A stretch of 64,000 nucleotides of DNA from Salinibacterium sp. SWN167 (GTDB taxonomy: Bacteria; Actinomycetota; Actinomycetes; Actinomycetales; Microbacteriaceae), in assembly GCF_015864665.1 (NCBI RefSeq), contig NZ_JADYWU010000001.1, forward strand, positions 1,054,001 to 1,118,000, in the 5' to 3' direction. A model generated the notes under the pieces. It was not told the DNA's origin, did not search any database, and saw nothing but the letters and a program-made list of their open reading frames with translations. Below, in pieces: positions 1 to 64,000 of the stretch. The position numbers and the translations under genes were made by a program. Each line of letters begins with the position of its first letter. The stretch's first letter is position 1.

Positions 1-127
1 ACCTCGGTAGCGCCATGAAAAAGCTCGATGCGTCGTCACGATTTACGGCAGTTTCGACCGCGCGCAAGCTTGGACTGATGCCGTAGTCCTCGCGGTGCGC
101 CGCAGCGCGTGAAGTCAGGTGCCGCAT
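1..127 (-). CDS. Hypothetical protein, N-terminal fragment at window edge
   Basis: A reading frame opens with an ATG at 127 reading leftwards and stays open for 42 codons to the window edge. An AGGAAA Shine-Dalgarno lies just upstream of the ATG (5 nt spacer), which supports a real start. The visible N-terminus is basic and polar and begins MRHLTSRAAAHRED. I do not recognise a family from 42 residues. It is divergent from the tRNA gene at 164. Confidence 0.45.
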   Translation of the reverse strand, partial: MRHLTSRAAAHREDYGISPSLRAVETAVNRDDASSFFMALPR

Positions 128-163
128 GATGTTTCCTGAGTGATATCGTTGGTTCTGCAGTAC

Positions 164-239
164 GGGCCCTTGGCGCAGTTGGTAGCGCGCCTCGTTCGCA
201 TCGAGGAGGTCAGGAGTTCAAATCTCCTAGGGTCCACCA
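164..239 (+). tRNA. tRNA-Ala (anticodon CGC)
   Basis: The 76 nt fold into a full cloverleaf. The acceptor stem GGGCCCT pairs with AGGGTCC, and the G3-U70 wobble, the alanine identity element, is present. The anticodon stem CCTCG/CGAGG encloses the loop TTCGCAT, giving anticodon CGC for GCG codons. The T-loop TTCAAAT is canonical and CCA is encoded at 237-239. A hairpin terminator follows immediately. No integrase or repeated 3' end lies nearby, so there is no sign that it serves as an attachment site here. Confidence 0.95.
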
Positions 240-245
240 ACTGTA

Positions 246-290
246 AAGGCCGCACAGCCTGTCGTCATGACGGGCGGTGCGGCCTTCTTT
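246..290. terminator. Bidirectional hairpin terminator between tRNA-Ala and accBC
   Basis: A 10-bp perfect stem (246-255 with 277-286) with further pairing inside the loop is followed by TTCTTT on the plus strand. On the minus strand the same stem is followed by TTTAC, so it can end both the tRNA transcript and the convergent accBC transcript, whose stop is at 312. Confidence 0.85.
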
Positions 291-311
291 ACGTTGGGGG
301 CCTGCCGTGGT

Positions 312-2066
312 CTAGTCGGCGATGTTCAGGAGCAGATGACCCGAGGACACCGTGAGGCCAACAGCGGCGTTCATCGTCGCGATAACGCCATCTTTGTGAG
401 CGACGAGCGGCTGCTCCATCTTCATGGCCTCAAGCACGAGGATGAGGTCGCCCTTGACGACCTTGTCTCCTTCGGCAACCGCAACCTTGACGATCGTCGC
501 CTGCATCGGTGCCTTGACCGAGTCGCCGGTGATCGTATTGACGCTGGATGCTGCGCGACGTTTCGGAGCGGCCGAGAGCGTTGCGCCGGTTGAGGTGCTC
601 GGCACTAGCTTCGAGGGCAGATTCACTTCGACGCGTTTGCCGTTGACCTCAACGACCACGTTGTGGCGGGCGACGACGGGCGTCTCGTCAGCGAGCGATC
701 CGGTCCATGGCTCAATGTCGTTGTCGAAGTCGGTTTCGATCCAGCGTGTGTAGATGCTGAACGGTTCGCTTGTGAACGCCGGATCGCGAACGATCTTGCG
801 GTGGAACGGAAGCACCGTGGGAAGACCAGCAACTTCGAACTCGTCAAGGGCGCGACGCGAACGCTCGAGGGCATCCTCGCGGCTGGAGCCAGTAACGATG
901 AGCTTGGCGAGCAAAGAGTCGAACGCTCCACTGATCTCGTCACCGGTCGTGACACCGCTGTCGACACGGATGCCGGGGCCGCCAGGCACACGCAGAACGT
1001 GAACGGGGCCGGGGGAGGGCATGAAGTTCAGGCCCGCGTCTTCACCGTTGATGCGGAACTCGAAGGAGTGACCGCGCGGGATGGGGTCGTCGTAATCGAG
1101 AACTCCACCCTCAGCGATGCGGAACTGTTCGCGCACGAGGTCGATGCCGGTGACTTCTTCAGACACGGGGTGTTCGACCTGAAGGCGCGTGTTCACTTCG
1201 AGGAATGAGATCGTGCCGTCCTTGGCAACCAAGAACTCACAGGTGCCAGCACCGAGGTAGCCCACTTCGCGCAGGATGGCCTTGGAGGACTCGTACAGAG
1301 CCTTGTTCTGCTCATCAGAGAGGAACGGAGCCGGTGCTTCTTCCACAAGCTTCTGGTGGCGACGCTGCAGCGAGCAGTCGCGGGTGGAGATCACGACAAC
1401 GTTGCCGTGGGCATCCGCCAGGCACTGGGTCTCGACGTGGCGGGGCTGGTCGAGGTACTTCTCTACGAAGCACTCGCCGCGACCGAACGCGGCAACAGCC
1501 TCGCGAGTAGCGGAGTCGAACAGCTCGGGAATTTCTTCGCGAGTGCGAGCGACCTTGAGGCCGCGACCGCCGCCGCCGAATGCAGCCTTGATGGCAACGG
1601 GAAGACCGTGGATGTCAACGAAGTCAAGAACCTCGTCTGCGCCCGAGACGGGGTTGAGGGTTCCCGGGGCGAGTGGTGCGCCCACCTTCTCAGCGATGTG
1701 GCGGGCAGAAACCTTGTCGCCCAGCTTCTCGATGGCTTCGGGGGACGGGCCGATCCAGATGATGCCAGCGTCGATGACAGCGCGAGCAAACTCGGCGTTC
1801 TCGGCCAAAAAGCCATAACCAGGGTGAATGGCGTCAGCGCCAGAACGGCGCGCGATCGACAGGATCTTGTCGATAACGAGGTACGTTTCAGCACTCGTCG
1901 AGCCGTCGAGGGCGTAAGCCTCGTCCGCGAGCTTCACGTGCCGGGCATCCCGATCTTGGTCGGCGTAGACCGCCACAGAACCGATGCCACTGTCTTTAGC
2001 CGCGCGGATAACGCGAACGGCGATCTCTCCGCGGTTGGCGATGAGTACCTTCGTAATACGAGCCAT
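312..2066 (-). CDS. accBC: Acyl-CoA carboxylase alpha chain: biotin carboxylase fused to biotin carboxyl carrier
   Basis: This 584-residue protein is the alpha subunit of an actinobacterial acetyl-/propionyl-CoA carboxylase. It carboxylates its own biotin at the expense of ATP and bicarbonate for malonyl- or methylmalonyl-CoA synthesis. The N-terminus [14 protein letters not shown] is the biotin-carboxylase signature. An ATP-grasp glycine-rich loop ([14 protein letters not shown]) lies in the middle, followed by [14 protein letters not shown]. The C-terminus is a biotinyl domain with EAMKM, the biotinylated lysine being about residue 549. The partner beta and epsilon chains lie at 7.7-9.6 kb with the biotin ligase beyond them. 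The gene follows maf on the same strand after an 84-nt gap; the start has a weak AGG, and TAAGCT lies 8 nt upstream. Length and motifs are complete. Acyl-chain specificity cannot be read from the sequence. Confidence 0.95.
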
Positions 2067-2150
2067 AGTGACCTAGCTTATGGGGATGTCGGCCGAAGCC
2101 TTGGGCGGAAGCGCACAAAAAAAGAGGGCAAGCACTGTGAATGCCTACAG

Positions 2151-2789
2151 TCACGGCCGATCGATGTTCCAGAGCTCAGTCCACTCGGCGTCGAATTCCC
2201 GCATGAGTTGACGCACCAACGACACCGAAAGCCCCACGACGGCGTGCGGATCGCCTTCGATGCTCTCGATAAAGGCCGCGCCGAGACTGTCAATCGTGAA
2301 CGAGCCCGCGACTTTCAACGGCTCGCCCGTGGCGACATACGCATCGATTTCAGAATCGGTGATGTTGGACGCGAAACTCACGCTGGCGCTCGACACGGCA
2401 CCCGTGGCTCCTCGCACCTCGCCGCCGCGGTGGTCAATGAGCCAGTGGCCGGAGTGCAACACTCCAGTGCGCCCCCGCTGGGCGAGCCAGCGCTGCCGCG
2501 CAATCTCGGGTTCGTGCGGCTTTCCAAATAATTCGCCATCCAATTCGAAAGCAGAATCACCGCCGAGAATGAAGCCGTCGATGGGGGCACCGTTAACCAA
2601 GGCGCCGACAACGGCTTCGGCCTTAGCGCGCGCCAACAACTCAACAAGTGCGGGGCCATCGAGGGGACCAGGAGCGGCGGCAGCCACCGCGTCTTCATCG
2701 ACGCCAGAGGCCAAAAGTACGGGGTCGACGCCGGCCGCACGCAGCGTTGCCAGACGCGCGGGAGAAGTCGAAGCAAGATAAAGGCGCAC
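2151..2789 (-). CDS. maf: Maf-family nucleoside triphosphate pyrophosphatase
   Basis: The protein (212 aa from the preferred start) carries the Maf signature near its N-terminus, LYLASTSPARLATLRAAG, and the GGDSAFELDGELFGKP region holding the catalytic acidic residues. Maf proteins hydrolyse non-canonical or canonical NTPs (dTTP, UTP, m5UTP) and are linked to house-cleaning and septum control. I prefer the GTG at 2789 because AGGAG lies 5 nt ahead of it; an in-frame ATG at 2807 would add six residues, and the longer open frame to 3026 overlaps the divergent gene and is unlikely. The start lies only 21 nt from the divergent methyltransferase start. It is upstream of accBC and may be cotranscribed with it. 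Confidence 0.88.
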   Translation of the reverse strand: MRLYLASTSPARLATLRAAGVDPVLLASGVDEDAVAAAAPGPLDGPALVELLARAKAEAVVGALVNGAPIDGFILGGDSAFELDGELFGKPHEPEIARQRWLAQRGRTGVLHSGHWLIDHRGGEVRGATGAVSSASVSFASNITDSEIDAYVATGEPLKVAGSFTIDSLGAAFIESIEGDPHAVVGLSVSLVRQLMREFDAEWTELWNIDRP

Positions 2790-2798
2790 AAAGGCTCC

Positions 2799-2804
2799 TA
2801 TGCT
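2799..2804 (+). promoter_or_regulatory. -10 box TATGCT of a leaderless start at 2811
   Basis: TATGCT lies exactly 6 nt before the ATG at 2811 and there is no Shine-Dalgarno. This spacing puts the transcription start on, or next to, the start codon. The same arrangement recurs at six other genes in the window. Confidence 0.6.
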
Positions 2805-2810
2805 CATGGG

Positions 2811-4043
2811 ATGGGTGAATTGCTTGGCCGAATGATCGAAGTAGACGTTACCAACATTGCGCACGGGGGTGTCAGTGTGGCGCGGCATGATGGTCGTGTC
2901 GTTTTCGTCTCCGACGCGATCCCGGGTGAACGCGTGCAAGCGCGCATTGCCGACGACAACAAAAAGTCGTTCTGGCGCGCCGAAACGGTGAAGGTGATCA
3001 CGCCGAGTGAGCACCGCCAAGAGCATGTGTGGTCAGCCGCGAGTGTTGACCGCGACCCCGATAATCGTGCCGGTGGCGCCGAGTTCGGCCACATCGAACT
3101 CGGTCATCAGCGTGTGCTTAAGGCACAGATCCTCAACGAATCGCTCGAGCGCATGGCAAAAGTCTCGCTCGCTCCTCTCGTCGAAGCAGTGCCGGGTGAC
3201 GATGAACGCAAGGGACTCGGATGGCGCACCCGGGTGAGCCTGCACGTTGACGAACACGGCAATGTTGGCCCGTTTGCGGCTCGTTCCCACCGCGTTATTT
3301 CTGTCGCTGACCTACCGTTGGCAACGCCCGAACTTTCTGCTGGAGCACCGCTCGGCGAAAACTTCGACGGGTTTGAGCGCGTGGACATCCTGAACCCCAG
3401 CTCGGGCGGCGTTCGCCTGATTATGGGCAAGCAGAAGCCGCAAGTCATTACCGAGACGGTAGGGGAGCGCGAATTCACGCTGCTCGATTCCGGGTTCTGG
3501 CAAGTGCACCATGGCGCTGCCGCGATGCTGACGTCTGCCGTGCAAGACGCGATTGATCCCGCACTGTTTGACCCCGCGGCATCCAACCTCGATTTGTATG
3601 GAGGAGTGGGACTCTTCGCGGCGGCAGTGGGGGACAAGTTTGGTCCAGCAACCAAGATCACCACGGTGGAAGCGGAGTCGTCGGCCACCGACCACGCCGC
3701 CAATAACCTCTCGGAGTGGTTGGGCGCTCATGCCGAAACAGGCCGCGTTGACCGTTGGCTGCGCCAGCACCTGAAGGAAGCAACCGCCGTTGAGCGCGAC
3801 CGTCTAGAGCGTTCAACGATCATTCTTGACCCGCCTCGTTCTGGCGCAGGCCGGGAAGTCGTCGACCTCGTTGCCAAGGCGCGCCCCGCGCAGATCGTTT
3901 ATGTGGCATGCGACCCCGTTGCTTTTGCGCGGGATGTTGCCTTCTTCTCCGAGCGCGGCTACGAGCTCTCAGGAGTTCGAGCATTCGATCTCTTCCCGCA
4001 CACTCACCATGTCGAGGCTGTGGGAACGTTCACACGTAAATAG
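2811..4043 (+). CDS. TRAM-domain class I SAM-dependent RNA (uracil-C5) methyltransferase, TrmA/RlmD type
   Basis: This 410-residue protein starts with a TRAM RNA-binding domain (about residues 1-60). It ends with the TrmA-family catalytic core: the SAM site NLDLYGGVGLFAAAVG, the DPPRSGAGREVV motif and VACDPVAFARDV, which holds the nucleophilic cysteine. It probably makes 5-methyluridine in rRNA or tRNA. The segment where RlmD-type enzymes place four Fe-S cysteines (about residues 75-95, DRDPDNRAGGAEFGH) has none, so the cluster is absent. The product ends in PHTHHVEAVGTF, as is usual. It is predicted to be leaderless from the box at 2799. Which RNA position is modified cannot be told. Confidence 0.88.
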   Translation: MGELLGRMIEVDVTNIAHGGVSVARHDGRVVFVSDAIPGERVQARIADDNKKSFWRAETVKVITPSEHRQEHVWSAASVDRDPDNRAGGAEFGHIELGHQRVLKAQILNESLERMAKVSLAPLVEAVPGDDERKGLGWRTRVSLHVDEHGNVGPFAARSHRVISVADLPLATPELSAGAPLGENFDGFERVDILNPSSGGVRLIMGKQKPQVITETVGEREFTLLDSGFWQVHHGAAAMLTSAVQDAIDPALFDPAASNLDLYGGVGLFAAAVGDKFGPATKITTVEAESSATDHAANNLSEWLGAHAETGRVDRWLRQHLKEATAVERDRLERSTIILDPPRSGAGREVVDLVAKARPAQIVYVACDPVAFARDVAFFSERGYELSGVRAFDLFPHTHHVEAVGTFTRK

Positions 4044-4124
4044 CTCAGTGTGTTGGGGTGACAAAGCCGCATGTTCGCGCTCTCTCGCACTACTATGGGG
4101 GACAGAAACTCAGGAGGACGCCAC

Positions 4125-4835
4125 ATGGCCCAGACAGAATCATCCGGGACAGAAACGCCCAGTGAGAGTGCCCAGCGCAAAATCACCGTCGCTGTTGTCG
4201 ATGACCACGAATCAGTCCGATTGGGACTAAAGGCTGCCTTTATTGACGAGGGATACGACTTCGTTCTCGCCGCAGCAACCGTGAAAGAACTTGTAGAGGG
4301 CCTCAACGGCCGTGAAGTTGATGTCGTTGTGCTCGACCTGTCGCTCGGTGATGGCTCGACCGTCACCGACAACGTGAAGAACGTGCAGGCCACTGGCTCT
4401 GCTGTGCTGGTGCACAGCATCGCGGACCGCGTCGCCAGCGTGCGAGAGGCACTTGCCGCCGGTGCTGCCGGAGTGATCCCTAAATCGTCAGCCACCAAGA
4501 CCGTGCTCGCAGCAGCGGCTACCGTCGCCCGCGGCGAGGTGCTCAACAACCTTGAGTGGGCCACCGCTATCGATGCCGACCGTGACTTCTCCAAGGCACA
4601 GCTTGGTCGCCGTGAACGCGAAATCTTGCACCTCTACGCTTCGGGCCTCCCGCTCAAGCTTGCCGCTCAACAGCTGGGAATCGGCTACTCAACCGCACGC
4701 GAATACCTTGACCGTATTCGTGTGAAGTATGTCGAGGTCGGACGCCCAGCGCCCACCAAGGTCGACCTCTTGCGCCGCGCAGTCGAAGACGGCATCCTGC
4801 CGGGACTCGACTCTGAAGGCGGCGATGGCCACTAG
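4125..4835 (+). CDS. LuxR/NarL-type response regulator
   Basis: The 236-residue product has a receiver domain beginning ITVAVVDDHESVRLGL, with the phospho-acceptor aspartate at about residue 71 (VVLDLSLGDGS) and the lysine of VIPKSSATK. The C-terminal LuxR-type helix-turn-helix begins LGRREREILHLYASG (about residues 159-225). The start at 4125 is fixed by AGGAGG 7 nt upstream; an in-frame ATG at 4071 is less likely. It overlaps the following kinase gene by 11 nt, so the two are translationally coupled. It should bind DNA when phosphorylated by that kinase. The signal and target genes are unknown. Confidence 0.9.
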   Translation: MAQTESSGTETPSESAQRKITVAVVDDHESVRLGLKAAFIDEGYDFVLAAATVKELVEGLNGREVDVVVLDLSLGDGSTVTDNVKNVQATGSAVLVHSIADRVASVREALAAGAAGVIPKSSATKTVLAAAATVARGEVLNNLEWATAIDADRDFSKAQLGRREREILHLYASGLPLKLAAQQLGIGYSTAREYLDRIRVKYVEVGRPAPTKVDLLRRAVEDGILPGLDSEGGDGH

Positions 4836-6114
4836 CCTGGCTGGGGCGCGACCGGCGCCGACGGTAAAGCAGCCGCGAAACCCGATCAGCCGCAAACAGG
4901 TTGAGCGGGTTATTTCGCGCTCCGTAGCGGTCATCGGTCTGGTCTTTGGCGCCCAAACGCTCCCGTGGCTCTTGGGCCAAGCGGGCGAAGCGCAGCCATG
5001 GTGGCTACTGCTCTTCGTTCCGGCACTGTTCGGAATGCTTATCGTGGTTGTCGTCGCTTCGTTCGCTAACAAAGCAGTGCGATTCATGCACGGCACCTTC
5101 GCGGTTGTTTACTTTCTTGCGCTGCTGAGCTGGCCGTTCACGGTCATCCCTGGCGTCGAAGTTTATAGTGGAATTCACTGGCTGAACTACCTCATCACGG
5201 TAGCGACAGCGATGGCCGCGATTGCGTTCAACAGGGTGCTCGCAACCATCTACCTTTTTGCGGCGCCGCTGGTGTACCTCATCGTGCGCATCCTCCCGGT
5301 GGGCGGTGGTGCCCCGTGGCAGCTTGCTGTGCTCGAAACGTTCTATGCCCTCATTCTCGGCAGCGCGATCATGATCATCGTCACGATGCTTCGGCAGGCA
5401 GCATCCAACGTTGACAGCGCTCAAGCAACCGCACTGCTCCGGTACGGGAACGCGGTTCGCCAGCACGCGACTGAAGTTGAACGCGTGCAGGTTGACTCGA
5501 TCGTGCACGACAGCGTGCTCACGACCCTGATTTCCGCCGCTCGCGCCTACACACCGGAAGCCGAAAGGCTGGCCGCGGTCATGGCGGGCAACGCTATCGG
5601 CCACTTGCGTGAAGCTGCCGCAACGTCGCCTGACGACATCTCTACTGTGCAAGCCACCGATCTTGCACAGCGGGTTATTACTTCTGCAGAGTTGCTCGCC
5701 TCGAACTTCACGTGTGCTGTGCGCAGCGTCGGAGCACGCTCGCTTCCTGTGGTCGCGGCAGAAGCGGTGCACTCGGCTGCCGTGCAGGCGATGATGAACA
5801 GCATTCAGCACGCGGGTGCTTCAGATACTCAACGCAGCGTCGAGGTTCGCGGTCTCGAAGGCAACGGCATCGAAATTCTTGTCACCGATACCGGAGCGGG
5901 ATTCGATTTGGACTCCGTGCCGCAAGAACGCTTGGGCGTGCGAGTGTCGATTGTGGAGCGAGTCGCCAACGCTGGCGGTCGAACCGCAATCGCCTCAGTG
6001 CCTGGTGCGGGAACTCAAATCTGTATCCAGTGGCCGCACGGCAATCGCAGCGACGAGATAAACACTGAAAGTGTGCGCACTATCACGAACGACGTTGAGG
6101 GGGATGAGCTGTGA
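4825..6114 (+). CDS. Membrane sensor histidine kinase partnered with the regulator at 4125
   Basis: The 429-residue product has about five hydrophobic segments between residues 30 and 185, with little room for an extracellular sensor. A cytoplasmic dimerisation helix follows, with the likely phospho-histidine at residue 228 (VHDSVL), and then a GHKL ATPase domain whose N-box is MMNSIQHAG and G-box DTGAGFD. The ATG at 4825 has GAAGGCGG ahead of it and lies inside the regulator's last codons; upstream in-frame starts would overlap the regulator much further. This is the NarL-regulator / HisKA_3-like kinase pairing. The next gene overlaps the stop by 4 nt (GTGA), which makes a three-gene unit. 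Confidence 0.88.
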   Translation: MATSLAGARPAPTVKQPRNPISRKQVERVISRSVAVIGLVFGAQTLPWLLGQAGEAQPWWLLLFVPALFGMLIVVVVASFANKAVRFMHGTFAVVYFLALLSWPFTVIPGVEVYSGIHWLNYLITVATAMAAIAFNRVLATIYLFAAPLVYLIVRILPVGGGAPWQLAVLETFYALILGSAIMIIVTMLRQAASNVDSAQATALLRYGNAVRQHATEVERVQVDSIVHDSVLTTLISAARAYTPEAERLAAVMAGNAIGHLREAAATSPDDISTVQATDLAQRVITSAELLASNFTCAVRSVGARSLPVVAAEAVHSAAVQAMMNSIQHAGASDTQRSVEVRGLEGNGIEILVTDTGAGFDLDSVPQERLGVRVSIVERVANAGGRTAIASVPGAGTQICIQWPHGNRSDEINTESVRTITNDVEGDEL

Positions 6115-7160
6115 ATATTGGAGTTCCTCGTTACCTGATCGTCGGCATGGCTGCGCTCTTCTCGGCGTACCACATTGTCTTGGCGAACTACACGATTGAT
6201 ATCCCTGACCGCCCCGGTCCGATCTATGTTGCGATGGTTCTTTACGGCATCGCAACGGTTGTCAGTCTGGTGCCGTGGGGCCCCGTGCGAATGCCGATCT
6301 GGATGGCGACCTTCAACTTCGCCACGGTCGTTGCGATCTCACTGCTCGTCGCAAATGAGCTCGACTTCACTCGTGAGGGCGGCACGGGCTATGCAACGTG
6401 GTACGTGGCCGCCAGCGGAACTCTGCTCACAATTACCTCGACCCGTGGGCGCCACACCTTCGCCTGGTTGGGTATCGGATTCCTTGTCGCGCATACCTTC
6501 AGCCTCGGTCCCGTAGGGCCAGCAGGCCTCTTTAGTTTGGGCATCGTCGGGAGTGCATCATGGGTGGCCGTCTCTCACGTTCTCTCTAGCGGGCTGGCAA
6601 AGGCATCCAAGGATGCTCAGCGGTTTGTTCTTGCTGAGCAGGAAGCGACCGATTGGCAAGCCGCGCAAGACGCTCACGTTCATGAGCGACAGTTTCGGCT
6701 TGAGCAGACGGGAATGATGGCGCTTGAGATGCTCGAACGCATCCAAGAGACCGACGGCGATTTATCGGATGCCGAACGCCGCGAGTGCCTGAACCTTGAA
6801 GGAGCTATCCGCGACGAGATTCGCGGGCGCAAGCTCCTCAACGATGCCGTGCGCGATCAGGTCATGATCGCTCGCCGTCGCGGTGCGACTGTCACTCTTC
6901 TCGACGAGGGCGGAATTGACGACCTCTCTGACGAAGATCTCGATCGGGTGCTCAACCGTCTCGCTCAGGCGATCCAATCAACCAGCGCCGACAAAGTGAT
7001 TGCTCGCACTGTTCCTGAAGGGTCGGATGTCGCGATCACGGTCGTCGGGCTACACAGCGCCGGCGATGGCGAATCCAGCGCTCTCGGCCAAGACTCTCTC
7101 GAAGAGGATGTCGTCGACATCTGGCTCGAGATTCCTCGCGTCGACATCGTCAGCGTTTAA
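6111..7160 (+). CDS. Membrane protein resembling a degenerate histidine kinase, third gene of the two-component unit
   Basis: The 349-residue protein begins with about five transmembrane helices (residues 8-165). It continues with a soluble region (about residues 190-345) that contains a coiled helix EMLERIQETDGDLSDAERR and a stretch of kinase-like layout, CLNLEGAIRDEIRGRKLLND. I see no phospho-accepting HD, no DxGxG loop and no GxGL motif, so catalysis is unlikely. It starts with a GTG overlapping the kinase stop (GTGA), so it is made with the kinase. It may be an inactive partner that modulates the kinase or binds the regulator. The family name is not known to me. Confidence 0.6.
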   Translation: MNIGVPRYLIVGMAALFSAYHIVLANYTIDIPDRPGPIYVAMVLYGIATVVSLVPWGPVRMPIWMATFNFATVVAISLLVANELDFTREGGTGYATWYVAASGTLLTITSTRGRHTFAWLGIGFLVAHTFSLGPVGPAGLFSLGIVGSASWVAVSHVLSSGLAKASKDAQRFVLAEQEATDWQAAQDAHVHERQFRLEQTGMMALEMLERIQETDGDLSDAERRECLNLEGAIRDEIRGRKLLNDAVRDQVMIARRRGATVTLLDEGGIDDLSDEDLDRVLNRLAQAIQSTSADKVIARTVPEGSDVAITVVGLHSAGDGESSALGQDSLEEDVVDIWLEIPRVDIVSV

Positions 7161-7371
7161 CCGCCCTGCTTGCGCCCTGCAGGGCGCGCGGACTTTGTGC
7201 GTTGCTCGGGTGCGCCCAGGGGCGCCTGAGGCGCGAGAGCCCCGCTGATGGCTTCGCGGTGCGCTCTGAAGGGCGCTGGGTGATTCGCTGTTCGATCCGA
7301 CAGGCGAACGCTATCTGAACCTGCACGGACGGGCCTCACACCGAACGCAGCTCATTAGCCGGTTAAAGGCG

Positions 7372-7413
7372 GAAGGACCGGAGTGGCTATAAGAAGCACT
7401 TCTCCGGTCCTTC
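7372..7413. terminator. Hairpin, likely bidirectional terminator
   Basis: A 12-bp perfect stem (7372-7383 with 7402-7413) lies between convergent genes. There is no long T-run on either side, so it is a plausible but not textbook terminator. It is the first of two hairpins spaced 9 nt apart. Confidence 0.6.
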
Positions 7414-7422
7414 GCTAGAACC

Positions 7423-7459
7423 CGGATCAGGACGATAACCCGAATATCGTCCTGATCCG
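7423..7459. terminator. Second hairpin, 14-bp stem
   Basis: A 14-bp perfect stem (7423-7436 with 7446-7459) encloses a 9-nt loop. It could terminate accE-side transcription from the right and the two-component transcript from the left. Confidence 0.6.
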
Positions 7460-7638
7460 CCCCCAAAGAATTGGCCCGCTTACCCTAGTCGGCCAACCTT
7501 TGGCGGTGTAACTCCTATGGAGATCCACCTAGCAGTTAATATTCTGCATCATGCAAACAACTAACAAAGTCGGTTTTTAGGGGGACTCTCGGGGGACAAT
7601 TTGTGAATTCAGGTGACAAAGTAGCCCGAATATACAGT

Positions 7639-7701
7639 TTTCGACGAATTCCGCACCCCGCGAACGGGGTACGACTACGAAACCACATGTTTTCGTCGAA
7701 A
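7639..7701. repeat. Nested inverted repeat with internal CGAA tetraloop hairpin
   Basis: Outer arms TTTCGACGAA (7639-7648) and TTCGTCGAAA (7692-7701) are perfectly complementary. Between them CCCCG-CGAA-CGGGG (7656-7669) forms a second hairpin. This could be a structured RNA or a recombination or protein-binding site. No gene in the window explains it. Confidence 0.5.
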
Positions 7702-7722
7702 CACGGCGCAAAAGCACCGTTG

Positions 7723-7959
7723 CTAGCGGCGGGCGCTCGCATTCCAAGCCCCAGGACCGCGAGAGAGCGGTTGCCGAATCGGTCGTTGACTGCGGGCCCA
7801 CGCCGTGATCGGGGCGGTTTCGTCGGCTCCCGCAAGTTCTGCTGATTCCAGCAGGGCAGCCCGCACGACCGCCGTAACCGCCGCGACCTCGTCAGCAGAG
7901 ACATTGGCGGAAACGATGCGGATGTCTGCAGGCTCCTCCTGCCTGTGCTTGCCGTTCAC
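7723..7959 (-). CDS. accE: Acyl-CoA carboxylase epsilon subunit
   Basis: This 78-residue protein has the layout of the small epsilon chain that stabilises actinobacterial acyl-CoA carboxylases. An acidic or flexible head is followed by [20 protein letters not shown] and an alanine-rich helix, and then the conserved tail W-x3-R-x2-R with [12 protein letters not shown]. The GTG start overlaps the stop of accD (GTGA), so the two are coupled. Size, position directly after the beta chain, and the tail motif all agree. It has no catalytic role of its own. Confidence 0.88.
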
Positions 7960-9554
7960 AGCGGAATGTTTCCGTGCTTCTTGGGCGGCATGCTCGCGCG
8001 CTTGGTGCGCAGAGCCCGCAACGCCTTCACGACCTGCACACGAGTAGCAGCGGGCTCAATAACGCCGTCGAGCTCGCCGCGCTCTGCCGCGAGGAACGGG
8101 CTGGCAACGTTGTAGGTGTATTCGTTGGCGAGGCGAGTGCGCACGGCTGCGACATCCTCACCAGCGGCCTCGGCGGCCTTGATCTCACCGCGGTACAGGA
8201 TGTTGACGGCGCCTTGGCCACCCATGACGGCGATCTCAGCAGTCGGCCACGCGTAGTTGAGGTCTGCGCCCAACTGCTTGGATCCCATGACGATGTAGGC
8301 CCCGCCGTACGCCTTGCGAGTAATGACGGTGACGAGAGGCACTGTTGCTTCGGCGTAGGCGTAGAGGAGCTTGGCGCCACGACGGATAACACCGGTCCAC
8401 TCCTGGTCGGTGCCCGGCAGGTAGCCGGGAACATCAACGAGAGTGAGGATCGGGATGCTGAACGCGTCGCAGAAGCGCACGAAGCGTGACGCTTTTTCGC
8501 CGGCCTCGATATTGAGCGTTCCGGCCATCGCCTGCGGTTGGTTGGCGACGATGCCCACTGAGCGGCCCTCAACGCGACCGAAGCCGACAACGATGTTGGG
8601 GGCGAAGAGAGGCTGAGTCTCGAGGAAGTCGCCGTTGTCGACGATGTGCTCAATGATCGTCTTCACGTCATAGGGCTGGTTGGGGCTGTCGGGGATGATC
8701 GCGTTGAGTTTGCGATCCTCATCCGTGATCTCGAGCTCAACTTCGCTCTCATAGATGGGAGCATCCGACATGTTGTTGTCGGGCAGGAAGCCGACGAGCG
8801 TGCGGGCGTAGTCGAGAGCATCCGCTTCATCACTAGCAAGGTAGTGAGCGACACCCGACACCTTGTTGTGGGTGAGAGCGCCACCGAGCTCTTCCATGCC
8901 CACATCTTCGCCGGTGACAGTCTTGATCACATCGGGGCCGGTCACGAACATCTGGCTGGTCTTATCGACCATAATCACGAAATCGGTGAGGGCGGGGGAG
9001 TACACGGCGCCACCGGCAGCCGGACCCATGATGATCGAAATCTGAGGGATGACACCCGAAGCTTGGGTGTTGCGGCGGAAGATCTCGCCGTACTTGCCGA
9101 GAGCAACAACGCCCTCCTGAATGCGGGCTCCACCGGAGTCGAGCATGCCGATGATGGGAACACCCGTCTTCATCGCGTGGTCCATGACCTTGATGATCTT
9201 CTCGCCGGCGACCTCGCCCAACGAACCACCAAAGATGGTGAAGTCTTGAGCGTAAACCGCGACCTGGCGACCGTGGATCGTGCCAACGCCCGTCACAACA
9301 GCGTCACCATAGGGACGCTTCTTTTCCATGCCGAAGGCGTGGGTGCGGTGACGAACGAACTCATCGAGCTCGACGAACGATCCGTGATCAAGCAACTGCT
9401 CGATGCGCTCGCGGGCGGTCATCTTGCCCTTAGCGTGCTGCTTTTCAATAGCCGCGTCGCCACTGGCCGTCACGGCCTCGTGATAGCGGTTCTTAAGATC
9501 GGCGATCCGGCCGGCGGTCGTGAACATGTCTGGAGTCGAGTTGTCTTCGGTCAC
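7956..9554 (-). CDS. accD: Acyl-CoA carboxylase beta chain (carboxyltransferase)
   Basis: The 532-residue protein is the carboxyltransferase subunit that moves CO2 from carboxybiotin to acetyl- or propionyl-CoA. It has the two crotonase-like halves typical of PccB/AccD5: [14 protein letters not shown] near the N-terminus, [19 protein letters not shown] with [13 protein letters not shown] in the first half, and [14 protein letters not shown] with [16 protein letters not shown] in the second. It is followed without a gap by accE. The GTG start at 9554 lies 6 nt after TAAAGT, with no Shine-Dalgarno, so the transcript is probably leaderless. The gene is divergent from birA, whose product activates the complex. 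Confidence 0.95.
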
Positions 9555-9560
9555 TGTGTC

Positions 9561-9566
9561 ACTTTA
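9561..9566 (-). promoter_or_regulatory. -10 box TAAAGT of accD (leaderless)
   Basis: On the minus strand TAAAGT is followed by GACACA and then the GTG start at 9554. The spacing of 6 nt predicts transcription beginning at the start codon. Confidence 0.6.
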
Positions 9567-9581
9567 CCCACCCATCCACCG

Positions 9582-9607
9582 CTTGTGGGGTTGGCGGAAC
9601 CCACAAG
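9582..9607. promoter_or_regulatory. Inverted repeat, candidate operator upstream of accD
   Basis: CTTGTGGG (9582-9589) and CCCACAAG (9600-9607) form a perfect 8-bp inverted repeat with a 10-nt spacer. It covers the expected -35 area of the accD promoter and lies about 60 nt upstream of the birA -10 box. BirA here has no helix-turn-helix, so another regulator would have to bind it. Confidence 0.45.
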
Positions 9608-9668
9608 TTTCAGGCCGGTTTCATTGAGGAAACACTAGAGACGGCATCTCTGGGGTGCTGCAGCGCTC

Positions 9669-9674
9669 TACGCT
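9669..9674 (+). promoter_or_regulatory. -10 box TACGCT of birA (leaderless)
   Basis: TACGCT is followed by six bases and the ATG at 9681, with no ribosome-binding site between. It mirrors the accD promoter on the other strand. Confidence 0.55.
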
Positions 9675-9680
9675 GAAGCG

Positions 9681-10457
9681 ATGCACTTGCCATTGAGTAC
9701 CGCCGTTCTGCCGCTGCTTGAGCACGTCGATGAAATCGGCTCGACGAACAAAGAGCTCCTCACGCGCGCCGCTCGGGGGGATGCCGAACATCTGTCGGCG
9801 CTCGTGACCACCAATCAGACGGCGGGTCGCGGACGCTTGGGGCGGGAATGGGTGGCGCCTCCCGGTAAAACATTCGCCGTTTCCGTGCTCGTCGCACCCG
9901 AGGGTGCCCCCATTGAAGCTCTGTCGTGGATGCCGCTCATGGGCGGATTGGCGATGGCACGCGCCGTGCGCAGCCTCGTCACCGACCGCGAGGTCACCCT
10001 CAAGTGGCCCAATGACGTGCAGATCGAAGGCCTGAAGGTGTCGGGATTGCTTTCTGAACTCGTGGCGGGCGGCACAGGAGTGGTCGTGGGAGCGGGATTG
10101 AACCTCACGATCGAGCGCGACGAGCTCCCGACATCCGTTTCCACCTCTCTCGCTCTGGAAGGGGCCGAGCCCGGCCTTGATGAGGCGCTGAGCCGGTACC
10201 TCACCGAGCTCACGCAACTTATGACCCAGTTCAGCGCTGCTGGACTTGATGCAGTGCCCAGCGGAATTGCGGCTGCGGTGCGCGCTGAGTGCGGGACTAT
10301 CGGTCGTCGCGTGCGGGTCGAGCTGCCCGGCGGCGCCCGAATCTTTGGAACCGCCGAAACCGTCGACGACCGGGGCCAACTCGTGGTTATCGACGATGCG
10401 AACGGGCTCCGGCAGCACGTCGCGGCAGGCGACGTCACTCACCTGCGGTATGAATGA
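9681..10457 (+). CDS. birA: Biotin--[acetyl-CoA-carboxylase] ligase
   Basis: The 258-residue enzyme attaches biotin to the EAMKM lysine of the carboxylase alpha chain through biotinyl-AMP. Visible motifs are the adenylate-binding GRGRLG (residues 49-54), the catalytic KWPNDV and a small C-terminal SH3-like domain (about residues 210-258). It begins at the catalytic domain, so it is the short class I form without the DNA-binding head of the E. coli repressor. It is divergent from accD and is followed 3 nt later by the PH-domain gene. Confidence 0.92.
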   Translation: MHLPLSTAVLPLLEHVDEIGSTNKELLTRAARGDAEHLSALVTTNQTAGRGRLGREWVAPPGKTFAVSVLVAPEGAPIEALSWMPLMGGLAMARAVRSLVTDREVTLKWPNDVQIEGLKVSGLLSELVAGGTGVVVGAGLNLTIERDELPTSVSTSLALEGAEPGLDEALSRYLTELTQLMTQFSAAGLDAVPSGIAAAVRAECGTIGRRVRVELPGGARIFGTAETVDDRGQLVVIDDANGLRQHVAAGDVTHLRYE

Positions 10458-10460
10458 TCT

Positions 10461-11000
10461 ATGCCGAATGAGATGAGCGTTCAGCGCGAGGCCATTGTTG
10501 CCCGCGTTCGCTCTCACGCGCGCGCACTGACTCTCCCAGGAATCGTCTTTGTGGCGACAGCGGGAGCGCTCGGCTACTTCTTTGGTAGTTTCCCGGAGAA
10601 TTGGCAGAACCTTGCTCTTCTCACCGCCGGGCTGCTCGTCATCATTGTCGCGTGGTTCTTGCCCTTCTTCGGCTGGCTTGCCCGCAACTACACGATCACG
10701 ACGCGTCGCGTGGTGCTCTCCAGCGGTGTCTTCGTGCGCATCCGCCAAGAGCTGCTGCACAGTCGCGGCTACGACGTCACCGTGCGTCAATCCTGGGTTC
10801 AGCGGATGTTCGGCAGCGGCGATCTGCTGATCAACGCCGGCCACGATCACCCCGTGGTGCTGCGCGATATTCCCTCGGTCGCCCTTACTCAAGCAGCACT
10901 GCACGATCTCATGGAGAACAACCAAAACGTGGTTTCGCTGCGTCGGCAGCGCGAAGAATCGCAGGCGTCAGACGAGACCGCCGTGTGGGGAACACGCTAA
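10461..11000 (+). CDS. Membrane-anchored bacterial PH-domain protein
   Basis: The 179-residue product has two transmembrane helices (about residues 24-42 and 49-70). A bacterial PH (bPH2/YdbS-like) domain follows, recognised by YTITTRRVVLSSGVF, and then a polar tail. Such proteins are common and poorly understood in actinobacteria; some act in envelope maintenance. It begins 3 nt after birA and is probably cotranscribed with it. No catalytic motif is visible. Confidence 0.75.
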   Translation: MPNEMSVQREAIVARVRSHARALTLPGIVFVATAGALGYFFGSFPENWQNLALLTAGLLVIIVAWFLPFFGWLARNYTITTRRVVLSSGVFVRIRQELLHSRGYDVTVRQSWVQRMFGSGDLLINAGHDHPVVLRDIPSVALTQAALHDLMENNQNVVSLRRQREESQASDETAVWGTR

Positions 11001-11071
11001 AACGCACCCTCGCAGACGACGCTCTCGCGGCATCCGCCTGGGCAATTTACTCGGCGTCAACTCTCATCAGA

Positions 11072-11077
11072 TAGGGT
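11072..11077 (+). promoter_or_regulatory. -10 box TAGGGT of the UDP-glucose dehydrogenase gene
   Basis: TAGGGT ends 7 nt before the GTG at 11085. The alternative in-frame GTG at 11076 begins inside this box, which is why the later GTG is chosen as the start. Confidence 0.55.
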
Positions 11078-11084
11078 GCGCAAC

Positions 11085-12386
11085 GTGAAGATCTCAGTTA
11101 TCGGATGCGGGTACCTCGGTGCCGTCCACGCCTCATCTCTCGCAAAGCTCGGCCATGAGGTCGTTGGTATTGACATTGATGCGGCGAAAGTCGCGCTATT
11201 GTCGTCGGCGCACGCGCCGTTTTATGAACCAGGGTTGCCCGAACTGCTCGCCGAAACGCTCGCCGCGGGCACGCTCAGCTTTACTACCGACATGAGTCTG
11301 GCCGAGGGGGCGACGGTGCATTTCATTGCGGTCGGTACTCCGCAACAAGCCGACTCGAACGCTGCCGACTTACGCTTTGTCGAAGCTGCATTCGACGCGA
11401 TTATTCCGCATCTCTCCGTGGGCGACGTCGTTGTTGGCAAGTCCACGGTGCCTGTGGGCACAGCGGAGCGCCTTGCTCTTCGAATCGAGGCCGTTGGCGC
11501 TCATCTGGCGTGGAACCCTGAGTTCTTGCGCGAAGGCTACGCGGTGAAGGACACCATCAGTCCTGACCGTCTCGTTTATGGGGTCCGCCCCGAAGACACG
11601 CACTCTGTCTCTGCTCTTGACGAGGTTTACGCCAGCGTCTTGGCCCAGAACATCCCGCGGGTTGTCACCGACTACGCGACATCTGAACTTGTCAAGGTCG
11701 CAGCGAACGCGTTTCTCGCCACCAAAATTTCGTTCATCAATGCCATGGCAGAAGTGGCTGAAGTCACGGGTGCCGACGTTACGCAACTCGCGGATGCCAT
11801 CGGCTACGACCAGCGCATCGGTCGTCGTTTCTTGAACGCCGGTCTCGGTTTCGGCGGCGGCTGTCTCCCCAAGGACATCCGCGCTTTCATGGCTCGTGCC
11901 TCAGAGCTCGGTGCTGGCGATGCCCTGAGCTTCTTGGGCGAGGTAGACGCGATTAATCTTCGCCGACGCGAACGCATGGTTGATCTGTGCCGTGAGGTGC
12001 TTGGCGGGACCATCGAGGGCGCGCGGGTGGCTGTGTTGGGTCTCGCTTTCAAACCTGACTCTGATGACGTTCGGGATTCTCCCGCGCTCGACGTGGCGGC
12101 GCGACTTGCAGAGCTTGGGGCTCACGTTCGCGCGACTGACCCGCAGGCAATCGAGACGTCGCGGCGGCTACGTCCTGGACTCGATTACGTCACTACGGTC
12201 GAAGAAGCGGCGAAGGATGCCGATGTCGTCCTCGTGCTCACCGAATGGCGCGAGTACCGTGCCATTGATCCGAGCACGCTGGACTCAATCGTTTCGGTGC
12301 GCGCGATCCTCGACGGGCGAAACTGCCTGGACCCGGTGCAGTGGCGAGAGGCCGGCTGGACCTATCGCGCGCTCGGTCGTCCCTAG
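11085..12386 (+). CDS. ugd: UDP-glucose 6-dehydrogenase
   Basis: The 433-residue enzyme oxidises UDP-glucose twice with NAD+ to UDP-glucuronate. It shows the Rossmann motif GCGYLG (residues 7-12), the central helical domain, and the catalytic cysteine at residue 260 in GFGGGCLPKDIRAF. The UDP-binding domain contains LGLAFKPDSDDVRDSP. Specificity for UDP-glucose rather than GDP-mannose is inferred from overall resemblance. It would supply glucuronate for teichuronic-type polymers. The last 102 nt overlap the convergent gtrA frame on the other strand, which is unusual. Confidence 0.88.
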   Translation: MKISVIGCGYLGAVHASSLAKLGHEVVGIDIDAAKVALLSSAHAPFYEPGLPELLAETLAAGTLSFTTDMSLAEGATVHFIAVGTPQQADSNAADLRFVEAAFDAIIPHLSVGDVVVGKSTVPVGTAERLALRIEAVGAHLAWNPEFLREGYAVKDTISPDRLVYGVRPEDTHSVSALDEVYASVLAQNIPRVVTDYATSELVKVAANAFLATKISFINAMAEVAEVTGADVTQLADAIGYDQRIGRRFLNAGLGFGGGCLPKDIRAFMARASELGAGDALSFLGEVDAINLRRRERMVDLCREVLGGTIEGARVAVLGLAFKPDSDDVRDSPALDVAARLAELGAHVRATDPQAIETSRRLRPGLDYVTTVEEAAKDADVVLVLTEWREYRAIDPSTLDSIVSVRAILDGRNCLDPVQWREAGWTYRALGRP

Positions 12387-12890
12387 CGCGGCACCGGTTG
12401 TGGCGGCGGGTGCCGCGACACCGGTGGTTGTGGCAGCGGGTGCTGCCGTGGACAGCTTGTCGTTGAGCGGCTCTTGCACAAAGACCCACGTGCGGTATCC
12501 CCAAAAACGGAAGACGGTGCCGAGAACAAGCCCGATCACGTTGCTGGAGATATTGTCGGCTAACAGCGAAGTGAAGCCGAGCACGTAATGCGACACGACG
12601 AGGCAGCTCAGACCAATCAGAATGCCGCCGAGGCTTACTAGCCCGAATTTGAGGCCTTCGCGAACAGGATGTTGAAGCTTGGTGCGTCGAAAAGTCCAGT
12701 AGCGATTGCCGAGCCAGTTGGCGACGATGGCGACCGCAGTGGATGCGACCTTGGCGAGTACTGGTCCCTCATGCAGAACTTCGGGCGCAAGGATTGTGGT
12801 GCGCAAAATGTTGAAGATGACGACGTCGATCACGAGTCCAACGCTGCCAACGAGCCCGAAGCGGCTCAACTGGGTAATGAGTAAACGCAC
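12285..12890 (-). CDS. GtrA-family membrane protein
   Basis: The 201-residue frame has four transmembrane helices in a GtrA fold: FGLVGSVGLVIDVVIFNIL at the N-terminus, then ANWLGNRYWTFRR between helices, and FRFWGYRTWVF at the end. GtrA proteins are thought to help flip or position polyprenyl-linked sugars. The final 50 or so residues are a low-complexity Ala/Thr/Gly tail produced by reading the complement of the ugd 3' end. The core domain is complete before that, about residue 145. The start is a GTG at 12890 without a strong Shine-Dalgarno. Confidence 0.8.
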   Translation of the reverse strand: MRLLITQLSRFGLVGSVGLVIDVVIFNILRTTILAPEVLHEGPVLAKVASTAVAIVANWLGNRYWTFRRTKLQHPVREGLKFGLVSLGGILIGLSCLVVSHYVLGFTSLLADNISSNVIGLVLGTVFRFWGYRTWVFVQEPLNDKLSTAAPAATTTGVAAPAATTGAALGTTERAIGPAGLSPLHRVQAVSPVEDRAHRND

Positions 12891-12993
12891 GAATCCGCCC
12901 GGTCGATAAGCAAAGATAGAAGAAGCGGTGAAATTCTAGCTGCGAAATCTTGCGCAATCCTGAAAATCAGTCAGCGCTAACTCTGGAGAGATC

Positions 12994-14106
12994 ATGTCAG
13001 TAAAAGTCGGTGTAATCGGTGGAGGCCAATTGGCCCGCATGATGATTCCTCCTGCTCTCAATTTAGGCATCGACATTCGAGTGCTTGCTGAAGCCGAAGG
13101 ATCTCCGGCCAATCTGGCCGCGACGGCTGTCGGCGACTACCGTTCCATCGCGCAGGTGCTGGCTTTCGCGCGACAAGTTGATGTCGTGACATTCGACCAT
13201 GAGCACGTTCCTCAGGATGTATTGAAGGCACTGGTTGCTGACGGCATAGCCGTGCATCCTGGCCCCCATGCGTTGCTTTTTGCCCAAGACAAACTGCAGA
13301 TGCGCGAACGCCTCGCGGAATTGGGCTTGCCAATGCCGGCGTGGGCGCGGGTCGCCAGTGTGGGCGACGTCGACGACTTTCTTGCGGCGCACAATGGGGT
13401 GGGTGTTCTCAAGACTCCTCGCGGCGGCTATGACGGCAAGGGTGTTCTGATCGTGCGTGCAGGCGCGGACGCCGCACAGTGGCTGACTGATGGTGAGCTC
13501 TTGATCGAGGAGCTCGTCGACTTCCGCCGTGAATTGGCGCAGTCCGTTGCCCGCAACCCTTCGGGTGACGTTGCCTTGTGGCCCGTGGTCGAGAGCATCC
13601 AGCGCAATAGCGTGTGTGCCGAGGTAGTGGCGCCGGCTCCGGACCTGAGCACAGCGCTTGCGGAGCAGGCTGGGGCGATTGCCCGCACTATCGCTGAAGG
13701 TCTCGACGTCACCGGAGTGCTCGCCGTCGAACTGTTCGAAACCAGCGATGGTCGAATCCTCATTAATGAGCTTGCGATGCGTCCGCACAACACAGGCCAT
13801 TGGAGCATCGATGGATGCCAGACAAGCCAGTTCGAACAGCACCTTCGTGCGGTGCTTGACCTTCCGCTCGGAGCCACTGCGGCACGCGACAAGTGGTCGG
13901 TAATGGTGAACATTTTGGGTGGTCCGGTCGGGCAAGAAATGCATGAGCGGATTGCCGCGGCGACCGTGGCTTCGCCGGCGATCAAAATTCACGACTATTC
14001 GAAGCAGTCGCGACCTGGCCGCAAGGTGGGGCACGTCACGGCGTCGGGCGCAGATCTTGATTCTGTGCGCAGCGCTGCTCGGGCTGCCGCTGCAGAGTTC
14101 GAGTAA
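12994..14106 (+). CDS. purK: 5-(carboxyamino)imidazole ribonucleotide synthase
   Basis: The 370-residue ATP-grasp enzyme converts AIR, bicarbonate and ATP to N5-CAIR in de novo purine synthesis. The N-terminus VGVIGGGQLARMM is the PurK signature. The ATP-grasp region includes LKTPRGGYDGKGV, and NELAMRPHNTGHW is the conserved C-terminal loop. The ATG follows GGAGAG by 3-4 nt. purE, the next enzyme, lies 72 nt downstream with its own promoter. Confidence 0.95.
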   Translation: MSVKVGVIGGGQLARMMIPPALNLGIDIRVLAEAEGSPANLAATAVGDYRSIAQVLAFARQVDVVTFDHEHVPQDVLKALVADGIAVHPGPHALLFAQDKLQMRERLAELGLPMPAWARVASVGDVDDFLAAHNGVGVLKTPRGGYDGKGVLIVRAGADAAQWLTDGELLIEELVDFRRELAQSVARNPSGDVALWPVVESIQRNSVCAEVVAPAPDLSTALAEQAGAIARTIAEGLDVTGVLAVELFETSDGRILINELAMRPHNTGHWSIDGCQTSQFEQHLRAVLDLPLGATAARDKWSVMVNILGGPVGQEMHERIAAATVASPAIKIHDYSKQSRPGRKVGHVTASGADLDSVRSAARAAAAEFE

Positions 14107-14166
14107 TTTCTCCCGTGCGCCATTAGTGCGCCGTGTGTTGAAGGCAACTCCTCGGGAGCAGGAAGA

Positions 14167-14172
14167 TAGTAT
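14167..14172 (+). promoter_or_regulatory. -10 box TAGTAT of purE (leaderless)
   Basis: TAGTAT is followed by CCTCCT and the ATG at 14179. It gives purE a promoter separate from purK. Confidence 0.6.
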
Positions 14173-14178
14173 CCTCCT

Positions 14179-14673
14179 ATGTCTTCACCGCTCGTTTCGA
14201 TTGTCATGGGATCAGATTCCGATTGGTCAGTGATGAAGGGTGCAGCCGATATCGTGGCTGAGTTCGACGTCTCTTACGAGGTCGAAGTCGTGTCTGCCCA
14301 CCGCACCCCTGAACGAATGATCGAATTTGGCAGGCAGGCGGCGTCGCGCGGCGTGCGAGTGATCATTGCGGGAGCCGGTGGCGCTGCCCATCTTCCTGGC
14401 ATGGTGGCCTCGGTGACGACGTTGCCTGTAGTGGGTGTTCCTGTTCCGTTGGCGAAGCTCGACGGTCTTGATTCGTTGCTCTCTATCGTGCAGATGCCCG
14501 CTGGCATCCCCGTCGCGACGGTCTCGATCGGCGGCGCTACCAACGCTGGCCTCCTCGCGCTGCGCATTATTGGCGCAACTGATGCTGCTGTAGCGACGAA
14601 GCTCGAGGACTATGCACGCGGTCTCGAGGCGATGGTCGCCGACAAGAACGCTGCTTTACAGCTGCTGCTGTGA
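14179..14673 (+). CDS. purE: N5-carboxyaminoimidazole ribonucleotide mutase
   Basis: The 164-residue class I PurE converts N5-CAIR to CAIR. Signatures are the phosphate-binding [10 protein letters not shown] at the N-terminus, SAHRTPERM with the catalytic histidine, and [11 protein letters not shown]. The length is normal for the family. The last codons overlap the LCP gene by 4 nt (GTGA), which couples a purine gene with a wall gene. Confidence 0.95.
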
Positions 14674-16025
14674 GCACAACATCCTCGTTGCGGGCGCCCG
14701 ATTTAGGTTCCGCGCCAACGATGACCCGCCGTGCATGGTGGCTGGTCGCGCTGAACGTTTTCGTGCCCGGTTCGGCCCAAATGCTGGCGGGTAGTCGCAA
14801 GCTTGGTCGTTTTGCGGTTGTTGTTACAGCGCTGTTGTGGGTGCTGGCGATTCTTGCATTCGTTTTGTTTTTTTGGTTTCGCGAACTCTTCCTCGCTGCG
14901 GTCACCAACGTTTTTGTTCTCGCGGTCATCGAAGTGGTGCTGATTGCCTACGTGATTCTGTGGATTGTTCTCGCGGTGGATTCGCTGCGTCTTGCCCAAG
15001 TAAAGAGAGCTAGCGTCGGTGCGCGCCCCTTTGTGGTGGCGTTCTCACTCATCGCTTTAGTCGCCTATTCCGGTGTGGCGGTGGCCGCGGTCAACATTGT
15101 TGACTCAGCGCGGTCAACTATCACTGAGGTTTTCACGAGCGCGGATTACGCACCACCGACTGATGGCCGTTACAACATCCTGCTTCTTGGTGGGGATGCT
15201 GGGCCCGACCGGGTTGGGCTTCGTCCAGACAGCATTTCGATTGCCAGCGTCGATGCAGAGACGGGGGAAACCACCCTCATCGGTATCCCTCGCAACCTCG
15301 AGTTCATCCCGTTCGTTGAGGGTTCTCCGTTGTATCAGGATTTCCCCTCGGGCTATGACTGCGGCGATGAATGCTTGATCAGTTACCTCTACACCTACGG
15401 TGAAGAGCATCCTGAGTTGTACCCGGATGCTGAAGCGAATGATAGTTCGGCCGGCGTTGAGGCGATGCGCGACGCTGTTGAGGGAGTCACAGGGCTCGAC
15501 CTGCAGTACTACGTGCTGATCGATATGCAGGGTTTTGATGATCTCATTGATGCGCTCGGCGGGGTGCTGATCAATGTGACGGAACGCCAACCAATCGGCG
15601 GCGATGAAGATCAATATGGTCAGCCCATTAACGTTGATGGCTGGGTTGAGGTTGGCGAACGAGTGCTTGGAGGGTATGAAGCGCTTTGGTACGCCCGCGC
15701 ACGACACGGTTCAAATGACTATGACCGGATGCTCCGTCAACGTGAGGTGCAGGAAGCTATCCTTCGGCAGTTCGAACCAGCAAACATTTTGACAAAGTTC
15801 CGTACGGTCGCGGATGCGGGCAAACAGGTAGTGACAACAGATATCCCGTCAGTAATGCTCAGCCTGTTTACTGAACTTGCCAGCGGCGCGCAAGATTTCC
15901 CGATTGCGACGCTGGAGCTGTCGCCGCCGACGATTGACGTGGGTAACCCCGATTACGAACTCATCCGTGAACTCGTCGCGGAATCGGTCGTTGGCACTCC
16001 GGATGCCGAGAGCGAGTCCGAGTAG
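14670..16025 (+). CDS. LytR-CpsA-Psr (LCP) family wall-polymer ligase
   Basis: The 451-residue protein has an N-terminal membrane region (about four hydrophobic segments, residues 20-140) followed by an extracellular LCP domain. The domain starts near [14 protein letters not shown], with RPDSI, IPRNLEF and [19 protein letters not shown], the conserved arginine and acidic residues that bind the polyprenyl pyrophosphate. LCP enzymes transfer undecaprenyl-linked teichoic or teichuronic polymers, or arabinogalactan, to peptidoglycan. The neighbouring glycan genes supply likely substrates. It starts on a GTG overlapping purE. Several hydrophobic N-terminal segments instead of one is a variation seen in actinobacterial members. 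Confidence 0.9.
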
Positions 16026-16050
16026 CCGCTTACTAGTGCAGGGCTGCGCG

Positions 16051-16070
16051 TGCCGACTTACAGGTCGGCA
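16051..16070. terminator. Short hairpin between convergent LCP and glycosyltransferase genes
   Basis: TGCCGAC (16051-16057) pairs with GTCGGCA (16064-16070) around a 6-nt loop. The stop codon of the minus-strand glycosyltransferase lies in the loop. No T-run follows, so termination is only a guess. Confidence 0.35.
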
Positions 16071-17215
16071 TGCAGTTGCCACACTTTATCGGCGGCGGCT
16101 CGCCACGTGAATACGTGTGAGCGGTCGAGGCCGCGAAAACCGAGCTGGCGTTCGAGTTCGCTGTCGTTAGCAACCGAGGCCAGAGCTTGGGCAAGCCGTT
16201 CGGGGTAGGTGTCTGCGCTTTCGTGGGCAACCGCAATTCCTGCGTCTGCACTGAGCTCGACGACAGCGGCGGCATCAGAATGCACAACGGGGGTACCGAG
16301 CGAGAACGCTTCAAGAACAGGAAGGCTGAAGCCTTCTGAACTGTCGGGGTGGGCGAAGATGGTGGCGCTGTTGAGGGCAACGGCAAGATCGTTGTCGTCG
16401 AGCGCCCCAAGGTATCGAACGCGTTCTGAGCTGAGGCCAGCGGCGGCGATAGTGCTGGCAATGTCTCTCTCGCCCCAGGCGGGCGGTCCCGAGATGAGCA
16501 AGGGGATGTCCGGTGCATCAGGGTGTGCCATTGCTTGGATGAGTGCATCCAGCCGGGTGTGAGGAGCGAGTGTTCCTGTGGCCAAAATGTAGCGTTCGGG
16601 AAGTTCCAGAGCGAGTGCACGAGCGGGCGCATTGAAAGGTTGTTTCACCCGTTCGGTTGCTGCGCCTGGGATGACGCGCACTCGCTCGCCAAAGTTCATG
16701 ATGTTTTTGAGCTCATCGGCAACGGAATGGCTCGTAACCACAATCGCATCCGCATATTTGAATGCTCGTTTGGCCATGGCCTTGTTCCAGGCCACCTGTC
16801 GCGTGCTCATGGATTCAGGGCTGGTCCAAGCGAGAACATCGTGGACAGTGACTACGGTTTGTGTACCAACGTCATTAACCCGGTCGTGGCGGGAGAGGGG
16901 CGCGAACAAGCTCGGAGAGTGGATAAGGCCTTTGCCAGACATGCGCGTTGCGGGGATGCTTGTCACGCCATGCTGCCACGCACGCGTGAGGGCGTCGTGT
17001 CCCAAGCGCAGGGTGGTCAGTTCCGCAAGGCCGGGGAAGGTCTCCTCGATCTTTGCGGAGCTAGTGCTGTTGTTAGAGACGATGCCGGCGACTTCACAGT
17101 TCGGGGGCGCGCTGACAATGAGCTGCTTGATCAGTTCTTCGGAGTAGCGACGCAGATTACGCGATGCGGGCGCGGCTATGTCATCGAGGACTACACGCAG
17201 GGTGGTCATCGCCAT
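16058..17215 (-). CDS. GT-B glycosyltransferase (family 4-like)
   Basis: The 385-residue protein shows the C-terminal nucleotide-sugar domain of GT4 enzymes: ILATGTLAPHTRLDALIQAM, then VRYLGALDDNDLAVALNSA and HPDSSEGFSLPVLEAFSLGTPV, which holds the EX7E acidic pair. The N-terminal half carries VVTVHDVLAWTSPE, typical of mannosyl- or rhamnosyltransferases. The ATG at 17215 has AGGAA just ahead and follows the upstream membrane-protein gene by 16 nt; the longer frame would overlap that gene. Donor and acceptor are unknown. Confidence 0.85.
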   Translation of the reverse strand: MAMTTLRVVLDDIAAPASRNLRRYSEELIKQLIVSAPPNCEVAGIVSNNSTSSAKIEETFPGLAELTTLRLGHDALTRAWQHGVTSIPATRMSGKGLIHSPSLFAPLSRHDRVNDVGTQTVVTVHDVLAWTSPESMSTRQVAWNKAMAKRAFKYADAIVVTSHSVADELKNIMNFGERVRVIPGAATERVKQPFNAPARALALELPERYILATGTLAPHTRLDALIQAMAHPDAPDIPLLISGPPAWGERDIASTIAAAGLSSERVRYLGALDDNDLAVALNSATIFAHPDSSEGFSLPVLEAFSLGTPVVHSDAAAVVELSADAGIAVAHESADTYPERLAQALASVANDSELERQLGFRGLDRSHVFTWRAAADKVWQLHADL

Positions 17216-17231
17216 AAGGTTCCTTTGTCTG

Positions 17232-19244
17232 TTATTCGCACGCGGTAATTGTGTATAGTCCCACGTCACCGCTTGTATAGAGCGGCTCTACCGCGTCGGA
17301 GCTCGCAAGTCGAGTGAGTCCGCCAAAGTCGTGTGTGTCTCCGTGAATCTCGCGCGTACCGAAATCTAATGCATACCCCACTTCGAGGGTCGCAAGAGCA
17401 TCACACACGCTAGTGTAACGATCGGCATCGCGAAGGTGTTCGCCGATGAGGCGGGATTCTGCCGTATCGAATCCGCTGACGTGCGGAAGCATAGCTTCGC
17501 GGTCGGAGATGGCGTAGACAAGCCCGGCTCCTGTCCAGGGGTTTCCGGCGACTATGGCTCCTTCGGGAACGTAATCAGCGACGTGGTTCAGCACGTCTAG
17601 TTCGTCCTCTGTCAATAGCGGAGCTTCTTTGGCAGGTTCTTCGGCGACGACATACTGGCTGCGGGCTTCAACGGTCGCGATGTGCAGCGAGTAGCCCTGT
17701 GTCGCGAGGAGCACAACCACGACGGTAATGATGGCGAGCCCGCGCTGGTGGCGGCCCTCCCTGTTTGTCGTGGCGGTGATGATGAGCTGCGGCGCGCGTG
17801 TACGAATTGTGTCGTAGACCACCACAAGGCCGAGTGTGGCCAGCGGGAGCGCGACGACCGGCATCACGGCAGCAAGGCGGTAGCTGTCGCCGTACCACGT
17901 GCCGACAAGTAGTGACTGCAGAAGCGAGTGAGGCATTGCTGCTGCGGCGATATAGAGCACTCCGACGAGTGCAAAATTGAAGAGGAGCCAATAGTTGTGG
18001 GGACGGCGGCGGAGTTGTAGCGCACCGATGACGACCAGGACCGTGGCAACGACGGCGATGGGAAGCCCGGTGGTGGCATTCGTGAGCACCTCGCCCAGAG
18101 CTTGAGCTGCGGTCTCGGTCGGTTCCCACACAACACTGACTCGAACGATGAGCCAAGCGGCGATGTAGGCGATCAGCACGGCGATGGTGGCGGCAATGAG
18201 CGCCCGCATCCTGGCCGGTGCGGCGTTGGCTGCCTTGAGTCTCTTATAGCTGCGGTGAGCGCCGACCACCACGATCACGCTGCTGAGGGCGACGAATACC
18301 ATCGCGGCGCCGGGATGGGCGAGGGCGATTCCGGGAATGACGCCGAGTAGGGCAAACCACGCACGCGAGTTACGCATCTCGGGGTGGTTGCTCATGCCGA
18401 CGGCGGTTACCGCGAAGGCGAGCGCTGCAGGCAGGAGGCTAATGCCGAGAAGGTAGGGGTAGAGAACGCCGAAGTCGATGAGCCTGTAGGGGAATGCTCC
18501 GAAAGCGGCTGACAGCACTCCAGCACCGACGATGGCGATCGCACGGGGTCCAAGAATGGTTCGTGCAAGAAAGACGCAGCCGAGCGGCCAATAGATGGCA
18601 CCGATAAGAATGGAGACGAGGTTGATCGCGACAGGGATGCTGACACCAGTGGTGCTTGCGATGGCTGCGGTGATGGCATGCCAGCCCGCCGGGTAGAAGG
18701 TGCCGGATTGCGGGTTGTCGAGATTCAGGCCGCCGAGAGTGAGCGATGATGCGTTTCCGGTGTCGAGCACGTAGCGCAGGGCGTTGAGGTGAAAAATGTT
18801 GTCGTAGGTCTGCGAGATGTTTTCGGGCTCACCGAACGCAACGATGAATCGAATAGTAATGATGAGGGCGGCGACTCCGGTGCCGAGTGCGGCCCACGTG
18901 AGCAGTCGCACGGGGGGATGCTGAAACGCTGGTCGGGGGCGCAGTCGGTGCCACAGCATCCGGAATAAAACGACGACGATAGTGAGTACCGCAGTGGTCC
19001 CGCCGATCGGTATGAGACCCCAGGGGATACCGATCAATGGCGCGGCGATTGACGCAAGCGCCACGGTGGTGACGGAGAACGCTGGTGCGGAGCCCAGCAG
19101 CGCGACTCCGCGTAGCCCGAGCACCGATGACAGCAGTAGCCCTGGGCCGATTCCGATCGCTACTACAACGAAGAAAGCGGGGATGGTGTCCCACCAGCTC
19201 ACTGGAGCCCTCCAATGGGTGATTTGTCGCTGTTCACTGGGCAA
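17232..19244 (-). CDS. Large polytopic membrane protein, DUF6541-like
   Basis: The 670-residue protein has about 13-15 transmembrane helices and a C-terminal extracytoplasmic part (from about residue 530) with VPEGAIVAGNPWTGAGLVYA. I assign it to the DUF6541-like actinobacterial family from its overall pattern, including a periplasmic loop near FPAGWHAITAAI. These proteins resemble GT-C enzymes and commonly sit beside wall-polysaccharide transferases. It probably forms an operon with the GT-B gene that follows. No donor can be inferred. Confidence 0.7.
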   Translation of the reverse strand: MPSEQRQITHWRAPVSWWDTIPAFFVVVAIGIGPGLLLSSVLGLRGVALLGSAPAFSVTTVALASIAAPLIGIPWGLIPIGGTTAVLTIVVVLFRMLWHRLRPRPAFQHPPVRLLTWAALGTGVAALIITIRFIVAFGEPENISQTYDNIFHLNALRYVLDTGNASSLTLGGLNLDNPQSGTFYPAGWHAITAAIASTTGVSIPVAINLVSILIGAIYWPLGCVFLARTILGPRAIAIVGAGVLSAAFGAFPYRLIDFGVLYPYLLGISLLPAALAFAVTAVGMSNHPEMRNSRAWFALLGVIPGIALAHPGAAMVFVALSSVIVVVGAHRSYKRLKAANAAPARMRALIAATIAVLIAYIAAWLIVRVSVVWEPTETAAQALGEVLTNATTGLPIAVVATVLVVIGALQLRRRPHNYWLLFNFALVGVLYIAAAAMPHSLLQSLLVGTWYGDSYRLAAVMPVVALPLATLGLVVVYDTIRTRAPQLIITATTNREGRHQRGLAIITVVVVLLATQGYSLHIATVEARSQYVVAEEPAKEAPLLTEDELDVLNHVADYVPEGAIVAGNPWTGAGLVYAISDREAMLPHVSGFDTAESRLIGEHLRDADRYTSVCDALATLEVGYALDFGTREIHGDTHDFGGLTRLASSDAVEPLYTSGDVGLYTITACE

Positions 19245-19351
19245 TCCTATCTTCAGGATGCAGAGGCGGCCTGTAAAGTGTGCAGCGTGCGCACCTCGTC
19301 TACAGTGAGTGTTGCCCTTCCATTCGCGACAGTGAGATCGAGATACAAAAA

Positions 19352-20304
19352 ATGCCGCAGATTTCCCGTGTAGTGGCGGTGGTAGTGGCGTTTAACCGGC
19401 GCGAACTTCTCATGGAAGCTCTCACTGCCCTGTCGACACAGTCTCGTGCCCTCGATGCCATCGTTGTTGTCGATAATGCGTCGGATGATGGCTCCGGCGA
19501 CGCGGTTCGCGCCAACTTTCCCGACATCGATCTGGTCACATTGCAACGCAACACTGGCGGCGCTGGCGGCTTTGCTGCCGGTATGGCGCACGCGCTCAAG
19601 GTTCACGACCCGACGTGGTTGTGGCTGATGGATGACGACACCATTCCCACCGCGTCAGCGGCAGCCGAATTATTGTCGGCCGTCGAAGCGCAGCCGGGCG
19701 TATCGATCGCCGGTTCTCGGGTGATCTGGACTGATGGTCGTGACCATCCCATGAACACTCCGCGGGAAAAACCGTTCGTCTCACGGGCAGAACGTGCGGC
19801 AGCAGTGCAGGCCGGCACGCTAGCCGTGCGCAGCTCATCTTTCGTCTCAATGTTCGTTTCTGCGTCAGCAGTTCGACAAGCGGGATTGCCGGTAGCTGAT
19901 TACTTCATCTGGAATGATGACTTCGAATTCTCTACACGAGTGTTGCGCGATAGCCTCGGAATCTTTGTGCCTGCCAGCGTTGTGGTGCACAAGACGAAGC
20001 TGCTTGGCTCCACAGATCTCGACCCGGGGGAGCGGTTCTTCTTTGAGGTGCGCAATAAGGTCTGGCTCATGCGCCATTCCCGCGGACTGAAGGCATGGGA
20101 GAAGGCGATGTACGGGGCGTCGAGCATCCGACGGTGGATTCGTACGATTCGGCGCTCGCAGCAGCGTCCCGTGCTGTGGAGCGGGCTGCGTCGCGGGCTG
20201 AGCGAGGGATCGCGCACTCGTCCGAAGTCGAATGAGTCTTATTTCGCTGACCTGACCGTGGTTGCCGATGCCGTTGCGCAGGTTGAAGCAGCGAGGGATC
20301 GCGC

Positions 20305-20308
<4 letters not shown>
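19352..20308 (+). CDS. Glycosyltransferase family 2, GlfT1/rhamnosyltransferase type
   Basis: The 318-residue GT-A enzyme begins VAVVVAFNRRELLMEAL and has VVDNASDDGS, the glycine-rich NTGGAGGFAAGM and the WLMDDDTIP metal-binding DxD. The combination NTGGAGGF plus WLMDDD is typical of actinobacterial galactofuranosyl- or rhamnosyltransferases that prime arabinogalactan-type chains. A TAAAGT box at 19274 suggests transcription begins near 19286. I chose the ATG at 19352 over the GTG at 19280 because the domain starts there. UDP-galactopyranose mutase two genes downstream supports a Galf donor. Confidence 0.82.
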
Positions 20309-22309
<2,001 letters not shown>

Positions 22310-22360
22310 ACCCCTTTCCGTTCCCGTTCGCTTAGCTCGCGCGCTCGCTCGCTCGCTGAG

Positions 22361-22390
22361 CCGACTCTAGCCCGCGGAGTCCGACTCTAG
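22361..22390. repeat. Short direct repeat after glf
   Basis: CCGACTCTAG occurs at 22361-22370 and again at 22381-22390. A run of GCTCGCTCGCTCGCT just upstream adds low complexity. It marks the border between glf and the decayed region that follows. Confidence 0.5.
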
Positions 22391-22419
22391 TTTTCAGTGA
22401 AGGCGGGTCGGGTGCCTGG

Positions 22420-22700
22420 TTAGCCGGTGATGATTCGTCCGGCGGGGCTCGTCCATTCGAGTACTCCGGGCGATTTCTGGCGTACTTTCCAGCCGCCGAA
22501 TTGTTTGAGCGTGTGATGCCTGCGACATAGACAAGCGAGGTTTCCGGGCTCTGTTTTGCCACCGTGATGCCCGTCGGTGGTGTGGTCGATGTCGCTTCGA
22601 CTGGATGCCCGATTGCGGGAGCGGAACCTGCAGCGCTGATCTCGAGCGAGTGCTAATGAACTTCCCTGATCACAGTCTGAAGCGGATGTAATGCAGGCGG
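22420..22700 (-). pseudogene. 3' remnant of a DUF222/HNH endonuclease gene
   Basis: The minus-strand frame ending at 22420 reads LALARDQRCRFRSRNRASS, then SDIDHTTDGHHGG, KTEPGNLACLCRRHHTLKQ and GVLEWTSPAGRIITG. That is the C-terminal HNH domain of actinobacterial DUF222 proteins, with the zinc-binding and catalytic histidines retained. The sequence of the large N-terminal DUF222 region is absent: the frame meets a stop just upstream, and the cytidylyltransferase gene begins its last codons at 22731. It is therefore a truncated, dead copy. These genes are multicopy and mobile in actinobacteria, so this probably marks a recombination border of the locus. Confidence 0.85.
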
Positions 22701-22730
22701 GGTAGTCGGTGGTGCGGACAGGTCAAGCGG

Positions 22731-23447
22731 CTATGCTCCGACTTGGTTGCGTTCCAAGAGATCAAAGAACGTGCGGCACACGTAGTAGTCTTCGGCGGTC
22801 GTGATCTTGATGTTCGAGCGAGGGCCATCGACTCGATATAGCGTGTGCGCGTAGCGGCGAAGGAGGCTGGCTGTGTCAATTGAGTCGTTTTCACCCTCAC
22901 TGACCGCTCGGTCGTAGATATCGATTGCTGTCTCAAGCCGGAGACTTTGCGGTGCTTGGGCGAGGTAGAGAAAGTCTCGTGGCAGCACTTCGTCGATTGT
23001 TTCGTGTTCTGACGAGACGACCGTTTCAACGATCTTCGTGCTTGTGATCGCCGGGCCCAAGGAACGAACCGTGCGGATGTTGTCCGTGATGAGGTCCGCG
23101 TTTATGAGTGGTCGCACACCGTCGTGTAGCAGGACGACCGTGTCGCCGGTCGCGTCGTTGGCAACGGCGCGAAGCGCCTTGTGACGTGATTCCTGTCCCG
23201 TTGAGCCGCCGTCGACGATCCAGTTCACTTTTGTTAGCTCGTACTGTGATACCAAGCGCGCGAAGTGTTCGCGCCCCTCTGGCACTATCGACACGGCGAT
23301 CCGATCGATCTCTGGGTGTTCCTGAAAATGCTGGATGGTGTGCACGATTATCGGCGTCCCGTGAATCTCAAGAAACTGTTTCGGTAGCGCAGTTTTCGAG
23401 GCCATCCGCGAACCTATGCCACCCGCAAAAATTACTGCAACATTCAA
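22731..23447 (-). CDS. IspD/TarI-type cytidylyltransferase (first copy)
   Basis: The 238-residue enzyme carries the nucleotidyltransferase loop VAVIFAGGIGSRM with the lysine in ALPKQFLEI, then LLHDGVRPLI and the C-terminal NIKITTAEDYYV. It joins CTP to a phosphorylated polyol. Its position, overlapping a CDP-glycerol-type transferase by 4 nt, points to TarI-like activity (ribitol- or glycerol-phosphate) rather than isoprenoid synthesis; that is inference. A second copy is at 38916. No obvious TarJ alcohol dehydrogenase accompanies it. Confidence 0.85.
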   Translation of the reverse strand: MNVAVIFAGGIGSRMASKTALPKQFLEIHGTPIIVHTIQHFQEHPEIDRIAVSIVPEGREHFARLVSQYELTKVNWIVDGGSTGQESRHKALRAVANDATGDTVVLLHDGVRPLINADLITDNIRTVRSLGPAITSTKIVETVVSSEHETIDEVLPRDFLYLAQAPQSLRLETAIDIYDRAVSEGENDSIDTASLLRRYAHTLYRVDGPRSNIKITTAEDYYVCRTFFDLLERNQVGA

Positions 23448-25204
23448 GTTCTTTCATCCTCCTGTGGCAAATCTACGGTCTTAGATTCGTGGGTATAACC
23501 GGCGAGTTCATCATCCTGTGCTGAGTTCTCGTGAAGGGCGTTACGCGGATCGCCGAGGATGAGCCAATCGATCACTCGGTCGGCTGCTCCAGTATCGATT
23601 CTGTCGAAGTTCTCTGCGCGGAAGCGTGAGACTTTCGACTGCTCGTACTCTCGGGAAGAGATCGCATCGATGAGGTCCTCGAACGTCGTACAGACACGCC
23701 CTGGCGCGGTCTCATCGTAGGGGCGGTGAAACCCATTCACCGCTGCGTAGTTAACTTCATCGGGCGCGAAGAACAGCATGGGTCGGTCAAGGAGCGAGTA
23801 TTCGTAGATGATCGAGGAGTAGTCGGTGATCAAGAGGTCGGTAACGTGCAGAAGCCTTAGCCCGTCTTCAAAGTGTGTGAAGTCGAAGAAATGTTCCTGG
23901 TGTTGCTCCGGAATCGGTACTTCATTCTTAACAAAGTGATGCATACGGAACAGAACCACAGTATCGGGACCGCACGCTTCGTATAGCGCATCGAAATCGA
24001 TGAGGCGGTAATCGTAGAATGCGGTCTTGATGTCAGACCCGCGGTAAGTGGGTGCAAAGAGGATAATGCGTTTGTCGCGCAGCTCGGGGTGCGCCGAGTA
24101 GAAACCACTGACAAACGTGCGGGTACGTTCTTCGTCGAGGAACAAATCCACGCGGGGCAATCCGGTGGGAATCACCGCGCTCTCTTCGATCCCGAACACC
24201 TCGGCGTAGACCGGAACAAGGTTCACTGATCCGGCGATCGCATAGGTGTAATAGCGGTGCGCATCCCAGAGATTGGGCGAGTCCTGCCTTCCGAACCTGC
24301 TGAATCCAACTGACTTGAACCCGCTGCCAGCGTGCCAGAGCTGGATTATCCGTTTCCTGCGGTCGACCTTGAGGCCTTCGAGCATGGGGAAGTAGTCGTC
24401 GAGGAGCACGATCTCGCTGGTGGCGATGAGGTAGAGAATGTGGATCGTTGTAGACCAACGCGTGGTGTGGGGAAGACGAAACGAAGTTCGGAGGTCAAAC
24501 TTCTTGTCGAGCCCGCGCTCAACCATGCGCTCGTGGACTCGTTGGAGATTGCCTTCGGTATTCCCACGTCGGTCTGACGCGAAGAGTATCCGTCCGGGCG
24601 TCGGCCCGACTAAGCGTGTAAAAGCGTCAAAGATCCAGCGGGCGTAATGCTGCTTGGCTGCCATACCGAAACATTTTTCGTACAACCGCTTGGGAGATAG
24701 CGGATGCGCCGATGTTGCTGGACTGCGCGACAGCAGAAAACTGCGTAAAAGAAAGTCCAGCTGATTAGCGTTCTCTGCGATGTCGTAGGAGACGGTCAGA
24801 GCCGACTGGTTTGTATTGAACAAAAACACGCGTGATGCATCGTCGAGGCGTTCCAGCGCCCCACCGTCGTAGGAAGCTACCGGTCCGCTCTGGTTGTCAA
24901 GGAGCGCTTGAATTCGCCAGGTGCCATCGGGTATCGCGCTGCGCCCCGCAAAGGCTGTGACGTTGAGATGTAATGCATACACACCGGCACCCTCTGACGT
25001 CGCCGGTGCTGGCAGCGTGCGCAGGCCGTCGACGAGTTGGAAGGTGATGTTTTGTTCAGCGTTCCGCATCGGTACGTTGTCACATTGGGTCAGCAGCACC
25101 CGTATGGTCATTTGGACCCGAATCCACCCGATATCGGTGACGGCTAGAGAGTGCGTGGGTTCCGAAAGAGGCACCGCGTGGCCCGAGTTTGCTGGTTGGA
25201 GCAC
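23444..25204 (-). CDS. CDP-glycerol:polyglycerophosphate glycerophosphotransferase family protein, TagF/TarL type
   Basis: The 586-residue protein has a beta-rich N-terminal domain (about residues 1-190). A TagF-like GT-B catalytic domain follows: GRILFASDRRGNTEGN, then KRIIQLWHAGSGFKSVG with the conserved histidine, FAPTYRG, LFRMHHF, and DLLITDYSSIIYEYSLLDRPMLFF. TagF-type enzymes polymerise or add polyol-phosphates from CDP-polyols to lipid-linked teichoic acid. The GTG start at 25204 overlaps the stop of an epimerase relic (TAGTG); a later ATG (residue 32) is possible but would cut the N-terminal domain. Its CDP donor would come from the overlapping cytidylyltransferase. Confidence 0.85.
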   Translation of the reverse strand: MLQPANSGHAVPLSEPTHSLAVTDIGWIRVQMTIRVLLTQCDNVPMRNAEQNITFQLVDGLRTLPAPATSEGAGVYALHLNVTAFAGRSAIPDGTWRIQALLDNQSGPVASYDGGALERLDDASRVFLFNTNQSALTVSYDIAENANQLDFLLRSFLLSRSPATSAHPLSPKRLYEKCFGMAAKQHYARWIFDAFTRLVGPTPGRILFASDRRGNTEGNLQRVHERMVERGLDKKFDLRTSFRLPHTTRWSTTIHILYLIATSEIVLLDDYFPMLEGLKVDRRKRIIQLWHAGSGFKSVGFSRFGRQDSPNLWDAHRYYTYAIAGSVNLVPVYAEVFGIEESAVIPTGLPRVDLFLDEERTRTFVSGFYSAHPELRDKRIILFAPTYRGSDIKTAFYDYRLIDFDALYEACGPDTVVLFRMHHFVKNEVPIPEQHQEHFFDFTHFEDGLRLLHVTDLLITDYSSIIYEYSLLDRPMLFFAPDEVNYAAVNGFHRPYDETAPGRVCTTFEDLIDAISSREYEQSKVSRFRAENFDRIDTGAADRVIDWLILGDPRNALHENSAQDDELAGYTHESKTVDLPQEDERT

Positions 25205-25362
25205 TACGCCACCCGTTCTTCGTGCCAGCTGATGGTGCGGTCAAGTCCGGACTCAAACCCTACGTGTGGAGCCCACCCGATGACGGGGCGCTCCGTCATC
25301 GTCACATGTTCGCCAGTGGGTGTGAGCAAACCACCGACATCATTGTTGTTTTGTGCAGACAT
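25204..25362 (-). pseudogene. Epimerase C-terminal relic
   Basis: A 52-codon frame from an ATG at 25362 ends at 25204 and reads VIGWAPHVGFESGLDRTISW. That is the C-terminal helix pattern of extended SDR nucleotide-sugar epimerases (LGWxPxxxFEEGLxRTIxW). The catalytic and NAD-binding parts are missing. The first 25 residues have no counterpart, so this is probably a deletion remnant rather than a functional peptide. Confidence 0.6.
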
Positions 25363-25385
25363 TTTAATGATTCTACGTCACGCGC

Positions 25386-26675
25386 CTAATGCTCCATGAG
25401 TTCCTCAAGCTTGTCCACGATCCGTGGGGCGGCCCGACCGTCATCGACGGATCCGCAATGCTCGAGGAACTGCTCGATCTTGGACTCGTACTCGTGCTGA
25501 TCAAATGCGGATATGTTCTGAACTAACTCGGCGTTAGAAGTCGCCATGCTGAAGGGCGTGTCCTCAACGTCGTGATGAGAGCCGCGAACCGCGTCGAAAT
25601 TCTCGGTCTTTACTCCATACAAGAAGCTGGGCTTCCCCGTTAAGATGTAGTCGCAGACCCAGCTTGAATAGTCTGTCACGCCAACGTTCGCAACCATCAG
25701 GAGCTCTTGCATGTCCGGGTAGAACGAGACGTTGTGGCAGTAGATGGGCAGACCAGCGAACCGCTGTTTGGACGAATTCTTGTTGCTGTTGTGGGCCCGA
25801 ATGAGGAACTCCCAAGTTCCACCGAACTTGCTCCCCAAGACCTCACGAAGCCTCTCAAAATCTAAATTACTGAAAGATTGCCCGAAGCTCTTTTCGTCGT
25901 GCGTCGGCGCGAACAGCAGGAAATTTTGCCCTGTATCGGTGACATTCAAGCGGGTGAGCACTTTGCGGCGAAGATGGCCAGCGGTCTCGGTCGAATGGTC
26001 AAAAAGGATGTCGTTACGCGCATGTCCCAGTTTCAAGACGGGAACACCGGGCCAGTAGGTGCTATCAAATACGTCATCTTCGAACTGGCTGTTGGAGATA
26101 AGAAAGTCGGTTTGCCGGGACTGGAGAGTTCTCATCTCATTGAAGAAACGATCATCGCTGCCCGCACCTTCGAGCCGCTTTAGACCCAGTGACCCGTGCC
26201 ACGTTTGGATCCAATACTGGCCCGTGTTTTTCGCCACAGTTTGTAATTGAAGAGTATGGCCGTTTTGGACAATGACCTTTGCTTGTGCAGCGGTCTTGTA
26301 GAAGTCCTCCGATCCGATGCGAACGAAGCTCATCTCGCTCGGGTGGGGTCCTTGAGAGGACGGGCTCACTGCCCAGACGATGTTGTATGTAGAACCCCTT
26401 CGGATCATTTCTTCGCTGATGTATTTAGCGTTACAGGTGTACTCGCCCTGAAACGTAATGAAGAGAATAATGTTGGGATCTACGGGGGTCTTCTTCGCGA
26501 GCCGCTTCCTGGCCGTTCGCGATAGCGCAACATCGATTTTCGAAAATACGAAGTGGACCAGGACCTTATTAAGGACTCGGATAGACAGTAAGAGGACCTG
26601 AAGGGGCAACTTGATGACCCAGAAGAAACGGTTTACGAGGGTCGAAACATACTGACCGCTGATCAGCCGGCTCAA
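25386..26675 (-). CDS. CDP-glycerol glycerophosphotransferase family protein (second copy)
   Basis: The 429-residue protein is a shorter TagF-family enzyme. It has a hydrophobic or amphipathic N-terminus (residues 1-45) for membrane association, and then IILFITFQGEYTCNAKYI, YWIQTWHGSLGLKRL with the catalytic histidine, FLLFAPTHDEKSFG, and NVGVTDYSSWVCDYILTGKPSFLY. It starts on a TTG overlapping the upstream pyruvyl-transferase stop (TTGA). Codon use is noticeably more AT-rich than the flanking core genes. It probably adds a different polyol phosphate, or primes the chain for the enzyme at 23444. Confidence 0.83.
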   Translation of the reverse strand: MSRLISGQYVSTLVNRFFWVIKLPLQVLLLSIRVLNKVLVHFVFSKIDVALSRTARKRLAKKTPVDPNIILFITFQGEYTCNAKYISEEMIRRGSTYNIVWAVSPSSQGPHPSEMSFVRIGSEDFYKTAAQAKVIVQNGHTLQLQTVAKNTGQYWIQTWHGSLGLKRLEGAGSDDRFFNEMRTLQSRQTDFLISNSQFEDDVFDSTYWPGVPVLKLGHARNDILFDHSTETAGHLRRKVLTRLNVTDTGQNFLLFAPTHDEKSFGQSFSNLDFERLREVLGSKFGGTWEFLIRAHNSNKNSSKQRFAGLPIYCHNVSFYPDMQELLMVANVGVTDYSSWVCDYILTGKPSFLYGVKTENFDAVRGSHHDVEDTPFSMATSNAELVQNISAFDQHEYESKIEQFLEHCGSVDDGRAAPRIVDKLEELMEH

Positions 26676-27877
26676 CGTCCTCCACCGCCAGTTCCGTCGA
26701 GATCGTCTAAGAACGAGCCAATATAGCTAAAGGTTTTCTGCTTGAGAGCATCCTTCGTCGTCGTATCAATTTTCAAAGATTCGCTCTTGATCAGCAGTTT
26801 CACGATTTTCCTATAGTCGAGTTCTTCTTCGTTGAAGTACGCATCCCGTTCACCAAGAAGGCGAGCCAGGAAGTCGATTTTTTCGCTCCATATCAACCCA
26901 ACTTTTGGAATGTCTAGTGCATAGGCAACAATGCCCGCGTGCATCCTCGCGGCGAGGATCACCTTGAAATCAGTCATCGTGGCTAAGAACTCGACTGAAC
27001 TCTCTGGCCGCCTTAGCAACCGGTTCTGGGGCAGGCCCATGTCAGCGACCAGCTGTTCACCGAAGCGCTGATCCACTTCCATTCCATTGGAGAACAGGTA
27101 GAAGTCGACTCCTTGAATGTTCAGTTCTTCGATGAGATTCTTATAAAAGTTTGCGATTTTGAAGGAGTCGGCTTCACCGCCGTACTCCTTATAATTGTCC
27201 GGATTGATCAAATTGATGCCCACGTTCACCGCGTCGGACCGCTTTTCGATCGAGAAGGCCTCTTGAAGCCAGAACACCGGATCGCCGACGAGGTCGCTGA
27301 TGATGCTCTTGTTCGTGATGTACGAAGTGCGCAGTGTTGTCAGGTCATCTCGAGTCGTGATGACCCGAACGACATCTGAGTTGAGCGCTCGCTTGAGCTG
27401 TCTACTGCGAATATCGTTAGGATCGTACCCCTCGACACCAACGGCATTAAACATCACTGGGATGTTGCGTTTCTCCGCGATCTTGATGATCTGTTCATCT
27501 AGGTAATTCAATCCCTGAGTTTTGAACTTGATGAATCCGCCGCCCGCAATCACGAGGCCATCGAGCGATTGCATGACCTCCTTGTAGTACCAGTTCACTT
27601 TCAGCCACCACATGAAGTACTCGTAGAAGTACTGAAACGTTCGCAGTCGGATGATGGAAAAGACTATTTTCCTAGACCGGAGTAGGAGTACATGCAGGTA
27701 CAGGTTGATTCGGCGCCGCCCCTGAAAGATATGAGGATCTCGAGGATCGACATCTACATCCTGCAGAGAAATGTCAGGGGAGTGCTTTCTGAGCAAGAAC
27801 TTGGCGCTTTCAACCAAGAGATAGTCGCCGATGTTCTCGTTACTGAACAGCCCGACCACGCCTACACGTTTACGCAT
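26672..27877 (-). CDS. Polysaccharide pyruvyl transferase family protein (first copy)
   Basis: The 401-residue protein has the PF04230-type layout: VGVVGLFSNENIGDYLL at the N-terminus, then GLVIAGGGFIKFKTQG and the C-terminal VILAARMHAGIVAYALDIPKVGL, the R-x-H motif of the family. These enzymes add ketal-linked pyruvate from PEP to sugars of cell-wall polymers. The ATG at 27877 is chosen because the domain starts there; GGAGG lies 16 nt upstream, farther than usual, so the start is uncertain. The gene is lower in GC than its surroundings. A paralogue is at 37617. Confidence 0.82.
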   Translation of the reverse strand: MRKRVGVVGLFSNENIGDYLLVESAKFLLRKHSPDISLQDVDVDPRDPHIFQGRRRINLYLHVLLLRSRKIVFSIIRLRTFQYFYEYFMWWLKVNWYYKEVMQSLDGLVIAGGGFIKFKTQGLNYLDEQIIKIAEKRNIPVMFNAVGVEGYDPNDIRSRQLKRALNSDVVRVITTRDDLTTLRTSYITNKSIISDLVGDPVFWLQEAFSIEKRSDAVNVGINLINPDNYKEYGGEADSFKIANFYKNLIEELNIQGVDFYLFSNGMEVDQRFGEQLVADMGLPQNRLLRRPESSVEFLATMTDFKVILAARMHAGIVAYALDIPKVGLIWSEKIDFLARLLGERDAYFNEEELDYRKIVKLLIKSESLKIDTTTKDALKQKTFSYIGSFLDDLDGTGGGGR

Positions 27878-28384
27878 CGTGTTGATAGTCGTACCTCCGA
27901 GGTATTGATATGTCGCTGTCGTTCGAACCCGTGGCGCGACGAAACGTAAAAAATCATTTTCACATAGCCGGGCGAAGCCTCTGGACAAACCGGGCATCCG
28001 GATCGATTCAGTCTGCGGCAACGCCAGCCATTACCGGGCAGTCGTTTCGCCGAAAGCGGCCGGTAACCGAACGTGCGCTGGCGGGAATGCCCGTCACGTG
28101 ACCACGGCTGCGATCGCTGTTTCACATCGACTCTATGCCATGAAGCCTTGTGCAGTAGCGATACGAGCCGTCAGCCTGACGCCCTCTCTGTTCGCGCCCA
28201 GGCCGCTTGTCGGAGGGGACAGGGCCCTTCAGGTTGGCATCAGGCGGCTCGAAGATCACGTGACCGCGGTGGGTTTATGTGCAGTGACGGTACTCAGGGC
28301 GCTGGGCGTAAAGAACGCGTGGAACTGGCATTCCCCGGTCCTATCCGCATTCCGGCGAGTGCCGGTCCCGGTATAGCGGGCCAC
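27878..28384. other. Gap of about 500 nt with no recognisable gene
   Basis: Between the pyruvyl transferase start and the acyltransferase end I see no convincing frame on either strand. The 92-codon plus-strand frame at 28098 has no familiar motif and no ribosome-binding site. The segment probably carries the promoter of the minus-strand teichoic genes plus decayed DNA. Confidence 0.5.
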
Positions 28385-30601
28385 TCACCACAGCACGCCG
28401 CTCGCCAAGTCCGACTGACGCAACTTGGCTTCCAGCGGCTTGGCGAGGGTTCGGGCAAACGTTTCCGTGAAGTGAACGTGGTCTCGCCAGACTACGACAT
28501 TTCCTATGACAACAGCGCACGCTTCGGGATCCGGGCAGACCCAGTTGCCCATATCGATGACGTCCGCATCCGAGAGACCCTCGACGGTCCGCTCCACGTA
28601 CTCGCTGCCCGTGCCGAACGCGACCTCCCGCGGCGTCGCGCATGCGGTCAGGTTGTCCGGGTTCGCAGACATGCACTCGGGCGGGTCGCTGCTCATTCCC
28701 GGTGTCGAGGCCATCACCAGCGTCGGGATACCTTCGTCGTTCAGACGCTGAAGATTGTCGTGGAGACCATCGGCGTAAAGCAACCGGGCCTCCTCAGTCG
28801 AGAGCCCCTCTCCCCAAGCTGCTCGCGTAAACCTGTTCGCCGTGACGACGAGGTCAGGGTCCTCCGCGAGGATCTGATCGAAGCTCGTTGCGCTCCATTC
28901 GTTGCAGGTGGTGTACTCGCCACCATCGCCATCCGCCTGGCTCAAACCTGAGAACCCGCACGATGCTTTGCTGGTGATGCGCAGCTTCCAGCCGTTTTCT
29001 TCCGCGAGTGTGATGTAGGGCGATGACCAGTTGGCAGCGTGCGAATCACCTATCAGCACTACGCTCACAGCGCCATCCGGATCACCGAAAATGCAGCCTT
29101 CGATCTTCGGCGTCGCTTCGGGACTCCCCAGATGGCAGTCGAGCGCGTAGACCACAGTATTGTCCGCGCGTGCGTCGATGACGGAGGGTGTGAATCCGCC
29201 CTCGACAACATCGACCGGTTTTCCCGCATCGGTGAAGCTCGCGAGGTCATCATTGGCGAAATCATCCGTCAGCGCCTCCGCGCCAATCTTCGCCGCGGTG
29301 TCGGCCTTGTACTCCGGGTTCATGCGTCCAGGCACGACGTACACGAGGGATGCGCAGACGGCAGTCGCGGCCATCAGGCTTGCTCCCGCCAGCAGCGACC
29401 TACGCTTGGACTGCTTCAGCCATTGCCAGTTTTGGAAAGGCTTCTCGATAAATTTGTAGCTCAGCCACGCCGGAAGCACGGCGAACGCCACGATGAGTAG
29501 CCCGTATCGGACGCGCAGTTCGCCACCCAGCACATAAGTGCCGACGACGATGAGTGGCCAGTGCCACAGGTAGAGCGAGTAAGAGATGTCGCCGATCCAG
29601 CGCATCGGCTTCAGAGTGAGCAGCAGGCCGACTCCGATCTCGGCTCTTCCGTTCATGCCCCCGGCGATGATCGCAGCGGCTCCCAGAGTCGGAAGAAGCG
29701 CTGCGTAGCCGGGGAAAGGCGTGGAACCGGAGAACAGTAGTGTCGCGGCGGCAATCGCGACAAGCCCAGACCAGCCCAGCACGTAACCCAGCCAGCTCGG
29801 TATGCGCGCCACCTGCGGCGCGAAGACGGCGAGCGCCGACCCGATCGCGAGCTCCCACAACCTCGTCGTCGTGACGAAGTAGGCAGCCTCTGGATCCACG
29901 GCCGTGTGATAGATCGACCAGAGCAGCGACGGCACGAGAACCATCAGCACGCCGATGCGCGCTGCCCGCACGGCTGTCGCGCGATGATCCGCGCGCCCCT
30001 CTTGTGTCTTGCGCCGAATCAACGCGAAGAGCGCCAGCAATGCGACGAGTATCAGCGGCCAGACGATGTAGAACTGCTCTTCGACCGCCAGCGTCCAGAA
30101 GTGCTGCAATGGGCTCGCGGCGACCTCAGCGTTCAGGTAGTCGGTACCGGCCGCAAAGACCCAGTTCACCAGGTAAAGAGCGGAGGCGATCGTTTCGACA
30201 CCGATCGACTCCCACCGGATCTGTGGGAGGAATGCGACCGTGAGCACGAGGGTCACGAGCAGGACGACTGTCGCTGCGGGCAGGATGCGCCGCGCACGTT
30301 TCGCGTAGAAGTTGCCGAGCCCGATGCGCCCGGTGCTTTGGGCTTCCCGCAGTAGAATTCCCGTGATTAGGAACCCGGAGATCACGAAGAAGATGTCGAC
30401 GCCGATGAATCCGCCACTGAAGAGGGACCAATTCGTGTGGAAGAGCAGAACCGTGACGACTGCGACTGCCCGGAGGCCCTGGATATCGGGCCGGAAGCCC
30501 GAACCCTTCGGGAGCTTCTCCGTGCCGGATCCCGGTTCTCGGTCTCGCCGCAACTCTGATCGGGAGCGAGCCAGGGGCATCGGCGTAGGGGCAGAGTTCA
30601 C
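28385..30601 (-). CDS. Acyltransferase-3 membrane protein with C-terminal SGNH domain (OatA-like)
   Basis: The 738-residue protein has an acyltransferase-3 domain of about 10-11 helices: FRPDIQGLRAVAVVTVLLFH, SGGFIGVDIFFVISGFLITG, then QHFWTLAVEEQFYIVWPL. It ends in an extracytoplasmic SGNH hydrolase-like domain with VVLIGDSHAANW (catalytic serine) and WRDHVHFTETFA (catalytic Asp/His). Such fusions O-acetylate peptidoglycan or wall and surface polysaccharides. Its codon use is GC-rich, unlike the neighbouring pyruvyl transferase, so it may have a different history. The first 40 residues are a polar cytoplasmic leader, and a later start is possible. Confidence 0.88.
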   Translation of the reverse strand: MNSAPTPMPLARSRSELRRDREPGSGTEKLPKGSGFRPDIQGLRAVAVVTVLLFHTNWSLFSGGFIGVDIFFVISGFLITGILLREAQSTGRIGLGNFYAKRARRILPAATVVLLVTLVLTVAFLPQIRWESIGVETIASALYLVNWVFAAGTDYLNAEVAASPLQHFWTLAVEEQFYIVWPLILVALLALFALIRRKTQEGRADHRATAVRAARIGVLMVLVPSLLWSIYHTAVDPEAAYFVTTTRLWELAIGSALAVFAPQVARIPSWLGYVLGWSGLVAIAAATLLFSGSTPFPGYAALLPTLGAAAIIAGGMNGRAEIGVGLLLTLKPMRWIGDISYSLYLWHWPLIVVGTYVLGGELRVRYGLLIVAFAVLPAWLSYKFIEKPFQNWQWLKQSKRRSLLAGASLMAATAVCASLVYVVPGRMNPEYKADTAAKIGAEALTDDFANDDLASFTDAGKPVDVVEGGFTPSVIDARADNTVVYALDCHLGSPEATPKIEGCIFGDPDGAVSVVLIGDSHAANWSSPYITLAEENGWKLRITSKASCGFSGLSQADGDGGEYTTCNEWSATSFDQILAEDPDLVVTANRFTRAAWGEGLSTEEARLLYADGLHDNLQRLNDEGIPTLVMASTPGMSSDPPECMSANPDNLTACATPREVAFGTGSEYVERTVEGLSDADVIDMGNWVCPDPEACAVVIGNVVVWRDHVHFTETFARTLAKPLEAKLRQSDLASGVLW

Positions 30602-30700
30602 TGGTCGATTATGCCACGCAAAAGTCTGCGAACGACCCTCACGAAGCGGCTGTCAGAACGTGCCGGTGGAACTGCAAGCGGGTCTGCCAGGATAGTCGGC

Positions 30701-30817
30701 GTGAAGGGGGTCACCCTCGAAGGCGGACGCTGCGCGTTTATGACAGCGGATCCCGGGTACGACAAGCCGCTGATCTACTACCCGCTGTCGACGCTCATGC
30801 TCGCCGGCCCACCTTAG
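30701..30817 (+). pseudogene. rmlA: Relic of glucose-1-phosphate thymidylyltransferase
   Basis: The frame reads VKGVTLEGG and then, after 12 unrelated residues, YDKPLIYYPLSTLMLAG. Both blocks match the N-terminus of RmlA (MKGIILAGG and YDKPMIYYPLSTLMLAG), but the segment between them, including the GTRL phosphate loop and the catalytic lysine region, has been lost. The frame stops three codons after LAG. Nothing of the remaining 230 residues is present. The relic lies about 215 nt before the IS481 remnant. Confidence 0.8.
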
Positions 30818-31032
30818 TGGTCCTTGGTCGAGGCCGCCCATTTCGGGGTTGGGCTGCGGTTGAGGAGAGGCGCGATCACCTTCCGGAAGGATAGCGTTGA
30901 AAGATGCGACGTTGTGCACCGACTGGGCGCTGGTACGCAAACTAGATGCAGTTCCTGTGATCGTTCGATTTAGTGAAGTCCTCCGGCACGATTTGGGGGT
31001 TACCGAGCTCACATCGACAATCGGAGGCCTTC

Positions 31033-31774
31033 GTGACTCAAGCTAACGCTCCTTTCACCCGGCAGGGGCGAATTCATCTTGCCCATTGATCGTGGATCGT
31101 GGCTGGTCAGTCCGGCGAGCAGCGGAAGGGTTGCAGTGTTCATCCGCGACCGCTCTGAAATGGGCGGCTCGCTTAGGGGTGAATCAGTAGATGACTGATC
31201 GTTCCTCGCGGCCGCGCACGTCTCCCACTCGGTGTTCAGCTCGGCTTGAACATCGCATCGTCGCACTGCGGTTTCTTCGTCGCTGGAGTCCGCGCCGGAT
31301 CGGCTATCACCTTGGCATCAACCGATCTACGGTCGAGAGGGCCCCGGTGCGCTATCGATGCCAAAGCTGATCTATCTCGACCAAGCCACAGGTCTTCCCA
31401 TGCGTCGGCGAAAAGCCGTCCGCTGCGAGAAGGCCACTCCCGATGAGCTGGTGCACTTTGGAATCAAGCGACAAGGCCGGATCCCCGATGGTGGCGGACA
31501 TCGGGTCCTAGGGCGGACGGCGGGAATTAGAAACAACACCGGACACGGTGGTTAGGGGCGCGTCATGCCGGCCACAAACCAACGGGAAGTCGAACGGTTC
31601 AGCCGAACCCTCGCAACCGAATGGGCCGACGCCGCCACCTATCGCAGTGAGGCAGCCCGAGCCGCCGAATATCCCACCGGGCTCCACCACTACAATTTTC
31701 ACAGACCCCACAACGGTATCGGCGGCCAAACACGATCAGACCGCCTTCACAACCTCAGTGGGAACTACAACTAG
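31033..31774 (+). pseudogene. Decayed IS481-family transposase
   Basis: Pieces of an IS481 transposase appear in order but in different frames. VTQANAPFTRQGR starts at 31033, then LIVDRGWSVRRAAEG, MTDRSSRPRTSPTR from 31191, WSPRRIGYHLGINRSTVE, YLDQATGLPMRRRKAVR, and DELVHFGIKRQGRIPDGGG. After a deletion comes VERFSRTLATEWADAATYR with LHHYNFHRPHNGIGG, ending NLSGNY at 31774. At least three frame changes, an in-frame stop and loss of most of the DDE core make it inactive. Its stop is 6 nt before the GlfT2-like start. Confidence 0.88.
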
Positions 31775-31780
31775 GACACG

Positions 31781-33646
31781 ATGAGATTGAGCACCCCAGT
31801 AACCGCAACCGTTCAGAGCGTTGTGTTTCCGGCCGGAGATATCGACGAGTTGGCTCCGCTCTACGTCGACGTTGAAGACAGTGGAAAGGTCGCCGTACTC
31901 GACCGCCGGACAATACGGCTCGATGCGGGGACCTCCGTGTCGTTTGCCACCTACTTCAACGCTTTTCCCGCGTCCTATTGGCAGCGGTGGACGTCCGTCC
32001 GCGAAATAATACTTCGGGTCAGCACCAAAGGGCGTGGAGTTGTGACAGTAATGCGTTCGGATGAGAACGGTACGCAACGCCCGATGCAGGTAACCGCGGT
32101 CGCCGGTGCGACGGAATCAACCTTCTCTCTTCCGCTCGTAGGTTTCGACGATGGTGGCTGGTATTGGTTTGACGTGAAAGCCGAAGGAGATATCGAAGTC
32201 ACGGAAAGTCGTTGGGGCGTCGCCGAAGACCCGGTGACGACTGGCCTAGTTTCACTCGGCATCACCACGTTCAACAAGCCCGACTACTGTGTGGCAACTC
32301 TCAACGCTCTCGCCGACGCTCCCGAAGCCCTGCATGAGATCGACCGAATTTTCATGATCGATCAGGGCACCCGCAAGGTCACCGCAGAGGCGGGTTACGA
32401 TGCTGTCGCCGCTGCGCTGGGTGAGCAGCTCGCGGTGATCGAGCAATCGAACCTGGGCGGTTCAGGAGGGTTTTCGCGCGGCATGGCCGAAACCCTGAAA
32501 CGTGACAGTTCCGACTTCGTCATGCTGCTTGACGATGACGTGGAAATCGAGCCTGAAAGCGTCCTGAGGGCAGTGTGGTTCGCTCGCTACTGCGTGAGCC
32601 CCGCTATCGTCGGCGGGCACATGCTCGACCTGGGCAAGCGAACCGTTTTGCACGCCTACAGTGAAGTCGTGGACGAGCGGCCGTTCATGTGGGGCCCCCC
32701 AGACCGTGCGCACGAACGTCACGACTTTGCGGAATCCTCACTGCGAGAGACATCGTGGCTGCATCGACGAGAAGACAGCGACTTTAACGGCTGGTGGATG
32801 TGCCTAATCCCTGTCGCTGTCATCCGCGACATCGGCCTCGCGCTGCCGGTGTTTATCAAGTGGGACGACGCTGAGTACGGACTCCGAGCGGGAGAAGCCG
32901 GATACCCGACTGTGTCACTGCCGGGTGTCGCACTCTGGCACGTCTCTTGGGTTGACAAAGACGACACCATCGATTGGCAGGCATATTTCCATGCCCGCAA
33001 CCGACTCATCGCGGCCCTCCTGCACTCAAGTTTTCGGCGGGGTGGCTCCCTTCTAAGCGAATACCGCAAACAAGACCTCAAGCATTTGCTTTCGCTGCAG
33101 TATTACCCGGTCGCGCTCCGCCTTCAGGCTATGCGCGACGTGCTTGCCGGACCAGAACACCTCCACGAGATGATGCCGAATCGGCTGGCCGAACTTCGTG
33201 CGTGGGCAGCCGACTATCCGGAGATGGCGGTCTACGATGCGGCGGCCGCACCGAAGAGCCTCGAGGGACGGCTGTCGTATCCACCGACGGATGGGAAGGG
33301 GCCGCGTGGTGCCGCCCTAGCGCTGTTCACCGTCCGAGCGGCACTTCGGCACTGGTTCGCCCGCACCCCACAAGCTTTGGTCGAACAGCCAAAGGAGAGA
33401 CTGAGCAAGCGTGACGCGACCTGGTGGCGGCTCCCCGGATTCGACAGCGTGCTGGTGGACACCGCCGACTCCCAGGGATCGTCATGGTATCGCCGCGATC
33501 GCACTAGGTTCCGTTCACTCATGGCCGAAAGCATTCGCCTCAACCGCCAAATCGGACAGAACTGGGACGAGTTGCGAAACCGGTATCGTCAGCAGGCGAG
33601 CGACATCACATCGCCGGAGGTCTGGAAGCAAACCTTTCGGAAATGA
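31781..33646 (+). CDS. Galactofuranosyltransferase, GlfT2-like
   Basis: The 621-residue protein matches the mycobacterial GlfT2 layout (about 637 aa). An N-terminal beta-sandwich (about residues 1-150) is followed by a GT-A domain with GLVSLGITTFNKPDYC, SNLGGSGGFSRGM and the metal site MLLDDDVEIEPES. The catalytic-base region is IKWDDAEYGLRAGEAG with a following HVSW, and the C-terminus is a helical bundle. It would polymerise galactofuranose from UDP-Galf made by glf at 21.2 kb. AGGA 4 nt before the ATG lies partly in the stop codon of the IS481 relic, so the element rebuilt this gene's 5' end. Confidence 0.88.
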   Translation: MRLSTPVTATVQSVVFPAGDIDELAPLYVDVEDSGKVAVLDRRTIRLDAGTSVSFATYFNAFPASYWQRWTSVREIILRVSTKGRGVVTVMRSDENGTQRPMQVTAVAGATESTFSLPLVGFDDGGWYWFDVKAEGDIEVTESRWGVAEDPVTTGLVSLGITTFNKPDYCVATLNALADAPEALHEIDRIFMIDQGTRKVTAEAGYDAVAAALGEQLAVIEQSNLGGSGGFSRGMAETLKRDSSDFVMLLDDDVEIEPESVLRAVWFARYCVSPAIVGGHMLDLGKRTVLHAYSEVVDERPFMWGPPDRAHERHDFAESSLRETSWLHRREDSDFNGWWMCLIPVAVIRDIGLALPVFIKWDDAEYGLRAGEAGYPTVSLPGVALWHVSWVDKDDTIDWQAYFHARNRLIAALLHSSFRRGGSLLSEYRKQDLKHLLSLQYYPVALRLQAMRDVLAGPEHLHEMMPNRLAELRAWAADYPEMAVYDAAAAPKSLEGRLSYPPTDGKGPRGAALALFTVRAALRHWFARTPQALVEQPKERLSKRDATWWRLPGFDSVLVDTADSQGSSWYRRDRTRFRSLMAESIRLNRQIGQNWDELRNRYRQQASDITSPEVWKQTFRK

Positions 33647-33831
33647 GCTCGCTCCTTCGCTACTGAAGGAATTCTGAGAGTCGCGAATAGTTTTTCGGAG
33701 ACGTAACGAAAGTCGACACTGCGGCTAGAACAGGAGGAGTGCTTCTCGATATCCCGCTTCCGGAATGCCTTACGCATATGGCGCCGGATCGCTCGCGTAA
33801 GTGCGCAAGCAGACTGGCGTGACTCAGACTG

Positions 33832-33837
33832 TATAGT
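33832..33837 (+). promoter_or_regulatory. -10-like box TATAGT upstream of the ABC exporter
   Basis: TATAGT lies 54 nt before the GTG at 33892, within a 245-nt intergenic stretch. No clear -35 is visible. It is the best promoter candidate for the exporter and the genes after it. Confidence 0.4.
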
Positions 33838-33891
33838 AGGGGAGCAGCTTGGGCCCGTCTTCGCTGCGAGCGGGTATATCGGAGGAGTCAG

Positions 33892-34749
33892 GTGATCGAG
33901 GATAGTCCTTCTGCGCTCGCTGAACGGTATGGATTGATTCGAGTGGGCCTTCGCCCTCGTTTCGGAAAGTACCTCGCAGACACGTGGAGACGGCGCAACT
34001 TTGCTCGCACCTTGGCGAGATATCGCATCCAGTCCGAGAACGAACGCAACCGGCTCGGCATGGCATGGGTCGTCGTTAAGCCCCTTCTTAATGCGCTGAT
34101 TTACGGACTCGTTTTCGGTCTCATTCTGGATAACGACAGCCGTCCGGAAAACTTCATTGCCTTCTTGCTTGTCGGAGTGTTCGTTTTCGAGTACTTCGGC
34201 AACTCAATCGGGCAAGGATCCAAGGCCATAATCAGCAACACCCGACTCGTGCGCAGCCTGAGTTTCCCCCGCATTCTCTTGCCGATCGCGGTGGTCTTGG
34301 AGCAGCTCTACCGAATGGTGCCAATCTTGGGCGTCCTCGGGGTACTGCTCGTGCTTTTCGGTGAGCCCGTCAGATGGTCCTGGCTGCTCATCGTTCCGAT
34401 AATGCTGATGATGTCGTTCTTCAACGCCGGGGTTGCCATGATCGTGGCCCGTATGTCGGTGCACCTCCGGGACATTAAGCAGGTTATCCCTGTCGTGTCG
34501 CGGATTATGTTCTACACCAGCGGCATCTTTTACTCAGTCGATCTGATATTGGCTCAAAGGCCAGATCTGCTCCTGATTGTTCACCTGACGCCGGTGTATG
34601 AGTTCATCAGTCTTTCGCGCAATGCCCTTCTTGCTGACTTTCCCGTCGACCCTTCGCTGTGGCTCTGGGCGGGGCTGTGGGCAGTCGGAACCTTCGTTTT
34701 CGGAGTGATTTTCTTCTGGCGAGCCGAGGAAAGGTATGGACGTGACTGA
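33892..34749 (+). CDS. ABC-2 type polysaccharide/teichoic acid exporter permease (Wzm/TagG-like)
   Basis: The 285-residue protein has a cytoplasmic amphipathic N-terminus (residues 1-55) and six transmembrane helices in the ABC-2 pattern: IYGLVFGLILDN, FIAFLLVGVFVFEYFGNSI, a reentrant PRILLPIAVVLEQLYR, and LTPVYEFISLSRNALL near the end. It forms a channel with the ATPase encoded by the next gene and would export a finished polyprenyl-linked polymer. The GTG start has GGAGGAG a few nt upstream. It overlaps the ATPase gene by 14 nt. Confidence 0.88.
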   Translation: MIEDSPSALAERYGLIRVGLRPRFGKYLADTWRRRNFARTLARYRIQSENERNRLGMAWVVVKPLLNALIYGLVFGLILDNDSRPENFIAFLLVGVFVFEYFGNSIGQGSKAIISNTRLVRSLSFPRILLPIAVVLEQLYRMVPILGVLGVLLVLFGEPVRWSWLLIVPIMLMMSFFNAGVAMIVARMSVHLRDIKQVIPVVSRIMFYTSGIFYSVDLILAQRPDLLLIVHLTPVYEFISLSRNALLADFPVDPSLWLWAGLWAVGTFVFGVIFFWRAEERYGRD

Positions 34750-35509
34750 CGAGGAACAACTCATGCTGGATTCGGGTACTCGTCCGACCATCATTGTGGA
34801 CGATGTGCATGTGCGTTATCGGACGTACGCCTCAGGAAAGCCTTCGGAGGGTGGCAAGTCACTGGCATCCCGAAGCACTCGAGGCGTACGCGAAGTGCAC
34901 GCACTCAAGGGCGTATCCTTCACCGCGTTTCAAGGCGAAAGCATCGGCGTAATTGGGCACAACGGGTCTGGTAAGTCCACCTTGCTGCGGACGGTTGCGG
35001 GCCTAACGCCGGCGTCGTCAGGTGTTGTGTATGCGGAAGACCAGCCTGCTTTGTTGGGGGTGAACGCCGCATTGTTGAACGAACTTTCCGGCGATAAGAA
35101 CGTCCGTTTGGGCGGACTCGCCCTCGGTTTTTCAGAAGCAGAAATGCGGGAAAAATACGGGTCTATCGTGGAATTCGCCGGTTTGGAAGAATTCATCCAG
35201 TACCCGATGCGTACTTACTCGTCCGGTATGTCTGCGCGGTTGCGGTTCGCGATTGCGGCGTCGAAGAACCACTCCATTCTCCTCATTGACGAGGCGCTTT
35301 CTGTCGGAGATAAGAAGTTTCGAAAGAAGAGTGAGCAGCGCATTAAAGAAATGCAGAAGGCGGCAGGAACTGTAATGCTGGTGAGTCATTCCATCAGTAC
35401 GATTTTGGAAGCCTGCTCCCGCGTTCTCTGGATTGACAAGGGTAATCTTCGGATGAACGGTGACCCAAAGGAAGTCTGCGAAGCCTACCTCGGCCACGCA
35501 AACCAGTGA
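34736..35509 (+). CDS. ABC transporter ATPase for polysaccharide/teichoic acid export (Wzt/TagH-like)
   Basis: The 257-residue ATPase has Walker A GHNGSGKS (residues 74-81), the signature YSSGMSARLRFAIA, Walker B SILLIDEALSVGDKKF and the switch histidine in LVSHSIST. The segment between the first strands and Walker A is extended with a basic linker (residues 32-52), as in TagH/Wzt. There is no C-terminal polymer-binding domain, so recognition of a terminal cap is not expected. It works with the overlapping permease. Confidence 0.9.
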   Translation: MDVTDEEQLMLDSGTRPTIIVDDVHVRYRTYASGKPSEGGKSLASRSTRGVREVHALKGVSFTAFQGESIGVIGHNGSGKSTLLRTVAGLTPASSGVVYAEDQPALLGVNAALLNELSGDKNVRLGGLALGFSEAEMREKYGSIVEFAGLEEFIQYPMRTYSSGMSARLRFAIAASKNHSILLIDEALSVGDKKFRKKSEQRIKEMQKAAGTVMLVSHSISTILEACSRVLWIDKGNLRMNGDPKEVCEAYLGHANQ

Positions 35510-35689
35510 ATTGGACCGAGTAGGGCGAGGTTGACGGAACAATCCGCCTGACTCACCATTCCGAGTGGCCGGGTCAACGTCGAGTGAGTTGAACTTTCGA
35601 CTGGCCCTTGCCTCTCACCCGGTATGTCGCGATCGGCCATCGCTCCGCCGAGCCAATTCGTCCGGCTTTCTGTGCCCGGTATGGTCTGT

Positions 35690-35835
35690 CTGGATCTCTG
35701 TGGCAACCGCCGGCTCGCCACAGAGATCATCATGGGCGTCCTCGAGAAGGTCGATCGCATAGTCAGGAATGCGGGCATGCCCGTATTCGCTTCGCGTGCA
35801 GCCCGCATCTCTGCGGCAATAGGGTCTGCTGCACG
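35690..35835 (-). pseudogene. Fragment of a UDP-N-acetylmannosamine dehydrogenase gene
   Basis: Reading leftwards, MRAAREANTGMP is followed, after a frame change, by DYAIDLLEDAHDDLCG. Together these match RAAREANAGMPEYAV with MLEGAHGDLTG in the intact dehydrogenase at 41161-42450, which lies about 6 kb away on the same strand. Only about 40 codons remain. It is a frameshifted relic of a paralogue. Confidence 0.75.
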
Positions 35836-35887
35836 GCTTGGCGGTATCTGTTCTGGCAGGCCCGGAAGAGCGGCCTGAAAGGACGCC

Positions 35888-36200
35888 ATAGTTCCGAAGC
35901 CCTACCCGAGCGAGTTTTGTGAGGATTTTTTGTACGCATCGCTCACAATGAACCGGGAGTGGCGATCGAGCAGATAGCGAAAGACTCTGGTCTTCACGCT
36001 ATAACGTTGCAGGAATCGTTGCGGCGTATCTGTTGCAAGCTAATTTGCCGGGCGAAAGTGCTGCGCGCTCCTGAAGGAACTCGCTGAAGAAGGGATCCCT
36101 ATCGCGTGACGTGGCAGGTGCTCAAACGCTCGCGCCCAGCGAAACTTGACGTGGGCAGGGTTCCTCAGCCTAAGAAGAATCATGCCGAGTGCGGGGTAAC
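35888..36200 (+). pseudogene. IS3-family transposase relic (orfA and orfB remnants)
   Basis: An orfA-type start reads IVPKPYPSEFCEDF, then in a shifted frame GVAIEQIAKDSGLHAITLQE, matching the helix-turn-helix of IS3 OrfA. Further on LLKELAEEGIPIA and, in another frame, VTWQVLKRSRPAK match the beginning of OrfB. The catalytic DDE region is missing. Frame changes and losses make it inactive. Confidence 0.72.
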
Positions 36201-36564
36201 TCCGACAGAGGGGCGCAAGGCTGATTTATCTGGTCGTCGCCACACCTTGTGATCGCCAAGAACCCTCTTGCAGAAGAGGCTGCCCGCATCGCGATGATGG
36301 CCTGCATCGACTGGGCCTATCTATCGCGGGCGCCAGCGCCGACTCGGCCGTGTTATCGCGATCGGGTTCGGGATCTTCATGAACACGTCAGGCACATTGG
36401 TTGTCGAGACGACAAACTGTCGACTAACAGTTTAGCGGACTCCGCCTGGGGTATGGTTGAGCACTGCGAGACAGGTTGCCGCGATCTGGCGGATGCAGCG
36501 GATGCGCTGCTGGGTGCATGAGCCGATGGAACGGCTGTGGAACCCGGCAATTGTCTCCCGTTAT

Positions 36565-36610
36565 AAACGTGGCCTTAGTGCCGTGACAAACGTGGCCTTT
36601 GTGCCGTGAA
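36565..36610. repeat. Tandem 23-bp repeat, two copies, running into licD
   Basis: AAACGTGGCCTTAGTGCCGT begins copy 1 (36565-36587), and copy 2 (36588-36610) differs at only two positions. Arrays like this occur at the ends of IS21-type elements, which is one explanation (inference). The first possible licD start, a GTG at 36606, lies inside the second copy. Confidence 0.75.
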
Positions 36611-36638
36611 AAAACCAACCGAAGGAGCCCGGCAGATA

Positions 36639-37586
36639 ATGCGGGAGTACGACTACAGCGACCTTAAGGATCTTGCGTCCGATTCGGAGCACAAAGAACA
36701 CATGCTCGCAGTTCTGGTCGAGTTCGACAGATTCTGCGAAGAGCATGGCCTGACGTATTACCTCTCCGGCGGCACTTTGCTTGGAGCCGTCCGACATAAG
36801 GGCTTCATCCCGTGGGACGACGACGTTGACGTCAACATGCCGAGGTCCGATTGCGAGAAGCTTATGAAGCTGTCCGGTGGCCGTATCGGAGACTTCGAGC
36901 TCCTGGCTCCGAACTCATCGCGCGGTTACTTTGCCTACCACTGGAAGCTGTATTCCGAGTCGATCTTGATTGCGAAGCGAAAAGCAGGTGGAATCGGTAG
37001 CAAGGTATACCCCATCTTCTTGGACATCTTTCCCATCGAGGGCCTGCCCGACACAGAAGCAAAGAATGACGCACACTACGCCGAGATCAGGCACCGAAAG
37101 AATCGGGTGAGTCACGCGCAAAACATAAAGCGTTACCGTGGTCCAAACCCATATCGCTTCCTCCGCAGCCACTTGGCAGCTCGTCTCTACCGCACCGTCG
37201 GCGTGCAGTCGCTCTTCGATAAGGTCATTGACCACGCGGCCTCGATGAGGGTCGAAGACTCTGACTACATCGGCGTGATGATGACGAACGTCCATACGAC
37301 CGAAGAACGCGTCTTGAAGTCCGAGTATTCTCCCATAATCAAGATGGAGTTCGAGGGGCACATGCTTTCGTGCCCGGCGGGATACGACACGTATCTTCGC
37401 CAGCTATATGGGGCGAACTACATGGAGTGGTTGCCTGTGCACCAGCGAATCCCACGCCACAACTTCGCGACTTTCTTGTCCTATACTGAAGGGGAAAAGC
37501 CGTCGGTCGCCTATGCGCAGCCGGAGGCCGTGGATCCTGAAAGGCCGATCGCCGACGACGAAGACATGCTTGATGATGTGGAGTGA
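36639..37586 (+). CDS. LicD-family phosphotransferase
   Basis: The product (315 aa from ATG 36639, or 326 from the GTG at 36606) has the LicD/nucleotidyltransferase core YYLSGGTLLGAVRHKG followed by FIPWDDDVDVNM, with the acidic metal-binding residues. LicD proteins transfer phosphocholine or other phosphoalcohols from CDP-activated donors to teichoic acids and glycans. The choline uptake and activation genes of the lic1 type are absent, so the CDP-polyol made by a neighbouring cytidylyltransferase is a more likely donor. I prefer the ATG because the GTG lies in the upstream tandem repeat; AAGGAG is 11 nt before the ATG. The C-terminal 40 residues are acidic. Confidence 0.82.
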   Translation: MREYDYSDLKDLASDSEHKEHMLAVLVEFDRFCEEHGLTYYLSGGTLLGAVRHKGFIPWDDDVDVNMPRSDCEKLMKLSGGRIGDFELLAPNSSRGYFAYHWKLYSESILIAKRKAGGIGSKVYPIFLDIFPIEGLPDTEAKNDAHYAEIRHRKNRVSHAQNIKRYRGPNPYRFLRSHLAARLYRTVGVQSLFDKVIDHAASMRVEDSDYIGVMMTNVHTTEERVLKSEYSPIIKMEFEGHMLSCPAGYDTYLRQLYGANYMEWLPVHQRIPRHNFATFLSYTEGEKPSVAYAQPEAVDPERPIADDEDMLDDVE

Positions 37587-37616
37587 CGTATTCCGAGAAG
37601 CGAAAGGGCTAAGACA

Positions 37617-38885
37617 GTGAAAATCGCTATATGCGGGCTGGTGAAGAGTGAGAATCTCGGGGAGATGTTCATCGCACGCAGCTTGGAGTACTTGATCTCC
37701 GACGGGCTTCAGAAGGCTGATCCGGGAATCGAAATCGAGTACGTGGAAGTCGACCTTCTCGGCCGGAATGACACGATCTTCGAGATTGACGATGCCCGCG
37801 AACGGCGACTTCGGAACTACCATCAGTACAGCGAGAAGGGGCAACTCACTGAGAAGGCGTTCCTGTACTTGCAGCGAAAAGGCCGCGAAGCTAAGTCCAA
37901 ATCGGTACAGAACCTCATCAGCAGGGCTCGGCACCTGATTTGGAAGCTTGGTCGCAACTACCGCAAGCGGTTGGCAAGCTACTTCGATCTGAAGCTCGAA
38001 GGGGTCGACTACATCGTCATCGATGGCGCCGGTCTCCTTGAGTACAGCTATAACGAGTACCACTGGTCATTGCTGCTCATCAGCGAATACGCGGAGCGGC
38101 ACAATCTCGAAGTGGTTTATAACGCCATTGGGAGAGCCGGTGCGTTCGATGAGCGTGACTTCGGAAGCACGATCCTCAAAAGGGCGCTCCAGTCTCCGGC
38201 CGTCACGTACGTGTCGGCCAGAGATAATCTGGACGCAGTCCAAGCGTGCGCTGGCCCGGGGCACAAGGTCAAGTTGCTCGCAGACTCGGCTTTTTGGATG
38301 AAGGAAGCCTACGCGATCGACACCGGCGTGGAACGAAAGAAGATCGGTATCGGTCTCATCCGGGGCAACTCACTGCAAGGCTACGGGGTCAGCTTTGACG
38401 CGAAACAGTGGGTGACTCTTTTCGCTGGAATCGCGACGACTCTTCGCGAGCGCGGATACGATTTCGAGTTCTTCACCAACGGGCTGCCGGGCGACGTCAA
38501 ATTGGGTAAGCGAGTCCTTAAGAGGCTAAAGCTGCCGGATTCCTATCTGGTTGATAGGCCCGTCGACGACACTGTTCTGTGCGAAACGATCAATGGCTAT
38601 GAGGCCATCATTACCTGTCGGATGCACTCATCCATCGCGGCGTTCACCATGGATGTGCCATCGGTGATCCTGTCGTGGAACGACAAGGTTGAAAAGCTGA
38701 TGACGATCATCGGGTACCCCGAACGCGCCATCCAGCAGAAGGACTTCCGGCCGGACCTTATTGTCGATCGCATGGAGAAAGCAAAGAGCGAAGGAATCGA
38801 CCCTGAACTTCTCTCTGCGATGAAAGATAAGGCACAAGAGAGCGTCACTGACTACCTCGATAGGATCCTCAATGTCCGCAACTGA
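37617..38885 (+). CDS. Polysaccharide pyruvyl transferase family protein (second copy)
   Basis: The 422-residue protein begins IAICGLVKSENLGEMFIARS and has YIVIDGAGLLEYSYNEY in place of the usual glycine-rich site. It ends with the family's motif EAIITCRMHSSIAAFTMDVPSVILSW (R-x-H). It probably adds pyruvate, or an analogous group, to a sugar of the polymer. It shares layout but not close identity with the copy at 26672. The GTG start is 30 nt after licD, and the cytidylyltransferase follows 30 nt later, so the genes form one operon. Confidence 0.78.
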   Translation: MKIAICGLVKSENLGEMFIARSLEYLISDGLQKADPGIEIEYVEVDLLGRNDTIFEIDDARERRLRNYHQYSEKGQLTEKAFLYLQRKGREAKSKSVQNLISRARHLIWKLGRNYRKRLASYFDLKLEGVDYIVIDGAGLLEYSYNEYHWSLLLISEYAERHNLEVVYNAIGRAGAFDERDFGSTILKRALQSPAVTYVSARDNLDAVQACAGPGHKVKLLADSAFWMKEAYAIDTGVERKKIGIGLIRGNSLQGYGVSFDAKQWVTLFAGIATTLRERGYDFEFFTNGLPGDVKLGKRVLKRLKLPDSYLVDRPVDDTVLCETINGYEAIITCRMHSSIAAFTMDVPSVILSWNDKVEKLMTIIGYPERAIQQKDFRPDLIVDRMEKAKSEGIDPELLSAMKDKAQESVTDYLDRILNVRN

Positions 38886-38915
38886 ACACTGTTCGATGTC
38901 TCCAGGAGTTTTGCG

Positions 38916-39626
38916 ATGATTACAGCACTGTTGACGGCAGCGGGAACCGGTTCACGGATGAAACAGGACATCCCGAAGCAGTTCATGCACGTAAAGAATA
39001 AGCCGCTGATCGTCTACACTCTGGAGGCCTTTCAAGAACACCCCTCCATTGATGCAATCGTTGTCGTCACGCTCCCGTCATGGATTGACGTCGTCTCGGC
39101 ATATGCGAAACAGCACGGAATCACGAAGTTGCAGGCTATCGTGCCGGGCGGCGCGAGCGGTCAGGAATCGATCAACAACGGTCTTCTGAAGATCAGGGCT
39201 GACGGAGCTTCGGATGACGATATCGTCATGATCCACGACGGGAACCGGTGCCTCGTCTCGTCGGAGATCATCTCTGATAGTGTCGCCGTGTTCAAAGCCA
39301 AGGGCAGTGCAGTCGCTGCTATTCCTTGTGTCGAAGCTGTGTTCAGGAGTCATGACGAAGGAGCATCGTCCACGGTTTCCATTCCCCGCGAGCAGTTATT
39401 TCGAACCCAGACACCGCATGCATACACGCTCGGCAAGCTCATGTGGGCTCACGAGCAGGCGAAACTCCAGGGCGTTGAAGACACAGCGGCATCATGCGTG
39501 CTTATGCAAGAGCTCGGCGAGACGGTTTATCTCTCGGCCGGTTCGGAACAGAATCTGAAGATCACCACCATGGACGATCTCTACATCTTCGAGTCGATTC
39601 TCGATGCCCGGAAGAGTGCTGGGTGA
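38916..39626 (+). CDS. IspD/TarI-type cytidylyltransferase (second copy)
   Basis: The 236-residue enzyme has the nucleotide loop ALLTAAGTGSRMKQDIPKQF, then VMIHDGNRCLV and the C-terminal NLKITTMDDLYIF. The HDGNRCLV block replaces the HDGARPL of housekeeping IspD, and the operon partners are LicD, a pyruvyl transferase and an SDR. Both suggest a dedicated CDP-polyol activator. It is clearly a paralogue of the enzyme at 22731 but diverged. AGGAG lies upstream of the ATG at 38916. The exact polyol is unknown. Confidence 0.83.
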   Translation: MITALLTAAGTGSRMKQDIPKQFMHVKNKPLIVYTLEAFQEHPSIDAIVVVTLPSWIDVVSAYAKQHGITKLQAIVPGGASGQESINNGLLKIRADGASDDDIVMIHDGNRCLVSSEIISDSVAVFKAKGSAVAAIPCVEAVFRSHDEGASSTVSIPREQLFRTQTPHAYTLGKLMWAHEQAKLQGVEDTAASCVLMQELGETVYLSAGSEQNLKITTMDDLYIFESILDARKSAG

Positions 39627-39630
39627 GCTG

Positions 39631-40701
39631 ATGGCGTATAGCAGTTCCTACTGGGACGACCTCCGTACGGCGTTGGCGTGTATCCCCGATGCGAAGAAGC
39701 TCCACGGAACCCGTATTCTCGTGACCGGAGCGACGGGGATGATCTGCTCATCAATTGTCGACGTTCTCCTCTTCATGAACCGAGAGCACGGCGCGAATAT
39801 CACTGTCTTCGCCGCGGGCCGCAGTGAGCAGGCTGCCGTCGAGCGGTTCGCACGTTTTTCGGCGGGCGACTCCGGCATCGTCTTCGTGCCGTATGACGCG
39901 ACGTCGAGCGAAGGAGTCGCGCTTGATTCGGATGTTGACTACATCATCCATGGCGCAAGCAACGCGAATCCCGCCCTATACATGGAGCGACCTGTAGATA
40001 CGATGCTTGCGAACATTCTCGGGCTGTCGAGTATGTTTGACTTGGCTCGCGCCACTTCGGCACGAAAGCTCCTGTATATCTCGTCGAGCGAGGTCTACGG
40101 AAAGAGTGAGGGCACGCACCCGTATGCGGAGAACGACTTCGGTTACCTGGACATCTTGAACGAGCGTGCGGGGTACCCGTCATCGAAGCGTGCGGGAGAG
40201 TCGCTGTGTGTCGCTTATGGGATGCAGTACGGCATTGACTCCGTGATCGTGAGACCCGGACATATTTACGGGCCGTCGATTCGGAGTTCGGACAATCGCG
40301 CTTCGGCGGAATTCACCCGGAATGCTGTCGCCGGGAACGATGTGGTTTTGAGAAGCAAAGGGAGCCAGCTGCGCTCGTACTGTTACTCGCTCGATTGCGC
40401 ATCGGCGATTCTCACTGTTCTCCTTCAAGGAGAGCGGGCCAACGCCTATAACATCTCGAACCCTCACTCCATCTGCACAATCAGTGACATCGCGGAGGCC
40501 ATTGCGCACGCGGGAGGGGTAGAAGCTCGCTACGACCTCTCGGCAGAGTCAGGGTTGAGCGCCCCCAGTCTGATGCAGAACTCATCGTTGGCCTCAGATA
40601 AGTTAGAGGCGCTAGGGTGGAAACCGGCCTTCGATCTTGAGCGCGGCGTCGGCAGAATGATGTCGGTGCTGAAAGAACCCGGCGGGCCATTCTCGGTCTA
40701 G
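39631..40701 (+). CDS. Extended SDR NAD-dependent epimerase/dehydratase
   Basis: The 356-residue protein has the NAD-binding GTRILVTGATGMICSS, in which the usual third glycine region reads GMICSS rather than GFIGS. It also has YIIHGASNANP, the serine block LLYISSSEVYGKSEG and the catalytic YPSSKRAGE (Y-x3-K). It would reduce, epimerise or dehydrate a nucleotide sugar or CDP-linked product. The ATG at 39631 lies 5 nt after the cytidylyltransferase stop, so the two are coupled. In other genomes SDR/IspD/LicD sets occur in capsule loci; the product here is not deducible. Confidence 0.83.
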   Translation: MAYSSSYWDDLRTALACIPDAKKLHGTRILVTGATGMICSSIVDVLLFMNREHGANITVFAAGRSEQAAVERFARFSAGDSGIVFVPYDATSSEGVALDSDVDYIIHGASNANPALYMERPVDTMLANILGLSSMFDLARATSARKLLYISSSEVYGKSEGTHPYAENDFGYLDILNERAGYPSSKRAGESLCVAYGMQYGIDSVIVRPGHIYGPSIRSSDNRASAEFTRNAVAGNDVVLRSKGSQLRSYCYSLDCASAILTVLLQGERANAYNISNPHSICTISDIAEAIAHAGGVEARYDLSAESGLSAPSLMQNSSLASDKLEALGWKPAFDLERGVGRMMSVLKEPGGPFSV

Positions 40702-40780
40702 CGGCATTAGTCACGGCATTTCATCCGGTCCCGACGACGACCAATCGCTCGAAACATTGATCATTGGCGCCGTCGTGCGC

Positions 40781-41085
40781 TTATGAATTTCCAGTAACCC
40801 GGTAAGTGGCACCTGGCCATTGTTCGACTGAATTGACACAGCGACCGTCGGCGGAGTTCTTGATGCCGGGAAGGTCTGCCGGCGTGAGTCCTCGGTATTC
40901 GGCGTGCTCAGGCTGCACCACCGCTGTATCCACCGCCTCACCAAGGTAGTGCGGGGTGAAGCCGAGGCCGGCGAGCTCGTCATCGCCGTACAGGGGATCA
41001 TGCACGAGCGCTGTTGCGTTCTGGCCGTCGTCAGGTAGGACACCAAGACTGTTCGCGAACTCTGCGACCGTGGCATCGTCGTGAA
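40781..41085 (-). pseudogene. Tandem partial copy of the UDP-HexNAc dehydrogenase 3' end
   Basis: The frame reads HDPLYGDDELAGLGFTPHYL, then DTAVVQPEHAEYRGLTPADL and QWPGATYRVTG, ending at 40781. The intact gene just upstream on the same strand ends with DPLYTDDELGALGFAPFHW, VVVQADHAEYRTLTEEQL and QWPNATYRVIG. About 75 C-terminal codons are clearly paralogous and everything before them is missing. The stop of the intact gene is about 75 nt from this copy. It is diverged enough to be an old paralogue rather than a fresh duplication. Confidence 0.85.
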
Positions 41086-41160
41086 AAAGGGTGAGTCGAT
41101 CTTCGATGGAGCGGTTGCCGAAGCTGTCGTAGTGCTGAAAGTCGCACTCCGCGCTACGCG

Positions 41161-42450
41161 CTAGGCCGTACCGATGACCCGGTACGTGGCATTCGGCCAC
41201 TGACCGGCAGAACTCACGCGGCGACCATCGATGAAGGTGCGGATGCCCGGCAGCTGTTCCTCGGTCAGAGTGCGGTACTCGGCATGGTCGGCCTGCACTA
41301 CGACGGCGTCGACAGACTCGCCCCAGTGGAACGGCGCAAAGCCGAGCGCACCAAGTTCGTCGTCGGTGTAGAGCGGGTCTTGCACGCTCACGACGGCTCC
41401 ACGGGCTTCGAGAGCGGCGACAGTCGGGAATACGCCCGAGAACGCCGTCTCTTTTACGCCGCCGCGGTACGCGGCACCCAGTACCGCGACGCGCTGGCCC
41501 GTGAGGTCTCCATGGGCGCCCTCGAGCATCCCGACCGCATATTCGGGCATACCCGCGTTCGCCTCACGAGCGGCGCGCACAACAGTCGCGTCAGGGTCGT
41601 TCCAGAGGTACAGGCGTGGGTAGACCGGAATGCAGTGTCCGCCAACCGCAATTCCGGGCTGGTGGATGTGGCTGAACGGTTGCGAATTTGTGGCCTCGAT
41701 GACCTGATAGATATCGATACCCGTCTTGTCCGCAAACCGAGCGAACTGATTGGCGAGGCCGATGTTTACATCGCGGTAGGTGGTCTCAGCGAGCTTAGCG
41801 AGCTCGGATGCTTCGGCTGATCCGAGATCCCAGACACCGTTGGGGCGCTTGAGGTCGGGGCGCTCGTCGAAGTCGAGAACAGCGTTGTAGAAGTCGGTGG
41901 CGCGAGCCGCGCCCTCGTCAGAGAGCCCGCCTATGAGCTTCGGGTACTTGCGGAGGTCTTCAAACACGCGACCCGTCAGCACTCGCTCGGGCGAGAACAC
42001 CAGGTGGAAGTCGGTGCCCTCCGTGAGGCCAGAAACTTCTTCAAGCAGCGGCTTCCAGCGTGTGCGGGTGGTGCCCACCGGCAGGGTGGTCTCGTAGGAA
42101 ACGAGAGTGCCGGGGGTGAGGTGTTCGCCGAGCGAGCGGGTCGCGACATCCATCCATCCAAAGTCGGGGTTGGCGTCATTGTCGACGAAGAGTGGAACGA
42201 CCAGCACTACTGCATCAGCGCCGGGGATCGCGTCGGCGTAGTCGGTGGTTGCGCGCAGCTTGCCGGCGGGCACAAGTTCGCTCAGGCGCTCTTGCAGGTG
42301 GGCTTCACCGGGGAACGGCTCGATGCCCTTGTTGATGAGATCAACAAAGCTCGCGTTGATGTCTACTCCCACGACTTCGTGGCCCTTTGAAGCGAATTGA
42401 ACGGCCAAAGGGAGGCCAATTTTGCCGAGAGCAACTACCGCAATTTTCAC
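41161..42450 (-). CDS. UDP-N-acetyl-D-mannosamine/-glucosamine dehydrogenase
   Basis: The 429-residue NAD-dependent dehydrogenase begins KIAVVALGKIGLPLAVQFA, has SYETTLPVGTTRTRW and the catalytic cysteine in AVGGHCIPVYPRLY, and ends with the UDP-binding domain AVLGAAYRGGVKE. The GGHCIP form and overall pattern fit the WecC/WbpA group, which makes UDP-HexNAc uronic acids, rather than Ugd. It could feed the WbpB/E/D-like enzymes at 51.5-54.2 kb. The GTG start has AAGGA upstream. Two decayed relatives lie at 35.7 and 40.8 kb. Confidence 0.87.
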   Translation of the reverse strand: MKIAVVALGKIGLPLAVQFASKGHEVVGVDINASFVDLINKGIEPFPGEAHLQERLSELVPAGKLRATTDYADAIPGADAVVLVVPLFVDNDANPDFGWMDVATRSLGEHLTPGTLVSYETTLPVGTTRTRWKPLLEEVSGLTEGTDFHLVFSPERVLTGRVFEDLRKYPKLIGGLSDEGAARATDFYNAVLDFDERPDLKRPNGVWDLGSAEASELAKLAETTYRDVNIGLANQFARFADKTGIDIYQVIEATNSQPFSHIHQPGIAVGGHCIPVYPRLYLWNDPDATVVRAAREANAGMPEYAVGMLEGAHGDLTGQRVAVLGAAYRGGVKETAFSGVFPTVAALEARGAVVSVQDPLYTDDELGALGFAPFHWGESVDAVVVQADHAEYRTLTEEQLPGIRTFIDGRRVSSAGQWPNATYRVIGTA

Positions 42451-42634
42451 GAAACCGAGTCCTTAGAGTTGTGTGACGCAACGCTTACGCGCAGTCAAGT
42501 CTAAAGCGCAACGGCTGTGGATGCTGGCGTTTGGTTAGCGGCGCACAACACTGCCTGTCGGGCGTTCGGCAGGTGCGAAGCGGTACTCTTGGGGCGAGCG
42601 TAATTCAGCAAACATACTCCGTGAAAGGTCTCGC

Positions 42635-42811
42635 ATGACCCTCGAGTTCATTCCAGCCTTCGAGCCAGTCGTCGGCACTGAGGTCGTCGTCCCGTCGTCG
42701 ACCGTTGTGGCGTCGCAGGTGCCGTTTGCGCTCGCGCACCCGTCGCTCGGCGAGGGAAACCTCGAGCGCAGCGTGGACGCTGGCGCCGAATATGTGACCG
42801 CTGGTGCGTAA
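42635..42811 (+). CDS. Small hypothetical ORF leading a glycan operon
   Basis: A 58-codon frame begins at ATG 42635 with AAAGG 6 nt ahead, and its stop overlaps the GTG of the next gene. It starts MTLEFIPAFEPVVGTEVVVP and is neither clearly membrane nor secreted. The beginning faintly recalls the N-terminus of DegT-type aminotransferases (FIPxxxPxxG), so it could be a truncated relic of one. It could also be a leader that couples translation of the downstream transferase. Confidence 0.4.
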   Translation: MTLEFIPAFEPVVGTEVVVPSSTVVASQVPFALAHPSLGEGNLERSVDAGAEYVTAGA

Positions 42812-43982
42812 GAACTTTATGGTGAATGTGATCCGCAACCTCCGGGCACGAGCAGCCCAGGGCCTCACAATGATGAAGCTCGCGCAGCGCGGCGTCGGCA
42901 AGCCTGGCACGGCCCCCACTGGTGATCAGGGAGAGCGTGTGCTCATCGGGCCCGCGAACAGTGCCGGACAGGGGTATCAGTGGGCGCGTTCGTTTGAGCG
43001 GGCCAAACCTGACGTGCGGGCGACGAGCATGCAGCTCATTGCCGATGACGCATTCAAGTTCCCCGTCGATCTCCCCGCCCACGCTGGCTATGCGGCATTC
43101 TCGCGCTCGTGGCAGCGCGCCCAGTTCGAAGCGCTCACGCAGTATCGCGCTGTGCTTATTGAATCGAACCGCGGGGTCGCGGGCCGCCTTTATAACTCGG
43201 CGGCGGGTCAAGCTCAGGCGCTCACGGCTCGTGGCGTGCAAGTGGGTCTTATCTTCCACGGCTCCGACATCCGCGATCCCGATCGGCATCTGGCCGTCGA
43301 ACCCGACTCCTACTTCGCATCTAGCCCAGAATTCGCGGAGACGATGCGCGGTGTTACCCGTCGTAGCCAAGAGCTGATTGCCGCGACTGGGGCTCCAGTC
43401 TTTGTCTCGACGGTCGATTTACTGAGCGATGTTCCTCACGCGACGTGGTTGCCGACGGTTGTCGACCCGCCCCTGTGGGCGGGGGGCCAGATCCCGCTCA
43501 GTCACGGCGGGGTGCCTCAAGTCGTGCACGTGCCCTCTAAGTCATTCATCAAAGGAACTGAACTCATCGAAGAGAGTATGCGCGAGCTGCACGAGCTGGG
43601 GCTCATCCGATACCAGAGTGTGAGCGGGGTTCCACACTCAGAGATGCCAGAACTCTATCGATCGGCGGACATCGTTCTCGATCAGTTCCGTGGCGGTCCC
43701 TACGGTGTCGCGGCCTGCGAGGCGATGGCCGCCGGGCGCATCGTTGTCTCTCACGTGCCGCACCGCGATCGAGTCGCGGAGCTTACCGGCGAAGAACTTC
43801 CTATAATCGAGGCCTCAGCAGCAGCGCTGCGCGAGACGATCCTCCGTATAATCGCAGAGCCCGCCGAGGCGCTCGAGCGCGCGGCGGCCGGACCGGGGTT
43901 CGTTACTCGAATCCACAACGGGGACAAGAGCGGCCGTGTGCTCGCGGTGTGGGTCGATGGAGTCGAGGGGGGAGCACGATGA
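42804..43982 (+). CDS. Glycosyltransferase, GT-B fold
   Basis: The 392-residue protein contains VLIGPANSAGQGYQWARSFE near the start, VGLIFHGSDIRDPDRHL, and the C-terminal MPELYRSADIVLDQFRGGPYGVAACEAMAAGRIVV. The last block is a GT4-like donor site with the EX7E-type acidic residues. It overlaps the small ORF before it and the ABC transporter after it (ATGA). An ATG at 42819 is an alternative start. Donor sugar and acceptor are unknown; the operon suggests a lipid-linked glycan. Confidence 0.75.
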   Translation: MRKNFMVNVIRNLRARAAQGLTMMKLAQRGVGKPGTAPTGDQGERVLIGPANSAGQGYQWARSFERAKPDVRATSMQLIADDAFKFPVDLPAHAGYAAFSRSWQRAQFEALTQYRAVLIESNRGVAGRLYNSAAGQAQALTARGVQVGLIFHGSDIRDPDRHLAVEPDSYFASSPEFAETMRGVTRRSQELIAATGAPVFVSTVDLLSDVPHATWLPTVVDPPLWAGGQIPLSHGGVPQVVHVPSKSFIKGTELIEESMRELHELGLIRYQSVSGVPHSEMPELYRSADIVLDQFRGGPYGVAACEAMAAGRIVVSHVPHRDRVAELTGEELPIIEASAAALRETILRIIAEPAEALERAAAGPGFVTRIHNGDKSGRVLAVWVDGVEGGAR

Positions 43983-45772
43983 GGAATCTGTGGCGCACAC
44001 TCAATGAGCTGTTCACAGTGCTGCCGGCGGGTGCCAAACCGTACTATGTCTGGTACTCAATAGCGACTAGTCTGCTCGCAATCCTCGACATCATCGCGCT
44101 CACGCTCATCATGCTCGTGGTCACTCCGTTGGTGACCGGCGGCGCAGTCGTTCTTCCGGTGCTCGGAGAGGTGCCTGATTCTGCAACCGTGTGGATCATC
44201 GCAGTCATCTGTCTACTCTTCATTCTGAAGGGCGTGTTCGCGGTCGTGCTGCACTGGTACGCGACGCGCCGCTTCGCCCGGTATGAACTTCAGGTCGGCG
44301 ACGAGCTATTTCAGGGATACACGCGCGCGAGTTGGCTAAAGCGCTCGCAATTGAGTACCGCCGAGGTGACGCGCATCGTCGACAGTTCGATGGCTAATAC
44401 CAACCTCGGGTTCATCTTGCCGCTTGCCCAGGTACCAGGCAACGCACTCACCTTCGTTGCGGTGCTCGGCGTTCTCGTCTTCGCCCAGCCGTTGACTGCG
44501 CTCATCGCCTTCGTATATCTCTCGTTGATCGCGGTATTCATGCTGCTCGTTGTGACTCGTCGATCTCAAGCGGCAGGGCGCGACAACCGCGGTTACGCCT
44601 ACAAGGTTGCGACTGTCATGACAGAGATGGTCGAAGCGCTCAAAGAGGTCGTGCTCCGCGACAAGCTCGAAGAGGTCGGCAGGGTCGTCTCGAAGAACCG
44701 CAAGGTTGCGACCCGCGCGCGGGCAAACATTTCGTTCCTCGGCATCGTCCCGAAGTATGTGTTCGAGTCCGCGCTCATCGGCGGGTTCCTCATCGTGGGG
44801 GGCAGTGCCTACCTCGTCGGTGGAGGAGGGGCGAACGGCACGGCGCAGGCTGTGGTCGCGATCTCGTTATTCGCCGCGACTGGCTTCCGTATGATCCCAG
44901 CCATGAACCAGGTGCAGGCGAGCTTCACCGCCGCATCCGCGAATGAGGTGTACGCACGTGATGTGATCCGGGAGCTCACGGATCTGCGCGGCGACAGCAC
45001 GGCGCAGGAACAGCGCGCCGACACCGCCAAGCTTTCGGTGGCACCGCAGAAACTCGCGCTAGAGAACGTGTGTTTTAGATATCCGGGCGCCGATGCCGAT
45101 GTGCTCAAAAATGTCTCGTTCACTGTGCCATTCGGCTCGAGCCTCGCCATCGTGGGCCCTTCAGGATCAGGCAAATCGACCCTCATCGATATTCTGCTCG
45201 GGCTAAGCGTTCCTACAAGCGGATCGATGTGGATTGACGACGAGCAACTGAACACTGTCATGCGACAGTGGCGGCAACGTGTCGGGTACGTCCCGCAGCG
45301 CGTCGCGCTCTTCGACGCGTCGATCGCCCAGAACGTGGCCCTTACGTGGGAAGACGACTACGATTCCGACCGGGTTACCGCCGCGCTCGCACGCGCGCAC
45401 CTCGAGGAGCTCGCCAGCCGCGGTGCAGGAATCGAGGAGCGGATCGGTGAACGCGGCTCGTCGATATCGGGTGGCCAGCAGCAACGGCTCGGCATCGCGC
45501 GAGCTCTGTACTCCGATCCATTGGTTATCGTGATGGATGAGGCGACGAGTGCTCTCGACACGGCGACCGAGAACCGTGTGACTGAGTCGATGCGCGAGCT
45601 GCAGGGCGAAGTGACCTTCATCACTGTTGCGCACAGGCTCGCGACAATCCGCGAATACGACCGCATTTGCTACCTCGATCAGGGCGAAATCTTGGGCAGT
45701 GGCACGTTCGAGGAGGTCGTCGCGCAGGTTCCCGAATTCCGGCTGCAGGCAGAGCTAGCTGGACTACTATGA
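43979..45772 (+). CDS. ABC exporter half-transporter, PglK/MsbA-type lipid-linked glycan flippase
   Basis: The 597-residue protein fuses six transmembrane helices (residues 15-300) to an ATPase with Walker A VGPSGSGKSTLIDILLG, signature SISGGQQQRLGIARAL, Walker B LVIVMDEATSALD and switch VAHRLATI. It is flanked and overlapped on both sides by glycosyltransferases, the arrangement of PglK-like flippases for oligosaccharide-PP-polyprenol. It would work as a homodimer. It is distinct from the two-gene Wzm/Wzt exporter at 33.9 kb, so the locus has two export routes. The ATG at 43979 overlaps the previous stop. Confidence 0.88.
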   Translation: MRNLWRTLNELFTVLPAGAKPYYVWYSIATSLLAILDIIALTLIMLVVTPLVTGGAVVLPVLGEVPDSATVWIIAVICLLFILKGVFAVVLHWYATRRFARYELQVGDELFQGYTRASWLKRSQLSTAEVTRIVDSSMANTNLGFILPLAQVPGNALTFVAVLGVLVFAQPLTALIAFVYLSLIAVFMLLVVTRRSQAAGRDNRGYAYKVATVMTEMVEALKEVVLRDKLEEVGRVVSKNRKVATRARANISFLGIVPKYVFESALIGGFLIVGGSAYLVGGGGANGTAQAVVAISLFAATGFRMIPAMNQVQASFTAASANEVYARDVIRELTDLRGDSTAQEQRADTAKLSVAPQKLALENVCFRYPGADADVLKNVSFTVPFGSSLAIVGPSGSGKSTLIDILLGLSVPTSGSMWIDDEQLNTVMRQWRQRVGYVPQRVALFDASIAQNVALTWEDDYDSDRVTAALARAHLEELASRGAGIEERIGERGSSISGGQQQRLGIARALYSDPLVIVMDEATSALDTATENRVTESMRELQGEVTFITVAHRLATIREYDRICYLDQGEILGSGTFEEVVAQVPEFRLQAELAGLL

Positions 45773-46905
45773 GCGCACGGCCGACGCTACTCATCCTTTC
45801 GTTCACCGAGTTCGTAAACGATGCTCGTGTGAAGAAACAGGCGCTGATGTTCGCCGAGCACTACGACGTCGTCACCTGTGGGTACGGTAAAGCTGTCCGC
45901 GAGGACATCGAGCACATCAGGCTTGATCCTGCGGTGTCCACCTTTTCGAAGTACCGTGAAGCTGTATTCGTGCGGTTGCGGATGTATGCGGCGGCGTTCG
46001 CGGGCGACGAGCGGTGCAAGAACGCGATAGCGAAACTCCGCGGGCGTCGCTTTGATGCTGTGCTCGCGAATGAACTCGAGACCTTGCCGGTCGCTTACTC
46101 GATGGTCGGTCCCTCCAAGGTGCTGCTTGATTTGCACGAGTACTATCCGGGGCTGCACGACGATATACCGGTGTGGGTGAAAGTGCGTCAGCCTTACCAA
46201 GAGTGGGTGCTCTCAAACCAGGCCACGCGTGCGGCAGCGGCCACCACAGTCTCCGGGACGATCGCGAAATGCTATCGCGAGCGCTTCGGTATTGATTCTG
46301 GCGTCGTGCATAATGCTGCACCGTACCGTGCTGATCTCGCGCCAGCCCCGGTCGGCGATCCGATTCGTCTCGTGCACGCCGGCGTTACCGCGCGGAATCG
46401 TCGGCCCGAGGTGATGATGGACGCCGTCGCTCAGTCGTCCACAAATGTCACGCTCGATCTGTATCTCACTCAGCAGGAGACTCCGTTCGGCCGCGAGCTG
46501 CAGGCCCGCGCTGCCCAACTCGGCGAACGTGTTACCTTGCACCCGCCGGTGCCGCACGATGAACTCATCGATATATTGCACCGCTATGACGCGGGGCTGC
46601 ACATACTGCCTCCGACTAACACGAACATCAGGCTCGCGTTGCCGAACAAGTTTTTCGATTCCGTGCAGGCGCGCCTGGGCATGGTTATCGGGCCCACCGT
46701 CGATATGGAGCGTCTGCTGCAGGAGTACGATCTCGGCGTAGCAGCCGCAGGCTTCGACGTTGCAGACATCGTTGCGGTGCTCGACAAACTCGAGCGGGGT
46801 GAGGTCGCTCGCTGGAAATCGAACGCTCACGCCGGTGCCAAGGAGCTGAGTTCGGAAGCTCAGCAGGCCGGATGGCTCGACGCGGTGCGGGGCCTCTTGG
46901 GGTAG
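45769..46905 (+). CDS. Glycosyltransferase, GT-B fold (paralogue of the gene at 49058)
   Basis: The 378-residue protein begins LLILSFTEFVNDARVKKQA and has VLLDLHEYYPGLHDD, VSGTIAKCYRERFGID, RLVHAGVTARNRRPEVMM and the strongly conserved block LPPTNTNIRLALPNKFFDSV. The last block recurs nearly unchanged at 49058 (IPPTHTNARLTLPNKFFDYV). The ATG at 45769 overlaps the ABC exporter stop; longer in-frame starts lie inside that gene. Donor unknown. Confidence 0.78.
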   Translation: MSARPTLLILSFTEFVNDARVKKQALMFAEHYDVVTCGYGKAVREDIEHIRLDPAVSTFSKYREAVFVRLRMYAAAFAGDERCKNAIAKLRGRRFDAVLANELETLPVAYSMVGPSKVLLDLHEYYPGLHDDIPVWVKVRQPYQEWVLSNQATRAAAATTVSGTIAKCYRERFGIDSGVVHNAAPYRADLAPAPVGDPIRLVHAGVTARNRRPEVMMDAVAQSSTNVTLDLYLTQQETPFGRELQARAAQLGERVTLHPPVPHDELIDILHRYDAGLHILPPTNTNIRLALPNKFFDSVQARLGMVIGPTVDMERLLQEYDLGVAAAGFDVADIVAVLDKLERGEVARWKSNAHAGAKELSSEAQQAGWLDAVRGLLG

Positions 46906-46945
46906 AGCCTGCACCGGACGTCTCAGGTCCGGCAGGCCCGAGGGC

Positions 46946-47809
46946 TCAGAGGTACCAACAGCGGTAGCGGAACGATCCCCTGATGTGGCCCCAGTTGTAG
47001 CCGAAGGTCGAAGCGGCGGTGAGGCGCTTCTCGCTGCCCGGCCGTGACGCAAGGGCGCGCAGCGACGCTACGCCGAGCATGATCGGCGCGAGATAGGAGC
47101 TCCGGCGCGGCATACCGGCACCGCGGTGCTTGGCATAAAGCTGCGCTTTGCCCGTGCCATATGAGGTCTGCTGTCGCCGAATATCGGCGGGTGTCGTACG
47201 CGCGAAGTACTTGAAGCGTGCGGCTTCAGTAAAATCGATCGAGTATCCTGCCAGCTGCATTCGCCAGAACAGGTCGGTGTCCTCCGCCGCCCCGGAGAAC
47301 GCCTCGTCAAACCCGCCTACAGTATCGAACGCTTCGCGCGCGAAGCCAGCCTGCCCGCCGCCGAGCGAGATCATTCCTGGCCACGTGGAGTCGGTGAGCG
47401 AGGAAATTTCGCGAATGATCGCCCCCGATTCCCTACAGTGCACGATGACGCAGCCAGTGATCTTTGAACCCTTCTTGCCAGAGTGGTAGAAGCCCTCGGC
47501 CCACCCCGGCTGCACCTCATCGTCCGCACCGCACAACATGATGAAGTCGCCCGTGCTCGCCCGCACGCCGTCGTTTTGCGCAAAGACCGCGCCCTGAGCG
47601 CGGTCCGCCGAGACTTCACGTACCCGGTCGTCTGTGGCGGCGAACTCCGCGATAATCTCCGAGGTTCGGTCGGTCGACATGTTATTTGACACGATAATCT
47701 CGTGCAGGAACTCGCGCGGCTGTGAGGTGAGTGCGCGTAGTTGCCGGGGGAGGGTGTCCTCCCCGTTGAAGCACGGAACGACCGCGGATAGTGTGAGGTC
47801 GGTGCTCAT
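46946..47809 (-). CDS. Glycosyltransferase family 2
   Basis: The 287-residue GT-A enzyme begins LSAVVPCFNGEDTLPRQLRA and has IIVSNNMSTDRTSEI, QNDGVRASTGDFIMLCGADD with the acidic metal site, and EAFSGAAEDTDLFWRMQLAG, which holds the ED base motif. It converges with the 45769 gene and overlaps the GT4 gene upstream by 4 nt. The metal site reads CGADDE instead of the usual DDD or DSD, but the second aspartate is kept. Confidence 0.83.
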   Translation of the reverse strand: MSTDLTLSAVVPCFNGEDTLPRQLRALTSQPREFLHEIIVSNNMSTDRTSEIIAEFAATDDRVREVSADRAQGAVFAQNDGVRASTGDFIMLCGADDEVQPGWAEGFYHSGKKGSKITGCVIVHCRESGAIIREISSLTDSTWPGMISLGGGQAGFAREAFDTVGGFDEAFSGAAEDTDLFWRMQLAGYSIDFTEAARFKYFARTTPADIRRQQTSYGTGKAQLYAKHRGAGMPRRSSYLAPIMLGVASLRALASRPGSEKRLTAASTFGYNWGHIRGSFRYRCWYL

Positions 47810-48966
47810 GCGGTTGCTCCATTCGCGACGTCGAGGATCGCGTCCGCGGCGCGTTCCGCGGCCGCCCGCATCGATACGTGTTCGTCGGCCCAGGCGGCAA
47901 GTTGTTCGCGAGATGCGGGAGGTGCCGGTGCATCCGCAATCTCACGCATCGCCGCCGCGATGGCCGCGGGATCGTAGGCAACCGGCGCTCCCGCGTGCAC
48001 CTCGGTGTTGACCCGCGCCAAGAACGCGGCGGTCGGGCCTGGGCCCGCAAAGATCACTGGACATCCGCTCGCTAATGATGAGTATGTTTTCGTCGCGAAT
48101 GCGAACTCGTATCCGCCGCCTGGCAGTAGCGTCGCGAGCGATGCCGTTGCTGCGCTGAGCTGCGCGTTGAGTTCAGAAGGCGGGACGGGATCGGCGAACT
48201 CAACTGCGTCGGCGATGCCAAGCTGATCGGCACGCTCGCGGATCGATTCGAGCTCGCTGCCGTGACCCACAAAACGGAGCGTGAACCCGGGATGCGAAGT
48301 GAGAAACTCGGCGAACGCGTCGGCGAGCACGATGGCCCCGTGCCAGGCTGAGTAACTCCCCGCGTAGAGGAATAGGGGCTTCGAGGGTGCGGGGGAGTAA
48401 TGAAACTGCGAGGTATCTGCGCCGCGGCCCGTTGTCGTTATGGGGGTAGTGACTCCCCAAGCGACGATGCGCTCCTTCACCTCGTCGGAGACGGTGACGA
48501 TGCGCTGTGCGCCGCTGAGCGCCCGGCGTTCGAGCTCTTCGAGTGTGCGAAGTACGAGAGACGAGCTCGTTGCGTGTCCAGCAGCGAAGGACCAGAGATC
48601 AGCGGCGTCGTACACGTAGGGGATGCGGCGCAGCCAGCACGCCAGACGCACCATCACTCCGGTCGTTGGAGGTGGCTCGACGAGCACTGCGGATGGACGT
48701 TTAGTGAAAAGCAGTCGGAAGAAAACCGGGATGTCGAAGCTCATGTACTGCAGATAACCGCGCACATAACCTGTGCGATCACGGAGCACCGGGAACGTGC
48801 GAATGCGCTCGGCTCGCTCCGGCATCGCGTAGCCGCGCGGCGGGGCGGCGGTGAGTACGGTGACCTCATGATTGCGTGAACTCAATTCACCGGCGACAGC
48901 GCTGAGAAAGAACGACGCCGCCGACGGCTCGGGGAGGTAGATCCGCGACACGACGACTAGATGCAA
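47806..48966 (-). CDS. Glycosyltransferase family 4 (WbuB-like layout)
   Basis: The 386-residue GT-B enzyme begins HLVVVSRIYLPEPSAASFF. It has VYDAADLWSFAAG, VTVSDEVKERI, FLYAGSYSAWHGAIVLADAF and the donor-site helix YEFAFATKTYSSLASGCPVIF, where the acidic residue pattern resembles WbuB-type N-acetylsugar transferases. It overlaps the next GT2 gene by 4 nt. WbuB enzymes often add N-acetyl-fucosamine; whether that holds here is unknown. Confidence 0.83.
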   Translation of the reverse strand: MHLVVVSRIYLPEPSAASFFLSAVAGELSSRNHEVTVLTAAPPRGYAMPERAERIRTFPVLRDRTGYVRGYLQYMSFDIPVFFRLLFTKRPSAVLVEPPPTTGVMVRLACWLRRIPYVYDAADLWSFAAGHATSSSLVLRTLEELERRALSGAQRIVTVSDEVKERIVAWGVTTPITTTGRGADTSQFHYSPAPSKPLFLYAGSYSAWHGAIVLADAFAEFLTSHPGFTLRFVGHGSELESIRERADQLGIADAVEFADPVPPSELNAQLSAATASLATLLPGGGYEFAFATKTYSSLASGCPVIFAGPGPTAAFLARVNTEVHAGAPVAYDPAAIAAAMREIADAPAPPASREQLAAWADEHVSMRAAAERAADAILDVANGATA

Positions 48967-49045
48967 CCGTACTCCTCATGCAAAATCATGTCGGCCGGCG
49001 GACCGATTCAGACAATTCTAACCGGTGAGCCTTCCCTGTTCGCGC

Positions 49046-49051
49046 TAAACT
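49046..49051 (+). promoter_or_regulatory. -10 box TAAACT of the glycosyltransferase at 49058 (leaderless)
   Basis: TAAACT is followed by CGCACC and the GTG at 49058, with no Shine-Dalgarno. Confidence 0.6.
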
Positions 49052-49057
49052 CGCACC

Positions 49058-50221
49058 GTGACGAGCTCCGCGAAACAGATCCTTTGCATCTCGTTCAGCC
49101 CTATCGAACGGGATGCTCGAGTGCTGCGGCAGATTCATCTGCTCTCGCAACTTGGGGAGGTGACTACCGTCGGTTTCGGGGAGACCCCTGTCGGCGCGAC
49201 GCGGCATGTACAAGTGCCCGACGGGCTTACGACTCTGCCTCAGACCCTGCTGGGAGTAGCGAAGCTCGCCGTCCACGCGCATAAGGCCGCCGAGTGCTCG
49301 TCGCCTGCCGCTCAATGGGCGCTCGCGCACGCGGCTCTGCTCGACGCTCCCGAAGGCGGCTGGGACCTCGTCGTTGCGAACGATGCTCGGGTGCTCGATC
49401 TCGGATTCCGACTCGCGGGCACCGCGCCAGTGTGGGCAGATTTGCACGAGTGGGCGCCCGAGGAACGCACACACATCACTTCGTGGCGGCTGCTCGTTGC
49501 GCCGTTCATGGTGCATCTCTGCCAGACGTACCTGCACCGGGCCACGCTCGTCACCACTGTTTCTCACGGAATCGTCGAACTCTATCGAGAACGTTTCGGA
49601 GTGGACGCCAAGCTCATGACGAATGCGGGCCCCTATATGGAGCTGCCAGTGCAGGCAAGCCGAGACGACCGTATTCGGTGTGTGCACAGCGGGGCAGCGA
49701 TCGGCGGTCGCGGCCTCGAAACAATGATCCTCGCGTTTTGTAAACTCCCTGAGCGCTTCAGTCTTGATCTGTACCTCGTGTCGGCCGCCGACGGAGGTGC
49801 GCACCTCGCGGAACTTCGAGCAATTGCCGAGGGGGTGGATCGCATTCGCTTCCACGATCCGGTGCGCCCCGACGAACTCCCCGCCACGCTCTCGGGCTAC
49901 GATCTCGGAATCTTTTGGATTCCACCGACCCACACGAATGCGCGGCTCACGCTGCCGAACAAGTTTTTCGATTATGTGCAGGCGCGCATCGGCATGGCGA
50001 TCGGGCCAAGTGAGGAGATGGTTCGAGAGCTTGAGAATTATGGTCTTGGCATCGTGAGTAAGTCCTTCGATGTGCACGATCTCGTAGCGTCAATGGAATC
50101 GCTCACTGTGGAACAAGTGAACCGCTACAAGCACGCGGCTGCAGCGGCGGCCCTGCCGTTGAGCTTCGATGTGCAGACAGCATTCGTACGCGGTGCGTTG
50201 GAGGACATGCTCGCGGACTAG
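49058..50221 (+). CDS. Glycosyltransferase, GT-B fold (paralogue of the gene at 45769)
   Basis: The 387-residue protein begins ILCISFSPIERDARVLRQI and has VWADLHEWAPEERTH, VSHGIVELYRERFGVD, RCVHSGAAIGGRGLETM and WIPPTHTNARLTLPNKFFDY. The pattern and spacing match the gene at 45769, so the two arose by duplication and diverged, probably for different acceptors. It is read from its own leaderless promoter, opposite to the GT4/GT2 pair. Donor unknown. Confidence 0.78.
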   Translation: MTSSAKQILCISFSPIERDARVLRQIHLLSQLGEVTTVGFGETPVGATRHVQVPDGLTTLPQTLLGVAKLAVHAHKAAECSSPAAQWALAHAALLDAPEGGWDLVVANDARVLDLGFRLAGTAPVWADLHEWAPEERTHITSWRLLVAPFMVHLCQTYLHRATLVTTVSHGIVELYRERFGVDAKLMTNAGPYMELPVQASRDDRIRCVHSGAAIGGRGLETMILAFCKLPERFSLDLYLVSAADGGAHLAELRAIAEGVDRIRFHDPVRPDELPATLSGYDLGIFWIPPTHTNARLTLPNKFFDYVQARIGMAIGPSEEMVRELENYGLGIVSKSFDVHDLVASMESLTVEQVNRYKHAAAAAALPLSFDVQTAFVRGALEDMLAD

Positions 50222-50431
50222 CAGGGTAGAGCTTCGCGGTCCTTGGCGTACGCGAGGCGAGCGTGTGCGCGGGCGCCAGGGTGGCGGCGCTTAGCGACCG
50301 CCGTCAGGATAAACACGCTCCGGTTGCGCGCACGATCAAAGGCTCGATACTGCGTATCGGCTCCGCCAACATAGTGGTCAAAGCCCCCGTGAATCGAGTT
50401 TGCGCGACACAGAATGTGCGAAACTAGCTGC

Positions 50432-51097
50432 ATGGCGCAAACGTGGGTTGTTGTTCCGATGTATAACGAAGCAAGCGTCATTGCGTCCGTGATTAAGGAA
50501 CTGAGAAAATCGCTTCCTCATGTGGTCTGTGTTGACGACTGCTCTACCGACGACTCCGCAGCGCAAGCTCGATCGGCTGGCGCCATCGTGGTGCAGCATC
50601 CGATCAATCTTGGTCAGGGCGCGAGTTTGCAGACCGGTTTTGAATTCGTTCGTTTGATTCCGGAGATGACGGAAGTCGTTACCTTCGACGCCGATGGCCA
50701 GCATCAGGTTCAGGATGCTCTTGACATGGTGCAACGCCTGCGCGATGAGAAGCTCGACATCGTCATCGGGTCGCGTTTTCTCGACAATCGCACCGACATG
50801 AGCGGCCTGAAAAGGTTTGTTCTTCGTCTGGCTACGGGCTACACCAGAATCACGACCGGAATGGCGCTCACCGACGCGCACAACGGACTGAGGGTCATCT
50901 CACGCGACATGATCTTCGAGCTTCAGCTGCGACAGAACCGCATGGCGCACGCGTCAGAACTCGTCGATCAAATCAGTCTGCACAAAGCGACGTGGGCCGA
51001 GCACCCCACGCACATCGTTTACACCGAGTACTCCAAAAGCAAGGGGCAGTCGGTGCTTAACGCCATCAATATCCTCGTCGAAATTATCTTCAAGTAG
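50432..51097 (+). CDS. Glycosyltransferase family 2, polyprenyl-phosphate hexose synthase type
   Basis: The 221-residue GT-A enzyme begins TWVVVPMYNEASVIASVIKE and has VVCVDDCSTDDSAA, HPINLGQGASLQTGFE, the metal site VTFDADGQHQV and IVIGSRFLDNRTDM. It resembles dolichyl-phosphate mannose or glucose synthases that load a sugar on polyprenyl phosphate for GT-C enzymes. The DUF2304 gene 6 nt downstream is a usual partner. The earlier in-frame ATG at 50414 is less likely; GAAACT lies 6 nt before the chosen ATG, a weak leaderless box. Confidence 0.86.
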   Translation: MAQTWVVVPMYNEASVIASVIKELRKSLPHVVCVDDCSTDDSAAQARSAGAIVVQHPINLGQGASLQTGFEFVRLIPEMTEVVTFDADGQHQVQDALDMVQRLRDEKLDIVIGSRFLDNRTDMSGLKRFVLRLATGYTRITTGMALTDAHNGLRVISRDMIFELQLRQNRMAHASELVDQISLHKATWAEHPTHIVYTEYSKSKGQSVLNAINILVEIIFK

Positions 51098-51103
51098 GGC
51101 ATC

Positions 51104-51484
51104 GTGACCATCATCTTCCAGATCCTTGCGATCATTGCCGTTATCGTCGTCGCGATCGTTATGTTGCGTGGCGGGGGAGCACGCAATCAAGCGATCCAAC
51201 GGATCTTCATGTTGCTGTTCATCGTGGCGGCAGGATCATCCATCTTCGTTCCTCAAGTGTGGACGTTCGCCGCGCGTCTGCTCGGCGTCGGTCGAGGAAC
51301 CGACCTGTTGCTCTACATCACCGTGCTGGCTTTCTTGGGCGTCGCGGCAACGACGTACCGCCGTTTTCGTCGTCTCGAAAATGACCTCACAGCGATGGCT
51401 CGGCAGGTCGCGTTGGCGCGCGCCGATAACCAGCAGAATTCGTCAGAGGTTCCCGAGCCTCCGGCGGCCGACGGCGACAAGTAG
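51104..51484 (+). CDS. DUF2304 membrane protein
   Basis: The 126-residue product has three hydrophobic segments: FQILAIIAVIVVAIVML, MLLFIVAAGSSIFVPQVW and LLLYITVLAFLGVAATTY. A charged cytoplasmic tail follows with RRFRRLENDLTAMARQ. This is the DUF2304 pattern, commonly found next to a GT2 polyprenyl-phosphate sugar synthase, and it may help flip the lipid-linked sugar. It starts with a GTG 6 nt after the GT2 gene. Confidence 0.82.
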   Translation: MTIIFQILAIIAVIVVAIVMLRGGGARNQAIQRIFMLLFIVAAGSSIFVPQVWTFAARLLGVGRGTDLLLYITVLAFLGVAATTYRRFRRLENDLTAMARQVALARADNQQNSSEVPEPPAADGDK

Positions 51485-51494
51485 CGCCGCCTAG

Positions 51495-51518
51495 AGGCCC
51501 CGCAGCACTCCGCGGGGC
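51495..51518. terminator. GC-rich hairpin between convergent genes
   Basis: GGCCCCGC (51495-51502) and GCGGGGCC (51511-51518) form a perfect 8-bp stem with an 8-nt loop. It sits between the DUF2304 gene and the convergent oxidoreductase gene. No T-run follows, so it probably acts as a bidirectional terminator of the actinobacterial type. Confidence 0.7.
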
Positions 51519-51551
51519 CATCGACCGGCCATCAAACCGGTGGGAGAGAAG

Positions 51552-52538
51552 CTAGATCGTTGAGAGACGATGCTCGAGGCCATCCGCAACAAACTTCTCA
51601 GCTGTGGCGACTACTGCGGCACCCTGTGCCAGCGTCACAATCGCACTCGTGTCGCCTGACAGCACTGCATCGCGGAACGCTTCGTGCTCAGCACGAAGCG
51701 GTTCCTTCTTATCGAGAGCAAAACGAGTAACGTCGCCTTCGCTCACTCCGCGGAACTGAGAAATGTCATCCCACTGGTGATGGCGAACGCCATTTTCGAA
51801 GTAGGTCAGATCGGCCGTGAGCGTATCGGCGACGAGAGAGCCATGTTCCCCCGTGATTATTGTCGTGCGCTCTTTGAAGGGCGTAAGCCAGTTGACCGTG
51901 TGGCTAACAATGGTGCCTTTGCTGAGCGTGCCAACGGCCAGAACCATGTCTTCGTGCTCGCGACCACTGCGGAACGTGGTGCGTGCATTTATCGAGACGT
52001 ATTCCTGCTGAGTAACCCAGGCGGTCAGATCGATGTCGTGGGTGGCGAGATCTTTGATGACGCCCACGTCAGCAATGCGGCCGGGAAATGGTCCTTGGCG
52101 ACGAGTCGTCACCTGGTAAATCTCACCGAGCAATCCGTCTTGGATTCGCTGGCGCGCCGACTGGAGTGCAGGGTTGTAGCGCTCAATGTGGCCAACACCG
52201 CCGACCAGGCCGGCCTCGTCAAAGAGATCGCGCAATTCGAATGCTGCTTCCGAGGTGGATGCAACAGGTTTCTCGATCAGCGCGTGAATGCCGCGGCTTG
52301 CGAGCATCGTGCCGATCTCCAAGTGGTAAATCGTGGGCGCCGCGACAACGCAGTAATCGAAGCCCATGTCGAGGAAAGTGTCGAGGTCTCGCACTACCGG
52401 CTTGCCTTCGATATGAGAGGGAACGGCATCCGAAGGGTCATAAACACCCTTGAATTCGACGCCGTCGAGTTCGTTGAGAACTCGGCTGTGGTGGCGCCCC
52501 ATGACGCCGAGACCGAGTACACCTGCGCGAAGAGTCAT
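51552..52538 (-). CDS. Gfo/Idh/MocA oxidoreductase, WbpB/WlbA-like
   Basis: The 328-residue protein has an N-terminal Rossmann fold AGVLGLGVMGRHHSRVL, then CVVAAPTIYHLEI and ALIEKPVASTSEAAFELRD with the EKP motif. The C-terminal part contains VIKDLATHDIDL. With the aminotransferase and acetyltransferase encoded just upstream, it fits the step that oxidises the C3 hydroxyl of UDP-GlcNAc uronic acid before amination. The ATG at 52538 overlaps the aminotransferase stop (TAATG). Confidence 0.85.
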   Translation of the reverse strand: MTLRAGVLGLGVMGRHHSRVLNELDGVEFKGVYDPSDAVPSHIEGKPVVRDLDTFLDMGFDYCVVAAPTIYHLEIGTMLASRGIHALIEKPVASTSEAAFELRDLFDEAGLVGGVGHIERYNPALQSARQRIQDGLLGEIYQVTTRRQGPFPGRIADVGVIKDLATHDIDLTAWVTQQEYVSINARTTFRSGREHEDMVLAVGTLSKGTIVSHTVNWLTPFKERTTIITGEHGSLVADTLTADLTYFENGVRHHQWDDISQFRGVSEGDVTRFALDKKEPLRAEHEAFRDAVLSGDTSAIVTLAQGAAVVATAEKFVADGLEHRLSTI

Positions 52539-53614
52539 TAGCTGCCTGCCTTTGCTACGTCATTGACGGCATTCACGATCGTTTCGCGTTCCGCTTCGGT
52601 AAGGGATGGGTACACGGGCAATGACAAAGCTTGAGTGGCGACTTCGGCCGTCACCGGAAGGTCGAGATCGAGCTTGAACGAGGGCAGCTGGTGGATGGGG
52701 GTGGGGTAGTACACCCCGGTGCCAACGCCGCGTTCGGCAAGAGCCGCAGCGAAAGCGTCGCGATCCTGATCGACTACCCGAATCGTGTACTGGTGATAAA
52801 CGTGTACGGAGCCAGCGGCGACCGGAGGTGTGATGACGCCACTGAGATGCTCGTCGAAAAACGCGGCGTTGGCTTGACGTTGTGCGGTCCAGCCGGCCAG
52901 CTTGGTCAGCTGTACGCGGCCAATCGACGCGTGAATGTCTGTCATGCGGGTATTGAATCCCACGACTTCGTTCTCGTAACGACGTTCCATTCCCTGATTG
53001 CGAAGCAATCGTGCAACCCGGGCGAGCTCATCGGAAGATGTTGTGATCATGCCACCTTCGCCGGAGGTCATATTCTTCGTCGGGTAGAAGGAGAACGAGC
53101 CAGCAATTCCCCATTTACCGACCGGAATGCCGTTGACCGACGCTGCGTGCGCTTGGGCTGCGTCTTCAAAGACCAAGAGATCGTGTGTGGCGGCGATTGC
53201 GCTCAGTTCAACCATGAGTGCCGGATGCCCGTAGAGATGCACCGGCATAATCGCTTTCGTTCGCGACGTAATGGCGGCTTCAACCGCGGCAGGATCCATC
53301 GAGAAGTAATCCCGCTCGATGTCAACGAACACGGGAGTGGCACCCGCGAGCGCAACGGCGTTGGCTGTTGCCGCGAAGCTGAACGACGGGACGATTACTT
53401 CGTCGCCAGCACCGATTCCGGCCGCGACAAACGCCATGTGCAACGCAGACGTACCCGAATTGACTGCAACGCACTGCGCTCCGCCAACGATCGCCGAAAA
53501 CTCAGTCTCAAAGGCAGCGACTTCCGGACCCTGCGCGAGCATGCCAGAACTCATCACACGGTCAACGGCATCGCGTTCGTCTTGGCCGATTTGGGGCCTA
53601 GCTGCGGGGATCAC
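52538..53614 (-). CDS. DegT/DnrJ/EryC1 aminotransferase, WbpE/WlbC-like
   Basis: The 358-residue PLP enzyme begins IPAARPQIGQDERDAVDRVM. It has AVNSGTSALHMAF, DAAQAHAASVNG, and the PLP lysine in SFYPTKNMTSGEGGMITT, which matches the YPTKN form seen in WbpE-type 3-aminotransferases. It would transfer an amino group to the 3-keto sugar made by the neighbouring oxidoreductase. The GTG start overlaps the acetyltransferase stop, and its own stop overlaps the oxidoreductase start. Confidence 0.88.
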   Translation of the reverse strand: MIPAARPQIGQDERDAVDRVMSSGMLAQGPEVAAFETEFSAIVGGAQCVAVNSGTSALHMAFVAAGIGAGDEVIVPSFSFAATANAVALAGATPVFVDIERDYFSMDPAAVEAAITSRTKAIMPVHLYGHPALMVELSAIAATHDLLVFEDAAQAHAASVNGIPVGKWGIAGSFSFYPTKNMTSGEGGMITTSSDELARVARLLRNQGMERRYENEVVGFNTRMTDIHASIGRVQLTKLAGWTAQRQANAAFFDEHLSGVITPPVAAGSVHVYHQYTIRVVDQDRDAFAAALAERGVGTGVYYPTPIHQLPSFKLDLDLPVTAEVATQALSLPVYPSLTEAERETIVNAVNDVAKAGS

Positions 53615-54222
53615 GAATCTTGCACCTCAATCAGAAGGTCGGTAGCGGTTTCTTGATAGCGGGCGCCGGTAACCGGGCACTCCCACAGGCTTGGTGAAAT
53701 TTCAGTGAGCGGATGCCCGGACGTACCCACCCAGCCGATGCGGCGAGCGGGACTGCCGACCACCAACGCAAACTCTGGAACATCTTTGACGACTACTGAG
53801 CCTGCGCCGACGAGCGCCCAACGGCCGATCACGAGTGGTGCGATGCACGTGCTGTTGGCACCAATTGACGCCCCCTCGCGAATATCGACGCCGACCGGTT
53901 TCCAATCATGAGCCGATTTGGCAGAACCATCAGCGTTGATTGCGCGAGGAAAATGGTCGTTGGTAAGCACAACGGCCGGCCCGATGAACACGCCGCGACC
54001 CAATTTGGCCGGTTCATAGACCAGTGCGTAATTCTGAATTTTGCAGTTGTCGCCGACTTCGACTCCGCTGCCCACGTAGGCTCCGCGGCCAATCACGCAG
54101 TTCTCGCCAACCGATGCATTTTCTCGGACTTGTGCGTAGTGCCAAACCCGCGCCGTTGCGGCGATGGAAGCGTTGTCAGCGACATCGGCGGTGTCGTGCT
54201 GCAGGGGGTTCACTTGGTGCAT
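53611..54222 (-). CDS. Left-handed beta-helix N-acetyltransferase, WbpD/WlbB-like
   Basis: The 203-residue protein has hexapeptide repeats from about residue 15 to 150 (ASIAATARVWHYAQVRENASVGENCVIGRGAYVGSG in two blocks), with NDHFPRAIN and IGANSTCIAPLVIGRWALVG. It resembles the UDP-3-amino-sugar N-acetyltransferases WbpD and WlbB. It should acetylate the 3-amino group and complete a 2,3-diacetamido sugar. The ATG at 54222 has GGAG upstream. It is the first gene of a three-gene unit in which each gene overlaps the next. Confidence 0.87.
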   Translation of the reverse strand: MHQVNPLQHDTADVADNASIAATARVWHYAQVRENASVGENCVIGRGAYVGSGVEVGDNCKIQNYALVYEPAKLGRGVFIGPAVVLTNDHFPRAINADGSAKSAHDWKPVGVDIREGASIGANSTCIAPLVIGRWALVGAGSVVVKDVPEFALVVGSPARRIGWVGTSGHPLTEISPSLWECPVTGARYQETATDLLIEVQDS

Positions 54223-54748
54223 TCACACTCCAGAGAATTAGTCGTGGGGAACACGCCAATCCTATTCGTTTGCTCTTTCAATGGAGTACCTCTTCGGCGA
54301 TCGCCACCGCGGGTACTTCGAGCGCAGGGGACGCTCGTGTATGTCCGTAATTATCGAGGCTGAATCGCCACTGTTCGGTGGCTACTTCGGCAATGATGTC
54401 GTGACCGAGCTTTCTGAACTGCACACCCTTGGAGTGGCCGTCGCTTTGCTCTCGCACGGAGCAGATCTGTGCGGACCAGGCTTGTACGCCTCTCACGTCC
54501 CAGCTTCGCCGTTCAAAGACGCTTGAAGCGACGCTTCTTGAGATCTGTGCTGATCGTGAAAAGTTCGTCAAGTACGCTGCTCTGGGGCGGGATTCGTGCA
54601 CTGACTTCACGATCGGCGGGCGTTTCTTAGCTAGCGCATGTGTGGGGCGAAGTGCGGCGCCACGCGCCGTGCCACTCAAAGTGGGTCTTCACATTCTTCC
54701 CATTAGACATATCCTGTAACAACGCGTGTTTGCTTGGGGGATTGCAGA
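54223..54748. other. Gap with no recognisable gene; promoter for the CWB2 protein at its end
   Basis: I find no credible gene in this 0.5-kb stretch. The plus-strand frame at 54281 and the minus-strand frame at 54278 lack ribosome-binding sites and known motifs. Near the right end TTCACA (54688-54693), a 16-nt spacer and TATCCT (54710-54715) make a plausible promoter for the secreted protein. Confidence 0.5.
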
Positions 54749-56476
54749 ATGCACACTTTTTTGACGGCCAGAGCCGGAATTTACCGAGTCGCGGCTATCG
54801 CCGCGGCTGTAGCCATGCTGGCGACAGGTGCTGTCGTTTCAGCTCCAGCGACCGCTGCTTATGCCATCAGCGGCAGCGAGTTCGACCCGGGAAACATCAT
54901 TAGCGACGATGAGTTCTACGACGGTTCCGCGATGACTCAGAGTGAAATTCAGGCATTCTTGAACGCGAATTCTGGTGCGCTCAAGACCCTGCGCCAAGAC
55001 GTCGAGACGCGAGCGAAAGAAATCTCGCAGACCACCGGAAACTTGATCTGTAACGAGATTAAGGGCGGCAGCAATCTGCTGGCCTCGACGATCATTTATC
55101 GGGCACAGGTCGCATGCGGAATCAGCGCGAAAGTCATTTTGGTGACTTTGCAAAAAGAGCAAGGGCTGATCACTAACCCCAACCCCACCTCGTGGAACAT
55201 CAACAATGCGCTTGGCTATGGTTGCCCCGATGACACCGGTTGCTCCGATGATGCGCAAGGCTTCGGCTTTCAGGTGTTCACGGGAACCCGTCAATTCAAG
55301 GCCTACAAGGCCGCTAACTTCGCCAAGCAACCTGGCACCTTCAGCATCGCCTACTACCCGGGTGACAACACCTGCGGCAGTAAGACAGTAAAGATTTCTA
55401 ACTACGCCACCGCGGCCCTCTACAACTACACGCCGTACGTACCCAACGCCGCAGCGTTAGCCAATCTTGGCGGTGTCGGCGATGAGTGTTCTTCCTACGG
55501 AAACCGCAACTTCTGGTACTACTACTATTCGTGGTTCGGCAATCCCACTGACATCACGCCTGATGTTTCCGTTTCTCGGGTGAGTGGAGACGACCGGTTC
55601 GTTGTTTCAGCGGCACTCTCCGCTAAGGCGTACCCCGACTCCGGTATCGACCGCGTCTACGTCGCAACAGGAACGGACTTTCCCGATGCCTTGAGCGCGG
55701 CAGCTGCTGCGGCGCTATTCGATGGCCCCCTACTTTTGGTGGCATCGTCCAGTGTTCCGTCGAGTACCAGTGCTGAACTGAAACGACTGAAGCCAGCAGA
55801 GATAGTTGTTGTCGGAGGCACGGGAGCAGTTTCGAAATCTGTCTATAACAGTCTGGCTGGTTATGCATCAAAGATCTCGCGTATTTCCGGTGATGATCGG
55901 TACGAATCCTCGCGGCTGATTGCAGAATCTGCCTTCCCCGCAGGTACGACGACGTCGGCGTATATCGCCACTGGAACGACTTTCGCTGATGCCCTTTCTG
56001 CGAGCTCCGCGGCCGCGGCCGACGGTAGCCCCGTGATTCTGGTTCCCGGCAATTCATCCAAGCTAGATTCGGCAACGAAATCGCTGCTGACGAAGCTGGG
56101 AATCACGAGCGTGAAGATTGCTGGCGGTACAGCAGCGGTCAGCAGCGGTATCGAATCGAGCCTCAAGTCGTTACTGGGCGCATCCAACGTCGAGAGAATC
56201 GGCGGAAGCGACCGATTCGTTGTGTCGGCTGCAATCAATAACGCTGCGTTCGACGATGCCCATACGGTTTATCTGGCATCCGGGTACAACTTTCCTGACG
56301 CGCTCTCTGGTGCAGCGGTCGCCGGTGCGCAGTCAGTGCCGCTTTACATCGTGCAAACGACCTGTGTCCCGAAGGCAATGCTTCAAGACATCGTGGATCT
56401 CGGGGCGACCAAAGTCGTGCTTCTCGGAGGCACCAGTGCGTTGACTAGTAAAGTCGCAAAACTCACCACCTGCTAA
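54749..56476 (+). CDS. Secreted protein with N-terminal hydrolase-like domain and cell-wall-binding (CWB2) repeats
   Basis: The 575-residue protein starts with a signal peptide (residues 1-31, hydrophobic core VAAIAAAVAMLATGAVV, cleavage near ATAAYA). A domain of about 235 residues follows, with CNEIKGGSNLLASTIIYRAQ, LVTLQKEQGLI, six or seven cysteines and NFWYYYYSWFG; it resembles lytic or lysozyme-like domains in actinobacterial surface proteins. Three CWB2 repeats complete it, beginning VSGDDRFVVS, ISGDDRYESS and IGGSDRFVVS, each with a FPDALSA- or FADALSA-type segment and a VVGGT-type segment. CWB2 repeats bind secondary wall polymers. GGGGG lies 8 nt before the ATG; a TTG at 54734 is an alternative. 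Confidence 0.87.
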   Translation: MHTFLTARAGIYRVAAIAAAVAMLATGAVVSAPATAAYAISGSEFDPGNIISDDEFYDGSAMTQSEIQAFLNANSGALKTLRQDVETRAKEISQTTGNLICNEIKGGSNLLASTIIYRAQVACGISAKVILVTLQKEQGLITNPNPTSWNINNALGYGCPDDTGCSDDAQGFGFQVFTGTRQFKAYKAANFAKQPGTFSIAYYPGDNTCGSKTVKISNYATAALYNYTPYVPNAAALANLGGVGDECSSYGNRNFWYYYYSWFGNPTDITPDVSVSRVSGDDRFVVSAALSAKAYPDSGIDRVYVATGTDFPDALSAAAAAALFDGPLLLVASSSVPSSTSAELKRLKPAEIVVVGGTGAVSKSVYNSLAGYASKISRISGDDRYESSRLIAESAFPAGTTTSAYIATGTTFADALSASSAAAADGSPVILVPGNSSKLDSATKSLLTKLGITSVKIAGGTAAVSSGIESSLKSLLGASNVERIGGSDRFVVSAAINNAAFDDAHTVYLASGYNFPDALSGAAVAGAQSVPLYIVQTTCVPKAMLQDIVDLGATKVVLLGGTSALTSKVAKLTTC

Positions 56477-56480
56477 CTCC

Positions 56481-56486
56481 TAGACT
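56481..56486 (+). promoter_or_regulatory. -10 box TAGACT of galE (leaderless)
   Basis: TAGACT is followed by GGTTTC and the ATG at 56493; no Shine-Dalgarno is present. Confidence 0.6.
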
Positions 56487-56492
56487 GGTTTC

Positions 56493-57461
56493 ATGCGCGT
56501 TCTCGTTACCGGCGGAGCCGGCTATATCGGTGCCCACACTGTCCGCCTGCTCGTTGATCGCGGAGACGAGGTTGTTGTTCTCGATAACCTCGGGTCGGGA
56601 CAAGCTGATCGAATCCGCGATGTGCCGTTCGTCAGGATGGATTTGGCGGCAGCGCCTGTGAGTGAGATCGAGGCTGTGCTCCGAGATAACACGATCGATG
56701 CAGTCATCCACTTTGCTGCCCACAAGCAAGTGGGGGAATCCGTGGCAAAGCCTGCTCTCTACTACGCCGACAACGTGGGCGCAGTCGCCAAGTTGCTCAT
56801 GGCGATGGAAAATGCGGGTGTCAACAAGCTCGTGTTCTCGTCGTCTGCTGCGGTGTATGGCAATGCCTCAGGTGCGATTTCAGAGGCTGCCCTAGCGCAG
56901 CCCATTAGTCCGTATGGTGCCACCAAGCTGGTCGGTGAGCAGATCATTACAGCCGCGGCCGAGGCTTGGCCATTGAGGGCCGCCAGCCTGCGCTACTTCA
57001 ATGTCGCAGGAGCCGGCAGCGCCGAGCTCGCAGACACGGTGGCCTTCAACTTAATTCCTATCTGTCTTGATCGGATCGCCGACAATCAGCCGCCCGTAAT
57101 TTTTGGTGACGACTATGACACTGCAGACGGCACGTGCGTGCGTGATTACGTACATGTCGTGGACGTTGCTGAAGCGCACCTGGCTGTCTTGGATGCCCTT
57201 CCGCGCGACCCGGGAAACATCATTTTGAATGTCGGCACCGGAATAGGCACGAGCGTTCGTGAGATCGTCGACGCTCTTATCGAGGTGTCAGGAACACGCC
57301 TATTGGCTGATGTGCAACCTCGTCGTGCGGGTGATCCTGCGGCGATCGTCGGTGATATCAATGCGATCAAAGCGTTCACAGGGTGGAGTGCCCGCTTCGG
57401 TGTCGAGGACATCGTGAACTCAGCGTGGGATGCTCGTCAGTCTGCGTCTGCGCGGCGATAG
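56493..57461 (+). CDS. galE: UDP-glucose 4-epimerase
   Basis: The 322-residue SDR enzyme interconverts UDP-glucose and UDP-galactose. It has the NAD site VLVTGGAGYIGAHTVRLL, FAAHKQVGESV, the serine block VFSSSAAVYG and the catalytic YGATKLVGE (Y-x3-K). DYDTADGTCVRDYVHVVDVA is the GalE signature. It supplies UDP-Gal for glf at 21.2 kb. It is convergent with the O-antigen-ligase-like genes, with 3 nt between stops. Confidence 0.92.
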   Translation: MRVLVTGGAGYIGAHTVRLLVDRGDEVVVLDNLGSGQADRIRDVPFVRMDLAAAPVSEIEAVLRDNTIDAVIHFAAHKQVGESVAKPALYYADNVGAVAKLLMAMENAGVNKLVFSSSAAVYGNASGAISEAALAQPISPYGATKLVGEQIITAAAEAWPLRAASLRYFNVAGAGSAELADTVAFNLIPICLDRIADNQPPVIFGDDYDTADGTCVRDYVHVVDVAEAHLAVLDALPRDPGNIILNVGTGIGTSVREIVDALIEVSGTRLLADVQPRRAGDPAAIVGDINAIKAFTGWSARFGVEDIVNSAWDARQSASARR

Positions 57462-57464
57462 AAC

Positions 57465-58763
57465 CTAAATTCCGGGCGAAACACTCGAGTCGAGCGCACG
57501 GCGCCAGCTGAGCTCTCGCGACGCTTTGACGCAGCACACGACGAAAGTGAGCCAGCCGAAGTCGGTCAAGATTGAGCTCTCTGCAAGTGCACCGATAGCT
57601 AGTGCCAGTAGCACGAGAGCGGGCCAGGCAAAGACGATGCTGCGCCGGCGGGAGGCTAAAAGCCATGAGCGCGTGAAAGCTAAGCCGAGCAGTCCGACAA
57701 AAATGAGAAACCCGACGACGCCGAGTTGGAACCATACATCGAGGTACGCGTTGTGTGCGGAGTCGGGTACCCGGGAATCAAAGGATCTGAACGCGAGATA
57801 CGGTGCGACGGTGGCATCCCACGGACCGATCCAGCCCCAACCTTCGAGCCGATAATTGTCTTCTAGCGTCCATAACTGCCGCCACACGCCCACTCGATAG
57901 GCGAGTTCATCGCTCGCATCGAACCACGCCACGATTGTTGTTCGAGAAAGCCAGCTCAGGAGCAGGGTGGCCGCGGTGAATGCCATCAGAAGTATCTGCC
58001 AATAGCGTCGGCGCCCGGAGGGAACTCGGCGCAGAGCAACAAGCGCGCCGGTGGCAGCGGCAATGATTAGCCCAGCCCCGAGGGCGAGCGGAGACTGCGA
58101 CAGCAAGAGAACTAGCGCCGCTGTAATGAGTGAACCGATCGCGAGATTGCGTTCGACGGATCGTGTTGAGTATTCGATCGCGAAGGTGATGAACGCGATG
58201 AGGGCGATCATGCCGAGATTATTCCGAGTGCCGAAAATACCTTGGATTGGTTCCGCTGTGCCCAGGTTTCCTTGGATCAGAAGCGCATCTAACGAGGAAT
58301 CGAAAATGAGGCCCGTGAGAATCTCAAAAACCAGAGAGACCACGAGAGCTGCCCTCAGCACATCACCAAAAGCCCGCACGATTTGGATTGTGTCGCGCAC
58401 CAGGGCGACATAGATACCCATAATGGTGAGCATCAGCAAGTAGAGCGCACTCGCTACGCTCTCCGCACGGTACTGCGACCATGCCACGGAGAGCCAGACC
58501 CAGCCCGTGAAAAGGATGAGTGAAATCGGCACCAGGGCACGCCAGCCAATATCCTTCCACTGCGCCCATGCCGACAGCGAGACAAGCACGACGAGGAGCA
58601 CCAAGGCGGCGAGAAAGCCAGGAGTGCCTAAAACGGTTCGCAGAAAGAATGCCGCTACCGTGGTGCCGATGACGACAGTGCTGAGCGCTGCGGACGTTCG
58701 AGGCGACGACAGGATCACCGCGCCGGCATTCGTCGCGGTGTTCAGGGCGGAGCGGGAAATCAT
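57465..58763 (-). CDS. O-antigen ligase/Wzy-like polymerase (first of tandem pair)
   Basis: The 432-residue membrane protein has about 11-12 transmembrane helices. A long extracytoplasmic loop contains GWGWIGPWDATVAPY and SAHNAYLDVWFQLGVVGFLI, the conserved H-N-x-Y/W-L-D segment of the O-antigen ligase/Wzy family. In Gram-positives such proteins polymerise lipid-linked repeat units or ligate glycans. It overlaps the next paralogue by 4 nt. Confidence 0.83.
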   Translation of the reverse strand: MISRSALNTATNAGAVILSSPRTSAALSTVVIGTTVAAFFLRTVLGTPGFLAALVLLVVLVSLSAWAQWKDIGWRALVPISLILFTGWVWLSVAWSQYRAESVASALYLLMLTIMGIYVALVRDTIQIVRAFGDVLRAALVVSLVFEILTGLIFDSSLDALLIQGNLGTAEPIQGIFGTRNNLGMIALIAFITFAIEYSTRSVERNLAIGSLITAALVLLLSQSPLALGAGLIIAAATGALVALRRVPSGRRRYWQILLMAFTAATLLLSWLSRTTIVAWFDASDELAYRVGVWRQLWTLEDNYRLEGWGWIGPWDATVAPYLAFRSFDSRVPDSAHNAYLDVWFQLGVVGFLIFVGLLGLAFTRSWLLASRRRSIVFAWPALVLLALAIGALAESSILTDFGWLTFVVCCVKASRELSWRRALDSSVSPGI

Positions 58764-60088
58764 TGACGAACTCCCGCCCAGTCGGGGCGTTTCGCCTTCA
58801 CCGCAATAATGACGAGTAGGTACAAGCCGTATTCCCCAAGCAAGCGGCTTTCGGGGATCGATTGCACGGCCAGGGCGATCATGACGAGCACGGGCCAGAC
58901 CGAGCCGGCGGTGAAGGCCAGTCGTTCACCGGCAGCGCGCTGGGGCCGGTCAGTGGCGAGTGACCACGTGCGAATCAGCGTCGTCAGCACTAGCGCGCCA
59001 AAGAAGGCGACGCCCACGAATCCGAGCTGGAGCCAAATATCAAGCCAGGCATCGTGTGCCTGCACCTGCACAACGCCGTTGCGCTGCGCGAGACCGGCGA
59101 ACGGCTCTGCCCAGGGCATCCAGACGCTGACCCACCCCCAGCCGAAGCCGGTTCGTTGTTGCGCAAGCTCGCTGACGCTCTGCCAAATTTCGGCTCGTCC
59201 GGTGAGATCTTCGCTCTTGCTGAGTAACGCAAAAACGGATTCACGGAACATCAGCGCCGCTGCGATGGCAGCGGCGCTGAGTGCGACAAAGGTGATCTGA
59301 GCCACGGCACTCGATCGAGACGTGCGGCGAGTACGGATAATAAGGATCGCGGTTGCCGTAACGATCACGGCGACCAGGGCAAGCGTGACAGTTGCCGACC
59401 TCGCCAAGAACAGCGTTAGGCCAGCCAGCGCGAGCCACGTGATCGATGTGAAACGTTTCGTGGTGCCTTGAGCCCATTGGATAGCGAACACAATTAATGC
59501 GAGAAGCGCGAGAAAGCCTATGTGGTTGGCGTTGCCAACGATGCCTTGGATCCGGCCGCCATCGAGGGCATCAAAGAGCACGTTACGCGACCAGAGCAAC
59601 ATGATGGGCAGCGGGCCATCCGGGTTCACGGTGAGCTCTGGTTGCGGCGCGAGCGGAGCGACGGGGTGGCGAATGATGGTCGCGACGATTAGCTCAAAAG
59701 CGATCGATAAGCCGAGAAGAATGCGGAGTGCTCGTGCCGTAGCATCGAGAACTTCTTGCCACGAGAAGCTGGTTGCTACGGCGAGTGCGCCGATCACTGT
59801 CAGCCATGTGTTGAGCAATCCCAGCGCGGTGGCGCCGGGATAAAATGACCAGATAATTGACAGTGTCGCCAGCGCCATGAACGCGATGAGCGGATACGGG
59901 AGACCACCGATGCTCCACTGCTGACGGTTGGCAATGAGAATGTACAGCGACACTGCGCCAAGCACCACGGCTAGGGTGACAAAAACACCCCAGCCGAAGG
60001 AGTAGCGCCAGGCGTCGCCGCCTAAAATGACTAGTAGCGACGCGCTAAGAAACCACGCCCGCGCCCGGGGGCTTGCTAAAAGTCGCAT
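58760..60088 (-). CDS. O-antigen ligase/Wzy-like polymerase (second of tandem pair)
   Basis: The 442-residue paralogue has about 11-12 helices, the loop GFGWGWVSVWMPWAEPF and QAHDAWLDIWLQLGFVGVAFF. The two proteins share layout, including the position of the GWGW loop, and probably arose by duplication. Two such enzymes could serve two polymers or two linkages. It lies 9 nt downstream of the acyl-CoA dehydrogenase stop and starts at an ATG at 60088. Confidence 0.83.
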   Translation of the reverse strand: MRLLASPRARAWFLSASLLVILGGDAWRYSFGWGVFVTLAVVLGAVSLYILIANRQQWSIGGLPYPLIAFMALATLSIIWSFYPGATALGLLNTWLTVIGALAVATSFSWQEVLDATARALRILLGLSIAFELIVATIIRHPVAPLAPQPELTVNPDGPLPIMLLWSRNVLFDALDGGRIQGIVGNANHIGFLALLALIVFAIQWAQGTTKRFTSITWLALAGLTLFLARSATVTLALVAVIVTATAILIIRTRRTSRSSAVAQITFVALSAAAIAAALMFRESVFALLSKSEDLTGRAEIWQSVSELAQQRTGFGWGWVSVWMPWAEPFAGLAQRNGVVQVQAHDAWLDIWLQLGFVGVAFFGALVLTTLIRTWSLATDRPQRAAGERLAFTAGSVWPVLVMIALAVQSIPESRLLGEYGLYLLVIIAVKAKRPDWAGVRQ

Positions 60089-60097
60089 GACGCAAGA

Positions 60098-61282
60098 TTA
60101 GACGAATGCTGCCTTGCCTGTGATGGCGCGACCCACGATGAGCGTGTTCATTTCGCGAGTTCCTTCATAGGAGTAGATCGCTTCAGCATCAGCGAAGTGG
60201 CGCATTACTCCGTAGTCGAGAACGATTCCGTTGCCGCCGAGGACTTCGCGGCACCAAGCGACAGTCTCACGCATCCGACTTGCTGTGTATTCCTTGGCAA
60301 GGGCTGCATGCTCATCCTTCTGGATGCCCTCATCGAGCATTTCGGAAACTCGAGTAACCATTCCGATGGAGGCAGTGATGTTACCGAGGCTCTTGGCGAG
60401 GTGTTCTTGAACGAGTTGGTGGCTGCTGATGGTCTTGCCGAACTGCACGCGCTCGCCGGTGTATTTGACGGCGGCTTCGTACGCTCCGATGGAGTTTCCG
60501 ACTGCAGCCCACGCCACTTCGGCGCGAGTAAGGCGCAACACTGCTGCGGTGTCGCGGAACGATGTGGAGTTCTGCAGGCGGTTCGACTCCGGAACGATGA
60601 CATCCTCAAGAACAATGTCTGCGTTCTGCACGATGCGCAGCGCCTGCTTGTTCTCGATGCGGGTGGCTGAGTAGCCGGGGGTGCTCGTCGGAACGATGAA
60701 GCCCTTGACCTGGTTGTCGGCTTCGTCGCGTGCCCAGATGATCGTGACGTCGCTGATTGAGCCGCTGCCGATCCACCGCTTTGCACCGTTGATGATCCAG
60801 TTGTCACCCTCGCGCTTGGCGACGGTCTGGAGTCCCTGTGCCGTATCGGAGCCGGAGAGCGGCTCAGTGAGGCCGAAGGCGCCGAGCAGTTCACCCGAGG
60901 CAAACTTGGGCAGCCATTCGTCGCGCTGTTCTTGCGAGCCAGCCACACCGATCGCTCCCATGACAAGACCGTTCTGCATTCCGACCAGTGTGGCGACGCT
61001 GGCGTCTACCCGAGCAAGCTCGAGGGCGACCCAGCCGCGGAAGACCGCCGAGTTGGGGAAGGGCTGGGTTTCAGCCCACGGGAGACCGAAGAGCCCGAGG
61101 TCGGCGAGGCCCTTGAAGATCACGTCACGATCGAAGAACTCGGCCTTGGCCCACAGATCATTGGCGATCGGGCGCACCTCTTTATCGAGAAATGCGCGCA
61201 GCTTCAGGATGGTGTCTTTTTCCTGATCGGTCAGCGCATTCTCGTAGCCGTAGAAGTCGCTGCTGAGGGTCTCAAATGACAT
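60098..61282 (-). CDS. Acyl-CoA dehydrogenase, glutaryl-CoA dehydrogenase-like
   Basis: The 394-residue flavoprotein has GAFGLTEPLSGSDTAQGLQT (FAD and substrate), KRWIGSGSISDVTIIWAR and the C-terminal YSYEGTREMNTLIVGRAITG, where the glutamate of YEGT is the catalytic base of the glutaryl-CoA branch. It oxidises an acyl-CoA to the enoyl form. The ATG at 61282 has GGAGC 7 nt upstream; a longer in-frame opening to 62257 runs through the manA gene and is not credible. Its place among glycan genes appears incidental. Confidence 0.9.
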   Translation of the reverse strand: MSFETLSSDFYGYENALTDQEKDTILKLRAFLDKEVRPIANDLWAKAEFFDRDVIFKGLADLGLFGLPWAETQPFPNSAVFRGWVALELARVDASVATLVGMQNGLVMGAIGVAGSQEQRDEWLPKFASGELLGAFGLTEPLSGSDTAQGLQTVAKREGDNWIINGAKRWIGSGSISDVTIIWARDEADNQVKGFIVPTSTPGYSATRIENKQALRIVQNADIVLEDVIVPESNRLQNSTSFRDTAAVLRLTRAEVAWAAVGNSIGAYEAAVKYTGERVQFGKTISSHQLVQEHLAKSLGNITASIGMVTRVSEMLDEGIQKDEHAALAKEYTASRMRETVAWCREVLGGNGIVLDYGVMRHFADAEAIYSYEGTREMNTLIVGRAITGKAAFV

Positions 61283-61390
61283 AGTCTTCGCTCCATTGCT
61301 TATCGAAATCACTGCGATCCTAAAGCGTGAGTACGCGTCGTTTCTAGACGGTTGGTACTTTGGGCTAACGCTTCGAGAAGAGTGGACTGA

Positions 61391-62575
61391 ATGTTTGTAG
61401 GCATCACTAATACGCCTCGCGATTACGCGTGGGGCTCCGCTGGCGAAATCTCTGCGCTTCTGGGCACGGAGCCGACGGGAAAGCCCGAGGCGGAGCTCTG
61501 GCTCGGTGCGCACCCGGGGAGCCCCAGCGTTATCCTCGACCCCGCGCAGGCGGGAGGCGCGAGCGATCTGCACGAGTGGATCCAGCGCGACGCCGTGCAC
61601 GTCGTGGGCGAGGGAGTCGAGCGGCTTCCCTTCCTGCTCAAGGTGCTCGCTGCGGGAGCACCGCTCTCCTTGCAAGCTCATCCCACTCCCGAGCAGGCTG
61701 CTGAGGGCTTCGCGCGTGAGAACGCGGCAGGCATTCCGTTGACGGCGCCATTCCGCAACTACAAAGACGCGTCCGCTAAGCCAGAACTTATCGTTGCCGT
61801 GAGTGACACATTTGAGGCGCTGTGCGGTTTTCGCTCGATGGCCGACACCCGAGCATCCATCGATCGCCTTGCTGAATTGGATGCCGCCAGCAGCGCCCCG
61901 CACCTGGCCTTGTTCACCGAGTGGTTGGCTTTCGCTCGCGCTGATTCCGACTTGCGGGCGATGTTCGAGTGGCTCATCTCCGCCGCGCAGCCAGTGCCGG
62001 AGCTCGTGGAGCGGGTTACCGCGCTCGCCGAAGCTGACAAAGCGAGCAACGAATTCGCCCTCGTGCGCACGCTTGCCGGCTACTACGCCGGCGACCCCGG
62101 CGTGTTGATTTCGTTGATGTTGAACCATGTGACGCTCGCCAAGGGCGAGGCGCTGTTTTTGCCTGCGGGCAACATCCACGCCTATCTGCGGGGGCTGGGC
62201 ATTGAGCTCATGGCGTCGTCTGACAACGTGCTGCGCGGTGGACTCACTCCGAAGCACGTTGATGTTCCCGAACTATTAAGCGTTCTCGACTTCTCGGCGA
62301 GCCCGGTGCCCTATCTGGCCCCCGAGCCCGTCGGGGCAACAGCACGAGTGTTCCGGCCGCCCGTGCGTGACTTCCAGCTTCTTGAAGTGGCCAAGGATGC
62401 GACGCTCGAGCTGCACAGTGCGGCAATCCTGTTGTGTACGGCCGGGCAATTCGTTGTCGACGGTAGCGAGAACTCAACGTCGCTCTCGCGCGGGGAAACA
62501 GTTTTCGTGACGGGCGATGAGAGTGTGCTCACGGTGCGGGGCGCCGGTCAGTTGTTTGTGGCGGCAACGCAATAG
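61391..62575 (+). CDS. manA: Mannose-6-phosphate isomerase, class I
   Basis: The 394-residue enzyme interconverts fructose-6-P and mannose-6-P, the entry to GDP-mannose. It has the zinc site LPFLLKVLAAGAPLSLQAHP (H and the following E), LPAGNIHAYLRGLGIELMAS and SSDNVLRGGLTPKHVD, the class I signature. It lies 267 nt before gmd, which uses GDP-mannose. The start has a weak GAG-rich leader. Confidence 0.92.
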   Translation: MFVGITNTPRDYAWGSAGEISALLGTEPTGKPEAELWLGAHPGSPSVILDPAQAGGASDLHEWIQRDAVHVVGEGVERLPFLLKVLAAGAPLSLQAHPTPEQAAEGFARENAAGIPLTAPFRNYKDASAKPELIVAVSDTFEALCGFRSMADTRASIDRLAELDAASSAPHLALFTEWLAFARADSDLRAMFEWLISAAQPVPELVERVTALAEADKASNEFALVRTLAGYYAGDPGVLISLMLNHVTLAKGEALFLPAGNIHAYLRGLGIELMASSDNVLRGGLTPKHVDVPELLSVLDFSASPVPYLAPEPVGATARVFRPPVRDFQLLEVAKDATLELHSAAILLCTAGQFVVDGSENSTSLSRGETVFVTGDESVLTVRGAGQLFVAATQ

Positions 62576-62841
62576 TGTTGCTGTCGCTGGAGGCGCGTGG
62601 AGGGCTTGCCGTTGGTGAGACTGTCTCGGTGCGCATTCAAGCGCTGTTCGTCTAGCGGTTGCGCGTGAAGGATGGCGCGCTCATCGTGGTGATGACGAAG
62701 TCGGATGCTGTCCCCACCGAGGTCGAAGCCGAGCGGCCGCCTGCCGCCCCTGCACGACCGTTGAAGTTCCAGTAGCGTTACTTCGGCCGACGTGTTGGCT
62801 CGGAACCTCGGCAGAGCTGACCGCAAGCAAGAGAGATCACT
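62576..62841. other. Gap between manA and gmd with a broken small reading frame
   Basis: A frame beginning GTG at 62575, overlapping the manA stop, runs 26 codons to a TAG at 62653. It continues open in the same frame to a TAG at 62773, reading VKDGALIVVMTKSDAVPTEV in the second half. It may be the remains of a small gene. No family is recognised and high-GC DNA often stays open by chance, so confidence is low. Confidence 0.25.

Positions 62842-64000
<1,159 letters not shown>

Follow-up and report, generated by a model that had tools for sequence, protein, structure and literature searches.

In Salinibacterium sp. SWN167, the gene block at 22.7-40.7 kb of the window (the whole 64,000-nucleotide stretch analyzed) behaves, judged from sequence comparison, as an exchangeable wall-glycopolymer cassette, bordered on one side by a UDP-galactopyranose mutase gene (UGM) and on the other by a dehydrogenase gene (UGDH2) common in the genus. 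The best overall explanation, about as likely as not to be right, is that this cassette makes a Galf/pyruvylated alditol-phosphate product. Every family listed in an earlier note was found at its place by profile search with scores above the Pfam cut-off. The interval proposed there (22420-42450) does enclose these families, but the UGM required by GlfT2 lies just before its start (21059-22309), and the dehydrogenase at its right end is a flank gene. The genes and relics of the locus are as follows.

14670..16025, + strand: LCP family ligase (PF03816), presumed peptidoglycan anchor, conserved at the left edge of the variable slot
19280..20308, + strand: GT2a, GlfT1-like glycosyltransferase (92.5 bits, NCBIfam cut-off 330)
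20305..21144, + strand: GT2b, glycosyltransferase (GT2) adjoining UGM
21059..22309, + strand: UGM, predicted to supply UDP-Galf (PF03275; TIGR00031 above cut-off), left recombination anchor
22731..23447, - strand: TarI1, putative CDP-alditol cytidylyltransferase (IspD, PF01128)
23444..25204, - strand: TarL1, polyol-phosphate polymerase-type transferase (Glyphos_transf, PF04464)
25386..26675, - strand: TagF2, second polyol-phosphate transferase (Glyphos_transf, PF04464)
26672..28021, - strand: PyrT1, pyruvyl transferase (PS_pyruv_trans, PF04230)
28385..30601, - strand: AT3-SGNH O-acyltransferase (Acyl_transf_3 plus SGNH; SucT-like, below cut-off)
31781..33646, + strand: GlfT2-type galactofuranan polymerase (PF17994, PF19320)
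33892..34749, + strand: Wzm, exporter permease of the phosphopolyol-associated group (ABC2_membrane)
34736..35509, + strand: Wzt, exporter ATPase (ABC_tran)
36606..37586, + strand: LicD-family phosphoalditol transferase (PF04991)
37617..38885, + strand: PyrT2, pyruvyl transferase (PS_pyruv_trans)
38916..39626, + strand: TarI2, putative CDP-ketose/alditol cytidylyltransferase (IspD, PF01128)
39604..40701, + strand: SDR, predicted CDP-ketose reductase forming CDP-mannitol or CDP-6-glucitol (PF01370)
40784..41044, - strand: relic of a diverged UGDH2 C-terminus (54%, aa 339-429)
41018..41152, + strand: relic of the C-terminus of a galactan Wzt of the G008 type (71%, aa 207-251)
41161..42450, - strand: UGDH2, nucleotide-sugar dehydrogenase (UDPG_MGDP_dh, TIGR03026), right recombination anchor

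Four of the 27 genus genomes have full-length GlfT2, and the same four have full-length UGM, each time between the same flank genes. The cassette version of the window is common to three of these, including G012 and G013, whose gene content and gene order agree with it at 87-98% protein identity apart from AT3, for which the 39.8 kb stretches compared gave no match. The fourth, G008, has a different cassette at the same site (GlfT2 61%, Wzm 27% and Wzt 35% identical to those of the window), composed of the same classes of genes: LicD, two IspD, two Glyphos_transf, a PyrT, GlfT2 and one exporter. This recurrence in relatives speaks against a chance assembly. Outside the genus, Glyphos_transf genes stand within 20 kb at only 9 of the 51 GlfT2 loci read in the family. 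In DNA, the window and G008 are 74-78% identical for eight left flank genes, 90-93% for the halves of UGM and 90-91% for the halves of UGDH2, while beyond UGDH2 MsbA is 69% identical and GT1x has no match; inside the cassette, no DNA match to G008 was found except in GlfT2 (69%). The LCP gene gave a profile match in all seven GlfT2-less slots read.

The gaps of the locus hold relics of UGDH, of Wzt and of a transposase. The Wzt relic, of galactan type, lies beside UGDH2 in the window and in G013 (it was looked for and not found in G012), which indicates that a galactan-type exporter once stood at the site; apart from this relic, no Wzm-Wzt of the galactan group was found in the locus. The splitting of a single UGDH gene by the LicD-SDR module was considered and rejected, the relics in G012 being in the wrong order (aa 263-325 left, aa 368-429 right), so that more than one event is needed. 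These relics, and the lack of AT3 in the two nearest relatives, would also be expected if unrelated glycan genes had merely accumulated here by accident, some of them decaying. Such an origin is very improbable, as the window frames are open and, apart from AT3, well kept in G012 and G013, and the same gene classes occur again in G008 and in other genera. Taken with the recombination borders, the exporter relic suggests that wall polymers of the genus are replaced as blocks, which would probably alter recognition by phages and predators. We tentatively propose, at slightly less than even confidence, that recombination at UGM and UGDH2 lets the genus exchange entire wall-polymer types, in the manner of capsule switching in pneumococci, and that one of these types is a galactofuranan/pyruvylated hexitol phosphate hybrid, with a teichoic-type exporter replacing the galactan exporter.

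Among the galactofuran genes, GlfT2 matches PDB entry 9dtp with 492 bits and the GlfT2 structure 4fix with 459 bits; it aligns over its full length (6-619) with 9dtp and retains the DDD, WDD and WH stretches, which we take to be catalytic. UGM scores 350 bits against TIGR00031 (cut-off 303.75), and its frame overlaps GT2b, the true start probably lying further in than the frame start at 21059. GT2a fails the curated GlfT1 model and is GlfT1-like only. The mycobacterial and corynebacterial galactan synthesis set consists of Glf, GlfT1, GlfT2 and Wzm-Wzt. The window resembles it in having UGM, a GT2 similar to GlfT1 and a GlfT2 whose whole length aligns with 4fix, but differs in the absence of an arabinosyltransferase among the 40 window frames scanned, in an exporter outside the galactan group, and in the joining of GlfT2 to CDP-alditol and pyruvyl genes.

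The CDP-alditol genes form two arms. The best PDB matches of TarI1 are 5ddt (IspD, the top match), 3f1c, 2vsh, 4jis and 6xhp, of which 4jis and 6xhp bear the name ribitol-5-phosphate cytidylyltransferase and 3f1c and 2vsh are presumably TarI too. TarL1 best matches TarL 8va1 (267 bits, over residues 184-546) and scores 314 bits against NCBIfam TarL, under the cut-off of 1000; TagF2 scores 94 bits against the TarF model, below cut-off, and the sole PDB match of LicD below E 0.01 is Fukutin-related protein (2.7e-7). The likeness to the TarI-TarL system of ribitol wall teichoic acid lies in the closeness of TarL1 to 8va1 and of TarI1 to 4jis and 6xhp, which would suit ribitol in the TarI1-TarL1 arm; the top match of TarI1 is nonetheless an IspD, and its homologues in G370, G334 and G146 adjoin a PF01370 SDR like that of the window (33, 43 and 35%), the one in G370 being a better match to UDP-glucuronate decarboxylase. 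No TarJ was noticed among the window genes. A housekeeping IspD role for TarI1 or TarI2 was rejected: a further IspD is encoded elsewhere in the genome, at C1:964779, in a frame of 424 aa (by its length presumably IspD-IspF), so neither need serve isoprenoids.

In the second arm, TarI2 and the SDR are adjacent, with overlapping frames. The best PDB match of the SDR is the Campylobacter jejuni CDP-6-fructose reductase 8v4g/8v4h (PMC10918830) at 142 bits, with UDP-glucuronate decarboxylase close behind at 122 bits. The pair fits the CDP-6-D-glucitol/CDP-D-mannitol pathway (C. jejuni HS:5; Mnp1-Mnp2 of Streptococcus pneumoniae 35A) in its PF01128 and PF01370 members, and such a product is predicted here, but the window SDR is distant and the pair has LicD and a pyruvyl transferase as neighbors. 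According to PMC10918830, S. pneumoniae 35A had been the only case of functional annotation of the genes for D-mannitol phosphate. As for the pyruvyl transferases, LicD-PyrT and PyrT-TagF (PyrT-Glyphos_transf) fusions occur in relatives, LicD and PyrT2 forming one frame in G294. These fusions give a sharp prediction of what the enzymes act on and suggest that pyruvate is likelier on the polyol than on Galf, contrary to the pyruvate ketals on a Galf backbone originally envisaged.

From the families, synteny, signs of exchange, relics and fusions read in the DNA, we infer the substrates, linkage order, pyruvate position and attachment as follows. UGM would supply UDP-Galf, the GT2 pair would prime, and GlfT2 would build a galactofuranan in the cytosol. 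TarI1, TarI2 and the SDR would yield one or two CDP-alditols, the product of the TarI2/SDR arm being most likely a CDP-hexitol (mannitol or glucitol). TarL1, TagF2 and LicD would transfer alditol phosphate, PyrT1 and PyrT2 would place pyruvate ketals on the alditol units, and the product would be exported through the single cassette Wzm-Wzt and fixed to the wall by LCP.

The Wzm-Wzt of the window groups with the exporter of L069 and with the second pair of a Demequina locus (L038), both beside Glyphos_transf, and apart from galactan exporters; the Demequina locus keeps both kinds side by side, as would be needed for two polymers. G294, a genome outside the set of GlfT2 carriers, has the same exporter-LicD-PyrT2-TarI2-SDR succession at 41-74% identity, and by synteny the exporter would belong to the phosphopolyol module. 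The earlier linkage of Galf polymerase and ABC exporter with pyruvylation and with the making and transfer of CDP-alditols holds as far as these genes lie together and co-occur in the genus, with LCP adjoining the variable slot, but the exporter goes with the phosphopolyol genes. The refuting arrangement named at the outset, the two halves in unrelated loci, is seen in part: the phosphopolyol genes and exporter stand apart from GlfT2 in G294, but in the genus GlfT2/UGM and phosphopolyol genes stay together. The G294 arrangement and the scarcity of Glyphos_transf at GlfT2 loci imply that each half can work alone. The G294 arrangement and the exporter grouping, with both exporter kinds kept in L038, lend weight to two separate polymers encoded at the same variable site, namely a teichoic acid of pyruvylated poly(alditol phosphate) that has an exporter to itself, and a galactofuranan leaving by another system, e.g. 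the core Wzm-Wzt. This is a possible but doubtful reading. The only other Wzm found by profile search in the window genome is the core gene (each Galf genome of the genus has two Wzm matches only), and it is present in 27/27 genus genomes, 23 of them without GlfT2; furthermore, the two genus cassettes have one exporter each, of opposite kinds, and GlfT2 of the window clade travels with Glyphos_transf. The best reading is Galf and pyruvylated alditol phosphate, as one polymer or two coupled, leaving by one exporter, a single hybrid or covalently joined polymer being somewhat likelier than two independent ones.

The wider distribution was surveyed in Microbacteriaceae of other genera, where 51 GlfT2 loci from the 78 carriers were fetched and read to 20 kb either side (10 kb for the loci with L numbers), with farther partners and short-contig gaps counting as absent. 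An IspD-type gene (threshold 150 bits; scores of ~100 bits were left out and taken, from the scores, as RmlA-type nucleotidyltransferases) occurs in 13, Glyphos_transf in 9 and both in 8 (Fisher P 1.6e-5), and PyrT with Glyphos_transf in 5 (P 3e-4), for loci not independent by descent. These counts show phosphopolyol genes travelling as a module among GlfT2 loci; all 51 loci have GlfT2, so the counts by themselves do not imply coupling to it. AT3 showed no association with Glyphos_transf among these loci (0/9; P 0.33), and in G146 a TarI1-SDR-AT3 group lies ~28 kb from GlfT2. Glyphos_transf is common in the family (300/398 genomes). The window GlfT2 falls in a clade of 7 (SH-aLRT 98), two of whose rows (L069, G201) have long branches; six have a Glyphos_transf neighbor, and the remaining row comes from a contig of 8.4 kb. 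The 56-row tree requires 8 changes of the Glyphos_transf label, compared with 12.7 on average after shuffling (P 0.0005, in a test that ignores shared descent); the trees hold only GlfT2 rows above 600 bits, with at most 10 of the 80 named loci.

Among the best 80 named GlfT2 loci, UGM is present in 73 and Glyphos_transf within 10 kb in 4 (L002, L003, L038, L069), which suggests that GlfT2 usually works without nearby phosphopolyol genes. This, and the full-length alignment of the window enzyme with GlfT2 structures, make it improbable that an alditol-phosphate teichoic acid bears Galf only as a short primer, cap or side chain, with GlfT2 adding a few residues. Such a role would suit an exporter of the phosphopolyol-associated group, and it has a parallel in Streptococcus oralis, where transfer of ribitol phosphate to Galf has been proposed; Haemophilus parainfluenzae strain 17 carries a similar gene (available text of PMC3989065).

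For the favored Galf/pyruvylated alditol-phosphate product, each chemical element has precedents. Bifidobacterium bifidum makes a phospho-glycero-beta-galactofuranan, likewise an actinobacterial galactofuranan carrying a phosphopolyol, but with glycerol and with no pyruvate mentioned in the text available (PMC6920858); this comparison is by polymer description, not by genes. Brevibacterium iodinum and Nocardiopsis metallicus have mannitol/ribitol teichoic acids with pyruvate ketals, alike in that the alditol of a poly(alditol phosphate) carries the pyruvate, and unlike in that the portion of PMC6801904 consulted mentions no Galf and gives the chemistry without genes. The locus is accordingly a candidate gene set for the pyruvylated teichoic polymers known chemically in Actinobacteria (same portion of PMC6801904), plus a Galf limb. 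Literature searches found no paper on an exchangeable Galf/phosphoalditol polymer or on the combination, and none naming Microbacteriaceae for Galf with teichoic acid; no such polymer structure appears in the available text of PMC10978784, PMC12113805 and PMC12286996.

The dehydrogenase UGDH2, formerly counted as a UDP-HexNAc dehydrogenase of the polymer set, was rejected as a member: it is present at at least 67% identity in 16 of 27 genus genomes (including G024, where the gene is split over two contigs), 12 of them without GlfT2. GFO/DegT/hexapeptide genes adjoin a UGDH2 relative in L035 and L037, so UGDH2 may belong with the genes of these classes at 51.5-54.2 kb of the window.

Each family listed in the earlier note (a GlfT2-like Galf polymerase, a Wzm-Wzt exporter, CDP-polyol transferases, cytidylyltransferases, pyruvyl transferases and others) was recovered by Pfam in the window (C1:1054001-1118000 of the 3.0 Mb genome). 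Its interval stood as to families but not at the left boundary, since UGM lies just outside, adjoining two GT2 genes. Among the matches listed, only UGM, the LCP domain model and a general dehydrogenase model reach NCBIfam cut-offs, so the exact enzyme names are ones we infer. The features are:

17232-19244, DUF6541 protein
19280-20308, GT2a, GlfT1-like
20305-21144, GT2b
21059-22309, UGM, left anchor
22.7-40.7 kb, cassette, from the cytidylyltransferase TarI1 to the SDR
30602-31780, transposase relic
39604-40701, SDR
41161-42450, UGDH2, nucleotide-sugar dehydrogenase, right anchor
48986-50221, one long frame on each strand
51552-54222, GFO, DegT and hexapeptide genes
57465-60088, two adjacent O-antigen ligase/polymerase (Wzy_C) genes

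Judged by GlfT2, the closest named relative is Salinibacterium sp. NG253 (94%). The best 80 of 579 named GlfT2 loci, taken with 10 kb flanks (some contigs being shorter), include Rothia, Kocuria, Arthrobacter and Actinomadura, and contain by tblastn relatives of UGM (73/80), Wzt (66/80), Wzm (58/80) and GT2a (44/80), which together with GlfT2 form the usual galactan core. Genes for CDP-alditol transferases are exceptional there: four of these 80 loci have a Glyphos_transf (L002, Cryobacterium L003, Demequina L038 and Cellulosimicrobium arenosum L069). Relatives of the DUF6541 protein (PF20176, 560 bits) occur at 21 of the 80 loci, and it may have a role in galactan assembly.

Within the genus (27 genomes), full-length GlfT2 is present in four genomes, a fifth having a weak GT2 match only, and UGM matches of at least 97% occur in the same four, the remainder being short. 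The transferase TarL1 has three strong matches and a weak one in G008, and LicD follows the same pattern. The window's cassette, minus the O-acyltransferase AT3, is present in G012 and G013; G008 has a different cassette between the same neighbours on both sides. It contains GlfT2 (61% to the window's) and a Wzm-Wzt of the galactan group, with LicD bearing a methyltransferase stretch, two Glyphos_transf genes, an IspD, a short-chain dehydrogenase, an IspD-dehydrogenase fusion and a pyruvyl transferase. Its UGM has one TAG inside the matched stretch, and a 385-aa open frame starts downstream of the long start used. Per-gene DNA identity between the window and G008 is 74-78% from UGDH1 through GT2b, rises to 90 and 93% in the halves of UGM and 91 and 90% in those of UGDH2 (90-94% and 86-96%, respectively, in 250-base steps), and past UGDH2 gives no match for GT1x and 69% for MsbA. 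These steps look like the trace of cassette exchange by recombination inside the two anchor genes. The slot from LCP to UGDH2 was searched with profiles in seven GlfT2-less genomes of the genus and gave no GlfT2, UGM, Glyphos_transf, LicD or pyruvyl transferase; the slots are filled by other sugar genes, and from profile scores five look like dTDP-rhamnose type cassettes. Together with the pyruvyl fusions described below, this exchange is what a specialist would least expect.

Next to UGDH2 the window retains 45 codons of a G008-type Wzt (71%), a relic also found in G013 (84%) but not in G012, and beside it the remnant of a diverged UGDH C-terminus. An earlier locus with a galactan exporter therefore probably occupied this site. 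The decayed transposase relic (PF13683 integrase core, 1.4e-7), presumably of IS481 type, lies between AT3 and GlfT2. AT3 seems to have been inserted late, its G+C being 63% where the flanking PyrT1 and GlfT2 have 50% and 60%.

In a FastTree phylogeny of 79 Wzm-Wzt pairs, the cassette exporter clusters with the second Demequina L038 pair (53/61% identity, support 0.99), joined next by the C. arenosum L069 pair (support 1.0), both of which adjoin Glyphos_transf genes. The G008 pair falls inside the galactan exporters, nearest to Cryobacterium L003 (72/84%). Of seven ABC2_membrane loci in the window's genome, the Wzm profile matches two, the cassette and C2:612998-613834. The latter is kept in 27/27 genus genomes, which leaves the cassette pair as the exporter dedicated to this locus. 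It adjoins a weak Glyphos_transf gene and is read as part of a second, conserved polymer system.

Much of the phosphopolyol module recurs in G294, from another Microbacteriaceae genus in a 398-genome sample and outside the 80 GlfT2 carriers of that sample. The genes, in the order seen in the window, are Wzm (41%), Wzt (57%), a small AT3-like fragment, LicD (58%), PyrT2 (74%), TarI2 (74%) and SDR (62%), and on a separate contig a PyrT1 relative (45%) adjoins TarL/TagF-like genes. LicD and PyrT2 form a single 776-aa frame in G294 (L222:17129-19459), as do a PyrT and a TagF-type transferase (1033 aa) in G370 (L227:5783-8884), both as assembled. This order and these frames indicate that exporter, LicD, PyrT2, TarI2 and SDR make up one functional unit, and the fusions suggest that pyruvate is placed on the substrate of LicD and TagF, namely the alditol phosphate. 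Such a placement agrees with the walls of Nocardiopsis metallicus (2,4-pyruvylated ribitol phosphate) and Brevibacterium iodinum (4,5-pyruvylated mannitol phosphate), as given in PMC6801904.

As to the alditol, TarI2 and the SDR form a PF01128/PF01370 pair like that of the CDP-6-glucitol/CDP-mannitol pathway in PMC10918830, whose reductase (8v4g/8v4h, solved from a UDP-glucuronate decarboxylase, 2b69) is the top PDB match of the SDR at 142 bits, ahead of UDP-glucuronate decarboxylases at 122 bits. Ribitol is favoured for the TarI1-TarL1 arm by its closeness to TarL (8va1) and to ribitol-5-phosphate cytidylyltransferases (4jis, 6xhp). However, the best PDB match of TarI1 is an IspD, and its relatives in G370, G334 and G146 adjoin an SDR like the window's (by Pfam in G370 and G334). 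In this arm either ribitol or a hexitol is possible.

Whether Galf and phosphopolyol share one polymer, or covalently joined chains, we judge an even question. For coupling, the two gene sets occur jointly in two different cassettes of the genus, and six of the seven members of the window's GlfT2 clade have a Glyphos_transf neighbour, the seventh being on a short contig. That label is clustered on a 56-row GlfT2 tree (62 rows minus G012, G013, L017, G143, G204 and G094), with 8 changes against a shuffled mean of 12.7 (P 0.0005), and co-occurs with IspD in 51 GlfT2 loci of other genera (both 8, IspD only 5, Glyphos_transf only 1, neither 37), both tests ignoring shared descent. Among those loci, G172 holds nearly the full list of the earlier note (GlfT2, IspD-dehydrogenase fusion, acyltransferase, two pyruvyl transferases, GT2-Glyphos_transf fusion, Wzm-Wzt, UGM and dehydrogenase). 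Against coupling, each half is also found alone, and Glyphos_transf is present in 300/398 family genomes. Two separate polymers are a somewhat less likely alternative. Bifidobacterium bifidum is described as making a galactofuranan that carries glycerol phosphate (PMC6920858). For Streptococcus oralis, a transfer of ribitol phosphate onto Galf has been proposed, and Haemophilus parainfluenzae has a comparable gene (PMC3989065). No report of Galf, phosphopolyol and pyruvate combined was found in the open-access literature searched, subscription journals being mostly outside this scope.

UGDH2 and the GFO, DegT and hexapeptide genes of the window look like a route towards a diacetamido uronic acid, and relatives of all four occur together in L035 and L037. 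The Wzy_C pair probably serves another surface glycan. At 48986-50221, the minus frame (363 aa) is unmatched in Pfam and NCBIfam, and the plus frame (387 aa), with weak GT4 domain matches under cut-off, is probably the real gene.
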